Assembly (NCBI GenBank): GCA_033439265.1
Contig: JAVTVX010000016.1
Coordinates: 17,840,701 to 17,904,700, forward strand
Length of the DNA: 64,000 bases
Source: Dillenia suffruticosa
Taxonomy: Eukaryota > Streptophyta > Magnoliopsida > Dilleniales > Dilleniaceae
Direction of reading: 5' to 3'
A program made the position numbers and the translations under genes. Numbering within the stretch: position 1 is the stretch's first letter; each line of letters begins with the position of its first letter. Positions 1 through 64,000 of this stretch are shown here, one piece after another. The notes beneath the pieces are model-generated. The model saw only the letters and a list, made by a program, of their open reading frames with translations, was not told the DNA's origin and did not search any database.

Positions 1-903
1 AAAATGTATGCCTCACAATATTTATCTTCACAATTTTTATTTAAAAATAATCTTTTTAAAGTTCAATTGTGAGGAGATTCTAATTTAATTTGTCATAATT
101 CATAACTATCTTTTTCATATGATACTAAAACATGATTGTTTCAAAAAGAGTTAAAGCAAATACATTGATTGTGCATCATATCTTGTACTTGTGCAGCTTT
201 ATGTTGCCATCAACAGTCGATTCTTAAGCTTGATGATTGGGATCTTTGATTTGTACGACCAGCTTCAAAACTCCTTTAACAACAGATTAGTCAGTGATTT
301 GTTCAAACAATTTTAGAAGAAAGTCTAGAGCCAACACCAACGTTGCTTCTCTAGAGAGCTTAAGGGGAGATTGTCTCTTGTTCTAGAAGAATTTTTCCCA
401 GAGATGTGGATGGACGAGTCAACATTGATTTTTAGAGTATCTTGGTTTCTTGCAATGTAAGCATCCTTTCTTGACTTTTTGATTCAATTTTGCAGAAGAC
501 GAATGGATCAAAATTTGCTATGATACTATTAAAAAATTTTAAATATCTTGAACAAGAATAATCTAAGATGAGGAGAAAACTTCTTTATATTTATCAACAA
601 ATGTAGAAAGAGAGAATGTGGGATTTTTGCCCAAAACAACAAGAGAGAGACGATTGCCCTAGCTTATGTAAAACAATTATACATGAGAAGTGTGGGTTGA
701 TTGCCCTTTTATATATAAGAAAAAGAGAAGTTAAGAAAATTGTTCCACCCTAAAAGGAAGATCATTCTCTAAATTTCCTTAGTTCTTCGTACTTCAAATG
801 AGAGACAGTAGAGATATTTAAAAAAAAAAAAAAACTTAACTAGCCGGTAGAGATAAAAACTAACCAACAAAGAGAAAACTAGCTAGTAGATAGAAGAAAA
901 ACC

Positions 904-985
904 AACCACTAGAAATTATGCACAAAATGTTTTCGGTAGATTGCGAACCACTAGAAATTATGCACAAAATGTTTTCGGTAGATTG
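904..985. repeat. 42-bp tandem direct duplication
   Basis: A 40-base stretch starting aaccactagaaatta occurs at 904-943 and again at 946-985, identical by eye and separated by two bases. It looks like a recent local slippage or template-switch duplication. No function is implied. Confidence 0.9.
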
Positions 986-2585
986 GGCTCCCGGCTGCAT
1001 TATGAGCTTTTTCTAAACTTCTTTTGACTTCTATTTTTGACGTTAATAAGTTTGAAATAGGCCGGAAAGGATTCAGAGTTTGAGCATCTTTTTAGGCCGT
1101 TAGGTTGCCTTAATTTACGCCATAACATGGACCAACTCTGGTTAGATTAGATCAGAACCCAAAGTATATCTGTACCAAAAAAAAAAAGAACCCAAAGTAT
1201 ATTTTTGGACCAGTATTCTAGCCTTTTTAGGTCAAATCTTGAACGCTTTTTGAGTCATAATTTGGACTTCCTTTTGGGTTGGATTCGGGTTTAAAATAGG
1301 TTTTACTGATCGCATTTTCTAATGTCCAGCAAGTTTTGAATTTATAGCTGATTGTTCTTGTTTGTTGCTGGTTTGTATTAGTGCAAGACAAGTAATCTTA
1401 TGGAGATGATTTTTTTTTTTTATCCAAAGTAACTTTTATTTTAATAAGAGACTCGTTATTTATAACTATATAATGAGATAACTTTTTTATACCACTAATA
1501 AATAAGTTGTCCCCAAAGGTATACCCTAATAGTTAAGAGCTCTTACTTTAATATCTATCGCGAGATTTCGTATTCAAAACTTTGTGTACATGTGTAATTT
1601 CGTGATTTTTGTATCTCCTATTTAATAAAAATAAATAAATTAATTAATTAATTAAAATTATTAATAAAAGTTAAACTCATTCTCTCTGAGAAATTCCTTG
1701 CCCGTACTTATCTCATAGGTAATGACAATTTATGTCGAAGATAAATTTTCTAGTAAAATGTATTTTCTTAGTTATAAAATCTTTGTACCTCTCAAAAAGA
1801 GATTATTTTGAAAATTTTTGGAGCTGTATAAGCAAAAATAAAAAAATGAAAAAAAAATATACTATTTATATTAAAAGTAAATCCTATAAAAGTTAAATGT
1901 TACCAACTCGCGAAATTTTATAATGACAGTCATCAATGCAACAAAAAATCAATTGGTTGTCAAAAAGCAGGTGGACTCCAAATTTTCAAGTAACAAACAA
2001 TATTCTTTTTTTTTTTCCATATTTAATTATCAATATCTAAAAATCTGATTAATTTGATTCGAATAGTAATGGAGTCCAATTTGCAGGTTGATTCCTCTGA
2101 TACTTACTTTTTTATTTTTAAAATTCAAATTTAACATTTTAATTAAAGAAATATAATACTTTATTATTAGACCTAAAGATCAACGGTAATATTTTTTTAT
2201 TTATAACATTCTTTCGCATCTAACCAGTATCGTTCTCAATACTTTTGGACTCGCACTTGAACGGATTTGGGATCAAAGAACGGGCCACCTTTCAAGGCCG
2301 CGCCCAAGTGAAAGAAACCTCTCCGTGGCCCTCAGTCTGGGTGCCACTTGAAATGGATTTGTTGCTCATTTCACTGGAAGGCCCGTTACACCTTTGCAAG
2401 TGCATTTTTCAAGACCTTCATTAAAGGAAAAATCTTAATCATTTAGTAAAAGTAAAAACAATTCTGACTTTAAGATCATCTCTAAATTACTTTCATACGA
2501 ATGGTTTTAATCAGCCATGTTAGCATTATACAGGACAATAAAACCTCTCCATCAAAATAGTTTCGGAATAAATTGACATAATACT

Positions 2586-2608
2586 TATATATATATATAT
2601 ATATATAT
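2586..2608. repeat. TA dinucleotide microsatellite
   Basis: An uninterrupted run of about 11 TA dinucleotides lies in AT-rich intergenic DNA. Confidence 0.85.
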
Positions 2609-5600
2609 TTGTACTGAATCAATTGGTATCCGAAATAATATTTTAACTAATCCGATTCGAGTATTCAGATCTAATTTAGGAAAAGATCTTTCAATATAAT
2701 TTTTTCTATTCCTAAATTTTAAATAAAAAATTTGATGACACTTACGTTTATGTAATGTTAACGTGGCATGATGGAACTAACGAAGTCCATCAAAACCCGT
2801 TCACCGAAATAATTTCAAAATAATTATAAAATGGACATTATTCATAATTTTAACACCATAATCAGGATTTTCTTTTTCATGTGCAAAATTTTGAGCTTTG
2901 TGCTCAATATCTCCACCCCAAAAGAAAAAAAATAAAAAATTGCGTCTGCGTGCGGACGAGAGTGTGTCAACATAATTTTGGAAAAAAAATAATTAAAAGG
3001 TGGATGAAAAAGATGCAAGATTATTGGTCATGAATATTATGTGGGTTCCTTATATGTTCCTCCAAAGTGTTTAGGGTAGTGGGGAGAGCGCATTTTCTTG
3101 GACCCAAGATTTAAAATTAAATGAAGATGTTGATTCATTCCACAAATTCCCATCTCTACAAATTTTTGCCTTGTTTCTTTTAAAAGGCATAGCCAATTTT
3201 TAATTGTTTGTGTCATCCAAAAGTCCATACAAGAGATATCCCACTTGAGATTTTCTTGACCTTAGAGGGCAATCATAAGTCAAAATGAACATTACAAGTG
3301 GTAGGTGGGACAAATCTCAATCTCGAGTGATTTTTGTGGTTTGAGGTTAATGATAATATCACTTTCTTTGTTCAAGTTGAATACAAAGTTTTAGCTTTTA
3401 TCCCACTTTACATCAAACTCAAACCTCAACCAAAAAAGGAAATGGATAAACACTCACACCCCATAAATTGTAAAGTAAAAAATGCCATTTAAAAGAAAAC
3501 CCATTGAACCCTCCTTTAATAGTAATAACGATTTAGCATTTAAAATGAGTTATATCACAACTGATATTAATTATTTTTTATTAAAAATATTGAATTCAAA
3601 TCTCTTCTATATAATAAAAAAATAGATTCAATATTTAGCAATGTCTTGGCAATTGGCACACCAGGAGGGCTTTGACTCTCCTTTTTCCTTTTAATATGGA
3701 GCCCACCCCACAATTATTCCTCTTCTTTTATTAATTTTAACATGAATTTACTTTAACAAGACTTTAATTTTCAATAATTGCATAAACGAAGAATGTTTCT
3801 TTGATGGTTTTAGAGACTAATGAATGTTATTTAGCCCCTTGCCTACTCCCAGTATTTTATTCTTAGTCATCTTGTGCTAATTGAGTCCAAACTTGGGTCT
3901 ATCAACCTCCCTCGAGTACACACCCATTCATGGTGATTGACATCCCTTACGTTAGATGTTTTCCACGAAGTAAGAGTTTGATTTTAGGTTCAAATCTCAT
4001 CGTAACGAATAAAAGAGAGATATATATGTCTTGAAGAAAAAGATTATGCTCTGCATGTTAAACTATAAATGAATTATTTATGGTTCTGCTGATCCGCAGA
4101 ATCCAAGGTAGTGGATGACTACAGTTCGAAGCTCCACTTGTAGGACAATCAGATTCCTCCTCGAAATTCCTTCCATGACACTTCCTTTCAATCTAAAGAT
4201 GCCCATTGCAGCATTATAAACAGTGGTCTATTGACGCATTGTTGATACCAAAAAGAGAAAGAGAGAGTTTTGAAATTCTGTTCACATTCTTGTCTTAGTC
4301 AAGTCCTACCATCTCTCTTTTTTGAAAACTTCACTCAATTAACGGTTCAAAAGCCTTAAATTGGAAAAATGCTTACATTCTTTATTGAGGTAAATGGTCT
4401 AATCAAGTTGAACATGGCCTGGTAAAGCCCAAGTCAAATGGTACCATCATTTAGCAACTCTCAAATTATAGTATCTTGCAAAAAAAAATTATATACCTTA
4501 ATTCAATTTTACAATTTTCTTTCCAAAAAAATTATGAAAATTTATGTCTTTTTAATTATATTTGAGAAAATGTTTTATATTCAAATAAATTCTTCAACAT
4601 CAAATAATTTTGCTCTCTCCCCCCATCAAAGGAGAAACAAGCAACACCAAGACCTCCAATGCAGTTTTCTGGTGGTTTTCAAGCCATTGAGCCCGGAGCT
4701 CACATAGAATTGATTTCACAAAGCATCAACACCATCTATTTATGGTAAAATATTTAGGTGACAAATGCATTGTTCATACACTGACATAATTTATTTAAAA
4801 GTCGCAAAACTATTAATATGTAAAATATTTAGGTGAATTTTGAACGATACAAAGGAGGCCACACCAATGGTTTTCGACTAATATAGGTGTAGAAATATCC
4901 ATATTTCCAATCTACGTTGAAGCAGTAGGTTGATGATGAAGACTGAAAATCAAATGGCCTCAAAAAAAAATTAGACATGACTTTTTTTCTATGTAATCAG
5001 GTATCCGCAACTTAATTAATTCAAATTAAACAGTTGTGAACTCTAATTTAGAAACTCGCTCTCCCAACAGTTACATTAGACACGTCGTGTACCTAACAAA
5101 TAAAACTCAAGGTCCTAACTAGTCACCTAACCATCTTTAACTAGCCATCAGATGTGACATTCCAAGTGCATCTGGGTAGTGGTATCATAATACCCTCCCA
5201 CGTTACCGACCAGAGTTCCATTTCCCATATGCGCATGCATGTGTATTTTTTATTTTTCTTTCGTAAATAAAACTTTCATGGAAAAAACTCACTCTTCTAG
5301 CGCCTACATTAGACACAACTTGTGCCAAGCAATGAATAGTCAAGATACCAATCGGTCATTTAACCAATTTTAATTGGCCATTAGATACGAAATTTCAAGA
5401 CATTTGGTGTAGTGGTATCATAGTTTGCTCCCATGGTACTGACTGGGGTTCGACTCCCCAGACGCGGATGCATCTATATTTTTCATTTTCCTTCCATAAA
5501 ATTTTATCAAAAGAAACTCGCTCCCCCAGCACCTACATTAGACACGACCTATGCCTAGCAAACAATAGTCAGGTCAGTCATTTAACCAGCTTTAACTGGC

Positions 5601-7305
5601 CATTAGACATGACATTCCAAGCGCATTTGGTGTAGTGGAATCATAGTACCCTCCCACGATACTGACCAAGATTCGATTCCTCGAATGCACATAAATGTGT
5701 ATATTTCATTTTCCTTTCGTAAATGAAATTTTCTTGAAAGAAACTTGCTTTCAATTGTACCCGACAAAGAATAGTCAAGGTCAAAATTGGTCATTTAACC
5801 GGCTTTAACTGGCCATTAGGTATGACATTTCAAGCACATGAGGTGTAGTGGTATCATAGTACCCTCCCACGGTACTGACCAGGGTTCCCCAGAAGTGCAT
5901 GCATGTGTCTTTTTCATTTTACTTCCGCAAATAAAATTTCTTGAAAGAAACTCACTCTCACTTGTGCCCCACAAAGAGTAGTCAAGGTCCTAACTGGTGA
6001 TTTAACCGGCTTTAATTGGCCATTAGATGTGACATTCCAAGCTTATCCGATGTGGTGGTAACATAGTACCCTCCTATGGTACTAACCAAGGTTCGATTCC
6101 TCGGATGTGCACAGGTGTATTTCTCATTTTTGCCCCGCAAAGAATAGTCAAGGTCCTAACCGGTGATTTAACCAACTTTAACTGGCCATTAGATGTGACA
6201 ACATTCCAAGGGCATCTCGTGTAGTAGTGTCATAGCACCCTCCCATGGTACTGAACAGGGCTCGATTCCTCAAATGCGCACACATATGTATTTTTCATCT
6301 TCCTTTCGTGAAAAAAAATTTCTTGAAAGAAACTCACTCTCCCAGCTACATTCAACTCGACTTGTGCCCAACAAGGAATAGTCCGGTCCTAACTAGTCAT
6401 TTAACCAGCTTTAATTGGTCATTAGATGTGTTGTTCCATGCACATTTGTTGTAGTGGTATCATAGTACCCTCCCATGGTACTGATCGGAGTTTGATTCCT
6501 TGGATGCGCATGCATGTGCATTTTTCATTTTCCTTTCATAAATAAAAATTGATGGGAAGAAACTCGCTCTCACTTGTACCCGGCAAAGAATAGTCAAGGT
6601 CTTAACAGATCATTTAGCCAATTTTAACTGGCCATTAGATATGACTTTCCAAGTGCATCCTGTGTAGTGGTATTATAGTAGCCTCCCACGGTATTGACTG
6701 AGGTTCAATTCCCTCGATGTGCATGCATGTGTGATTTTTATTTTCCTTTTGTAAATAAATTTTCTTAATAGAAACCTACACTCCCCATGCCAACATTAGA
6801 CACAGCATGTGCTCGACAAAGAATAGTCTCGTAGTTGTCTAATAAATCTGACATTCCAAGTGCATCTGGTGTAGTGGTATCATAGTACCCTCCCACGGTA
6901 CTAACCGGGATTTGATTCCCTCGATGCGTATGCATGTGTATTTTTCATTTTTCCTTTTGTAAATAAAATTTTTACGAAAGAAACTCGCTCTCACTTGTCG
7001 CCAGCAAAGAATAGTCAACGTCCTAATTGGTCATTCAACCAGCTTTAATGGGCCATTAGATGTAACATTCCAAGAGCATCTAGTGTAGTGGTATCATAGT
7101 ACCCTCCCACGGTACTGACCAGGGTTCGATTCCCCGGATGCATATGCATGTGTATTTTTCATTTTCCCATTGTAAATAAATTTTCTTGAAAGAAACTCAC
7201 TCTACCAATGCCTACATTAGACATAGGTTGTGCTCGACAAATAATAGTCTTGTCCTAACTAGTCATTTAACTAGGTTTAACTGGCAATTAGATTTGACAT
7301 TTCAA

Positions 7306-7432
7306 GCGCATCTGGTGTGGTGGTACCAGAGTACCCCTACTTTGGTACCGGCTGTGGTTTGATTCCCTGGATGGCATGCATGTCACAATACCCTTCCATG
7401 GTACTGATTCGGATTCAATTCCTCGGATCACA
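7306..7432 (+). repeat. tRNA-like unit fused to a headless tRNA-like copy
   Basis: A full-length but decayed tRNA-Gly-like copy starts at 7306. Right after its 3' gcatgcatgt a second copy begins at the anticodon stem (cacaatacccttcc), lacking the first ~21 nt (5' acceptor strand and D arm). The same dimer recurs at 31686, 39300 and 40462, so it is an amplified recombinant subunit. Confidence 0.7.
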
Positions 7433-7833
7433 TGCATGTGTATTTTTCATTTTCCTTCTATAAATAAAATTTTCTCGAATGAAACTCACTCTCGCTTGTG
7501 CCTAACATAGAATAGTCAAGGTCCTAACAGCTCATTTGATTGGCATTAACTGGCCATCAGATGTGATTTTTCAAGCACATTTGTTGTCATTGTATCATAG
7601 TACTCTCCTACAGTATTGACCAAGGTTCGATTCCCTGGATGCGCATGCATGTATATTTCTCATTTTCCTCTCGAAAATAAAATTCTCTAAAAAGAACTCA
7701 CTCTCGCAACGCCTTCATTAGAAATGACTTCTGCCTAACAAATAATACTCAGGTCATAACTGGTTATTTAACTAGCTTTAGCTGTCCATTAAATGTGACA
7801 TTCCGAGCGCATCTAGTGTAGTGGTATTATAGT

Positions 7834-10458
7834 TGTGCTGACCCACTATCCAGGCTTCACCCCTAGTAAAAGGAGATAAACATGCAAATGCGGAAGCAAT
7901 CGACTCAATTAAAATGCGACGTCTGGACTCACGACAGTCGCACTCCCCATGTGTGATAACACGGAAGGAGATTTATATTAAAAAAATATATAAGTTACTT
8001 GTTCCTTCCAAATAAAACATCGACAAAGTCTCCTCTATTCAGTGACTTTTTAGCCACCTAAGATGAATAGGAAACCTGGTCCAGATTAATATGACACTTC
8101 TATTATCAAATAAGCTGGCAACAATGGCCCTCCTGGTCATCCAGCATAGCGTACTATAGTATATGAATATCATATCCATAAAACTATATATAATAGATTT
8201 TCATATGTCAAAACTCTACATCTATATAGAAATACATCTCAAGCTACAAACAAGAAAACAAATAATTATATGCCTCAAACAAAATAAAAGGGGTCCACTA
8301 TAGGTAGGGATCTAAATCTCTCAATTCAAACGCCTCTACCCTAGGCTTCCCTCTCATCTCCCAGATCACCTAAAAATGAGAATACCGGGGTCAACATAAG
8401 TTAAGCAAGTACATAGGGAACCAATAGCATGCATGTCAAATGGGCAAGTATAGAAATATCGATACCAGCATGCATTACCGTGACATTGAAAAGTACACAA
8501 GAGATACACGTTATCTCAATCAATCCCAAAAGAATATGAGCAATTACTAGTCTAGATTTATTATCTTTCTCTACCTTTATTGTTCCAATTTAAATTGATA
8601 TATAAAGAAAGAAATAAAATGTCGAATCAAGTTAATGTATGAGGGTCTGAAGAGCAAGCCAAAAATTCGGTGTTCCTAAATAAAATTTAGGTCTTTTTAG
8701 TTTAAACACCTCAATTACTTCACCTGCTTCTAATTCCACCCTCGTATGGAGAAGAGATATATCCATAGTTTCTCAAGGTTCGACCGTAAGCTTCATAAAA
8801 CTTTCGAAACTCCATATACAAACTATACTTCATAAACTTCGCCCATAGGCTTTGCAAAGCTTTCAGAGTAATCATCGTATTATCACTTTCTCTTCATATT
8901 ACTTCATCTTAACATGATTAATGATCACAAAGATCCCAATTCATCACAAGGATTACATAGAATTCATAGCAAAATTCAATATCAATTGCACAAATAAAGC
9001 CATATCAAACAATGTTTACCCCCAAAATTCACAACATAAGTTACGCAGTTAAATAACAACTAACATAACTTTTTCTGCAAATATCGGATTGAGCTAATTC
9101 TAGTGGCCATTTAAAGATAAAGACATATGACTTCAATATTTACATTCAGAGGTTAGCCTAATTCATTTTAAAAGGTAGCTCAAAATCGAAGCAATATTCA
9201 GCACAAAAACAAGTAGAAATAGGATTTTCTATAGAGAACGTGTTAATTTGAAAATTCACAAAAGTTTATTTCTCAATGAAAATCTTCGCATTTTATGTCA
9301 TTTTAAAACTATGGAAGTCTAGTTTCATCAAGAAAACCATACTAAATTTCTAGCTATGCAGAAAAATATATTGAATAAACAATAGGGCATGGTCATGCTA
9401 TAAGCAGAACAATTTTTTTACAGAGAATATGTTATTTTAAAAATTCACAAAAAATCAAATTCTACTCAAAACTCTTTGAATCATATCTTATTTTAAAGCT
9501 ATGGAAGTCTAGTTTCATTGGGAGGAAACCATACGCGATTTACAGTTATGCAGAAAAAGATATTGAGTAAAAAAATATGCATGGTTAGACTGTCCAGCAT
9601 ATAAAATTTTTAAGGTTTCATTCAAGGACGGGATTTTCTTTTCCTAATTCATTTTCTCCGAATTTCAACAACACAATTACATCAAAAACATGTTCTATAG
9701 GATTATTATACATCAATCTAACAAACACATATTAGATACTTACCTCAAATTTGCAATTCTTCATTTAAGTTTTCCTTTCTTTCCTCTTCAAACTTTTTTT
9801 GAATTTCTTGCTTGTTTTATAAGTGTTCTACACTTGCTTGCACTTCCCAAAGGCTAGAGTTAACTTATATATGGATGGAGATGCGTTATTTCAAGCATAA
9901 AAGGTTATTTTAATGGAGTTTTGGATAGATTTTTGAAGGAGAATGGAGGCCGAAAATGAACTTTGAGAAAGGTGATTGTTATATTTTAAACTTATTTCTC
10001 CACCCATTTCTTTCTACCTAAGTGCAATGCGGGGCCCAATCATGGTGAGATGTCAAAGATAAAAGTGCCATGTGGTGGTTGATGATGTGCCATGGTGTCC
10101 AAAATTATTTTTGTTTTAATTTAATTTTTTTTTCCTTTTCTTTTTCTTTTCATTTTTTGTTTTTTTTTCTTTTTCTTTTGTGTGTCCCACACCAAACCCT
10201 AATTTGGTTCTCTTGTATTTTTTTCAATCATTTCTACGAGCCAATATGTTCCATAATCGATGTTAATTTTAATATATTTAATCTCTTCTTAAAATCATAA
10301 ACATAAAAAATGACACATGCATTGCAATTGTATCTAAAATCACATTGCATCTAATTTATCACAATGCGATACAATACGATGCAAACAAATTTAAGTATGA
10401 TAAATAGAAATATAAACGAAAATGTATGTCTTAATATTTCTAAGAATGGGATCTTATA
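7834..10458. mobile_element. Solo LTR, copy 1 (2625 bp), inserted in a tRNA-Gly-like unit
   Basis: The element starts TGTGCTGACCC and ends GATCTTATA (GATCTTACA in the other copy), so the ancestral ends are TG...CA in either orientation. It is flanked by a perfect 5-bp target duplication ATAGT (7829-7833 and 10459-10463). The tRNA-like unit reads continuously across the insertion (gtggtattatagt | actctcccacgatactgacc). There is no second LTR and no gag-pol, so it is a solo LTR left by recombination between two LTRs. A pyrimidine-rich stretch (about 10120-10180) and a degenerate ~190-bp internal duplication (about 9236-9600) are visible. Orientation and superfamily are not resolved; 5-bp duplications and a 2.6-kb length suit a large gypsy-type LTR. 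Confidence 0.88.
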
Positions 10459-12015
10459 ATAGTACTCTCCCACGATACTGACCAAGGTTTGATTCTCCGA
10501 ATGTGCATGCGGAGAATGTGCATGCATGTGTATATTTCATTTTCCTTTCGTGTAAAAATTTTCTTGAAAGGAATGCACTCTCACTTGTGCACAACAAAAA
10601 TAGTCAAGGTTTAAACTAGTCATTTAACAAGTTTTAACTGGCCATTAGGTGTAACATTCTATGCGCATCTGGTGTAGTGGTATTGTAGTACCCTCCCACG
10701 GTACTGACCAAGGTTCGATTCCCTTGATGCGCATGCATGTATATTTTTCATTTTCCTTCCGTAAATAAAATTTTCATGGAAGCAACTCACACTCACTTGT
10801 GCCCTGCAAAGAATAGTCAAGGTCCTAACTGGTGATTTAACTAGCTTTAACTGGCCATTAGATGTGACATTCCAAGCGCATCCAGTATACTGGTATCATA
10901 GTAACCTCCCATAAAGAATAGTCAAGGTCCTATGGTGATTTGACTAGATTTAACTTGCCATTAGATGTGACATCCCAAGGGCATCAAGTGTAGTGTTATC
11001 TTAGTACCCTCCCATGGTACTGACCAGGGCTCGATTCCCGAGATGCGCACTCGTGAATTTTTCATCTTCCTTTCATATATAAAATTTTCTCAAAAGAAAC
11101 TCGCTCTCCCAGTTACATTAGACTCGCCTTGTGCCCCAAAACGAATAGTGATTTCCTAACTAGTCATTTAACCTGCTTTAACAGGACATTAGATGTGTCA
11201 TTCCAAGTGCATTTGCTGTAGTGGTATCATGGTATCCTCCCATTGTATTGACTGGGGTTTGATTCCCTGGATGAGCATGCTTGTGCATTTTTCACATTCC
11301 TTTCATAAATAAAATTTTATAGGAAGAAACTTGTTCTCACTGGAGCCCGGCAAAGAATAGTCAAGGTCTTAACAGATCATTTAACCAGCTTTAACTCGCC
11401 TTTAGATGTGACATTCCAAGCTCATCTGGTATAGTGGTATCATAGTATACTCCCACGATACTAACTGAGGTTCAATTCTCCGGATGCGCATGCATGTGTA
11501 TTTTTCATTTTCCTTCGTAAATAAATTTTCTCAAAAGAAACTTGTATGCCCTATGACAACATTAGACACAGCTTGTGCTAGGCAAAGAATAGTCTTGTCC
11601 ATGTCTATAGGATGTGACATTGCAAGCGCATCTGATGTAGTGCTATCAAAGTACTGTCCCACGGTATTGACCGGGGTTCGATTCCCTGGATGCGCATGCA
11701 TGTGTATTTTTCATTTTCCTTTCGTAAAATAAAATTTTCATGAAAAAAATCGCTCTCACTCATGGCTGTTAAAGAATAGTCAAGGTCCTAACTGGTCATT
11801 CAACCAGATTTAACAGGCCATTAGATAGTACCCTCCCATGGTACAGACTGGGGTTCTATTCACTGAATGTGCATGCATGTGTATATATCATTTTATTTTT
11901 ATAAATAAAATTTTCATGAAAGAGACCCGCTCTCACTCGTGGCCAGCAAAGAATAGTCAAGGTCCTAACTAGTCATTCAACCATCTTTAACAGGCCATTA
12001 GATGTGACATTCCAG

Positions 12016-12086
12016 GCGCATCTGGTGTAGTGGTATCATAGTACCCTCCCACGGTACTGACCGGGGTTCAATTCCCTGGATGCGCA
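12016..12086 (+). tRNA. tRNA-Gly(CCC), structurally intact variant
   Basis: Acceptor gcgcatc/gatgcgc pairs fully and the anticodon stem gtacc/ggtac pairs around loop ctcccac (anticodon CCC). The T arm cggggttcaattccctg has one G-U pair and A at position 57, which tRNAs tolerate. The B box reads ggttcaattcc. An oligo-T terminator follows within ~12 nt. It differs from the array's canonical sequence at only two bases, both in the T arm. Whether it is transcribed or charged cannot be told from sequence. Confidence 0.65.
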
Positions 12087-13725
12087 TGCATGTGTATTTT
12101 TCATTTTCCTATAGTAAATAAAATTTTCATGAAAGAAACTTGCTCTCACTCGTGGCCGAAAAAGAATAGTCAAGGTCCTAACTAGTCATTCTACTAGCTT
12201 CAATGGGCCATTACACATGACATTCCAAGCGCATTTGGTGTAGTGGTATCAGAGTACCCTCCCGCGGTACTGACCGTGGTTCGATTCCACGGATGCGCAA
12301 GCATGTGTATTTTTTATTTTCCTTCCATAAGTACATTTTTCTTGGAAGAAACTCACGCTCACTTGTGTAAAATTTTCATGGAAGAATCTCACTATCACTT
12401 GTGCCCCACAAAGAATAGTCAAGGTCCTAACTTGTGATTTAACCACTTGTAACTGGCCAGGCCATCAGATGTGACATTCCAAGCGCATCCAGTGTACTAG
12501 TATCATAGTACCCTCTCATGGTACTGACCAGGGTTCGATTCCCCAGTTATGTACACATGTGTATTACTTACTTGTGCCCTAAAAAGAATAGTCAAGGTCC
12601 TAACTGGTGATTTAACCAGCTTTAACTTGCCACTAGATGTGACATCCCAAGGGCATCTGGGGTAGCGGTATCTTAGTACCCTCCCATGGCATTAACCAGG
12701 GCTCGATTCCCCCAATGTGCATTGATATATATTTTTCATCTTCCTTTCATAAACAAAATTTTCTCAAAAGAAACTCGTTCTCCCAACTATATTAGACTCA
12801 ACTTGTGCCCGACAAGAAACGGTCAACTCTTAACTGGTCATTTAACCTGCTTTAACAGGTCATTAGATGTGTCATTCCAAGTACGTTTGCTGGAGTGATA
12901 TCATAGTACACTCCCATGGTACTCACCAGGGTTCGATTCCCCGGATGGGCATGTATGTGCCTTTTTCATTTTCCTTTCATAAAAAAATTTTTCTAGAAAA
13001 AAACTTGCTCTCATTGGTGCCCAACAAAGAATAGTCAAGGTCTTAATCGATCATTTAACTAGCTTTAACTGGCCTTTAAATATGGCAATCCAAGCTCATC
13101 TGGTGTAGTGGTATCATAGTATACATCCACGGTACAAACCGAGTTTCGATTCCCCGGATGCACATGCACGTGTACTTTTTATTTTCCTTTTATAAATAAA
13201 TTTTCTCAAAAGAAACCACCACTCCCTATGACAACATTAGACACAACTTGTGCTTGGCAAAGAATAGTTTCGTCCTTGTCTATTAGATGTGACATTCCTA
13301 ACACACTAGGTGTACTAGTATCATAGTACCCTCCCACGGTACAAAACGCGGCTCGACTCCTTGGACGTGCATGCATGTGTATTTTCATTTTCCATTAATA
13401 AATAAAGTTTTCATGAAAGAAACTTGCCTTCACTCGAGGTCGATAGAGAATAGTGAAGGTCTTAACTGGTCATTCAACCAGCTTTAAAGGGCCGATAGAT
13501 ATGAGATTCCAAGCGCATCTGATGTAGTGGTATCATTGTACTCTCGCACGGTACTGACCCGGATCCAATTCCTTGGATGCGCATTCATGTATGTTTTTCA
13601 TTTTCCTTCCGTAAATAAAATTTTCAAGAAAGAAACTCGCTCTCACTCGTGGCCGACAAAGAATAGCCAAGGTCCTAACTGGTCATTCAACCAGCTTTAA
13701 TGGGACATTAGATGTGACATTCCAA

Positions 13726-13796
13726 GCGCATCTGGTGTAGTGGTATCATAGTACCCTCCCACGGTACTGACCGGGGTTCGATTCCCCGGATGCGCA
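13726..13796 (+). tRNA. tRNA-Gly(CCC), canonical intact copy
   Basis: This 71-nt sequence folds as a complete nuclear tRNA. It has a 7-bp acceptor gcgcatc/gatgcgc with discriminator A; a short D stem (GTG with CAT) and loop agtggta; anticodon stem gtacc/ggtac with loop ctcccac, hence anticodon CCC (glycine codon GGG); and a 5-bp T stem cgggg/ccccg with loop ttcgatt. CCA is not encoded, as expected for a nuclear gene. The A box (tggtgtagtgg) and B box (ggttcgattcc) fit pol III promoters. CCAA sits directly upstream and TTTTT about 10 nt downstream. It is identical to the copies at 16741, 17689, 20535 and 23381. The exact anticodon and identity should be confirmed with tRNAscan-SE, which also scores pseudogenes. 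Confidence 0.85.
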
Positions 13797-14884
13797 TGCA
13801 TGTGTATTTTTCATTTTCCTTTGGTAAAAAAATATTTTCGAGAAAGAAACTTGCTCTCACTCGTAACCGGCCAAGAATAGACAAGGTCCTAACTGGTGAT
13901 TCAACCAACTTTAATGGGCCATTAGATGTCACATTCCAAGTGCATCTGGTGTGGTGGTATCATAGTACCCTCCCACGGTACTAACTGTGTTCGATTCCCC
14001 GAATGCGCATGCATGTGTATTTTTCATTTTCCTTTGGTAAAAATATATTTTCAAGAAAGAAACTCGCTCTTACTCATGACTGGCAAAGAATAACCAAGGT
14101 CCTAACTGGTTATTCAACCAGGTTTAATGGGCAACTAGATGTGACATTCAAAGTACATCTGGTGTAGTGGTATCATAATACCCTCCTACGTTTCTGACTG
14201 GGGTTCGATTCCCTAGATGCGCATGTATGTGTATTTTTTATTTTCCTTTTGCAAATAAAATTTTCAAGGAAGAAACTCGCTCCCACTCATTGCCGAAAAA
14301 GAATAGTCAAGGTCAGTTTTAACGGGGCATTACATGTTACATTCCAAGTGTATCTGGTGTAGTGGTATCGTAGCACCGTCCCATGGTACTGACCAGGGTT
14401 CGATTCCCCGGATGCGCATGCATGTGTATTTTTCATTTTCCCTTTGCAAATAAATTTTATAGAAAGAAATTTAGTCTCCCAATGCCCACATTAGACACAG
14501 CTTGTGCTCTATAAAGAATAGTCTTGTTTAAAGTAGTCGTTTAACCAGCTTCAGTAGGCCATTAGATTTGACATTCCAAGTGCAACTGGTGTAGTGGTAT
14601 CAGAGTAACCTTCTACGGCATTAGCAGGTCAATCAAGCAGCTTTAACGGGCCATTAAATGTGACATTCCAAGCACATCTGGTGCAGTGGTATCATAGTAC
14701 CCTCCCACGGGATAGACCGGGGTTCTATTCCCTCAATGTGCATGCATGTGTATTTTTCATTTTCCTTTCATAAATAAAAATTTCATGAAAGAGACTCACT
14801 ATCACTCGTGGCCGGCAAAGAATACTCAAGGTCCTAACTAGTCATTCAACCATCTTTAACGGGCCATTAAATGGGACATTCAAG

Positions 14885-14955
14885 GCGCATCTGGTGTAGT
14901 GGTATCATAGTACCCTCCCACGGTACTGACCAGGGTTCGATTCCCTGGATGCGCA
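14885..14955 (+). tRNA. tRNA-Gly(CCC), intact with compensatory T-stem change
   Basis: It matches the canonical copy except in the T stem, where cgggg/ccccg has become caggg/ccctg. The inner G-C pair is replaced by A-T and full pairing is kept. Acceptor, anticodon stem, loop (CCC) and B box ggttcgattcc are intact, and TTTTTT follows about 11 nt downstream. The paired double change suggests either past constraint on structure or an ancient alternative allele. Confidence 0.72.
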
Positions 14956-16426
14956 TGCATGTGTATTTTTTATTTTCCTTCCGTAAATAAATTTTTCATG
15001 AAAGAAACTTGGTCTCATTCGTGGCCGAAAAAGAATAGTCAAGGTCCTAACTGGTCATTCAACTAGCTTTAACGGGCCATTACACGTGACATTCCATGTG
15101 CATTTGGTGCAATGGTATCATTGTACCCTCCCATGGTACTAACCCGAGTTTGAATCCCCGGATGCGCATGCAAGTGTATTCCAACCGCATCTAGTGTACT
15201 AGTATCATAGTACCCTCCCATGGTACTGACCAGGGTTTGATTCCCCGGTTGTGCACACATGTGTATTTCTCCCTTGTGCCCCATAAAGAATAGTCAAGGT
15301 CTTAACTGGTGATTTAACCAGCTTTAACTTACCATTAGATGTGACATCTCAAAGGCATCTGGGGTAGTGGTATCTTAGTACCCTCCCATGGCATTGACCA
15401 AGGCTCGATTCCCCAAATGTGCATTGATGTATATTTTTCATCTTCCTTTCATAAACAAAATTTTCTCAAAAGAAACTCATTCTCCTAGCTGTATTAGACT
15501 CAACTTGTGCCCGACAAGAAACGGTCAACTCCTAACTGGTCATTTAACCTGCTTTAATAGGTCGTTAGATGTGTCATTCCAAGTGTGTTTGCTGTAGTGA
15601 TCCCATAGTGCACTCCCATGGTGCTGACCAGGGTTCGATTCCCCAGATGGGCATGTATGAGCATTTTTCATTTTCCTTTCATAAAAAAAATTTTTTGGAA
15701 AGAAACTCGTTCTCACTTGTGCCCAACAAAGAATAGTCAAGTTCTTAACCGATCATTTAACCAGCTTTAACTGGCCTTTAAATATGGCAATCCAAGCTCA
15801 TCTGGTGTAGTGGTATATAGTATACTCCCACGGTACCGACCATGCTTCGATTCCCCAGATGCACATGCATGTGTATTTTTTATTTTCCTTTTGTAAATAA
15901 ATTTTCTCAAAAGAAACCCATACTCCCTATGATAACATTAGGCACAGCTTGTGCTTGGCAAAGAATAGTTTTGTCCTTGTCTATTAGATGTGACATTCCT
16001 AAAGCATTAGGTGTACTGGTATCATAGAACCCTCCCACGGTACAAACCGGGGTTAGGCTCCTTGGACGCGCATGCATGTGTATTTTTCATTTTCAATTTG
16101 TAAATAAAGTTTTCATGAAAGAAACTTGCCCTCACTTGAGGCCGGTAGAGAATAGTCAAGGTCTTAATTGGTCATTCAACCAGCTTTAAGGGGTCGTTAG
16201 ATGTGAGATTCCAAGTGTATCTGATGTAGTGGTATCATAGTACCCTCACACGGTACTGACCGGGGTCTAATTCCTTGGATGCGCATGCATGTATGCTTTT
16301 CATTTTCCTTTCGTAAATAAATTTTCAAGAAAGAAACTCGCTCTCACTCTTGGCCGACAAAGAATAGCCAAGGTCCTAACTGGTTATTCAACCAGCTATA
16401 AGGGGATAGTAGATGTGACATTCCAA

Positions 16427-16497
16427 GCGCATCTGGTGTAGTGGTATCATAGTACCCTTCCACGGTACTGACCAAGGTTCGATTCACCGAATGCGCA
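16427..16497 (+). pseudogene. tRNA-Gly-like copy with anticodon TCC, T arm decayed
   Basis: The anticodon loop reads cttccac, so the nominal anticodon is TCC, still glycine. The T stem (caagg/caccg) and the last acceptor pair are mismatched, so this is probably a pseudogene. Confidence 0.55.
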
Positions 16498-16740
16498 TGT
16501 ATGTGTATTTTTCATTTTCCTTTCGCAAATAAAATTTTCAAGGGAGAAACTCGCTCCCACTCATTGCCGAAAAAGAATAGTTAAGGTCTTAACTGGTCAT
16601 TCAACTTGCTTTAACGGGGCATTACATGTTACATACCAAGTGCATATGGTGTAGTGGTATCGTAGCATCGTCCCATGGTACTGACCAAGGTTCGATTCCC
16701 CGGATGTGCATTAGATGTGACATTAGATGTGACATTCCAA

Positions 16741-16811
16741 GCGCATCTGGTGTAGTGGTATCATAGTACCCTCCCACGGTACTGACCGGGGTTCGATTCC
16801 CCGGATGCGCA
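16741..16811 (+). tRNA. tRNA-Gly(CCC), canonical intact copy at a rearrangement junction
   Basis: All 71 nt are identical to the canonical copies (acceptor gcgcatc/gatgcgc, anticodon CCC, T arm with loop ttcgatt). It is followed by gtttttc as terminator. Unlike the other copies it sits between two joints. Upstream, the preceding unit is cut after gatgtgcatt and gatgtgacatt is repeated. Downstream, the trailer stops at cattttaattcaac and jumps straight into caagtgagttt of a type-1 unit. It therefore has a short, recombinant flank but keeps its upstream CCAA and terminator. Confidence 0.85.
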
Positions 16812-17263
16812 TGCATGTGTGTTTTTCATTTTAATTCAACCAAGTGAGTTTGCTGTAGTGATCTCATAGTGCACTCCCATGGTGCTGACCGGGGTTCGAT
16901 TCCCCGCTTGGGCATGTATGTGCATTTTTCATTTTCCTTTCATAAAAAAATTTTTCTGAAAAGAAACTCGCTCTCACTTGTGCCCAACAAAGAATAGTTA
17001 AGTTCCTAACCGATCATTTAACCAGCTTTAACTGGCCTTTGAATATGGCAATCCAAGCTCATCTGGTGTAGTGGTATCATAGTATACTCCCACGGTACAG
17101 ACCAAGCTTCGATTCCCCAAATGCAAATGCATGTGTATTTTTTATTTTCCTTTTGTAAATAAATTTTCTCAAAAGAAACCCACACTCCCTATGACAACAT
17201 TAGGCACAGCTTGTGCTTGGCAAAGAATAGTTACGTCCTTGTCTATTAAATGTGACATTCCTA

Positions 17264-17334
17264 ACGCATTAGGTGTACTGGTATCATAGTACCCTCTCAC
17301 GGTACAAATCGGGGTTTGACTCCTTGGACGCGCA
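17264..17334 (+). pseudogene. tRNA-like copy with glutamate-type anticodon CTC (type-3 unit)
   Basis: The anticodon loop is ctctcac, giving nominal anticodon CTC (Glu). The anticodon stem is intact. The acceptor acgcatt/gacgcgc has two A-C mismatches, and the T arm (ggtttgactcc) departs from the B-box consensus. It is copied in each 2846-bp repeat and is most likely a pseudogene. Confidence 0.6.
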
Positions 17335-17475
17335 TCATGTGTATTTTTCATTTTCCATTTCTAAATAAAGTTTTCATGAAAGAAACTTGCTCTCACTCGA
17401 GGCCGGTAGAGAATTGTCAAGGTCTTAACTGGTCATTCAACCAGCTTTAATGGGCCGTTAGATGTGAGATTCCAA

Positions 17476-17546
17476 GCGCATTTGATGTAGTGGTATTATA
17501 GTACCCTCACACGGTACTGACCGGGGTCCAATTCCTTGGATGCGCA
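17476..17546 (+). pseudogene. tRNA-like copy with valine-type anticodon CAC (type-4 unit)
   Basis: The anticodon loop is ctcacac, giving nominal anticodon CAC (Val). The anticodon stem is fully paired; the acceptor pairs with one wobble; the T stem cgggg/ccttg pairs using G-U, but the loop is tccaatt instead of ttcgatt, which damages the B box. Counterparts occur at 20322, 23168, about 26013 and 28384. It derives from tRNA-Gly by point mutation and is probably not functional. Confidence 0.6.
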
Positions 17547-17641
17547 TGCATGTATGTTTTTCATTTTCCTTTCGTAAATAAAATTTTCAAGAAAGAAACT
17601 CGCTCTCACTCGTGGCCGACAAAGAATAGCCAAGGTCCTAA

Positions 17642-17657
17642 CTGGTCATTCAACCAG
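17642..17657 (+). other. Conserved spacer hairpin upstream of the tRNA (representative)
   Basis: The spacer reads ctggt-cattca-accag, an inverted repeat about 31-47 nt upstream of the tRNA, present with variation in most units (some read ctggtt-attc-aaccag). The 3' arm accag can instead pair with a downstream ctgg in units reading accagctttaactgg, giving two mutually exclusive hairpins. Function is unknown. Confidence 0.5.
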
Positions 17658-17688
17658 CTTTAATGGGACATTAGATGTGACATTCCAA

Positions 17689-17759
17689 GCGCATCTGGTG
17701 TAGTGGTATCATAGTACCCTCCCACGGTACTGACCGGGGTTCGATTCCCCGGATGCGCA
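17689..17759 (+). tRNA. tRNA-Gly(CCC), canonical intact copy in repeat A
   Basis: The fold is complete: acceptor gcgcatc/gatgcgc plus discriminator A, anticodon stem gtacc/ggtac with loop ctcccac (CCC), T stem cgggg/ccccg with loop ttcgatt. It is the only unit in this 2846-bp repeat with every stem intact, and the neighbouring units at 17476 and 17909 are already degenerate. The same base-perfect gene recurs at +2846 (20535) and +5692 (23381). It would decode GGG glycine codons if transcribed by pol III and aminoacylated. Confidence 0.86.
17696..17748 (+). promoter_or_regulatory. Internal pol III promoter: A box and B box (representative)
   Basis: The A box tggtgtagtgg spans 17696-17706 and the B box ggttcgattcc spans 17738-17748; both fit the plant tRNA consensus. 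CCAA at 17685-17688 lies where plant tRNA genes commonly have a CAA start motif. Most array units retain recognisable forms of both boxes, so the region holds a very dense set of potential TFIIIC sites. Confidence 0.75.
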
Positions 17760-17765
17760 TGCATG
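17758..17765 (+). promoter_or_regulatory. CATGCATG (RY-type) motif at the tRNA 3' end (representative)
   Basis: The tRNA acceptor end and trailer create gcatgcatg. CATGCA is the RY element bound by plant B3-domain factors. The motif recurs at the same place in most units. It may simply be part of the repeat consensus; no binding is shown. Confidence 0.4.
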
Positions 17766-17769
17766 TGTA

Positions 17770-17774
17770 TTTTT
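17770..17774 (+). terminator. Pol III oligo-T terminator (representative)
   Basis: Five consecutive T residues begin 11 nt after the tRNA discriminator base and would end a pol III transcript. Nearly all units have four to seven T at this position. Confidence 0.75.
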
Positions 17775-19686
17775 CATTTTCCTTCGGTAAAAAAATATTT
17801 TCAAGAAAGAAACTCGCTCTCACTCGTGATCGGCAAAGAATAAACAAGGTCTTAACTGGTCATTCAACCAGCTTTAATGGGCCATTAGATGTGACATTCC
17901 AAGTGCATTTGGTGTAGTGGTATCATAGTACCCTCCCACGGTACTGACCACGTTCGATTCCCCGGATGTGCATGCATGTGTTTTTTTCATTTTCCTTTGG
18001 TAAAATTATATTTTCAAGGAAGAAACTCGCTCCCACTCGTGGCCGGCAAAGAATAGCAAAGATCCTAACTGGTTATTCAACCAGCTTTAATGGGCCATTA
18101 GATGTGACATTCCAAGTGCATCTGGTGTAGTGGTATCATAGTACCCTCCCACGGTACTAACCGGGGTTTGATTCCTTGAATGTACATGTATGTGTATTTT
18201 TCATTTTCCTTTCATAAATAAAATTTTCAAGGAAGAAACTCGCTCCCACTCATTGCCGAAAAAGAATAGTCAAGGTCTTAACTGGTTATTCAACTTGCAT
18301 TAATGGGGCATTTCATGTTACATTCTAAGTGCATCTGGTGTGGTGGTATCGTAGCACCGTCCCACGGTACTGACCAGGGTTCGATTTCCCAGATGCGCAT
18401 GCAAGTGTATTTTTCATTTTCCCTTTGTAAATAAATTTTGCAGAAAGAAATTTAGTCTCCCAATGCCCACATTAGACACAGCTTGTGCTTGGAAAAGAAT
18501 AGTCTTGTCTAAAGTAGTCATTTAACTAGCTTTCGCAAGCTTTTAGATTTGTCATTCCAAGCACATCTGGTGTAGTGGTATCAGAGTAACTTTCTACGGC
18601 TTTAACAGGTCTTTCAAACAGCATTAATGGGCTATTAAATGTGACATTCCAAGCATATTTGGTGCAATGGTATCAAAGTACCATCCTATGGTACAGACCG
18701 GGGTTCTATTCCCTGAATATGCATGCATGTGTATTTTTCATTTTCTTTTCATAAATAAAATTTTCATGAAAGGGACTCACTGTCACTCGTGGCCGGCAAA
18801 GAATAGTCAAGGTCCTAACTAGTCATTCAACCATCTTTAACGGGCCATTAGATGGGACATTCGAGGCGCATCTGGTGTAGTGGTATCATAGTACCCTCCC
18901 ACGATACTGACCAAGGTTCGATTCCCTAGATGTGCATGCATGTATATTTTTTATTTTCCTTCCGTAAATAAATTTTTCATGAAAGAAACTTGCACTCACT
19001 CGTGGCTGGAAAAGAATAGTCAAGTTCCTAACTGGTCATTCAACTAGCTTTAACGGGCCATTACACGTGACATTCCATGCGCATTTGGTGCAGTGGTATC
19101 GTAGTACCCTCCCACGATATTGACCAGGGTTCGATTCCCCGGATGCGCATGCATGTGTATTTTTTTGTTTTCCTTCCGTAAGTAAAATTTTCTTGGAAGA
19201 AACTCACTCTCACTTGTGCCCCACAGAGAATAGTCAAGGTCCTAACTGGTGATTTAACCAGCTCTGACTAGACATCATATGTGACTTTCCAAGCGCATCG
19301 AGTGTACTAGTATCATAGTACCCTCCCATGGTACTGACCAGGGTTTGATTCCCCAGTTGTGCACACATGTGTATTTCTCACTTGTGCCCCATAAAGAATA
19401 GTCAAGGTTTAACTGGTGATTTAACCAGCTTTAATTTGCCTTTAGATGTGACATCCCAAGGGCATCAAGGGTAGTAGTATCTTAGTACCCTCCCATGGCA
19501 TTGACGAGGGCTCGATTCGCCAAATGTGCATTGATGTATATTTCCCATCTTCTTTTCATAAACAAAATTTTTTCAAAAGAAACTCGTTCTCCTAGCTATA
19601 TTAGACTCAACATATGCCCGAGAAGAAACAGTCAACTCTTAACTGGTCATTTAACCTGCTTTAATAAGTCATTCGATGTGTCATTC

Positions 19687-22532
19687 CAAGTGAGTTTGCT
19701 ATAGTGATCTCATAGTGCACTCCCATGGTGCTGATCGGGGTTCGATTCCCCGCCAGGGCATGTATGCGCATTTTTCATTTCCCTTTCATAAAAAAATTTT
19801 TCTGAAAAGAAACTCGCTCTTACTTGTGCCCAGCAAAGAATAGTTAAGTTCTTAACCGATCATTTAACCAGCTTTAACTGGCCTTTGAATATGGCAATCC
19901 AAGCTCATCTGGTGTAGTGGTATCATAGTATACTCCCACGGTACCGACCAAGCTTCGATTCCCCAAATGCACATGCATGTGTATTTTTTATTTTCCTTTT
20001 GTAAATAAATTTTCTCAAAAGAAACCCACACTCCCTATGACAACATTAGGCACAGCTTGTGCTTGGCAAAGAATAGTTACGTCCTTGTCTATTAAATGTG
20101 ACATTCCTAACGCATTAGGTGTACTGGTATCATAGTACCCTCTCACGGTACAAATCGGGGTTTGACTCCTTGGACGCGCATCATGTGTATTTTTCATTTT
20201 CCATTTCTAAATAAAGTTTTCATGAAAGAAACTTGCTCTCACTTGAGGCCGGTAGAGAATTGTCAAGGTCTTAACTGGTCATTCAACCAGCTTTAATGGG
20301 CCGTTAGATGTGAGATTCCAAGCGCATCTGATGTAGTGGTATTATAGTACCCTCACACGGTACTGACCGGGGTCCAATTCCTTGGATGCGCATGCATGTA
20401 TGTTTTTCATTTTCCTTTCGTAAATAAAATTTTCAAGAAAGAAACTCGCTCTCACTCGTGGCCGACAAAGAATAGCCAAGGTCCTAACTGGTCATTCAAC
20501 CAGCTTTAATGGGACATTAGATGTGACATTCCAAGCGCATCTGGTGTAGTGGTATCATAGTACCCTCCCACGGTACTGACCGGGGTTCGATTCCCCGGAT
20601 GCGCATGCATGTGTATTTTTCATTTTCCTTCGGTAAAAAAATATTTTCAAGAAAGAAACTCGCTCCAACTCGTGATCGGGAAAGAATAAACAAGGTCTTA
20701 ACTGGTCATTCAACCAGCTTTAATGGGCCATTAGATGTGACATTCCAAGTGCATTTGGTGTAGTGGTATCATAGTATCCTCCCACGGTACTGACCGCGTT
20801 CGATTCCCCGGATGTGCATGCATGTGTATTTTTCATTTTCCTTTGGTAAAATTATATTTTCAGGGAAGAAACTCGCTCCCACTCGTGGCCGGCAAAGAAT
20901 AGCCAAGATCCTAACTGGTTATTCAACCAGCTTTAATGGGCCATTAGATGTGACATTCCAAGTGCATCTAGTGTAGTGGTATCATAGTACCCTCCCATGG
21001 TACTAACCGGGGTTTGATTCCTTGAATGTACATGTATGTGTATTTTTCATTTTCCTTTCATAAATAAAATTTTCAAGGAAGAAACTCGCTCCCACTCATT
21101 GCCGAAAAAGAATAGTCAAGGTCTTAACTGGTTATTCAACTTGCGTTAACGGGGCATTACATGTTACACTCTAAGTGCATCTGGTGTGGTGGTATCGTAG
21201 CACGGTCCCACGGTACTGACCAGGGTTCGATTTCCCAGATGCGCATGCATGTGTATTTTTCATTTTGCCTTTGTAAATAAATTTTGCAGAAAGAAATTTA
21301 GTCTCCCAATGCCCACATTAGACACAGCTTGTGCTTGGCAAAGAATAGTCTTGTCTAAAGTAGTCATTTAACTAGCTTTTGCAAGCTTTTAGATTTGTCA
21401 TTCCTAGCACATCTGGTGTAGTGGTATCAGAGTAACTTTCTACAGCATTAACAGGTCTTTCAAACAGCATTAATGGGCTATTAAATGTGACATTCCAAGC
21501 ATATTTGGTGCAATGGTATCATAGTACCATCCTATGGTACAGACCGGGGTTCTATTCCCTGAATGTGCATGCATGTGTATTTTTCATTTTCTTTTCATAA
21601 ATAAAATTTTCATGAAAGGGACTCACTGTCACTCGTGGCCGGCAAAGAATAGTCAAGGTCCTAACTAGTCATTCAACCATCTTTAACGGGCCATTAGATG
21701 GGACATTCGAGGCGTATCTGGTGTAGTTGTATCATAGTACCCTCCCACGATACTGACCAATGTTCGATTCCCTAGATGTGCATGCATGTATATTTTTTAT
21801 TTTCCTTCCGTAAATAAATTTTTCATGAAAGAAACTTGCACTCACTCGTGGCTGGAAAAGAATAGTCAAGTTCCTAACTGGTCATTCAACTAGCTTTAAC
21901 GGGCCATTACACGTAACATTCCATGCGCATTTGGTGAAGTTGTATCGTAGTACCCTCCCACGGTACTGACCAGGGTTCGATTCCCCGGACGCGCATGCAT
22001 GTGTATTTTTTTGTTTTCCTTCCGTAAGTAAAATTTTCTTGGAAGAAACTCACTCTCACTTGTGCCCCACAGAGAATAGTCAAGGTCCTAACTGGTGATT
22101 TAACCAGCTCTGACTAGACATCAGATGTGACTTTCCAAGCGCATCGAGTGTACTAGTATCATAGTACCCTCCCATGGTACTGACCAGGGTTTGATTCCCC
22201 AGTTGTGCACACATGTGTATTTCTCACTTGTGCCCCATAAAGAATAGTCAAGGTTTAACTGGTGATTTAACCAGCTTTAATTTGCCTTTAGATGTGACAT
22301 CCCAAGGACATCAAGGGTAGTAGTATCTTAGTACCCTCCCATGGCATTGACGAGGGCTCGATTCGCCAAATGTGCATTGATGTATATTTCTCATCTTCTT
22401 TTCATAAACAAAATTTTTTCAAAAAAAACTCGTTCTCCTAGCTATATTAGACTCAACATATGCCCGAGAAGAAACAGTCAACTCTTAACTGGTCATTTAA
22501 CCTGCTTTAATAAGTCATTCGATGTGTCATTC
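19687..22532 (+). repeat. Higher-order repeat copy B (2846 bp)
   Basis: It has the same landmark, unit order and length as copy A. Long stretches, such as the segments around 17169-17351 and 20015-20197, have no amino-acid-level differences even though they are noncoding. The canonical tRNA-Gly(CCC) is at 20535. Confidence 0.88.
20535..20605 (+). tRNA. tRNA-Gly(CCC), canonical intact copy in repeat B
   Basis: It is identical over 71 nt to the copy at 17689, which lies exactly 2846 bp upstream: full acceptor, anticodon (CCC) and T-arm pairing, upstream CCAA and downstream TTTTT. Its upstream spacer (caaccagctttaatgggaca) is also unchanged, so gene and flank were copied together. Confidence 0.86.
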
Positions 22533-23380
22533 CAAGTGAGTTTGCTATAGTGATCTCATAGTGCACTCCCATGGTGCTGATCGGGGTTCGATTCCCCGCC
22601 TGGGCATGTATGCACATTTTTCATTTCCCTTTCATAAAAAAATTTTTCTGAAAAGAAACTCGCTCTTACTTGTGCCCAGCAAAGAATAGTAAAGTTCTTA
22701 TCCGATCATTTAACCAACTTTAACTGGCCTTTGAATATGGCAATCCAAGCTCATCTGGTGTAGTGGTATCATAGTATACTCCCACGGTACCGACCAAGCT
22801 TCGATTCCCCAAATGCACATGCATGTGTATTTTTTATTTTCCTTTTGTAAATAAATTTTCTCAAAAGAAACCCACACTCCCTATGACAACATTAGGCACA
22901 GCTTGTGCTTGGCAAAGAATAGTTACGTCCTTGTCTATTAAATGTAACATTCCTAACGCATAAGGTGTGTTGGTATCATAGTACCCTCTCACGGTACAAA
23001 TCGGGGTTTGACTCCTTGGACGCGCATCATGTGTATTTTTCATTTTCCATTTCTAAATAAAGTTTTCATGAAAGAAACTTGCTCTCACTCGAGGCCGGTA
23101 GAGAATTGTCAAGGTCTTAACTGGTCATTCAACCAGCTTTAATGGGCCGTAAGATGTGAGATTCCAAGCGCATCTGATGTAGTGGTATTATAGTACCCTC
23201 ACACGGTACTGACCGGGGTACAATTCCATGGATGCGCATGCATGTATGTTTTTCATTTTCCTTTCGTAAATAAAATTTTCAAGAAAGAAACTCGCTCTCA
23301 CTCGTGGCCGACAAAGAATAGCCAAGGTCCTAACTGGTCATTCAACCAGCTTTAATGGGACATTAGATGTGACATTCCAA

Positions 23381-23451
23381 GCGCATCTGGTGTAGTGGTA
23401 TCATAGTACCCTCCCACGGTACTGACCGGGGTTCGATTCCCCGGATGCGCA
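23381..23451 (+). tRNA. tRNA-Gly(CCC), canonical intact copy in repeat C
   Basis: It is identical over 71 nt to the copies at 17689 and 20535, with the same flanks and terminator. In this repeat too it is the only unit with every stem intact. Confidence 0.86.
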
Positions 23452-24770
23452 TGCATGTGTATTTTTCATTTTCCTTCGGTAAAAAAATATTTTCAAGAAA
23501 GAAACTCGCTCTCACTCGTGATCGGCAAAGAATAAACAAGGTCTTAACTGGTCATTCAACCAGCTTTAATGGGCCATTAGATGTGACATTCCAAGTGCAT
23601 TTGGTGTAGTGGTATCATAGTACCCTCCCACGGTACTGACCACGTTCGATTCCCCGGATGTGCATGCATGTGTTTTTTTCATTTTCCTTTGGTAAAATTA
23701 TATTTTCAAGGAAGAAACTCGCTCCCACTCGTCGCCGGCAAAGAATAGCAAAGATCCTAACTGGTTATTCAACCAGCTTTAATGGGCCATTAGATGTGAC
23801 ATTCCAAGTGCATCTGGTGTAGTGGTATCATAGTACCCTCCCACGGTACTAACCGGGGTTTGATTCCTTGAATGTACATGTATGTGTATTTTTCATTTTC
23901 CTTTCATAAATAAAATTTTCAAGGAAGAAACTCGCTCCTACTCATTGCCGAAAAAGAATAGTCAAGGTCTTAACTGGTTATTCAACTTGCATTAATGGGG
24001 CATTTCATGTTACATTCTAAGTGCATCTGGTGTGGTGGTATCGTAGCACCGTCCCACGGTACTGACCATTGTTCGATTTCCCAGATGCGCATGCAAGTGT
24101 ATTTTTCATTTTCCCTTTGTAAATAAATTTTGCAGAAAGAAATTTAGTCTCCCAATGCCCACATTAGACACAGCTTGTGCTTGGAAAAGAATAGTCTTGT
24201 CTAAAGTAGTCATTTAACTAGCTTTTGCAAGCTTTTAGATTTGTCATTCCAAGCACATCTGGTGTAGTGGTATCAGAGTAACTTTCTACGGCTTTAACAG
24301 GTCTTTCAAACAGCATTAATGGGCTATTAAATGTGACATTCCAAGCATATTTGGTGCAATGGTATCAAAGTACCATCCTATGGTACAGACCGGGGTTCTA
24401 TTCCCTGAATGTGCATGCATGTGTATTTTTCATTTTCTTTTCATAAATAAAATTTTCATGAAAGGGACTCACTGTCACTCGTGGCCGGCAAAGAATAGTC
24501 AAGGTCCTAACTAGTCATTCAACCATCTTTAACGGGCCATTAGATGGGACATTCGAGGCGCATCTGGTGTAGTGGTATCATAGTACCCTCCCACGATACT
24601 GACCAAGGTTCGATTCCCTAGATGTGCATGCATGTATATTTTTTATTTTCCTTCCGTAAATAAATTTTTCATGAAAGAAACTTGCACTCACTCGTGGCTG
24701 GAAAAGAATAGTCAAGTTCCTAACTGGTCATTCAACTAGCTTTAACGGGCCATTACACGTGACATTCCAT

Positions 24771-24841
24771 GCGCATTTGGTGCAGTGGTATCGTAGTACC
24801 CTCCCACGGTACTGACCAGGGTTCGATTCCCCGGATGCGCA
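24771..24841 (+). pseudogene. Near-intact tRNA-Gly(CCC) copy (type-12 unit)
   Basis: The acceptor gcgcatt/gatgcgc has one wobble pair, the anticodon stem and loop are intact (CCC) and the B box is ggttcgattcc. One A-C mismatch lies in the T stem (caggg/ccccg). It could be weakly functional; I call it a probable pseudogene. Confidence 0.5.
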
Positions 24842-25378
24842 TGCATGTGTATTTTTTTGTTTTCCTTCCGTAAGTAAAATTTTCTTGGAAGAAACTCACT
24901 CTCACTTGTGCCCCACAAAGAATAGTCAAGGTCCTAACTGGTGATTTAACCAGCTCTGACTAGACATCAGATGTGACTTTCCAAGCGCATCGAGTGTACT
25001 AGTATCATAGTACCCTCCCATGGTACTGACCAGGGTTTGATTCCCCAGTTGTGCACACATATGTATTTCTCACTTGTGCCCCCTAAAGAATAGTCAAGGT
25101 TTAACTGGTGATTTAACCAGCTTTAATTTGCCTTTAGATGTGACATCCCAAGGGCATCAAGGGTAGTAGTATCTTAGTACCCTCCCATGGCATTGACGAG
25201 GGCTCGATTCGCCAAATGTGCATAGATGTATATTTCTCATCTTCTTTTCATAAACAAAATTTTCTCAAAAGAAACTCGTTCTCCTAGCTATATTAGACTC
25301 AACATATGCCCGAGAAGAAACAGTCAACTCTTAACTGGTCATTTAACCTGCTTTAATAAGTCATTCGATGTGTCATTC

Positions 25379-27749
25379 CAAGTGAGTTTGCTATAGTGAT
25401 CTCATATTGCACTCCCATGGTGCTGATCGGGGTTCGATTCCCCGCCTGGGCATGTATGCGCATTTTTTATTTCCCTTTCATAAAAAAATTTTTCTGAAAA
25501 GAAACTCGCTCTTACTTGTGCCCAGCAAAGAATAGTTAAGTTCTTAACCGATCATTTAACCAACTTTAACTGGCCTTTGAATATGGCAATCCAAGCTCAT
25601 CTGGTGTAGTGGTATCATAGTATACTCCCACGGTACCGACCAAGCTTCGATTCCCCAAATGCACATGCATGTGTATTTTTTATTTTCCTTTTGTAAATAA
25701 ATTTTCTCAAAAGAAACCCACACTCCCTATGACAACATTAGGCACAGCTTGTGCTTGGCAAAGAATGTTACGTCCTTGTCTATTAAATGTAACTTTCCTA
25801 ACGCATTAGGTGTGTTGGTATCATAGTACCCTCTCACGGTACAAATCGGGGTTTGACTCCTTGGACGCGCATCATGTGTATTTTTCATTTTCCATTTCTA
25901 AATAAAGTTTTCATGAAAGAAACTTGCTCTCACTCAAGGCCGGTAGAGAATTGTCAAGGTCTTAACTGGTCATTCAAACAGCTTTAATGGGCCGTAAGAT
26001 GTGAGATTCCAAGCGCATCTGATGTAGTGGTATTATAGTACCCTCACACGGTACTGACCGGGGTACAATTCCATGGATGCGCATGCATGTATGTTTTTCA
26101 TTTTCCTTTCGTAAATAAAATTTTCAAGAAAGAAACTCGCTCTCACTCGTGGCCGACAAAGAATAGCCAAGGTCCTAACTGGTCATTCAACCTGCTTTAA
26201 TGGGACATTAGATGTGACATTCCAAGCGCATCTGGTGTAGTGGTATCATAGTACCCTCCCACGATACTGACCGGGGTTCGATTCCCCGGATGCGCATGCA
26301 TGTGTATTTTTCATTTTCCTTCGGTAAAAAAATATTTTCAAGAAAGAAACTCGCTCTCACTCGTGATCGGCAAAGAATAAACAAGGTCTTAACTGGTCAT
26401 TCAACCAGCTTTAATGGGCCATTAGATGTGACATTCCAAGTGCATTTGGTGTAGTGGTATCATAGTACCCTCCCACGGTACTGACCGCGTTCGATTCCCC
26501 GGATGTGCATGCATGTGTATTTTTCATTTTCCTTTGGTAAAATTATATTTTCAAGGAACAAACTCGCTCCCACTCGTGGCCGGCAAAGAATAGCCAAGAT
26601 CCTAACTGGTTATTCAACCAGCTTTAATGGGCCATTAGATGTGACATTCCAAGTGCATCTGGTGTAGTGGTATCATAGTACCCTCCCACGGTACTAACCG
26701 GGGTTTGATTCCTTGAATGTACATGTATGTGTATTTTTCATTTTCCTTTCATAAATAAAATTTTCAAGGAAGAAACTCGCTCCCACTCATTGCCGAAAAA
26801 GAATAGTCAAGGTCTTAACTGGTTATTCAACTGGCGTTAACGAGGCATTACATGTTACATTCTAAGTGCATCTGGTGTGGTGGTATTGTAGCACCGTCCC
26901 ACGGTACTGACCAGGTTTCGATTTTCCAGATGCGCGTGCATGTGTATTTTTCATTTTCCCTTTGTAAATAAATTTTGCATAAAGAAATTTAGTCTCCCAA
27001 TGCCTATATTAGACACAACTTGTGCATGTATATTTTTTATTTTTCTTCCGTAAATAAATTTTTCATGAAAGAAACTTGCACTCACTCGTGGCTGGAAAAG
27101 AATAGTCAAGTTCCTAACTGGTCATTCAACTAGCTTTAACGGGCCATTAGACGTGACATTCCATGCTCATTTGGTGCAGTGGTTTCGTAGTACCCTCCCA
27201 CGGTACTTACCAGGGTTCGATTCCCCGGATGCGCATGCATGTGTATTTTTTTGTTTTCCTTCCGTAAGTAAAATTTTCTCGGAAGAAACTCACTCTCACT
27301 TGTGCCCCACAGAGAATAGTCAAGGTCCTAACTGGTGATTTAACCAGCTATGACTAGACATCAGATGTGACTTTCAAAGCTCATCGAGTGTACTAGTATC
27401 CTAGTACCCTCCCATGGTACTGACCAGGGTTTGATTCCCCAGTTGTGCACACATGTGTTTTTCTCACTTGTGCCCCATAAAGAATAGTCAAGGTCTTAAC
27501 TTGTTATTTAACCAGCTTTAACTTTCCATTAGGACATCCCAAGGGCATCTAGGGTAGTAGTATCACAGTACCCTCCCATGGAATTGACGAGGGCTCGATT
27601 CCCCAAATGTGCATTGATGTATATTTTTCATCTTCCTTTCATAAACAAAATTTTCTTAAAAGAAACTCGTTCTCCTAGCTATATTAGACTCAACATATGC
27701 CCTAACTGGTCATTTAACCTGCTTTAATAAGTCATTAGATGTGTCATTC
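25379..27749 (+). repeat. Higher-order repeat copy D with a 475-bp deletion (2371 bp)
   Basis: It matches copies A-C up to about 27025, where the trailer of the type-8 unit (cttgtgc) joins the trailer of a type-11 unit (tgcatgtatatttttt), removing types 9-11. The 2371-bp length equals 2846 minus 475. A short shared tgtgc/gcatg stretch at the joint suggests microhomology-mediated deletion or unequal exchange. Confidence 0.8.
26226..26296 (+). pseudogene. tRNA-Gly(CCC) copy, one base from canonical, in repeat D
   Basis: It is identical to the canonical copy except that the 3' anticodon stem reads gatac instead of ggtac, leaving a C-A mismatch. Everything else, including acceptor, T arm and terminator, is intact. 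It may still be functional at reduced stability. Confidence 0.55.
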
Positions 27750-28596
27750 CAAGTGAGTTTGCTGTAGTGATCTCATAGTACACTCCCATGGTGCTGACCG
27801 GGGTTCGATTCCCCGCCTGGGCATGTTTGTGCATTTTTCATTTTCCTTTCATAAAAAATTTTTCTGAAAAGAAACTCGCTCTCACTTGTGCCCAGCAAAG
27901 AATAGTTAAGTTCTTAACCGATCATTTAACCAGCTTTAACTGGCCTTTGAATATGGCAATCCAAGCTCATCTGGTGTAGTGGTATCATAGTATACTCCCA
28001 CGGTACCGACCAAGCTTCGATTCCCCAAATGCACATGCATGTGTATTTTTTATTTTCCTTTTGTAAATAAATTTTCTCAAAAGAAACCCACACTCCCTAT
28101 GACAACATTAGGCACAGCTTGTGCTTGGCAAAGAATAGTTACATCCTTGTCTATTAAATGTGACATTCCTAACGCATTAGGTGTACTGGTATCATAGTAC
28201 CCTCTCACGGTACAAATCGGGGTTTGACTCCTTGGACGCGCTTCATGTGTATTTTTCATTTTCCATTTCTAAATAAAGTTTTCATGAAAGAAACTTGCTC
28301 TCACTCGAGGCCGGTAGAGAATTGTCAAGGTCTTAACTGGTCATTCAACCAGCTTTAATGGGCCGTTAGATGTGAGATTCCAAGCGCATCTGATGTAGTG
28401 GTATTATAGTACCCTCACACGGTACTGACCGGGGTCCAATTCCTTGGATGCGCATGCATGTATGTTTTTCATTTTCCTTTCGTAAATAAAATTTTCAAGA
28501 AAGAAACTCGCTCTCACTCGTGGCCGACAAAGAATAGCCAAGGTCCTAACTGGTCATTCAACCAGCTTTAATGGGACATTAGATGTGACATTCTAA

Positions 28597-28667
28597 GCGC
28601 ATCTGGTGTAGTGGTATCATAGTACCCTCTCACGGTACTGACCGGGGTTCGATTCCCCGAATACGCA
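28597..28667 (+). pseudogene. Decayed tRNA-Gly copy in repeat E, anticodon CTC
   Basis: This is the positional counterpart of the canonical copy. The anticodon loop is ctctcac and the 3' acceptor strand aatacgc breaks two pairs. The T arm is still perfect. Confidence 0.6.
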
Positions 28668-29773
28668 TGCATGTGTATTTTTCATTTTCCTTCGGTAAAA
28701 AAATATTTTCAAGAAAGAAACTCGCTCTCACTCGTGACTGGCAAAGAATAAACAAGGTCTTAACTGGTCATTCAACCAACTTTAATGGGCCATTAGATGT
28801 GACATTCCAAGTGCATTTGGTGTAGTAGTATCATAGTACCCTCCCACGGTACTGACCGCGTTCGATTCCCCAGATGTACATGCATGAGTATTTTTCATTT
28901 TCCTTTGGTAAAATTATATTTTCAAGAAAGAAACTCGCTTCCACTCGTGGCCGGCAAAGAATAGCCAAGATCCTAACTGGTTATTCAACCAGCTTTAATG
29001 GGCCATTAGATGTGACCTTCCAAGTGCATCTGGTGTAGTGGTATCATAGTACCCTCCCTCGGTACTGACCGGGGTTTGATTCCTTGAATGTACATGTATG
29101 TGTGTTTTTCATTTTCCTTTCGTAAATAAAATTTTCAAGGAAGAAACTCGCTCCCACTCATTGCTGAAAAAGAATAGTCAAGGTCTTAACAGGTTATTCA
29201 ACTTGCGTTAACGGGGCATTACATGTTACATTCTAAGTTTATGTGGTGTGGTGGTATCGTAGCACCGTCCTACGGTACTGACCAGGGTTCGATTTCCCAG
29301 ATGCGCATGCAAGTGTATTTTTCATTTTCCCTTTGTAAATAAATTTTGCAGAAAGAAATTTAGTCTCCCAATGCCCACATTAGACACAGCTTGTGCTTGG
29401 CAAAGAATAGTCTTGTCTAAAGTAGTCATTTAACTAGCTTTTGCAAGCTTTTAGATTTGTCATTCCAAGCACATCTGGTGTAGTAGTATCAGAGTAACTT
29501 TCTATGGCATTAACAGGTCATTCAAGTAGCATTAACGGGCTATTAAATGTGACATTCCAAGCATATTTGGTGCAATGGTATCATAGTACCCTCTTACGGT
29601 ACAGACCGGGGTTCTATTCCCTGAATGTGCATGCATGTATATTTTTCATTTTCTTTTCATAAATAAAATTTTCATAAAAGGGACTCACTATCACTCGTGG
29701 CCGGCAAAGAATAGTCAGGGTTCTAACTAGTCATTCAACCATCTTTAACGGGCCATTAGATGGGCCATTAGAG

Positions 29774-29844
29774 GCGCATCTGGTGTAGTGGTATCATAGT
29801 ACCCTCCCACGGTACTGACCAAGGTTCAATTCCCTGGATGTGCG
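29774..29844 (+). pseudogene. Near-intact tRNA-Gly(CCC) copy
   Basis: The acceptor pairs with one wobble (gcgcatc/gatgtgc), the anticodon stem and CCC loop are intact, and the T stem caagg/ccctg has one A-C mismatch. The discriminator is G instead of A. Confidence 0.5.
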
Positions 29845-29986
29845 TGCTTGTATATATTTTATTTTCCTTCCGTAAATAAATTTTTCATGAAAGAAACTTG
29901 CTCTCACTCATGGCTGGAAAAGAATAGTCAAGTTCCTAACTGGTCATTCAACTAGCTTTAACGGGCCATTACACGTGACATTCCAT

Positions 29987-30057
29987 GCTCATTTGGTGCA
30001 ATGGTATCATAGTACCCTCCCACGGTACTGACCAGGGTTCAATTCCCTGGATGCGCA
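29987..30057 (+). pseudogene. Near-intact tRNA-Gly(CCC) copy
   Basis: The T arm is fully paired (caggg/ccctg, loop ttcaatt) and the anticodon arm is intact with CCC. The acceptor gctcatt/gatgcgc has one mismatch and one wobble. Confidence 0.5.
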
Positions 30058-31251
30058 TGCATGTGTATTTTTTATTTTCCTTCCGTAAGTAAAATTTTCT
30101 TGGAAGAAACTCACTCTCACTTATGCCCCGCAGAGAGTAGTCAACGTCCTAACTGGTGGTTTAACCAGTTGTGACTGGACATCAGATGTCGTTCGATTCC
30201 CCAGTTGTGCACACATGTGTATTTCTCACTTGTGCCCCATAAAGAATAGTCAAGGTCTTAACTGGTGCATCGATGTATATTTTTCATTTTCCTTTCATAA
30301 ACAAAATTTTCTCAAAAGAAACTCGCTCCCCCAGCTACATTAGACTCAACCTGTGCCCGACAAGAAACGGTCAACTCCTAACTAGTCATTAGATGTATCA
30401 TTCCAAGTGCGTTTGCTGTAGTGATATCATAGTGCACTCCCATGGTGCTGACTGGGGTTCGATTCCCCGGATGGGCATGTATGAGCATTTTTCATTTTCC
30501 TTTCATAAAAAAATTTTTCTAAAAAGAAACTCGCTCTCACTTGTGCCCAGCAAAGAATAGTTAAGTTCTTAACCGATCATTTAACCAGCTTTAACTAGCC
30601 TTTAAATATGGCAATCCAAGCTGATCTGGTGTAGTGGTATCTTAGTATACTCCTGCGATACCGACAGAGCTTCGATTCCTTGGATGCACATGCATGTGTA
30701 TTTTTTATTTTCCTTTTGTAAATAAGTTTTCTCAAAAGAAACTCATACTCCCTATGACAACATTAGACGCAGCTTGTGCTTGGCAAAGAATGGTTTTGTC
30801 CTTGTCTATTAGATGTGACATTCCAAATGCATTAGGTGTACTGGTATCATAGTACCCTCCCACAGTACAGACCGGAGTTCGACTTCCTGGATGCACATAC
30901 ATGCGTATTTTTCATTTAACTTTTGTAAATTAGATTTTCATGAAAGAAACTTGCTCTCACTCATAGCAGGTAGAGAATAGTCAAGGTGTTAATTGGTCAT
31001 TCAACGAGCTTTCACGGGCCATTAGATGTGAGATTCCAAGCACATCTGATGTAGTGGTATCATAGTTCCTTCACACGGTACTAACCGGGGTCGAATTCCT
31101 TGGATGTGCATGCATTTATGTTTTTCATTTTCGTTTCGTAATAAAATTTTCAAGAAAGAAACTTGATCTTACTCGTGACCGACAAAGAATAGCCAAGGTC
31201 TTAACTAGTCATTCAACCAGCTTTAATGGGCCATTAGTTGTGACATTCCAA

Positions 31252-31322
31252 GTGCATCTGGTGTAGTGGTATCATAGTACCCTCCCACGGTACTGACCGG
31301 GGTTCGATTCCCCGGATGCGCA
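31252..31322 (+). tRNA. tRNA-Gly(CCC), intact with one acceptor wobble
   Basis: It differs from the canonical sequence only at position 2 (gtgcatc instead of gcgcatc), giving a G-U pair in the acceptor stem. Anticodon CCC, T arm and B box are canonical. The terminator is seven T (gtgtttttttc). It occupies the same place in the unit order as the other intact copies, in a more diverged neighbourhood. Confidence 0.75.
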
Positions 31323-31685
31323 TGCATGTGTTTTTTTCATTTTCCTTTGGTAAAATAATATTTTCAAGAAAGAAACTCGCTCTCACTCGTGACTGGCAAA
31401 GAATAGACAAGGTCCTAACTGGTCATTCAACCAGCTTTAATAGGCCTTTAGATGTGACATTCCTACTGCATCTGGCCTAGTGGTATCATAGTACCCTCCC
31501 ACGGTATCGATTCCCCGATGTGCATGCATGTGTCTTTTCCATTTTCCCATTGTAAATAAATTTTGTCGAAAGAAACTCACTTTACCAATGCCTACATTAG
31601 ACATAGGTTGTGCTCGTCCAAGAATAGTCTCATCCCAACTAGTCATTTAACCAGGTTTAACTGGCCATTAGATTTAGCATTTCAA

Positions 31686-31812
31686 GCGCATCTAGTGTAG
31701 TGGTACCAGAGTACCCTACTACGTTACTGCCAGGGGTTTGATTCTCTGGATGGCATGCATGTCACAGTATCCTTCCATGGTACTGTTTCGGATTCAACTC
31801 CTCGGATCACAT
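31686..31812 (+). repeat. tRNA-like unit plus headless copy, second instance
   Basis: It is homologous to 7306-7432 in both the full copy and the following 5'-truncated copy (ggcatgcatgtcacagtatcc). It belongs to the segmental duplication carrying the solo LTR. Confidence 0.7.
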
Positions 31813-32222
31813 GCATGTATATTTTTCATTTTCCTTCTATAATCAAAATTTTCTTGAATTTTCTCGAATGAAACTCACTCTCACTTGTACCTGACATAGA
31901 ATAGTCAAGGTCCTAATAGGTCATTTCACTGGCATTAACTAGCCATTAGATGTGATTTTTCAAGCACATCTGTTGTCATTGTATCATTGTACTCTCCTAC
32001 GGTATTGACCAGGGTTCGATTCCCTAGATGCGCTTGCTTGTATATTTTTCATTTTCCTCTCGAAAATAAAATTCTCTAAAAAGAACTCACTCTCGCAACC
32101 CCTTCATTAGAAACGACTTGTGCCTGACAAATAATACTCAGGTCATAACTGGTCATTTAACTAGCTTTAGCTATCCCTTAGATGTGACATTCCGAGCGCA
32201 TCTAGTGTAGTGGTATTATAGT

Positions 32223-34848
32223 TGTGTGGACCCGCTATCCAGGTATCGCCCCTAGCAAAAGGAGATAAACATGCAAATGCAAAAGCAATCAACTCAATTA
32301 AAATGCGACGTCTGGACTTGCGACAGTCACACTCCCCGTGTGTGATAACACGAAAGGAGATTTATATTAAAAAATATATAAGTTACTTGTTCTTTCCAAA
32401 TAAAATATCGACAGAGTCTCTCACATTCAGTGACTATTTAGCTACCTAAGATGAATAGGAAACCTGGTCCAGATTAATATGACACTTCTATTATCAAATA
32501 AGCTGGCACCAATAGCCCTCCTGGCCGTCCAGCATAGCATACTATAGTATATGAATATCATATCCACAAAACTATATATAATAGATTTTTATGTGTCAAA
32601 ACTATACATCTATATAGAAATACATCTCAAACTACTAACAAAAACACAAATAATTACATGCCTCAAACAAAATAAAAGGGGTCCACGATGGGTAGGGATC
32701 TAAATCTCACAACTCAAATGCCTCTACCTTGGGCTTCCCTCTCGTCTCCCAGATCACCTACAAATGAGAATATCGGGGTCAACATAAGTTGAGCAAGTAC
32801 ACAGGGAACCAATAGCTTGCATGTCAAATGGGCAAGTATAGAGATATCGATACCAACATGCATTACCGTGACATTAAAAAGTATACAAGAGATACACGTT
32901 ATCTTAATCAATTCCAAAAGAATATGAGCAATTACAGTCTAGATTTATTATCTTTCTCTAGCTTTATTGTTCCAATTTAAATTGATATATAAAGAAAGGA
33001 ATAAAATGTCAAACCAAGCTAATGTATGATGGTCTGAAAAGCAAACCAAAAATTCAGTATTCCTAAATGAAATTTAGGTCGTTTTAGATTAGACACCTCA
33101 ATCACTTCACCTGCTTCTAATTCCACCATCGTAGGGAGAAGAGATATATCCATAGTTCCTCAAGTTTCGCCCGTAAGCTTCACAAAGCTTTCAGAACTCC
33201 ATATACTAATTGTACTCCATAAACTTCGCCCATAGGCTTCGCAAAGCTTTTGGAGTAACGATCGTATTATCACTTTCTCTTCATATTACTTCATCTTAAC
33301 ATGATTAATGATAACAAAGATCCCAATTCATTACAAGGATTATATAGAATTCATAGCAAGATTCAATACCAATTGCACAAATAAAGCCACATCAAATAAT
33401 GTTAACCACAAAATTCACAACATAACTTGCGCAGTTATAGAACAACTAACATAACTTCTTCTATAAATATCAGATTGAGGTAATTCCAGTGGCTATTTAA
33501 AGATAAGACATAGGGCTACAATGTTTATATTCAGAGGTTAGCTTAATTCAGCTTAAAAAGTAGCTCAAAATCGAAGCAATATTCAGCAAAAAAAAGGTAG
33601 AAATAGGATTTTCTATAGAGAACGTGTTAATTTGAAAATTCACAAAAAAATTATTTCTCAATGAAAATTTTCACATTTTATGTCATTTTAAAACTATGAA
33701 AGTCTAGTTTCATTAAGAGAAAACCATACTAAATTTCTAGTTGTGCAGAAAAAAATATTGAATAAAAAATAGAGCATAGCCATGCTATAAGCAAAACAGT
33801 TTTTCTACAGAGAATATATTACTTTAAAAATTCACCAAAAATCAAATTCTTCTCAAAACTCTTTGAATGATATCTTATTTTAAAGCTATAGAAGTTTCAT
33901 TGGGAGAAAACCCTACTCGATTTATAGTTATGTCAAGAAAGATATTGAGTAAAAAATAGGGTATGGTCAGACAGTCCAGCATAAAAAATTTCAAAGGTTT
34001 CATTCATGGATGGAATTTTCTTTTTCGTAATTCATTTTCTCTTAATTCCAACAATATAATTACATCAAAAACATGTTCAATAGGATTATTATACATCAAT
34101 TTAACAAACACATACAAGATACTTACCTCAAATTTGCAATTCTTCATTTGAGTTTTCTTTTCTTTCCTCTTCAAACTTTTTTTGAATTTCTTCCTTGTTT
34201 TATAACTGTTCTACACTTGCTTTCACTTCCCAAAGGCTAGAGTTAATATATATATGGATGGAGATGCATTATTTCAAGCACAAAGGGTTGTTTTAATGGA
34301 GATTTTGGTAGATTTTTTAAGGAGAATGATGGACGCCGAAAATGAATTTTGAGGAAGGTGATTGTTATATTTTAAACTTATTTCTCCACCCCTTTCTTTC
34401 TGCCTAAGTGCAATGCGGGGCCCAGTCATGGTGAGGTGTCAGAGATAAAAGTGCCATGTGGTGGTTGATGATGTGCCATGGTGTCCAAAATTATTTTTAT
34501 TTTAATTTATTTTATTTTTCCCTTTCTTTTTCTTTTCCTTTTCTTGTTTTTTTTTCTTTTTCTTTTGTGGGTCCTACACCAAACCCTAATTTGGTTCACT
34601 TGTTGGATTTTTTTCAATCGTTTCTACAAGCCAATATGTTCCATAATCGATGTTAATTTTAATATATTTAATCTCTTCTTAAAATCATAAACATAAAACA
34701 CAAAACATGCATTGCAAATACATCTAAAATCATATTGCATCTAATTTAACACAATGCAATACAATGTGATGCAAACGAATTTAAGAAAGATAAATAGAAA
34801 TATAAACAAAAATGCATGCCTTAATATTTCTAAGAATGAGATCTTACA
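32223..34848. mobile_element. Solo LTR, copy 2 (2626 bp), in the duplicated tRNA unit
   Basis: It begins TGTGTGGACCC and ends GAGATCTTACA, flanked by ATAGT (32218-32222) and ATTGT (34849-34853), a 5-bp target duplication with one later change. It aligns end to end with 7834-10458 (about nine bases in ten alike by eye), is inserted at the same tRNA position, and has homologous flanking units at an offset of about 24389 bp. It is therefore a duplicate of the first insertion and not a second hit. No coding potential is seen. Confidence 0.88.
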
Positions 34849-36492
34849 ATTGTACTCTGCTACAATACTGACCAAGGTTCGATTCCCCAAATGTGCATGC
34901 ATGTGTATATTTCATTTTCCTTTCGTGTAAAAATTTTCTTGAAAGGAATGCACTCTCACTTGTGCACGATAAAAATAGTCAAGGCTTAAACTGGTCATTT
35001 AACAAGCTTTAACTGGCCATTAGGTGTAACATTCTAAGCGCATCAAGTGTAGTTGTATCGCAGTACCCTCCCACGGTACTGACTAAGGTTCGATTCCCCT
35101 GATGCGCATGCATGTGTGTTTTTCATTTTCCTTCCGTAAATAAAATTTTCTTGGAAGCAACTCACACTTACTTGTGCCCCGCAAAGTATAGTCAAGGTCC
35201 TAACTAGGGATTTAACTAGCTGTAACTGGACATCAGATGTAACATTCCAAGCGCATCCAGTGTACTAGTATCAAAGTACCCTCCCATGGTACTGATAAAG
35301 GGTTCGATTCCCTGGTTGTGCACACATGTGTATTTCTCACTTGTGCCCCATAAAGAATAGTCAAGGTCCTAACTGGTGATTTAACCAACTTTAACTTGCC
35401 ATTAGATGTGACATCCCAAGGGCATCTAGGGTAGTGGTATCTTAATACCCTCCCATGGCATTGACCAGGGCTCAATTCCCCGAATGTGTACTGATGTGTA
35501 TTTTTCATCTTCCTTTCATAAACAAAATTTTCTCAAAAGAAACTCGCTCTCCCAGCTACATTAGACTCAACTTGTGCCCGATAAGAAACGGCAACTCCTA
35601 ATTGGTCATTTAACCTGCTTTAACAGGTCATTAGTTGTGTCATTCCAAATGCATTTGCTGTAGTGATATCATAATACACTCCCATGGTACTAACCGGGGT
35701 TCGATTCCCCGGATGGGCATATATGTACATTTTTAATTTTCCTTTTGTAAAAAAATTTTTCTGGAAAGAAACACGCTCTCACTGGTGTCCAACAAAGAAT
35801 AGTCATGGTCTTAACCGATCATTTAACCAGCTTTAATTGGCATTTAAATATGGCAATCCAAGCTCATCTGGTGTAGTAGAATCATAGTATACTCCCACAG
35901 TACCAACCGAGCTTTGATTCCCTGGATGCTCATGCATGTGTATTTTTTTTTCCTTCTGTAAATAAATTTTCTCAAAAGAAACTCACACTCCCAATGACAA
36001 CATTAGACACAGCTTGTGCTTGGCAAAGAATAGTTTCATCCTTCTCTATTAGATGTGACATTCCAAACGCATTAGGTTTACTGGTATCATAGTACTCTAC
36101 CACGGTACAGACAAAGGTTCGACTCATTGGATGCGCATGCATGTGTATTTTTCATTTTCCTTTTGTAAATAAACTTTTCATGAAAGTAACTTGCTCTCAC
36201 TCGTGGCCGGTAGAGAATAGTCAACGTCTTAACTGGTCATTCAACCAGCTTTAACGGGCCATTAGATATGAGATTCCAAGCACATCTGATGTAGTGGTCT
36301 CATAGTACCCTCGCACGGTACTGACCGGGGTCCATTTCCTGGGATGCACATGCATGTGTGTTTTTCATTTTTCTTTCGTAAATAAAATTTTCAAGAAAGA
36401 AACTCGCTGTCACTCGTGGCCGACAAAGAATAGCCAAGGTCCTAACTGGTCATTCAACCAGCTTTAATGGGCCATTAGATGTGACATTCCAA

Positions 36493-36562
36493 GCGCATCT
36501 TGTGTAGGGCTATCATAGTTCCCTCCCACGGTACTGACCGGGGTTCGATTCCCCGGATGCGC
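36493..36562 (+). pseudogene. tRNA-Gly(CCC)-like copy with damaged A box
   Basis: The acceptor and T arm are perfect, but the D region reads ttgtgtagggc and the anticodon stem gttcc/ggtac has a T-T mismatch. It is the positional counterpart of the canonical copies in the right-hand part of the array. Confidence 0.55.
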
Positions 36563-39299
36563 TTACATGTGTAATTTTCATTTTCCTTTGGTAAAAAAAT
36601 ATTTTCAAGAAAGAAACTCGCTCTCACTCGTGACCAGCAAAGAATAAACAAGGTCCGAACTGGTCATTCAACCAGCTTTAATGGGCCATTAGATGTGACA
36701 TTCCAAGTGCATCTGGTGTAGTGGTATCATAGTAACCTCCCATGGTACTGACCGGGGTTCAATTCCCCAGATGTGCATGTATGTATATTTTTCATTTTCC
36801 TTTCATAAATAAAATTTTCAAGTAAGAAACTTGCTCCTACTCATTGCCAAAAAGAATAGTCAAGGTCTTAACTGGTCATGCAACAAGCTTTAACGGGGCA
36901 TTACGTGTTACATTCCAAGTACATCTAGTGTAGTGGTATTGTAGCACCGTCCCACGGTACTGACCAGGGTTTGATTCATGGATGCGCATGGATGTGTATT
37001 TTTCATTTTCCCTTTTCAAATAAATTTTTCCAAAAGAAATTTAGTCTCCCAATGCCCACATTGTACACAACTTGTGCTCAACAAGGAATAGTCTTGTCCA
37101 AACTCATCATTTAACCAGCTTTTGCAGGCCATTAGATTTGACATTCCGAGTGCATCTGGTGTAGTGGTATCAGAGTACCCTTCTACGGTACTAGCAGGTC
37201 ATTCAAGTAGCTTTAACGGGCCATTAAATGTGACATTCCAAGCACATCTAGTGCAATGGTATCATAGTACCCTCCCACGGTACAGACCGGTGTTCTATTC
37301 CCCGAATGTGCATGCATGTGAATATTTCATTTTCTTTCATAAAGAAAATTTTCGTGAAAGAGACTTACTCTCACTCGTGGCCGCCAAAGAATAGTCAAGG
37401 TCCAAACTACTTATTCAACCAACTTTAACGGGCCATTAGATGTAACATTCCAGGCGCATCTCGTGTAGTGGTATCATAATCCCCTCCCATGGTACTGACC
37501 GGGGTTCGATTTCCTGGATGCAATGCATGTGTATTTTTTATTTTCCTTCCGTAAATACAATTTTCATGAAAGAAACTTGCTCTCACTCGTGGCCGGAAAA
37601 GAATATTCAAGGTCCTAACTAGTCATTCAACTTGCTTTAATAGGCCATTACACGTGACATTCCATGCACATTTGGTGTAGTGGTATCATAGTACCCTCCC
37701 ATGATACTGACCATGGTTCGATTCCCCGGATGCACCTGCATGTGTATTTTTTTTTTCCTTCCATAAGTAAAATTTTCTTGGAAGAAACTCACTCTCACTT
37801 GTGCCCCTCAAAGAATAGTCAAGGTCCTAACTGTTGATTTAACCAGCTTTAACTTGCCATTAGATGTGACATTCCAAGCACATCCAATGTACTGATATCA
37901 TAGTACTCTCCCATGGTACTAACTAGGGTTCGAATCCTCGGATGTGCACACATTGATTTTCTCTCTTGTGCCCCATAAAGAATAGTCAAGATCCTAACTG
38001 GTGATTTAACTAGGTTTAACTTGCCATTAGATGTCACATCCCAAGGGTATCTGGTGTAGTGGTATCTTAGTACCCTCCCATGGTACCGACCGGTGCTTGA
38101 ATCCCTGACTACACACTCGTGTATTTTTCATCTTCCTGTTGTAAATAAAATTTTCTTGAAAGAAACTCGCTCTCACTGGTGCCTGGCAAAGAATAGCGAA
38201 GGTCTTAACCAATCATTTATCCAACTTTAACTAGCTTTAAATATGACATTCAGAGCTCATCTAGTGTAGTGGTATCATAGTATACTCCTACGGTACTGAA
38301 CGGAGTTCGATTCCCCTGATGCACATGCAGTGTATTTTTCATTTTCCTTTTGTAAATAAATTTTCTCAAAAGCAACTCACACTTCCTATGACAACATTAG
38401 ACACAACTTGTGCTCGGCAAAGAATAGTCCCATCCTTGCCTATTAGATGCAACATTCCAAGCGCATCTGGTGTTGTAGTATCATAGTACCCTCCCACGGT
38501 ACTGACCGGGGTTCGATTCTCTGGATACGCATGCATCTGTATTTTTCATTTTCCTTTCGTAAATAAAATTTTCATGAAAGAAACTAGCTCTCACTCAAGT
38601 GAGCATGCACCTGTATTTTTCATTTTCCTTTCACGGGCTATTTGATGTGAAATTCCAAGCGCATCTGATGTAGTGCTATCATAATACCCTCCCAAGGTAC
38701 TGACCAGGGTCTAATTCCCTGGATGCGCATGCATGTGTATTTTTCATTTTTCTTTTACAAAAAAATTTTCATGAAAGAAACTCTCTCTCACTCGTGGCTG
38801 ACAAAGAATAGCCAAAGTCCTAACTGGTCATTCAACCAACTTTAATGGGTGATTAGATGTGATATTCCAAGTACATCTGGTATAGTGGTATCATAGTATC
38901 CTCCCACAGTATTGACCGGGGTTTGATTTCCCGGATGCGCACGGTTGTGTATTTTTCATTTTCCTTTCATAAATAAAATTTTCGTGAAAGAAAGTCACAT
39001 GCACTTGTGGCCAGATCCTAACTGGTCATTCAACTAGCTTTAATGGGCCATTACACGTAACTTTCTAAGCATTTCTAGTGTAGTGGTACGTAGTACCCTC
39101 CCATGGTACTGATTGGGGTTCGATTCCCCGGATGCGCATGCATGTGTGTTTTTTATTTTCCCTTTGTAAATAAATTTTCTAGAAAGAAATTTAGTCTCCC
39201 AATGCCTACATTAGACACAGCTTGTGCTCGACAAAGAATAGTCTCATCCTAACTAGTCATTTAACCAGCTTTAACTAGCCTTTTGATTTGACATTCCAA

Positions 39300-39426
39300 G
39301 TGCATCTGGTGTAGTTGTATTAGGGTACCATCCTATGGTATAGTCCAGGGTTTGATTCCCCAGATGTGCATGAACTTATAGTACCCTCCCATTGTACTAA
39401 TCTGGGCTTGATTCCCCATATGCACA
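39300..39426 (+). repeat. tRNA-like unit plus headless copy, third instance
   Basis: A decayed full copy is followed after gatgtgcatgaac by a copy starting at ttatagtaccctccc, which lacks the 5' acceptor and D arm. Confidence 0.6.
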
Positions 39427-40461
39427 TGCATATGTATTTTTCATTTTCCTTTCGTAAATAAAATTTTCTCAAATGAAACTCACTCTCACTTGTGCCTGGC
39501 AATGAATAGTTAAGGTCCTAACAGGTCATTTAACAGGTTTAACTGGTCCTCAGATGTGATTTTCCAAGTGCGTTTGTTGTCATTGTATTTAATGCTCTCC
39601 CACGGTACTGACCTGGGTTCAATTCCCTGGATGCGCATGCATGCGTCTTTTTCATTTTCCTCTCGAAAATAAAATTTTCTCCAATAAAAACACACTCTCG
39701 GAACACCTTCATTAGAAATGACTTGTACCTAACAAAGAATAGTTAGGTCATAACTGGTCATTTTACCAGCTTTAGCTGTCCATTAGATGTGACATTCTAA
39801 GCGCATATGGTGTAATGGTATCATAATATCCTCTTATAGTACTGACTAGGGTTCGATACCCTTAATGCGCATGCATGTGTATTTTTCATTTTCCTTTCAA
39901 GAGAAACTCGCTCTCACTTGTGCCCGACAAAGAATGGTCAAGGTCCTAATTGGTCATTTAACCTACTTTAACGGGCCATTAGATATGACATTCCAAATGC
40001 ATCTGGTGTAGTGCTATCATAATACCCTTCCACGATACTAACTAGGGTTCGATTCCCCGAATGCCATGCATGTGTATTTTTTATTTTCCTTTTGTATATA
40101 AATTCTCTCCTAAAAAACTCGCTCTTCTAGTGCCTACATTAGACACGACTTGTGCCGAGAAAAGAAGAGTCAAGGTACTAACAGGTCATTTAACCAGCTT
40201 TAATTGGCCATTAGATACAACATGCCAAGCACATCTAGTGTAGTGGTATCATAGTGCCCTCCCACGGTACTAACCAGGGTTGGATTCCCCGGATACAAAT
40301 GCATCTGTACTTTTCATTTTCCTTCCATAAATAAAATTTTATCGAAATAAATTTAGTCTCCCAATGCCTACATTAGACACAACTTGTGCTCAGCAAAGAA
40401 TTTTCTCGTCCTAACTAGTCATTTAACTAGCTTTTACTGGCCATTTGATTTGACATTCCAA

Positions 40462-40589
40462 GTGTATCTAGTATAGTGGTATCAGAGTACCCTCCTATGG
40501 CACAACCCAGGGTTTGATTTCCCAAATTCGCATGCATCTCATAGTACCCTCCCATGGTACTGATTGGGGTTAGAATGCCTTGATGCGCA
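40462..40589 (+). repeat. tRNA-like unit plus headless copy, fourth instance
   Basis: A decayed full copy is followed after gcatgcatc by tcatagtaccctcccatgg, again a copy without its 5' third. Confidence 0.6.
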
Positions 40590-41179
40590 TGCATATGTAT
40601 TTTTCATTTTCCTTTTGTAAATAAAATTTTTTTGAATGAAACTCTCTCTCACTTGTACACGACAAAGAATAGTCAAGGTCCTAACAGGTCATTTATTCAG
40701 TTTTAACTTGCCATCAAATGTGATTTTCCAAGTACATCTATTGTCGTTGTATCATAGTGCTCTCCCATGGTACTGACTAGGGTTTAATTCCCTGGATGCA
40801 CATGCAAGTGTATTTTTTCATTTTCTTCTCGAAAATAAAATTTTCTAAAAAAAAAATTCACTCTCGCAATGCCTTCATTAGAAACAATCTGTGCCTGATA
40901 ATGAATAGTTAGGTCATAACTGGTTATTTAATCTGCTTTCGCTGGCCATTAGATGTGACATTCCAAGTGCGTCTGGGGTAATGGTATCATAGTACCCTCC
41001 TAAGGTACTGACTGGAGTTCAATTCCCCAAATGCGCATATATGTGTATTTTTCAATTTCCTTTCATAAATAAAATTTTCTACAGAGAAACTCGCTCTCAC
41101 TTGTGCCCGACAAAGAATGGTCAAGGTCCTAGCTGCTCATTTAACTAGCTTTAACTAGCCATTAAATGTGACATTCCAA

Positions 41180-41250
41180 GCGCATCTGGTGTAGTGGTAT
41201 CATAGTACCCTCCCACGATACTGACCAGGGTTCGATTCCCTAGATGCGCA
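41180..41250 (+). pseudogene. tRNA-Gly(CCC)-like copy, two stem mismatches
   Basis: The acceptor is perfect, the anticodon is CCC and the B box is intact. The anticodon stem (gtacc/gatac) and T stem (caggg/cccta) each carry one C-A mismatch. Confidence 0.5.
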
Positions 41251-42610
41251 TGCATGTGTATTTTTCATTTTCCTTTTGTAAATAAATTTTCTTGAAAGAA
41301 ACTTACACTCCCAATGTCCATTAGATGTAACATTCCAAGTGTATCTATTATAATGGTATCATACTACCCTACCACAGTGCTAACCGAGATTTGATTCTCC
41401 AAATGCTCATGCATATGTATTTTTCATTTTATATTCATAAATAAAATTAAGAAACTCACTCTCAGTTGAACCTAGCAAAGAATAGTCAAGGTCCTAACTT
41501 GTCCTTTAACCAACTTTAACTCACCATTAGATATGACATTCCAAGCGCATCTGGTGTAGTGGTATCATAGTACCCTCCCACGGTACTGACCTGGGTTGAT
41601 TCCCTGGATGCGCATGCATGTGTATGTTTTCAGTTTCCCTTCATAAAAAAATTTTCTCGAAAGAAACTCACTCTCCCGGTCCCTACGTTTGACAATGCTT
41701 ATGCTTGGCAAAGAATAGTCTCATCCTAACTAGTCATTTAACCGGTTTTAACAAGCCATTGGATGTGACATTGCAAGAGCATCTGGTGTAGTGGTATCAA
41801 AGTACCTCCTACAATATTAACCGGGGTTCGATTCCCTAGATACGTATGCATGTGTATTTTTCATTTTCATTTCGTAAATAAAATTTTCTAATGAGAAACT
41901 CGCTCTAACTAATCATTTAACTAGTTTTAAGTAGCCATTAGATGCAACATTCCAAGCTCCTCTAGTGTAGTGGTATTATAATATCCTTCCATGTTACTAA
42001 CAAAGGTTTGGTTCCCCGGATGTGCATGTATATGTATTGTTCATTTTCCTTTTGTCAATTAATTTTCTCGAAAGAAACTCACATTGCCCATGACTACATT
42101 GGACATAGCTTGTGCTCGACAAAGAATATCTCGTCTTTGTCTAGTAGATGTGATATTCCAAGCGCATCTGGTCTAGTGGTATCATAGTACCCTCCCACGG
42201 TACTAACCAGTGTTAGATTCTCCAGATGTGCATGCATATGTATTTTTCATTTTCCCTTCATAAATAAAATTTTCTCGAAAGAAACTCACTCTCACTTGTG
42301 CCTGGTGAAGAATAGTCAACGTCCTAATTGGTCATTTAACAATTTTAACTAAACATTAGATGGGTCACTCGAAGCGCATCTAGTATGTGGTATCATAGTG
42401 CCTTCCCGCAATACTGACTAGGGTTCGATTCTTCAGATGTGTCATACATTTGTATTTTTCATTTTCCTTTCTTAAAGAAAATTTTCTCCAAAAAAAAACC
42501 CTCACTCTCGCAATGCCTATATCTCAAATGACTTGTGCCCAACAAAGAATAGTCACGTCCTAACCGGCCATTTAACTAGCTTTAACATGCCATTAGATGT
42601 GACATTCCAA

Positions 42611-42681
42611 GTGCATCTAGTGTAGTGGTATCATAGTACCCTCCCATGGTATTGACCAGGGTTTGATTTCCCAGATGCACT
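42611..42681 (+). pseudogene. tRNA-Gly-like copy with compensatory acceptor pair
   Basis: The acceptor is gtgcatc/gatgcac: the canonical second pair C-G has become T-A on both strands, keeping a perfect 7-bp stem. The T arm (caggg, loop tttgatt, tccca) is broken, so the gene as it stands is probably dead. Confidence 0.5.
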
Positions 42682-44042
42682 TGCATGTGTATTTTTCATT
42701 TTCCTTTCATAAATTAAATTTTCTCAAAAGAAACTCGCTCCCACTTATTCCCAGCAAAGAACAGTGAAGGTCATAACTGGTCATTTAATCAACTTTAACT
42801 GGCCATTATATGTGACATTCCAAGTGCATCTGTTTTAGTGGTATCATACTGACCAGGGTTCATTTCCTGAGACACACATGCATTTGTATGTTTTATTTTT
42901 GTTTCATAAATAAAATTTTCTCAGAAGAAACTCGCTCTCACTTGTGTTTGGCAAGAATAGTAAACATCCTAACCGGTCATTTAACCAACTTTAACTAAAC
43001 ATTTGATGTGTTACTTGAAGCGCATCTGGTGTGTATGTCTTAGTACCCTCCCGCGGTACTGACCAGGGTTCGATTCTTCGGATGCACATCCATTTGTATT
43101 TTTCATTTTCCTTTCGTAAATAAATTTTTCTCCAAAAAAAAAAATTCTCGAAAGAAACTCACTCTTACTTGTGCTCGGCAAAGAAGAGTCAAGGTCCTAA
43201 CTTGTCATTTAACAAGCTTTGAATCGCTATTAGTTGTGACATTCCAATCACCTCTGGTGTAGTGGTATCAAAGTATCCTTCCACGGTACTGGATTTTCTG
43301 GATACGCATGCATGTGTATTTTTTATTTTCCTTTTGTAAATAAAATTTTCTCAAAAGAAACTTGCTCTCACTTGTGCTAGGCATAGAATAGTCATTGTCC
43401 TAACTGGTCATTTAACCCGCTTTTACTGGCCATTAGATGCGACCTTCCAAACTCATCTAGTGTAATGGTATTATAGACCCTTCCACGTTAATGGCTAGGA
43501 TTCAATTCCCCAAATGCGTATGAAGGTGTATTTTTCATTTTTATTTTGTAAATAAAATTTTCTCGAAAGAAACTCACTCTCCCAACTCCTACATTATACA
43601 CAACTTGTGCCCGATAAAGAATAGTCAGAGTCCTAACTAGTCATTTAACCATCTTTTATTGGCCATGAGATATGGCATTCCAAGAACATCTGGTGTAGTG
43701 GTATCATTGTACCTCCCATTGCATTGACCATGGTTCGATTCTTGGACACGCATGCATGTGTATTTTTCATTTTCCTTTCGTAAATGAAATTTTCTCAAAA
43801 GCAACCCGCTCTCCATCACCTACATTAGACATGACTTGTGCCTGACAAAGAATAATCAAGGTTCTAACCGGTCATTTAAGCAACTTTAACTGGCCATTAG
43901 ATGCAACATTCCTAGCACATCTGGATTAGTGTTATCGTAGTACCCTTCCATAGTACTCATCGGGGTTTGAATCCCCGGATGTGCATGCATGTAAATTTTT
44001 TATTTACCTTTCGTAAATAAAATTTTCTCAATACCCCACAAA

Positions 44043-44533
44043 ATAAAATATTTTTATTATCATACTGCTTACTCTGTACATAAAATAAAATGTGCAAAAT
44101 GAAAAAGGCAATCAACTCGCTTTATTACAAGTGAGTAGTACTTATTTGTCTATTTTCTTGTAACAATATTATATTATTTATTCAAATAATTACTGGCATG
44201 TCTTCAAATGCATCAAAAAAAAATTATTCATGTTATACTCATTTATAACGGTAATTGATGTTCCATTTAGGTTTTTAATTTTTAAAATAATTGTAGAGAT
44301 TTCATTTATTTATTTTATATGTATTAATAAGTTTTTAAGATATGGACAGGTTAAAATTATAGTAAAATTTACTTTATAAATTTTTTGATATAAAGTATGA
44401 CCACAATTAGTAATTATTAAGAATTCAATTTTGCACTAATATTATACCAAAAATCAAATATCAACCTTATAATTAGATATACATATTAAAAAAGTCAATG
44501 CTCATTAATCATGATTTTTTTTTTTTGGCTTAT
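44043..44533. other. AT-rich spacer between the tRNA array and the Copia element
   Basis: No gene or repeat is recognised. It ends in the Copia target site CTTAT (44529-44533). Confidence 0.5.
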
Positions 44534-44814
44534 TGTTTTAAAATCTAGAAATTATAACAAACCCAAAGAATGGAATGCAATATAGAAAGAGAAAGAATTT
44601 TAGAGAGAATGATTTTATTGCTTTTTGTGTATATATGTATATTCAATACATTGAACAAAATGGGGTATTTATACAAATTATGGTGTATATATAAATAGAA
44701 AGTTCTAAAATCAAACTAATCAAATATTCTCCTAAATATGTAATGTTTCCATATTATCATATTTGAGATAATATAATTTAACATATATAAAAAAAAAATA
44801 CTGCTAATAACGTT

Positions 44815-45510
44815 CATTACGAAAAAACAGTATTTTTGCGATGAATTTTATGACGAAAATTTGAGAAAAATTCGCTGCTAAATAAATATACGACGAATTT
44901 TCTGACGAAAAATAATTTGTCGCTAATAACTTGTTGCAAATATTTGCGACAAAAAATATCATATTTGTCACAAAATTAGCGACAAATACTATTTCGTCGC
45001 TAATTTCGTCGCAAAAATTAGCAACCAAAATTTTTTTGTTGCAAATTTCCGACACATTTTGTGACGAAAAATATCTGTTGCAAATCTATTCCTCGCAAAA
45101 TTCGTCGGAAAAATTAGCATCAAAAATTTTTTTGTTACAATTTTGCGACCAATTTTGCAATGAATATTATCTGTCACAAATTAGCAATGAATAATTATTT
45201 GTCGCAAAATTGGCGACGAATTTTTTCGTTGCAAATCTTCAACAAAAAATTTATTGTCGCTAATTTTTGCAACAAATTTTGCGACAAAAAATAATTTCGT
45301 CGGAAATTTGCGACAAATTGTTTTCGTCGCATAAGTGCGACGAGTATTTATTTGTCGTACAATTTGTCGATAATCTGCGACAAATTCGACAATGAATTTA
45401 GCGACGAATGTTGTGACGAAGTGTGAAATATTTAGCAACAAATTTTGCAACTAATATCAGAATCAGTGACGAAATTTGCGACGAATCTGGAAAATTTGTG
45501 ACAAAAAATT
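44815..45510. repeat. CACTA left subterminal repeat zone
   Basis: Dozens of short motifs of the form gcgacaaa, gcgacgaa and their complements ttcgtcgc and tttgtcgc are spaced roughly 15-25 bp apart in both orientations. The open frames reported by translation here (rich in ATKIF, NFxxK) are repeat artefacts and not proteins. Confidence 0.8.
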
Positions 45511-45846
45511 TGGATTGTTTTTTTTTTCACCAATTTTCCCTATATATCATATTCCTCTCTACTCAGCCAACCAATTTATGAACTAAACATCCAACATCAT
45601 TATCAACAAACCATCCAAGATACCATCCAACAGCTATTAATATGAAATTTTTCCAGTCTCTACTCATCCAAACAACTAACCATCTAATAGTATCAATCAA
45701 ATAATAATTGTAAAAACACTACCATCGTCATGAAATAATAATAACAGTAATAAATAAGTAACAGAATATCAAATATTTAGCAGTATGAACCAAATAATAA
45801 TAACAACCATATTTAAATGTAAGCGTGAAATAATAAAAAAACTATC

Positions 45847-48605
45847 TCAAGAAACATCATCACCATCACCATCACCAGAACCATCATCATCACCAAATAT
45901 GTCATAACCATCATCACCATCATTTGGAGGAGATTGAAAAGGGGGAATCGAACTTGAAGCGGAGACTAACTAAAGATACTGCATTATAAGCCTCTGTTGT
46001 GCACGAAACTCTTCAAATTCATTGTCTCTTCGCCCGAGTTCTGTGCGCATGGCTTGAAGTTCATTGTCTTTTTGTGCTAACTGCTCCTTCAAGTGGCTCA
46101 GCTCTTTGTTCATTTGCATTAATTATGTTCTTACTGGTGTCTAGGTGGAAGAAGATGGACCACTGATTCTGCAAGTCCTGCTCAATGAGCCCACCCAAGT
46201 ACTTTTCCCTACTTCGCTCCACCAGTAGCCTCGAGCCATAAAGCCAGATTATTAACAGATGGCTCAGACGTAGCAGTATCATCACTACCACTGGAATTTT
46301 TCAGTATAAACTGATCATATTTCTCCTGTATTGTCATAAGAGAATTTAGAAGAAAATTAAAATAACAATATAATAAAATAACCAGCAAAAGAAATACAAG
46401 TGTCAATTAACAGTTTAACAATGTAATAAAATATCCAATAAAGAAAATAAAAATACAAAATTGTATTCCTCGATTGACAGTAAACAATAAGACACAAAAA
46501 TTAATATGTGAATCAAATATTACAAATTTAATAGACTTATGGAATTAAAATTAAACATACTTCTATTTTTATATTTAGTTGTTTTATCCATGAGAATGAT
46601 ATTTAGATAATGAGGAGTGCTCTAATTGAAATTAAATTCAACTACTATTAAGAGTTTGAAACTATAACAGATCGAATAAAGGAAAAAATTATACTAGTAC
46701 GTAACATAATGAACCAACCATTCGGAAATGACGTAACAAAATTGATATTATGTATTCCCTAATTTTAATTAATATTGATAAAAAAAATATAAATTAGAAA
46801 TGAAAAAATCAATTTAAATAGTGAAAAAAATTTTGGAATAGACAAATCTAATAAATTCATCTTCTAACGTTGTTATGATAAATTCAGTATAATATGTTAA
46901 AATCTTTGTTGCAAAGTGTCTATAAAACAATTAAAAATTTTGAAATTACATATTATAACCTCTCTAGCTCTCTCCCCACTCCAGGTCTTGTATTTTTTCT
47001 GGAAAGTCTATGCGAAAGTCTCTATAAATGATGGCTGGGATCTACTTCCTTGGCCTAAAAAAACACTGTTAGATATAATGAAAAAATGAAAAAATAAATG
47101 AATTAAATTCAAAAAAAATAGTAATTTAACCAAATTACAATTCTATTTCTATACTCATTAATATTGATTGAGCCTCCCGCATAAGTAGCAGATGATTCCC
47201 CAGAATTATAAGATCGATTTTTTTTATTCTGCTCACTCTTCCATCAGTTCTCATCGGAATCCCAAAAGTTTAAAATCCTGAGCCAATTATCTTCGGTGAT
47301 GTAGTTGGCTTCCTTCGATTAGTCTTTGCATGATTTAGTACACCTCGGATGTGATGACCGCATTTTTTCTTAAAAAAATCTTCTTATTTCAAGCTCATCG
47401 GTCTCATCCCAATTGAACTTTCGCTGCAATAAATAAAAACACAATTAGTTATATTTAAATCATACACTTATTTTTATATTTAAACTTAGAGGTCTAATTT
47501 ATCTTGAATTCTCTCTACCATAACTCTTTGATATCATCTGGAGTACTTGTGTAAGACATCAATACCCATCCTCAATGGTTATTAATGATTCTATTTAGCT
47601 CATGAATAACACACACAGAATCTGTGAATCTATCATAAAATTAGAAACAAAAAATGGTTAATAAAAAAAATAGTTAAACAAACTCATCAGTTATATGAAT
47701 AAAAAAACTATTGTGATAATATTTCAAAATTTACTACTTATGAATCTTCGCAAGGGGATATCACCTCTCGCATATATTCCCTCTCAACGTGTGAATTTTG
47801 CATTGAAAGTACAACTGAAGGTGCAACTGAAGGAGACGGTGAAGGTGCACCAGGAGAAGGCGAAGGGGCATGGGAAGGTGCAACTGAAGCGAATAGTGAT
47901 GCTGAAGTTTGGTCTTGCATCAGAAGATCGTCTATGCCCTCCACGTCGATACTATCACAAGAGTTTGGTCTTGCAAGCAATGAAAATTGCATGTTTATAA
48001 AAAATATAATAGAGTATATTAAGAAACATACCATATTTAAATTGTCGTCTGAAATGATCTATAAAAAAAATATAGCGTATTAGCAAATAATTTTTTGAAA
48101 ATGAAACATGTGGCACTAAATATAACATACAAATTGAGAAACAAAATATGCAAATCTAAATGTATTTTCACATTTAAACAATTGAATAAAATTTAATCTG
48201 GTATTAGACAATTATAATAAATCTTAAAAAAATAACACTTACCGACGATCAAAAATCAAAGTCATCATTATCATCATCATTCTCATTATCAGATTCTTCA
48301 ACATCAAATTCATCCTCATCTTCATCCTCATCTTTATCATCTATCTCAAAATCAGATTTTTCATCGCCAACCTCATGAATTTCAGTTTGATCCACATCTG
48401 TCACTACTCCACGTGGATCTCGTAATGTTGGAATAATATATTCCTCAATCTGAAACGTGTTGGCAACTTTCTCTTGTTGTTATGCTTTGTCTTCCCAACG
48501 TTTCTCGATTTTTTTTCGTGCTTTCATTTTACAAACAGCCCACCAATCAATTTTGTCACGTTTCAAACTAAAATATGATGCATAATACACTTGAATCGAT
48601 TATTG
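45847..48605 (-). pseudogene. CACTA-encoded transposase-associated gene (Transposase_24-like plus TNP2 tail), decayed
   Basis: Reading the minus strand from high to low coordinates: near 48575-48510 DKIDWWAVCKMKARKKIEK is followed by a long Asp/Glu-rich stretch to about 48250, resembling the tail of TNP2-type CACTA transposases. Near 47980-47800 there is a Pro/Ser-rich segment (SPSPGAPSPSPS). At about 47240-47160, WKSEQNKKNR is followed by SSATYAGGSIN, matching the W..S..NK.NR...GS signature of the plant Ptta/En/Spm Transposase_24 family. Near 46380-46150 come LALWLEATGG and a coiled-coil-like helix with KEQLAQKDNELQAMRTELGR. The acidic C-terminus (DDDGSGDGDGDDVS) stops at 45847. The pieces lie in different frames separated by AT-rich DNA (introns plus decay), with in-frame stops, one right after RLIMQYL. 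The assignment is by motif recognition; exon borders are not resolved. Confidence 0.65.
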
Positions 48606-48639
48606 TGCCAACATAAAATTATGCATTATATAATTTTTT

Positions 48640-49095
48640 TTTATAATTACAACGATTTAATATATATAATAGAACATTATACATAATATATATTGTTAAA
48701 TATATATAGAACATTATCCATTTAAAATTCTGCATTATATATATTATATATTATTAAATATATATAATAGAATATTATATAAAATTATATAATTATAATT
48801 ATGTTATAATTTTATAATTATAATATATAATATATTATAATATATATATATAATATACAAAATTATATATAAAAACTATAAATTAACATATATGTTATAA
48901 TGTTTAAATTATAATATATAAAACATTATAATATATATAATATAGAAAATTATATATGTTAAAATTAGATGTTAAAATTATAATATATAATGTTATAATA
49001 TTATTAAAATCATAATATATAATATATTATAATAAATAATATATATAATTTTATATATAATATATAATTTATAATAAAAAATTAATTATATAATA
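48640..49095. repeat. AT-only low-complexity tract inside the CACTA
   Basis: About 450 bp consists almost wholly of ata/tat/taatat words. It is probably expanded simple sequence where the main transposase body would be expected. Confidence 0.75.
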
Positions 49096-49105
49096 AAAAA
49101 AATCA

Positions 49106-49325
49106 GTCCGACGGCAGCTGCCGCCGGATCGAGGGCACGGGGGAACGCTCCCCCTCTATTCGCCTTGGCGATCGAAGGGAAGGGCCGGCCCTTCCCTGGA
49201 TCTGGCCGCTTGCGGCTAGATCGAGGAGGGGAAACTGGCCCCTCCCTAGATCCGGCCGCTGCGGCCGGATCTTGGAGGGACAGAGCGCCCCTCCCCCGCT
49301 AAGATCCGGCGGCAATGCCACCGGA
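49106..49325. other. GC-rich island inside the CACTA
   Basis: About 220 bp are very GC-rich and contain repeated, partly palindromic gatccggccgc/gcggccggatc words, in sharp contrast to the AT-only tract beside it. It sits between the right subterminal repeats and the minus-strand gene, where a 5' exon, leader or promoter would be. A 72-codon minus-strand frame exists (49103-49321) but resembles nothing I recognise. A captured host fragment is the alternative. Confidence 0.5.
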
Positions 49326-49338
49326 GTGACCAGTCAGG

Positions 49339-49342
<4 letters not shown>

Positions 49343-49369
<27 letters not shown>

Positions 49370-49387
49370 GGGGAAAGAGAGAGAGAG
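49343..49387. repeat. AG dinucleotide microsatellite
   Basis: A near-perfect (ag)n run, with a gggg/aaa interruption, directly follows the GC-rich island. Confidence 0.85.
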
Positions 49388-49464
49388 TACCTTTTCGCGC
49401 TTGAACCCGTGAGAGAGAAGGAGAGGCACCGTGTGGGGAAGATTGCAAAGGAGGAGGGGTTTTA

Positions 49465-51003
49465 AAAAAAATCAGCAACGAAAGCTTGTTTCGTCACTGA
49501 AATAGGTTCGTCGCTGAAATCAACAACGAACACGTGGTTCATCGCCAAAATCAGTGACGAAATCGTTATTCGTCGCTGAAATCAGCGATGAACTCGTGAT
49601 TCGTCGCTGAAATCAATGACGAACTCGTTGTTTGTCGCTGAAGTTCAACGACGAACGCGTTTTTCGTCACTGATTTCAGCGACGAACCATGCGCTCGTTG
49701 CCGATTCCGCTCTGGGCTCATTTTCTGTAGTCAATTTTTGTGACAAACTCGTTTCTCGTCGCAAATTTTAGCAACGAATAGGATTATTGGTCGCAAATTT
49801 TAGCGACGAACAATATTTCGTCGCTGATGTTGGCGACCAATAAAAATTTTTGTCACTACTTTAGCGACCAAAAAAAATTTTTCGCTAAGATCAGCGATAG
49901 AAAAAATATTCATCGCTAATATAAGACAAATTATTTTTTTGTTGCAAAATTGGTGACGATAAATTTTGGTTCAGTAACGAAAAAGTATATTTGTTGCAAA
50001 TCTACAACAATATTTGCGACAAACATTTAAATTTTTCCACGAATTTAACTAAAACAATATAAATTCTTCTATTAAGCTACTAAATGATATGCAAATTATT
50101 AATTACTAAATTAATAACATTGAATAACAAAATTATAGACAAAAAATATTTTTATCTTGTTAAATATACTTAACATTCTTTATATCTTCATAAATGTATA
50201 ATGTCTTCAATGTCGATCATTATTAAATTCATTTGTTTATATCAATAAAATTTACTACCGCAAACAATAGTACTTAATTACAATTTTTTATATAAAATGA
50301 CAAGTAAATAAGTATTATTATTATGAAAAGTGATTATGACAAGATAATACTCATTCATTATGTATCGAAAATTGATTTCATTACTTTAAAAATGATAGAA
50401 AATTGGGACAACTTGAAAAAGTTATATAAGTAAGTGAAGTATGAATTGATTCACAATAGGAAGAAGAGAATTAAACAAATTCGCAACGAATTTAGCAACA
50501 AATAACTCATTTGTGGCCGATCAACAACAAATTTAGCGACAACATTTAAAAATTTTGCAACGGAAATTGTATTTGTTGCTATTTAAGGACAAATATGCCG
50601 ATCATTTTTTTTTCGTCGCACTATTAGCGACAAATTTTGTGACAAAAATATATTGTTGCTGATTTAGCATCGAATTAATTTTTGGTCGCAAATTTAGCGA
50701 CCAAATTATGTTTGTCGCTAAATTAGCGACGAACTTTCTTTTTTGTTGCAAATTTAGCGACGAATGTTTTTTTTGTCGCTAATTAGAGACAAATTTCTAA
50801 CAAATTATTGTTTGTCACTACTCTCTCATGAATTTTGTGACAAATATTTATTTGTGGCTATTTTTGCGACAAATATTTTTTTGTTGTAGAATTTGTTGAA
50901 AATATGCGACAAATATATGTTTTGTCGTTAATTTCGTTGGAATTTTGTGACAAATAGTATTTGTCGCTAAATTCGATCACTAAAACCGTGTTTTTTTGTA
51001 GTG
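49465..51003. repeat. CACTA right subterminal repeat zone and terminus
   Basis: It contains frequent ttcgtcgctgaaatcagcgacgaa-type inverted words (each arm under 12 bp) and ttagcgacgaa/ttcgtcgcaaa motifs, with an intervening repeat-poor stretch (about 50040-50460). It ends in gtagtg at 51003. The first part (49465-49720) has gctgaaatca variants and the later part gcaaatttag variants, so two motif families coexist. Confidence 0.8.
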
Positions 51004-51086
51004 GTTATTGACACCATGTGTACCTTTGTAAAATATTTACCATCTATATATTGGATATCCACCCAAATTCCTTAGAGTTTATAACA

Positions 51087-51096
51087 CTCCTCCCTT
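51087..51096 (-). other. Copia polypurine tract
   Basis: The minus strand reads aagggaggag directly before the 3' LTR start TGTTATAAAC, as expected for the plus-strand primer of an LTR retrotransposon. Confidence 0.75.
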
Positions 51097-51229
51097 AAAT
51101 GTCCATTGCACAGAGAATAGGTCTTGTTAAAAGATTACTAGGAAAAAATCCATTGGAAAAAAATACTAGTGAAAGAAAAAGAATACACTATTGAAATTAT
51201 TTGATAATATACTTACTCCTCCTATTAAG

Positions 51230-52560
51230 AATATTCTTTGAAATCTTTAAACCAGAAGATTTCAATTCCTTTAACAATCTTATAAAGGTAGTAGTCGGTA
51301 GGAATTTCATAAATAAATTTGCTAAATTCTTACTTGATCGGATTTGTTGCACATCAATTTCACCATTCTTCTAAAGATCATGTGTGTAGAAAAATTTTGG
51401 TGAAATGTATTTAGTTCTATCTCCCTCATTGTATCCTCCTTTTAATTGTGCAATGCATGCAGCATTATCTTCAAATAATACTGTAGGAGTATTTTCATTG
51501 GAGGATAGCCCGTTGTTTTTCAATTATGATAAGTCATTGGTTTTAACTTAATACATTCTCGATTTGTTTCATGAATAGCTTGATCTCAGCATGATTCGAG
51601 GAAGTGGCAACTTTAGACTATTTTGTAAATTGCCATGATATAGCAACACAATCAAAAGTAAATATATATCTAGTTTGAGATCGTGTTTTGTGTGGATCTT
51701 ATAAGAATCCAGTATCCATATATCCAATTAGCACTAGTTTAGAATTACTAAAAAAAAAAACAAGTCAAGGTCAACTATTATTTTGAGATATCAAAAAATA
51801 TAGTTCACCTCATTCCAATGTCGTCATGTAGAAAATGATCTAAATCTTGTTAATACATTTTACAGCAAATGATATAATAGGTCTAGTACAATTAACAAGA
51901 TATATAAGTGCTCTAGTGGCACTTAGATATGGTACTTCAAGACCAAGAAGTTCTTCATGCCTCTTTCATGGTCAAAAAGGATCTTTATCAATATCGAGTG
52001 ATCAAACAACCATTGGGGTACTTAATGGATGTACTTTATCTATATGAAAATGGTTTAAGATTTTAGCAATATAACTTGATTAAGAATGAATATCACATCC
52101 TTTAAATGCTCAATTTGTAAACCAAGGTAAAATTTTGTTTTTTCAAAATCCTTGATATCAAATTCTCCCTTCAGATATTCAACAGTGTTGGAAATGTCTT
52201 CAACAGTTTCAATGAGATTCAAATCATCAACATAAATTGCAATGAGCATAAAATCCTTTTCGGTTTTCTTGATAAAAATATATGGGCATATTAAGTCATT
52301 TGCATAACCCTCTTTAAATAGACATTCATCTAAATGATAATATCACATTCGTCCAGATTACTTTAAACCGTATAAAATCTTTGCAACTTAACGGAGTAAA
52401 TTCCACATTTAAATCCTATAGAGATTTTTATGTAAATATCATTTTTCCAATGTCCTATATAGGTAAGCAGTGATCACATCCATTAAATGCATTTCGAGTT
52501 TTCCATGCACTATTAGGGTCACAAGAAATCATAATATAATTGTATTCATTACATGTAAAT
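51230..52560 (-). pseudogene. Copia pol remnant: reverse transcriptase and RNase H
   Basis: On the minus strand the RT active-site region is clear at 52249-52055, with IAIYVDDLNLIE followed by EFDIKDFEKTKFYLGLQIE. Upstream, broken by frameshifts, is EGYANDLICPYIFIKK. Downstream are Copia RNase H landmarks: GYMDTGFL, DPHKTRSQTRYIFT, AISWQFTK, VATSSNHAEI, and near the end HFTKIFLHT followed by NGEIDVQQIRSSKNLANLF (about 51370-51310). Many stops and frameshifts interrupt it. The YVDD motif itself is intact. Gag, protease and integrase are absent, so the element cannot move by itself. Confidence 0.85.
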
Positions 52561-52900
52561 ATGTATTATAATTAAGACCCGGTTTTTGTGAAAACCCTTA
52601 TGATATAAGTCGTGGTTTATAGTGCACAATTTTATTTTTCTCATTTCATTTGTGCCCAAAAACTCATTTTTGATCACATCTTATTTTCTCATTTCGTTTG
52701 CACACAAAACACATTTTTTATTTCAATATCAAGGATCCATGATGAATAGATCTTTCTGAAAATATCAAGAAATAAAAACTCAAATTTGATAAAATTTACT
52801 ATAAGAAAAATTGATAAGCAAACTTAATTCAAGATCACCTTGAACAATTGGATCTTTCACCCTTTAATAATTCACTCAGGTAGAGTCATGTTGATAACAT

Positions 52901-53252
52901 GTTACAAAATTTAGAAATTATAACAAACCCAAAGAATAGAATACAATATCGAAAGAGAGAATTTTAGAGAGAATGATTTTATTGCTTGTTGTGTATATAT
53001 ATATTCAATACATTGAACAAAAGAGGGGTCTTCATACAAATTGGAGGTGTACATAGAAGGAAAGTTTTAAAGTCAAGTTAATTAAATATTTTTCCAAATA
53101 TGTGATATTTTCATATTGGGATATTTGAGGTAACATAATTTGACACATATAAAAGGATACTGAGAATAACAATATTGGTATCATGTGAACCTTTCTAAAA
53201 TATTTATATTCCATATATTAACATCCACCCAAATTCCTTAAAATTTATAACA
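52901..53252 (-). repeat. Copia 5' LTR
   Basis: This 352-bp LTR runs TGTTACAAAA to TTTATAACA on the plus strand. The differences from the split 3' LTR include many single-base changes, so the insertion is old. The remnant primer-binding site lies at 52893-52900. Confidence 0.88.
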
Positions 53253-53257
53253 CTTAT

Positions 53258-56200
53258 CAATTTTATTTGATAGGAAATTTTTCACAGCCGAACCTATTTA
53301 CATTTAATACAACTCGTAATTACATAAAATTATTTGTATCACATGTTTATTTATACTAATTAATTAAGAATATAAATCCCATGCAGTGCATAAGGTAACG
53401 AGTTTAATTAAGTACCTTAGGTTGCCCACCCTACAGAATTTGCTCGCAGTCCACTGTGACGTTGGCAAGATAGAATGGAGACTTTTTAATTAAATTGGCT
53501 ATTTATGGTATTGAAAATTCAATATATAATGAAGAAATGAAACTTTTTTTAATAGAAGGCTTCAGGTCTAGAGTTGGAAAAGTTTTGTTTTTTAAGGGTT
53601 GAGGTCACCTCAAACTGGATTTATTCAAATTGAATGAAAAGAAGGTCTCTGGTCTTGAATTATATAATAGTGATAATATTTTTCTAAGTAATTATAAAAC
53701 ACTCACGGTCAAATACGAATCACCATATTCACAATTACCATCCGATTATGCCTCTTTATATAATGAAACTTCCAATACAGACTGCCAAACTTTTTGTTGA
53801 ATAATTAAAGACAAGATAGAGTATTGCTTGACCATAGTTGTCATATTCATTTAAGATAATGTTTTTTTTTAAAAAAAAAAAATTATCAGAAGTAGTAGGT
53901 ACCCATTTTTGTTGATATCTGAAGCATTATCAAAATTATTTACTCAAATAGGGAACAAAAAAGAAAAGAATCTTGCTGAGTTGGTGTCAAATTTCAAATA
54001 ATTTGATTTGATGCCCAACAAGATAAAGGAAAAAGTGGAAACTGTAGGATAAGCAGATGCAGTGTGAACCAACAGTCCAAAAGAAATTGAGAGAGAACAT
54101 AATAAAAGGTAGAGACATGAGAAATTGATAATACCAATGGACAATTGGTTTGATGGGATAGGGTGTTATATCTCTTATTAAAAACTCAATTTTAAAATTT
54201 GAGAATAAAAAAATATATATGATGGAGAGTCGTCCCCTAAATAAAACCACGCACCCATTTAAATTGGATTAATCGAAATATAACTCCCGATATTGATGGT
54301 ATGAATAAAAAAAGAAAAAAAAATGAAATTGACCGGTACCACTGACAAAAAGGGTTCAATTAAGATGAAGAAGGGGGTGTGTGTAATTGAAATAGAGAAG
54401 CGGAGGAATCGGTGAGTAGTAAGATGATGGCCCATGCCTTTTTGTTCCCAATTCTATTTTGTCAAGATGGGATTCTTGTCTTTGTGCTTCAGAGATTGAT
54501 AAGGGCATGGTCCCGTTTTTATTGCCTTTTGCATTCTCATTTCTCTCCTGTTATCCCAACTGGCTCCTATATGAAGTCATACATTGGCCTATATTGGCAT
54601 CATAATACAACCGGTAGGACATCTACTTTTATCCAAATTCAAACCTCTTCTTCTTAATAGAATTTAGGCCGATTTAGATGTTTTTTCAATTAAAGTGGTT
54701 ATAGAGCAATAGTTATTCATCTAAAGAGGTTTGGAAGTGACAAATGCCAAAGAGCCCATAAGTTGAAATCTTCTTTGAGATTCGATTGTTCAAATTGCAC
54801 TTAAATCATTTTTTTTTTTGTGATACAAAAAAAGACTCAAGCCCTTTAAGAGAGAGGGACGACGATGTCAACTGAGATATAACTGTTTAGTTATTGCACT
54901 GAGATCATGAGATTATAGTGCTGTGCCTTAGTCTGGCCGCCATATAAACAATAAGACCAACTAGAGGGAGGGTTTTGACCAGAGCAAAACCCCTCTTCTC
55001 ATGCATCTAAGGCCAAAGTATTCCCCTACTAACAATTCATTAAAATTTTAAAGATTTAAGAAAATGGACATGAAAGCATGACTATGCAACATTAATATTA
55101 GATCTTTGCGCTAGTATTGCCAATCTTCTTCAACATCCATGGCTCTAATCCAACTAATTGCTTGATAGCTTGGAAAGTTTGGTTGGAAAAATGTTATTAG
55201 CAAAATGGGTAATGTTTTTATCCTTTTCATATTTAATATGTGGACTTAAAACAATTAGAGCAGTTCGTTCTCCTCACGTCAAGGGTGCGTTTGGAAAACT
55301 CAACTTGTGCTAATTTATTCTCTTTTTTTTTTTAACCGAAAACATGATTAATCTAATTCGAAAAACTATAGACCCAATTAATGAGCTTAGTCTCCCAACG
55401 TCTATTTTTCCATTCTCAAAATTCAAACTTGTGATTTTAGTTAAGAAAATTTAGTATCGCGCCATTAGACCCACTGGTCATTGGTAACTTGTGCTAATTT
55501 ATTTTATTTTATTTATAATATTTTTTTATTAAATTAAAAATATATATATGCATAAAAAATATAAAACTTTATAAATAGAAATCAAATTAAAAAAAAAACT
55601 AAAATTAGGATTACAATAATAAATATTTGTTATTAAAAGACACACATAAATTGAATCAGAACTATTCTCAACTTTGTCAAGGAGACCGAAAAGATGCATG
55701 GACTAGTAGCAAATTAACTTAAAGTTACTTTTTGGGCCTAATTATAGATTAGAAGATTAACTTGTAAGAGATGAGGAGGCACAACAAAACTGGAAGAATC
55801 AAAGGGCACAAAACATCAAAAAATAAAATAAAAAATAAATAAGAATTAGGAATAATTTTCAACAAACTTCAATAGCAATGGGTCATTGGCTCCCATGGAA
55901 ACCCAAATCCAAGTCTTGATATTGAGGTAGAACCCAGGAGGGATGGGGGATAGTCACCTACATTATTAATTTCACACCTCCAAAAAGATGAATGTGATAG
56001 TTTTATGACTCAAATATAGACAGTTTAATAGATAAAAATATTAAATCTTTTAAATAAATTTTAAATTTAAAATCTAAAAAGAAAAAACTTATGTTGAAAG
56101 AGTTTTTTCTAAATTGAATTCGATAACATTCGGATTAAATTAGTTAAAATATAATTTTAAATATTAATTGATTATATAAAAAAATAAAAAATAAAATAAA

Positions 56201-56748
56201 ACGTTTGATGACATATCCTAAAATTTGCCAAAAGGGTAGACTTCCAAGATTAACAAACGTGAAAGATAAAATGAGCTCCACCCATAGGAGGAAAGCCAAA
56301 ATGGGACCCCTTAGTCCATGTTGCTCTTCAATCAACTCATCCATAATTGGTTTGCTTTTCTCATCTTCCCAGTTACGGTTGATCCCAATGATGATCAAAA
56401 AAGGTTGAAACTTTTCAAGATGCTCCTGATGCAATCATTGTGAACCCCATGTCAACTCCTCCTAGACGTGTTATCTTCAAACCACCAACAGCATTGATAC
56501 GGTCTTTTCTGTAATGATGGTTGTCTGTTACTTGTGATAATAAATTTCCACAATAAAATTTTTAAAAAATCACAGAGAAAAAGGTCTTTAGCATTTGCCC
56601 ATGAGCTTTCTTCACTTTTTTTTTCTTCTTTTTTTCATTCGCAATTACAAGTCAAAAGCAAACAATTCACCCGAGAGATTGGATTACATGACCTAATCCT
56701 TAGGGAATCAATCCTAACTCTACTACAAACACCCACCCACTGAGGAAT
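53258..56748. other. Intergenic DNA, no gene recognised
   Basis: The sequence is AT-rich with poly-A/T tracts. Open frames at 53987-54250 (minus), 54412-54657 (plus) and 56144-56434 (minus) have no family I can name, and their translations look like chance frames. I see no transposon termini. Upstream sequence of the gypsy element (LTR, gag, start of RT) is not recognisable here, so its 5' part is deleted or heavily decayed. Confidence 0.45.
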
Positions 56749-59208
56749 CACTTCCGGGAAGTTCTTGGGTTTCTTGATTACTGATCGAGAAATCGAGATA
56801 AATACAGAAAAGATGCAAATCATTCTAGACATGGCATTACCGAAGACAGTAAAAGAAGTACAATACCTCATGGAAAGAATTGTGTTTCTAAATCGATTCA
56901 TGTCAAAAGTAAAGAAAAAATACACGTCTTTCCATAATACTTTGAAGAAGTCTCGAAAATTCATGTGGACACTAGAGTGCCAAATGACGTTCAAACAACT
57001 CAAAAAATACCTCATATCCCCTCCTCTCCTCTCTCGACTTGTCCCCAATGAGAAACTTTATCTCTACCTCTCGATTTCTGACCAAACACTTTACTCTTCT
57101 TGTGAGACATGAATCCACTATACAGAAATCAGTATACTACTTGAGCTACATACTTCACGAAGCTAAGGTCAACTATCGACCTATTGAGAAGATGGCCTTC
57201 ACTCTAGTCATGAATGCCTGACGTCTCCGGCCCTACTTCCAAGCCCACACAATTGTAATATTGACTAACCAACCCTTAAAGCAGATCTTGCATAAGAGAG
57301 ACACATCGGGTGACTAATTAAGTTTGATGTCGAACTAAGTGAGTTCGACATCAAATATCAACTGAGGACAGCAGTTAAAGACCAATCTCTCACCGACTTC
57401 ATTCTTGAATATAAGCTCCTGCCACTCACCGAGCACACTCTCGCCGATGACCGGGAAGAATGCATACAACCCGAGTGGACTTTCCACATGGACAGATCAT
57501 CAAACTCATCAAGAAGTGGATTTGAGCTCATCCTCGTAGGACCTGACAATTTCAAAACCGAATATGCCCTTCGTTTTAATTTTCGGGTAACAAACAATCA
57601 GGCCGAATACGAATCCCTTCTAAGCGGGTTACAAATAACCAATTTCTGGGTGCCTAAAATGTATGATTTTTCACCAACAGTTAGTTGGTCATCAAACAAA
57701 TCAAAGGGATATACAAGACTAAGAATCTGATAATGGCAAAGTACCTTATCAAGTTGCGACAGGCAGTAGGCAGCTTCAACAAAGTAGACATGCAATAGAT
57801 CCCCCAATCAGAAAACACATGGACCAACACCCTCTCAAAGCTAGCTAGCTCTGATTCGATAGCAACTAGCTGAACAGTCTATATAGAGAGTCTACTACCA
57901 AACTCCCCAATCGAAACTGCCAATCTGATTGAGGCCTTTTTAGCAGGTCTTTTCAACAGATAGTGCCCCAAGTTAGAAACATATAATTGAGGCCTATCTG
58001 AAGCACAATCAACTACCAAACTCCCCAATCGAAACTACCAATCTGAATCGTAAGGCTACTCACTACACCGTCATTAATGGAAACCTCTACCAGAAGTCTT
58101 ACACTTACCCGATCTTAAAGTGCTTGCCACCCGAAGAAGAGAACTAGGTTCTCAAAGAAATCCATGAGGGGAAACGTGGCAATCATCTAGGCATATGGAA
58201 CCTAGCAAACGAGACTCTTCGGCAAGGATACCACTGGCCCACCATGAAGGTTGACGCAAATGAATACATTAGGAGATGCGACAAAAGATGGCATTTCTCA
58301 TTGGTGCCACACAGCCCTCCACTAAGCTCAACCCAATAACAAGTCCATGGCCGTTTGCACAATGGGGGATCAATATCCTTGGGTCATTCCCACTGGTCAC
58401 TAGACAACAAAAGTTCCTCGTCATAGCGATCGACTACTTCACAAGTGGGTGGAATCTGAACCGCTAGTCCAAATAACAACCGGCAAAATACAAAACTTTG
58501 TGTGGACATCCATCATCACTAGGTTTGGCATGCCCCACGTCATCATCACTGACAACAACAAGTAGTTCAACAACAAAAACTTACAAGATTATTGTGACAA
58601 ATTGAAAATGCAACACCACTTCACCTCCGTCGCATACCCTCAAACCAATAGCCTTGCTAAAGTAACAAACTGAGCAATCTTACAAGGACTGATGGCTTCA
58701 CTGATGAAGTCAAAAGCCACCACGTAAAAGAGCTCTACAGCATCCTATGGCCCTACAGAACAATGGCCCAAAGGGTAATAATAGTAACGTCATTCAGTTT
58801 GACCTATAGCTACAGAGCAGTTATACGAGCGAAAATCGGTATCCACTCTCTCTAGGTAAATCAATAGAAGTCCAGACAAAATGAGCCAACATTGTGCAAA
58901 CAGCTAAACCTGCTCCCTAAGTTACAAGAAATCATATCCGTTTGGATGGTAGCTTATAAGCAGCAAATGGCACAATATCATAACAGACAGGTCAGGGCCA
59001 AGACATTCAAGCCTAGTGATCCAATACTAAAGAAGGTAGAGGCTATCGGATAACCCCAGCCAGGTGGGAAGCTCATGCCCAACTGGAAAAGACCTTATCA
59101 GGTACGTTCAGAAGTCTAACCAGGAACATATTCTCAATCACCTAGACGGCTCCATCATGCTGAGAACATGGAATTCTGAAAACTTGTACGTCTACTATCA
59201 ATAATGAC
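56749..59208 (+). pseudogene. Ty3/gypsy (Tat-like) pol remnant: RT end, RNase H, second RNase H, integrase
   Basis: Domains in order: end of RT and start of RNase H at 56752-57110 (FLGFLITDREIEINTEKM, EWT-like MWTLECQMTFKQLKKYL, SPPLLSRL); RNase H continuing at 57150-57420 (PIEKMAFTLV, RPYFQAHTI); a second, archaeal-type RNase H near 57475-57640 (WTFHMDRSSNSSRSGFELIL, NNQAEYESLLSGLQI), the hallmark of the Tat lineage; integrase zinc-finger region near 58130-58290 (LRQGYHWPTMKVDA, RRCDK); integrase core near 58340-58660 (SPWPFAQWGINILGSFPL, ITDNNK, AYPQTNSLAKVTN); and integrase C-terminus to 59208 (GGKLMPNWKRPYQVR, WNSENLYVYYQ then stop). The catalytic triad is damaged: Asp to Asn in WGIN and Glu to Lys in LAKVTN. 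Frameshifts and stops are frequent. Only pol survives, so the element is inactive. Confidence 0.88.
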
Positions 59209-59289
59209 GGCCACTCCCTCAGTTTTGACTAAAAAGTCAAGTAAGACCACTGTGGTTCTTTAATCTATTTGTTGATTGATTTACTATAC

Positions 59290-59858
59290 TAAACGTAGCG
59301 TGTTGTCAATAAGGGGCATGACACTCCTGGACAGATAGGCGCGACCCATCCAATCATTGAAATTCTCTCTCTTGAATGCCCAACCGAATGTGGTGTGTCA
59401 TCAATAAAGGACATGACTCCTGGATGGGTAGGCACGGCCCATCCAATCGTTGAGATTCTCTCTTTCGAATGTCCTATAGAACGTAGTGTGCCGTCAAGGA
59501 CTTGACTCCCAGATGGGTAGGTACGGCCCATCCTATCGTTGAAATTCTCTATCTCAAATATCCTACCAAACATAGCATGTCATCAATAAAGGACATGACT
59601 CTCGGATGGGTAGGCATGGCCCATCCTATCGTTGAAATTCTGTCTCTCGAATGTCCTATCGAATGTAGTGTCTTGTCAATAAGGGACATGACTCTCAACT
59701 GAGTAGGTACGACCCATCCTATCATTGAAATTATCTCTCTCGAAAGTCCTACCAAATGTAACGTATCATCAATAAGGGATATGACTCCAAAACGGTATCA
59801 TCAATAAGATACATGACTCCGGGACGGTAGACATGGCCCATCATATCGTTGAGATTTA

Positions 59859-59896
<38 letters not shown>

Positions 59897-59940
59897 GTGA
59901 TGTCCTATCAAGTATAGTGTCAGTGAATAAGGAACATGAC
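59290..59940 (+). repeat. Tandem repeat of ~95 bp downstream of the gypsy pol
   Basis: Six to seven imperfect units start near 59291, 59388, 59481, 59575, 59668 and 59758. Each contains tcaataagggacatgact, then gatgggtaggcacggccc, atcgttgaaattctctctct and cgaatgtcctat. The array sits between the end of pol and where a 3' LTR would be, a known hotspot for tandem repeats in plant LTR retrotransposons, especially Tat/Ogre types. The later units are shortened and more diverged. Confidence 0.85.
59859..59897 (+). repeat. CT dinucleotide microsatellite inside the last tandem unit
   Basis: A (ct)n run with one ttt interruption sits where the other units have only ctctctctctcg. It appears to have grown by slippage from the repeat's own CT tract. 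Confidence 0.8.
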
Positions 59941-60539
59941 TCCCCGATGGACAGGTTAGCGAGTGTTAGACGTAAAAACCAAAAGGCCAATTATAAATAT
60001 CAAAGAACATTATTATTCACATTGCAAGTACAAGAAATATGTGCAGTACAATCTCAAAGGAGGAAAGGAATTCACTTGTCAATATTATTACAAGACGGAA
60101 TAGATATGGATATAACGAGAAGTACAAGACACTGTACGATGCAAAAGAGAAATCATACAATGGAAGCAAAATTGTGACGATTGTGAAAATTTTGTAAGAA
60201 AAGCCAGAAAGGACTTTGAAGAAGGTACAAGTTTGCCAAAATGAGATAGAGAAAATGCATCAAACTCCATATCTTTCCCACCGTTCGACTTCCTTTGACT
60301 TCCCAGCTTCTCCTATCGCGGAACCGAAAAGGGCTGAGGAAAGACCCTTAGCCACCAGTTGTTCCTGAAGGCCAGATGATGATTCTTATCTCAATGATTC
60401 TGACCTTGAGAAGAGAACTTTCGCTATAAACAAAAAACCTAACCTTTCCTGTCCAAGCTAAGATTACTCTGTACCCAAAGCCAGCATCCTCGAGAACTCC
60501 CAACAAGCTCCACCATAATATCAAAATCCCAGACATCAT

Positions 60540-61660
60540 GATGGCACCTTATGTCAGTAGCCCTGCACTTGATGGCACCTTATGTCAGCAGAAGCTTTCT
60601 AACATACTAAGTTGTGAGGTCTAAAGCGCATGATCGAAGTATCTCTAAGGTGTACTAGGTCACAGCGAAGAGACCTCAAGGAGTTAGTTTCAAATCTTTC
60701 AAAATCACTTTGTAGCGAATACTGAAGTCTTCACCCCTATTTATAGTCACGATGGCATCATCCTAATGATTGGTGGCAACTAAAACGTCCTAATGGAAGT
60801 TGTGCGCAATAAATGAAGAATTCAGGCCTTCCAACTTCCTACAAGTTGTTTATTCTAAGGTTATTTATTTGGTGGATATCTTCATTAACATCCCCTTGAC
60901 CTTCAGGTTACAACCCTCCAACTTACTTTTCATGTCATTTTCCCTTTCCTCAAAATGACACGAGGAGTAGAGGCAAATGATATTACATAGATTAAGAGCC
61001 TATTGGCGTATGGCACGGGCCTTAAGCCCAACAAGCAAGATGAGCTGTAAATCTATCAAGACGTGTTGTTTACACGAACATACCCCTCCCAATCAGTATC
61101 CAACAAGCGGATCTCGCTAGGTAGTCGTACCTCCTCGTTATTAAATGCTCTGTCAATTTGGAGTAATATTCGTTTCTCCATAAAGCACAAGTGCAAAATC
61201 TCATAACAAAGAAGGAAGTCCTTGAATCCTCTTTGACAAGGAAAGCAATCTCCTTGCAAGTTCTAAGTCCCTCTACTTGGTAAGATTTCGGATCTCCTAA
61301 GATTTCATTCAATGTCCGTAAATCTTGGGGCGTCTTTAAAAAAAAACTAGAGTTTTAACACTCCGGATACATACGGAATCAGCACAAGTAACTTATATAT
61401 ATTACATTTACTCGATCGATAAGATAATTCGCTTCGCCCCTGAGATCTCTTCCGATCTGTTCTTTCACTTTTCGAAAACTGCTCTCTAACTTAAGCGTCA
61501 GAATCTCTCCTGCCGAAATACCCTACAGTGGTCTTTTGTAGGTCTTATCAATCAAGATCTCCAAGCAATCAGTCATCCCATTCGAGTCAATAGAGCCCTC
61601 ATTTATGAAATCTAGACCCACCACCAATAGAGCCCTATTCCTCCTTTTCTCTTTCTTACC
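60540..61660 (-). mobile_element. Probable gypsy-type LTR fragment, minus orientation
   Basis: Read on the minus strand, the sequence contains ctataaataggggtgaag (about 60752-60734), a good TATA-box context, and near 61540-61400 a segment (gtagggtatttcggcagg, gacgcttaagttagagag) of the kind found in plant gypsy LTRs. No clean TG...CA ends, target duplication or second LTR were found, and orientation is opposite to the pol remnant at 56749-59208, so it may belong to another element. Open frames at 60348-60539 and 61056-61312 (minus) look incidental. Confidence 0.3.
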
Positions 61661-61748
61661 GTCCATCAACTAGGAAGAAACATTTAGGCCAAAAAAGGTT
61701 GCCCCTAGAAAAAAAGGCAAAGGAAAAGGTAATTACAAATATTAATGT

Positions 61749-62315
61749 TTATACTTTGAGACTAGGATAGTCAAGCTCCTCTGGTTGTAACATTCCATCA
61801 CCAATTTTCATGCCTAGATCTCCATCTTCTTCAGCATCAAAACTAGCATGAACACTATATAAAACATATACAATCACCGTGAACACCGAGAAAATTCCAA
61901 ATCTCATGTAAGAGAGTTTGTCAAGAGATCCAAGCAAGAAAATGTTAAGAAATATTGAAATGGAAAGGATCCATGGCATTAGAGGGACACCCCAATACTT
62001 AGGTTTTTTAGCTTGAGGCACCAGGCAACAGAACATCTACAATACTACAGCAACAACTACAATGCAAGCTCCAAGCATGAAGGCCTTAGGCTTGCCTGCA
62101 GGAGCAAATTGCTATGTGAGAGTGAAGACTATGGAGGTTAGTGAGAAACATAAGAGGAAGGATAATGTAGGCCATGGATTTGTTGTCCTGACTATGACAT
62201 ATCATCTATAAATCACTGCATTAGTAACCATGTAAAAGACAAAGAGCGTGCCAATGGTTACTAGGTTGAAGAGTAGTCTAAATCCATGAGAGGGCAATTG
62301 CCGCCATGAAGATGC
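61749..62315 (-). pseudogene. Cationic amino acid transporter (CAT family) C-terminal exon, decayed
   Basis: The minus-strand translation gives hydrophobic segments typical of the last membrane spans of plant APC-superfamily CAT transporters: LVTIGTLFVFYMVTNAVIYR, TTNPWPTLSFLL, QFAPAGKPKAFMLGACIV, then MFCCLVPQAKKPKYWGVPLM, SISIFLNIFLLGSLDKLSYM and VLYSVHASFDAEEDGD before a stop at 61749. The last 95 codons are open, but three in-frame stops (after NAVIYR, after VFTLT and before MFCC) and a frameshift near GIFMAAIALSWI break the upstream part. A good splice acceptor (cattttcag) precedes the exon at 62316-62324, so this is a genomic copy of an intron-containing gene and not a processed retrocopy. 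Earlier exons are not seen upstream to 64000. The family's proteins are around 550-600 residues, so only about a third is present. Confidence 0.82.
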
Positions 62316-62324
62316 CTGAAAATG

Positions 62325-63658
62325 AAAGCGAGTTAACATGTAAATACCAACATTTTATGAACAAAAATTTAACAAGTTACACGCCTTCTCATGACTTCCT
62401 AGCAAAATTTGATCCTAGATCTCTCCAACTCAACAAGTGTAATATTTTGACCAAAACACGTAGTAATCTTTTAACTTCATTAAACTATTCCAATGGATAA
62501 AGACATTATACTTACATAAAAGGGAAAATTACAAGCAACAATTTTGTCCTTTGAATCTAAAATTTGGCGATGGATCGCTCAAGGCATTTACTTGAAAGGG
62601 AATTTAATGTTGGGGGCTTATGGTTGTATGATAGAACCAAAGGTCACTTTTAAAGTGTAAATCACCAAAAGAAGAGACTTTATGTTAATCAAGAGTGTGG
62701 ATTGATCAAGTCAAAAGAACTTGGAAAATTTGCTGATATAGATGCCACTAAAAAACATATTACGTCTTGGGCAATAATGAAGTTTCTTATCATTTGCTTC
62801 CAATAACATTAGCTATTGCTGTTAAAGAAAGGGGCTCTATTGGTGGAATAGGCTTTAAAGGGTACACTACCACCATTAAGTGCCATTTTTTGAAAGAAAA
62901 GGGATTTTTAGTCTACGGTGGTTAAACCTAACACTAGACACTCACTCTGATACTAATTGAAATGCAAACTAGAGGTGGAAATAAGTTGTATGGCACTTTT
63001 TCGATGGTTTGGAGATTTTTCAATTTATCGAAAATGTAGGTAAAATGAAAGAATTGAAGAATAAAAGAAAAATAGAGTACACATAATTTTATAGTGGATA
63101 CACCAACTCAGTATATATTCATTCCTAGGCACCTTCTAGATTTCAACTATTTCTTTCAAATAGCACAACTCATTTGATTTCAGGTGCAAGTGAAATCTTT
63201 ATAAATATTTCCTCTCAAAACTCTTACAACCTACACAGGTTATTTCTCTCTCCAAACCCCAAACCAAGAAATCCTTTGTAATCTTTTGGACTTTTAGTAC
63301 AGGAGGAGAAGGAATGTTACAGTAAGTGAAACTCCAATTTCATATATAATAGATTTGAAGCTTACAAGGAATTCAACAAAAGAGTGCGTTTAAAAAGAAA
63401 AACAAAGTATGTTGCGTGTTCAAGTTAAGAACTCAAAAGGTATTCAATTTGTTGTCTCTTGCTTTCTTCTTTTCTTCTATATGTATTTATTGAGAGTTGA
63501 TGAGAGAGCCATTGTGATAAATTCAAATTTAAATAATCTTCATTAATGCTTCAACTAACACATTGAATCTCCTTTTTTTGGTGGAGAACAGAAGGAAAAG
63601 CCAAGAGAACAAACGGCAAAACAAAAAGAACAAAACATTAGCTCGTAACCTCCCCAAA
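62325..63658. other. Intergenic or intronic DNA, no gene recognised
   Basis: It lies upstream of the transporter exon on the minus strand and could hold remains of its intron. No further CAT exon, repeat array or transposon end is recognised. Confidence 0.45.
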
Positions 63659-64000
63659 TCAGGAAGAAAACCCACACTTAATTCTCTCAAGACACTCCTT
63701 ATCTTCGCAAATGAGATGCCATATTGATGACGGGAGATCCCTAAGTTTAGTCATCCTCTCTTCCCTGACTTGACCCAACATCGCAAGATGATCAGCACAA
63801 GCATTTGCCTCCCAAAAAACATGCTTAATTTGTTTGACATTTAGCTATTGCATAAGAATTCTGCACTTCTAAATGATGAGACTCAAGGGATGATCTTCAA
63901 GAGTGTTTCCTTTTATCAAATTGACTAGAATAGCAGAGTCCACCTCTACTTCAAACCTACTGATACCCCTCTTTTTGGCTAACTAGAGGCCTTCTCTCAG
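63659..64000 (-). pseudogene. LINE-type RNase H (RVT_3) domain fragment, continues past window edge
   Basis: One minus-strand frame runs from the window edge to a stop at 63659 and reads, with three in-frame stops, LREGL*LAKKRGISRFEVEV, DSAILVNLIKGNTLEDHPLS, then QIKHVFWEANACADHLAMLG and LPSSIWHLICEDKECL. The pattern of an acidic DSxxLVNLI strand followed by HVFWEANACADHLA is the C-terminal half of plant RNase H-like domains found at the end of LINE reverse-transcriptase proteins. The stops mark it as a pseudogene. The N-terminal half lies outside the window. Confidence 0.8.

Follow-up and report, generated by a model that had tools for sequence, protein, structure and literature searches.

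Is the long run of tRNA-Gly(CCC)-like units in the DNA of Dillenia suffruticosa a cluster of tRNA genes, or has it become satellite DNA? The window analysed here is a stretch of 64,000 nucleotides (contig JAVTVX010000016.1, positions 17,840,701 to 17,904,700), and the tandem array lies on its + strand at 5055–44042; these outer limits are those of a first, sequence-only reading, the left one having been inspected, and the first and last tRNA matches lie at 5166 and 43985. With a 71-nt nhmmer profile built from 12 window copies and a threshold of E ≤ 1, 169 copies were found in the window, every one on the + strand and 140 of them near full length. At the same threshold the profile had no match in the ~25 kb of the window outside the array, and on this ground a chance origin was rejected. 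The array of about 39 kb that had been claimed is therefore confirmed by 169 same-strand copies, 57 of them over the Rfam cut-off. The modal unit period, however, is 213 bp and not 205 bp, and the earlier estimate of 150–160 units holds for a large tandem array but not for the count, which is 169 with partial copies. The start-to-start spacing is <300 bp in 166 of 168 cases. The other two span 2.6-kb inserts, so that ~5.25 kb of the 39 kb are two insert copies and not tRNA units. With one isotype and several genes <1 kb apart, the array has the arrangement of a plant tandem tRNA gene cluster.

Members of the array score as tRNAs: 57 of the 169 reached the gathering score of Rfam RF00005 (cut-off 29 bits; top score 61.8 bits), and 112, about two thirds, fell below it. 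ARAGORN called 68 tRNAs, with the anticodon CCC in 52. The exact canonical 71-mer exists in five places, namely, 17689–17759 (+ strand) and the copies beginning at 13726, 16741, 20535 and 23381; all five have 61.5 bits against RF00005, where a lack of any tRNA score would have spoken against the sequence-only reading. The A-box consensus is recognized in 86 of the 169 copies, an exact B box in 46 and a T4 run ≤30 nt downstream in 146, and 121 copies have CAA in the preceding 12 nt. Both boxes and the T4 terminator occur jointly in 25 copies, and together with CAA in 14. Seven ARAGORN calls carry the Val-type anticodon CAC; one of them (17476–17546, + strand) keeps 20 of 21 stem pairs, and the others are at 16215, 20322, 23168, 26013, 28384 and 31040. 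Among its calls are also the anticodons CCT, CTT, CTC and TCC.

The features of a satellite, that is, head-to-tail monomers, a higher-order repeat and local homogenisation, were all found, with a monomer of 213 bp and a higher-order repeat of 2,846 bp. The core (16840–25377, + strand) consists of three complete higher-order repeats (16840–19685, 19686–22531 and 22532–25377) with 14 tRNA matches each and 98.1–98.7% identity among them. Two shortened repeats of ~2.37 and 1.77 kb follow at 25378–29517 (+ strand); in aligned columns, they are 96.7–97.5% identical to the full three and 94.6% to each other. Units differ by ~25% on average, and their mean identity is 0.738 for neighbours and 0.725 for units 90 apart; the maximum, 0.788, is reached when the lag is 12 near-full-length units, which is the higher-order repeat. 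Identity to the canonical sequence drops with distance from the core, for which position 20000 was chosen (Spearman −0.28, p = 6.5e-4, n = 140), this p-value, like those below, being merely indicative because the units are not independent. The array also contains a large internal duplication (5137–10912 and 29532–35287, + strand; offset 24,395 bp), whose copies are 82.9% identical and which took one 2.6-kb insert along. This insert (7834–10458) interrupts, after tRNA position 27, the copy that begins at 7807; it has the ends TG...TA, a longest ORF of 83 aa, and ATAGT flanking both sides, beside which TTATA is an equally long shared word. The second, duplicated copy (32223–34848) is at the same place in the tRNA, is 91.3% identical, and has the ends TG...CA and the sides ATAGT/ATTGT, without an exact 5-bp repeat. 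We read the inserts as solo-LTR-like elements.

The tRNA copies of the window have decayed in a context-dependent manner. Relative to the canonical sequence, which is identical to five dispersed genes, C-to-T changes amount to 28% at CG, 16% at CHG and 8% at CHH sites, and G-to-A changes to 23%, 19% and 6%, respectively, against only 3.6% (T-to-C) and 2.9% (A-to-G) for the reverse changes. The same order, CG > CHG > CHH, was found for C-to-T decay in the spacer and, more weakly, in a related array on another contig (C5); for these two, the comparison was made with a consensus built under a CG-restoring rule, which inflates the CG class but not CHG versus CHH. At 0.63, the CpG observed/expected ratio of the array is not low and does not distinguish it from the insert (0.60) or the flanks (0.60 and 0.73). 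The order of the three classes is the trace that plant heterochromatic methylation would be expected to leave.

A slower change of the tRNA part was sought in four sets of duplicated window segments and found in none of them. The differences in tRNA and spacer were 31/942 v 39/1904 (p = 0.056), 185/1006 v 347/1975 (p = 0.61), 158/1125 v 237/2102 (p = 0.035) and 322/1358 v 613/2764 (p = 0.33), a low p meaning faster tRNA change; two extra comparisons (A/B and A/C) form part of the first set. When all unit pairs are taken, the divergence of tRNA and spacer is 0.221 v 0.265 in the window and 0.135 v 0.175 in the C5 array (where no duplicate passed a filter of >500 bp and 93%, and the comparison is one of all-pairs means), whereas it is reversed, 0.231 v 0.204, in a second array on the window's own contig (C16). 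At non-CG sites the tRNA part changes less than the spacer, most clearly in the C5 array. The lower all-pairs divergence of the tRNA could result from past selection, from conversion by canonical copies, or from a bias caused by picking units by their tRNA match.

The genome (596 Mb) was searched by scoring the best candidates, very common words being skipped. With a 428-bp query (16 of 17 candidates scored), unit plus spacer was seen in only four arrays: that of the window, another 40 kb downstream of it, a fragment of nine copies at a distance of 0.65 Mb, and the C5 array, which is fairly uniform with many intact copies, whereas the window array is larger and more decayed. Elsewhere the query matched the tRNA alone, with ~20 nt more at C13. 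Exact canonical 71-mers among the scored candidates number 18. Five of them belong to the window, seven to the C5 array and one to C16:17.19 Mb, and five are single genes; one further dispersed single gene is 99% identical to the canonical sequence. By eye, the 60-bp flanks of the six dispersed singles appear unrelated, the tRNA alone being common to them.

Apart from itself, the downstream boundary sequence (44060–44420) matches only sequence adjoining the C5 array and sequence adjoining the second C16 array; all 3 candidates were scored, with four matching places. The upstream one (4786–5054) recurs at the second C16 array (76%) and, with weaker similarity, in the C5 flank (68% over ~160 bp), and an 80-bp part of it also matches C26 (77%). 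On the upstream side, C5 also has longer matches to the second C16 array (485 and 81 bp), which were disregarded because they lie in a dispersed repeat. At 61752–62036 (− strand) is an exon for the C-terminus of an amino-acid permease (PF13906), presumably a cationic amino-acid transporter, and an 89% identical copy exists at C16:17938345, past the second array. Because the window array and that 40 kb downstream share flanks and this exon, a whole segment was duplicated. Homeology of C5 and C16 was looked for through flanks and neighbouring genes and not shown, and only short boundary stretches link the two. The exon adjoining the C5 array is ABC_tran, and a portion of the flank upstream of that array resembles C24 sequence (79%). 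The best copy of the transporter exon off C16 is on C34 (80%), where the tRNA searches gave nothing. For the neighbouring gene upstream of the window, which encodes a PPR-DYW protein and thereby points to a land plant, the 71 candidates scored out of 1,459 include no close second copy (best other match, 44%).

Like the SYY cluster (tRNA-Tyr/Tyr/Ser) on chromosome 1 of Arabidopsis thaliana, the window array consists of tandem tRNA genes over ~40 kb. SYY has 27 three-gene units, whereas the window array contains 169 copies of a single gene, spaced at 213 bp and organised in a higher-order repeat; about two thirds of these copies do not reach the Rfam cut-off, and related arrays lie at three further places in the genome. 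Tandem tRNA duplication within 1 kb is also found in Arabidopsis tRNA-Pro and tRNA-Cys clusters, in maize, and in the moss 'Cpu', which we take to be Ceratodon purpureus. SYY itself is described as almost 40 kb long (PMC10701932), with a core of major copies, pseudogene-rich variable regions on either side, and methylation in the order mCG > mCHG > mCHH (PMC12308677), which is the order of decay in the window array. A survey of 50 plants reports clusters of two to 110 genes (PMC12652284), so the unusualness claimed by the sequence-only reading was somewhat overstated. Passages on the other plant clusters, including those of Arabidopsis tRNA-Pro and tRNA-Cys, 28 tRNA-Ile genes of maize and 'Cpu', mention neither a tRNA-Gly(CCC) array nor a higher-order repeat, although supplementary tables could list one (PMC12652284, PMC11700998, PMC10701932). 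In the open-licence literature, supplements aside, we found neither a description of this array nor one of a tRNA-derived plant satellite organised in higher-order repeats. In sunflower, 117 tRNA-Gly genes are predicted and none passes the filter (PMC11700998), a lead for a similar case. The tRNA arrays of Entamoeba and the large tDNA clusters of zebrafish and Nematostella, tandem or clustered with pseudogenes, are likened here by description and belong to other lineages (PMC2888827). The 5S rDNA of pike is likewise an amplified Pol III gene with higher-order organisation and heavy methylation, but encodes 5S rRNA in a fish (PMC5437419).

Could the array be a functional, developmentally controlled reserve of tRNA-Gly genes, mostly silent and active in some tissues, as is reported of SYY in root tips? 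The exact canonical copies of the window, C16:17.19 Mb and C5, the 25 copies with both boxes and a terminator, and the slightly lower all-pairs divergence of the tRNA in two of three arrays would fit this, as would SYY, which is methylated and yet expressed along the root (PMC12308677). However, 112 of 169 copies are under the Rfam cut-off, the tRNA part is not slower in duplicated segments, and five identical dispersed genes are present, and we regard a reserve as unlikely. It is very improbable that new tRNA identities are bred in the array, a nursery in which sound copies with other anticodons, some amplified with the higher-order repeat, could be expressed as anticodon-shifted tRNAs; for such a process, the C5 array, with its seven canonical copies and shared boundaries, could indicate an age greater than the separation of the loci.

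A tRNA-derived SINE, or another transposon, piled up in tandem would explain why a 142-bp body is joined to a tRNA head; satellites derived from SINEs are known (PMC10702118), and for the tRNA-Cys cluster of Arabidopsis a Helitron origin has been argued (PMC10701932). Nevertheless, the dispersed head and body, tail and target duplications of a SINE were not found among the scored candidates. Because unit plus spacer was found in the four arrays only, the unit is probably not a SINE, contrary to the genome-wide dispersal that would have told against the sequence-only reading. The tRNA is full length and canonical, the boundary sequences common to several loci fit segment duplication, and the placement of the spacer and the flanks of the singles led us to reject this origin as highly improbable. 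There is an equally slight chance that misassembly inflated a short tRNA cluster. Near-identical higher-order repeats are where assemblers fail, and misassembly could mainly affect their number; but units differ by about a quarter, full higher-order repeats by 1.3–1.9%, the decay is context-biased, and separate diverged arrays exist elsewhere in the genome.

In short, the array is probably a mostly neutral, silenced satellite derived from a tRNA gene, similar to SYY but single-gene and more degenerate. The earlier description of a mostly pseudogenised, satellite-organised tRNA-Gly(CCC) array is supported by the higher-order repeat, the absence of slower tRNA change in duplicates, the methylation-type decay and the identical single genes. 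A tRNA-Gly(CCC) gene with ~140 bp of flank would have been tandemly amplified into the array of 213-bp units, probably via unequal exchange between copies. For much of its life the array may have been methylated in the germ line and mostly untranscribed, though some transcription is possible because exact canonical copies remain, and in the case of SYY the authors consider methylation an unlikely cause of the silencing (PMC12308677). It would turn over as near-neutral satellite DNA, the core still being re-amplified and the edges ageing, and the tRNA of the cell would be supplied by the dispersed genes.

On this reading, the locus would be a clear case of a translation gene becoming satellite DNA. 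Several states are present in one genome: single intact genes, the uniform C5 array, the decayed window array and a small displaced fragment. The window array lends itself to comparison with the SYY cluster of Arabidopsis, and its own CG/CHG-biased decay may allow the generality of the silencing of plant tandem tRNA genes, and the speed at which such genes are destroyed, to be tested.

A profile search with the 71-nt tRNA (the profile being made from 12 copies of the window) found 169 tRNA copies, all on the plus strand; they span positions 5166 to 43985, and the remainder of the window contains none. Near-full-length copies number 140, and five are exact copies of the canonical tRNA-Gly(CCC). 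ARAGORN recognized 68 tRNAs in the window, 52 of them with the anticodon CCC, and the cut-off of the Rfam tRNA model was reached at 57 places, with a top score of 61.8 bits. The modal unit period is 213 bp, the exact value of 50 of the 167 spacings among the 168 matches at E ≤ 0.1. Plant Pol III genes feature an upstream CAA motif and consensus A and B boxes; the CCAA directly 5' of the gene in 109 of the 169 copies and the T-run beginning 10 nt 3' of it in 110 match the expectation for such genes, and A box, B box and terminator are all retained in 25. According to ARAGORN, seven copies (at 16215, 17476, 20322, 23168, 26013, 28384 and 31040) combine a Gly tRNA body with a Val-type CAC anticodon, and 20 of the 21 stem pairs are retained in four of them (16215, 17476, 20322 and 28384).

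The array was amplified by blocks, since identity is barely greater between neighbouring units (0.738) than between units that lie 90 positions apart (0.725), and reaches its maximum (0.788) at a distance of 12 near-full-length units. In the core of the array (16840-25377), a 2,846-bp higher-order repeat is present three times in full, the copies being 98.1-98.7% identical and having 14 tRNA matches apiece; two shortened copies follow directly. Each half of a large internal duplication (5137-10912 versus 29532-35287, 82.9% identical) contains a 2.6-kb insert at the identical position within a tRNA copy. As read from the sequence ends, the insert at 7834-10458 has the termini TG...TA and is flanked by ATAGT on both sides, and that at 32223-34848 has TG...CA and is flanked by ATAGT and ATTGT; an exact-word search of the sides found TTATA and ATAGT shared around the former and no shared word around the latter. 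We read the insert as a solo LTR that would have been inserted before the internal duplication. Identity between the two inserts is 91.3%, whereas about 18% of the sites differ in the array parts of that duplication, a difference suggesting that array units exchanged sequence later.

In the 596-Mb assembly (37 contigs; the window is C16:17840701-17904700), a 428-bp array query matched by both tRNA and spacer only on contigs C16 and C5, other loci matching by the tRNA alone (that on C13 with about 20 nt extra), among 16 of the 17 candidates scored. The matches at E ≤ 0.1 number 168 in the window, 16 in a second C16 array (C16:17924370-17927500), nine at C16:17.19 Mb and 57 in the C5 array. Exact canonical 71-mers number at least 18, namely five in the window, one at C16:17.19 Mb, seven in the C5 array (17.64 Mb) and five dispersed single genes, all lower bounds from the 40 of 331 candidates scored; a sixth single gene is 99% identical. 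Each single gene lacks a neighbouring copy in the surrounding 5.0-5.5 kb, and, judged by eye, the 60-bp flanks on both sides of the six resemble neither the array nor each other. In a tree, the 166 C16 units included form one group (support 0.58) in which the three C16 arrays are intermingled, and under the rooting used the C5 units do not form a single clade. The mean distance among units is 0.164 in C5 versus 0.248 in the window, and 0.349 between the two.

Flanking sequence is common to the window array and the second array on C16: about 2.9 kb upstream (pieces of 76-87%), 548 bp downstream (two pieces, 84-85%) and a further downstream piece of 207 bp (89%), which lies 8.7 kb farther out at the first. 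An amino-acid permease C-terminal exon (PF13906; 61752..62036, minus strand) is located 18 kb past the first array, and its copy, with 89% amino-acid identity, 11 kb past the second. These common flanks and the exon indicate that the pair arose by duplication of the whole segment. For the downstream boundary of the window array, matches occur only next to the second C16 array and next to the C5 array (77%); the upstream boundary has counterparts at the second C16 array and, weakly, at C5 (about 160 bp at 68%), and 80 bp of it match on C26 as well. Because boundary sequences are common to C5 and C16, these loci probably trace back to a single tRNA locus, or a small early array, that founded both. 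Neighbouring sequences gave no support for C5 and C16 as a whole-genome-duplication pair. The nine-copy fragment (L009 3552-6415, C16:17.191-17.194 Mb) shows only short scattered matches (36-255 bp) to the flanks of the other arrays, and lies between two copies of a non-array sequence of roughly 0.55 kb, which are 87-93% alike in four pieces.

Also recognized around the window array were an AT-rich stretch with imperfect inverted repeats (48613-49100), tandem repeats just after it (49187-49295 and 49505-49687), a 93-bp tandem repeat of 5.3 copies (59295-59788), and right-flank retroelement fragments (RVT_2 at 52058-52342, minus strand; RT_RNaseH_2 at 56744-57109, plus strand). A PPR-DYW open reading frame of 616 aa (L021 5002-6849, minus strand; C16:17835702-17837549) lies upstream, about 8 kb from the array, and none of the genome candidates scored for it is a close second copy.

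Plant heterochromatic methylation would leave loss at CHG sites besides CG. In the 140 window copies, compared with the canonical sequence (identical to five dispersed genes elsewhere in the genome), C-to-T changes affect 28% of CG, 16% of CHG and 8% of CHH sites, and G-to-A changes 23%, 19% and 6%, the reverse changes being 3.6% (T-to-C) and 2.9% (A-to-G). The same order was found in the window spacer (27%, 21% and 9%; 96 units) and, more weakly, in the C5 array (19%, 16% and 11%; 54 units), both against a consensus with a CG-restoring rule that inflates the CG class and leaves the CHG-CHH contrast unaffected. The CpG observed/expected ratio does not distinguish the array (0.63) from its flanks (0.60 and 0.73). 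Likeness to the canonical sequence is greater near position 20000 than toward the array edges (Spearman -0.28, p = 6.5e-4).

The tRNA bears no sign of selection since the duplications. Four sets of duplicated segments were compared, three older and one recent, which are not independent because their sequences overlap; in every set the tRNA part is at least as divergent as the spacer (31/942 versus 39/1904, 185/1006 versus 347/1975, 158/1125 versus 237/2102 and 322/1358 versus 613/2764). By contrast, pairwise comparison of all units, which is biased because units were picked by tRNA match, gives the tRNA a slightly lower divergence than the spacer both in the window (0.221 versus 0.265) and in the C5 array (0.135 versus 0.175), the reverse holding in the second C16 array (0.231 versus 0.204). 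In the analyses of the window and of C5, non-CG sites are changed less often in the tRNA than in the spacer, and older constraint on the tRNA, or conversion, may have acted.

A search of open-licence publications found no report of such a tRNA-derived satellite. One survey describes plant tRNA clusters with between two and 110 genes across 50 plants (PMC12652284). The closest system compared is the tRNA-Tyr/Tyr/Ser (SYY) cluster on Arabidopsis thaliana chromosome 1, a block of almost 40 kb (PMC10701932), which likewise has a major-copy core and variable, pseudogene-richer flanks; methylation there is reported in the equal order CG > CHG > CHH, and its authors argue that methylation is likely not the cause of SYY silencing (PMC12308677). 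The window array differs from these described clusters in its single-gene 213-bp unit, its higher-order repeat, the extent of its decay and the presence of four related loci; it works like the plant tandem tRNA clusters and, by the features tested, belongs with them. On the sequence evidence, the best reading is that the array is a tRNA gene-derived satellite under putative silencing and that the dispersed genes would be the source of the tRNA.
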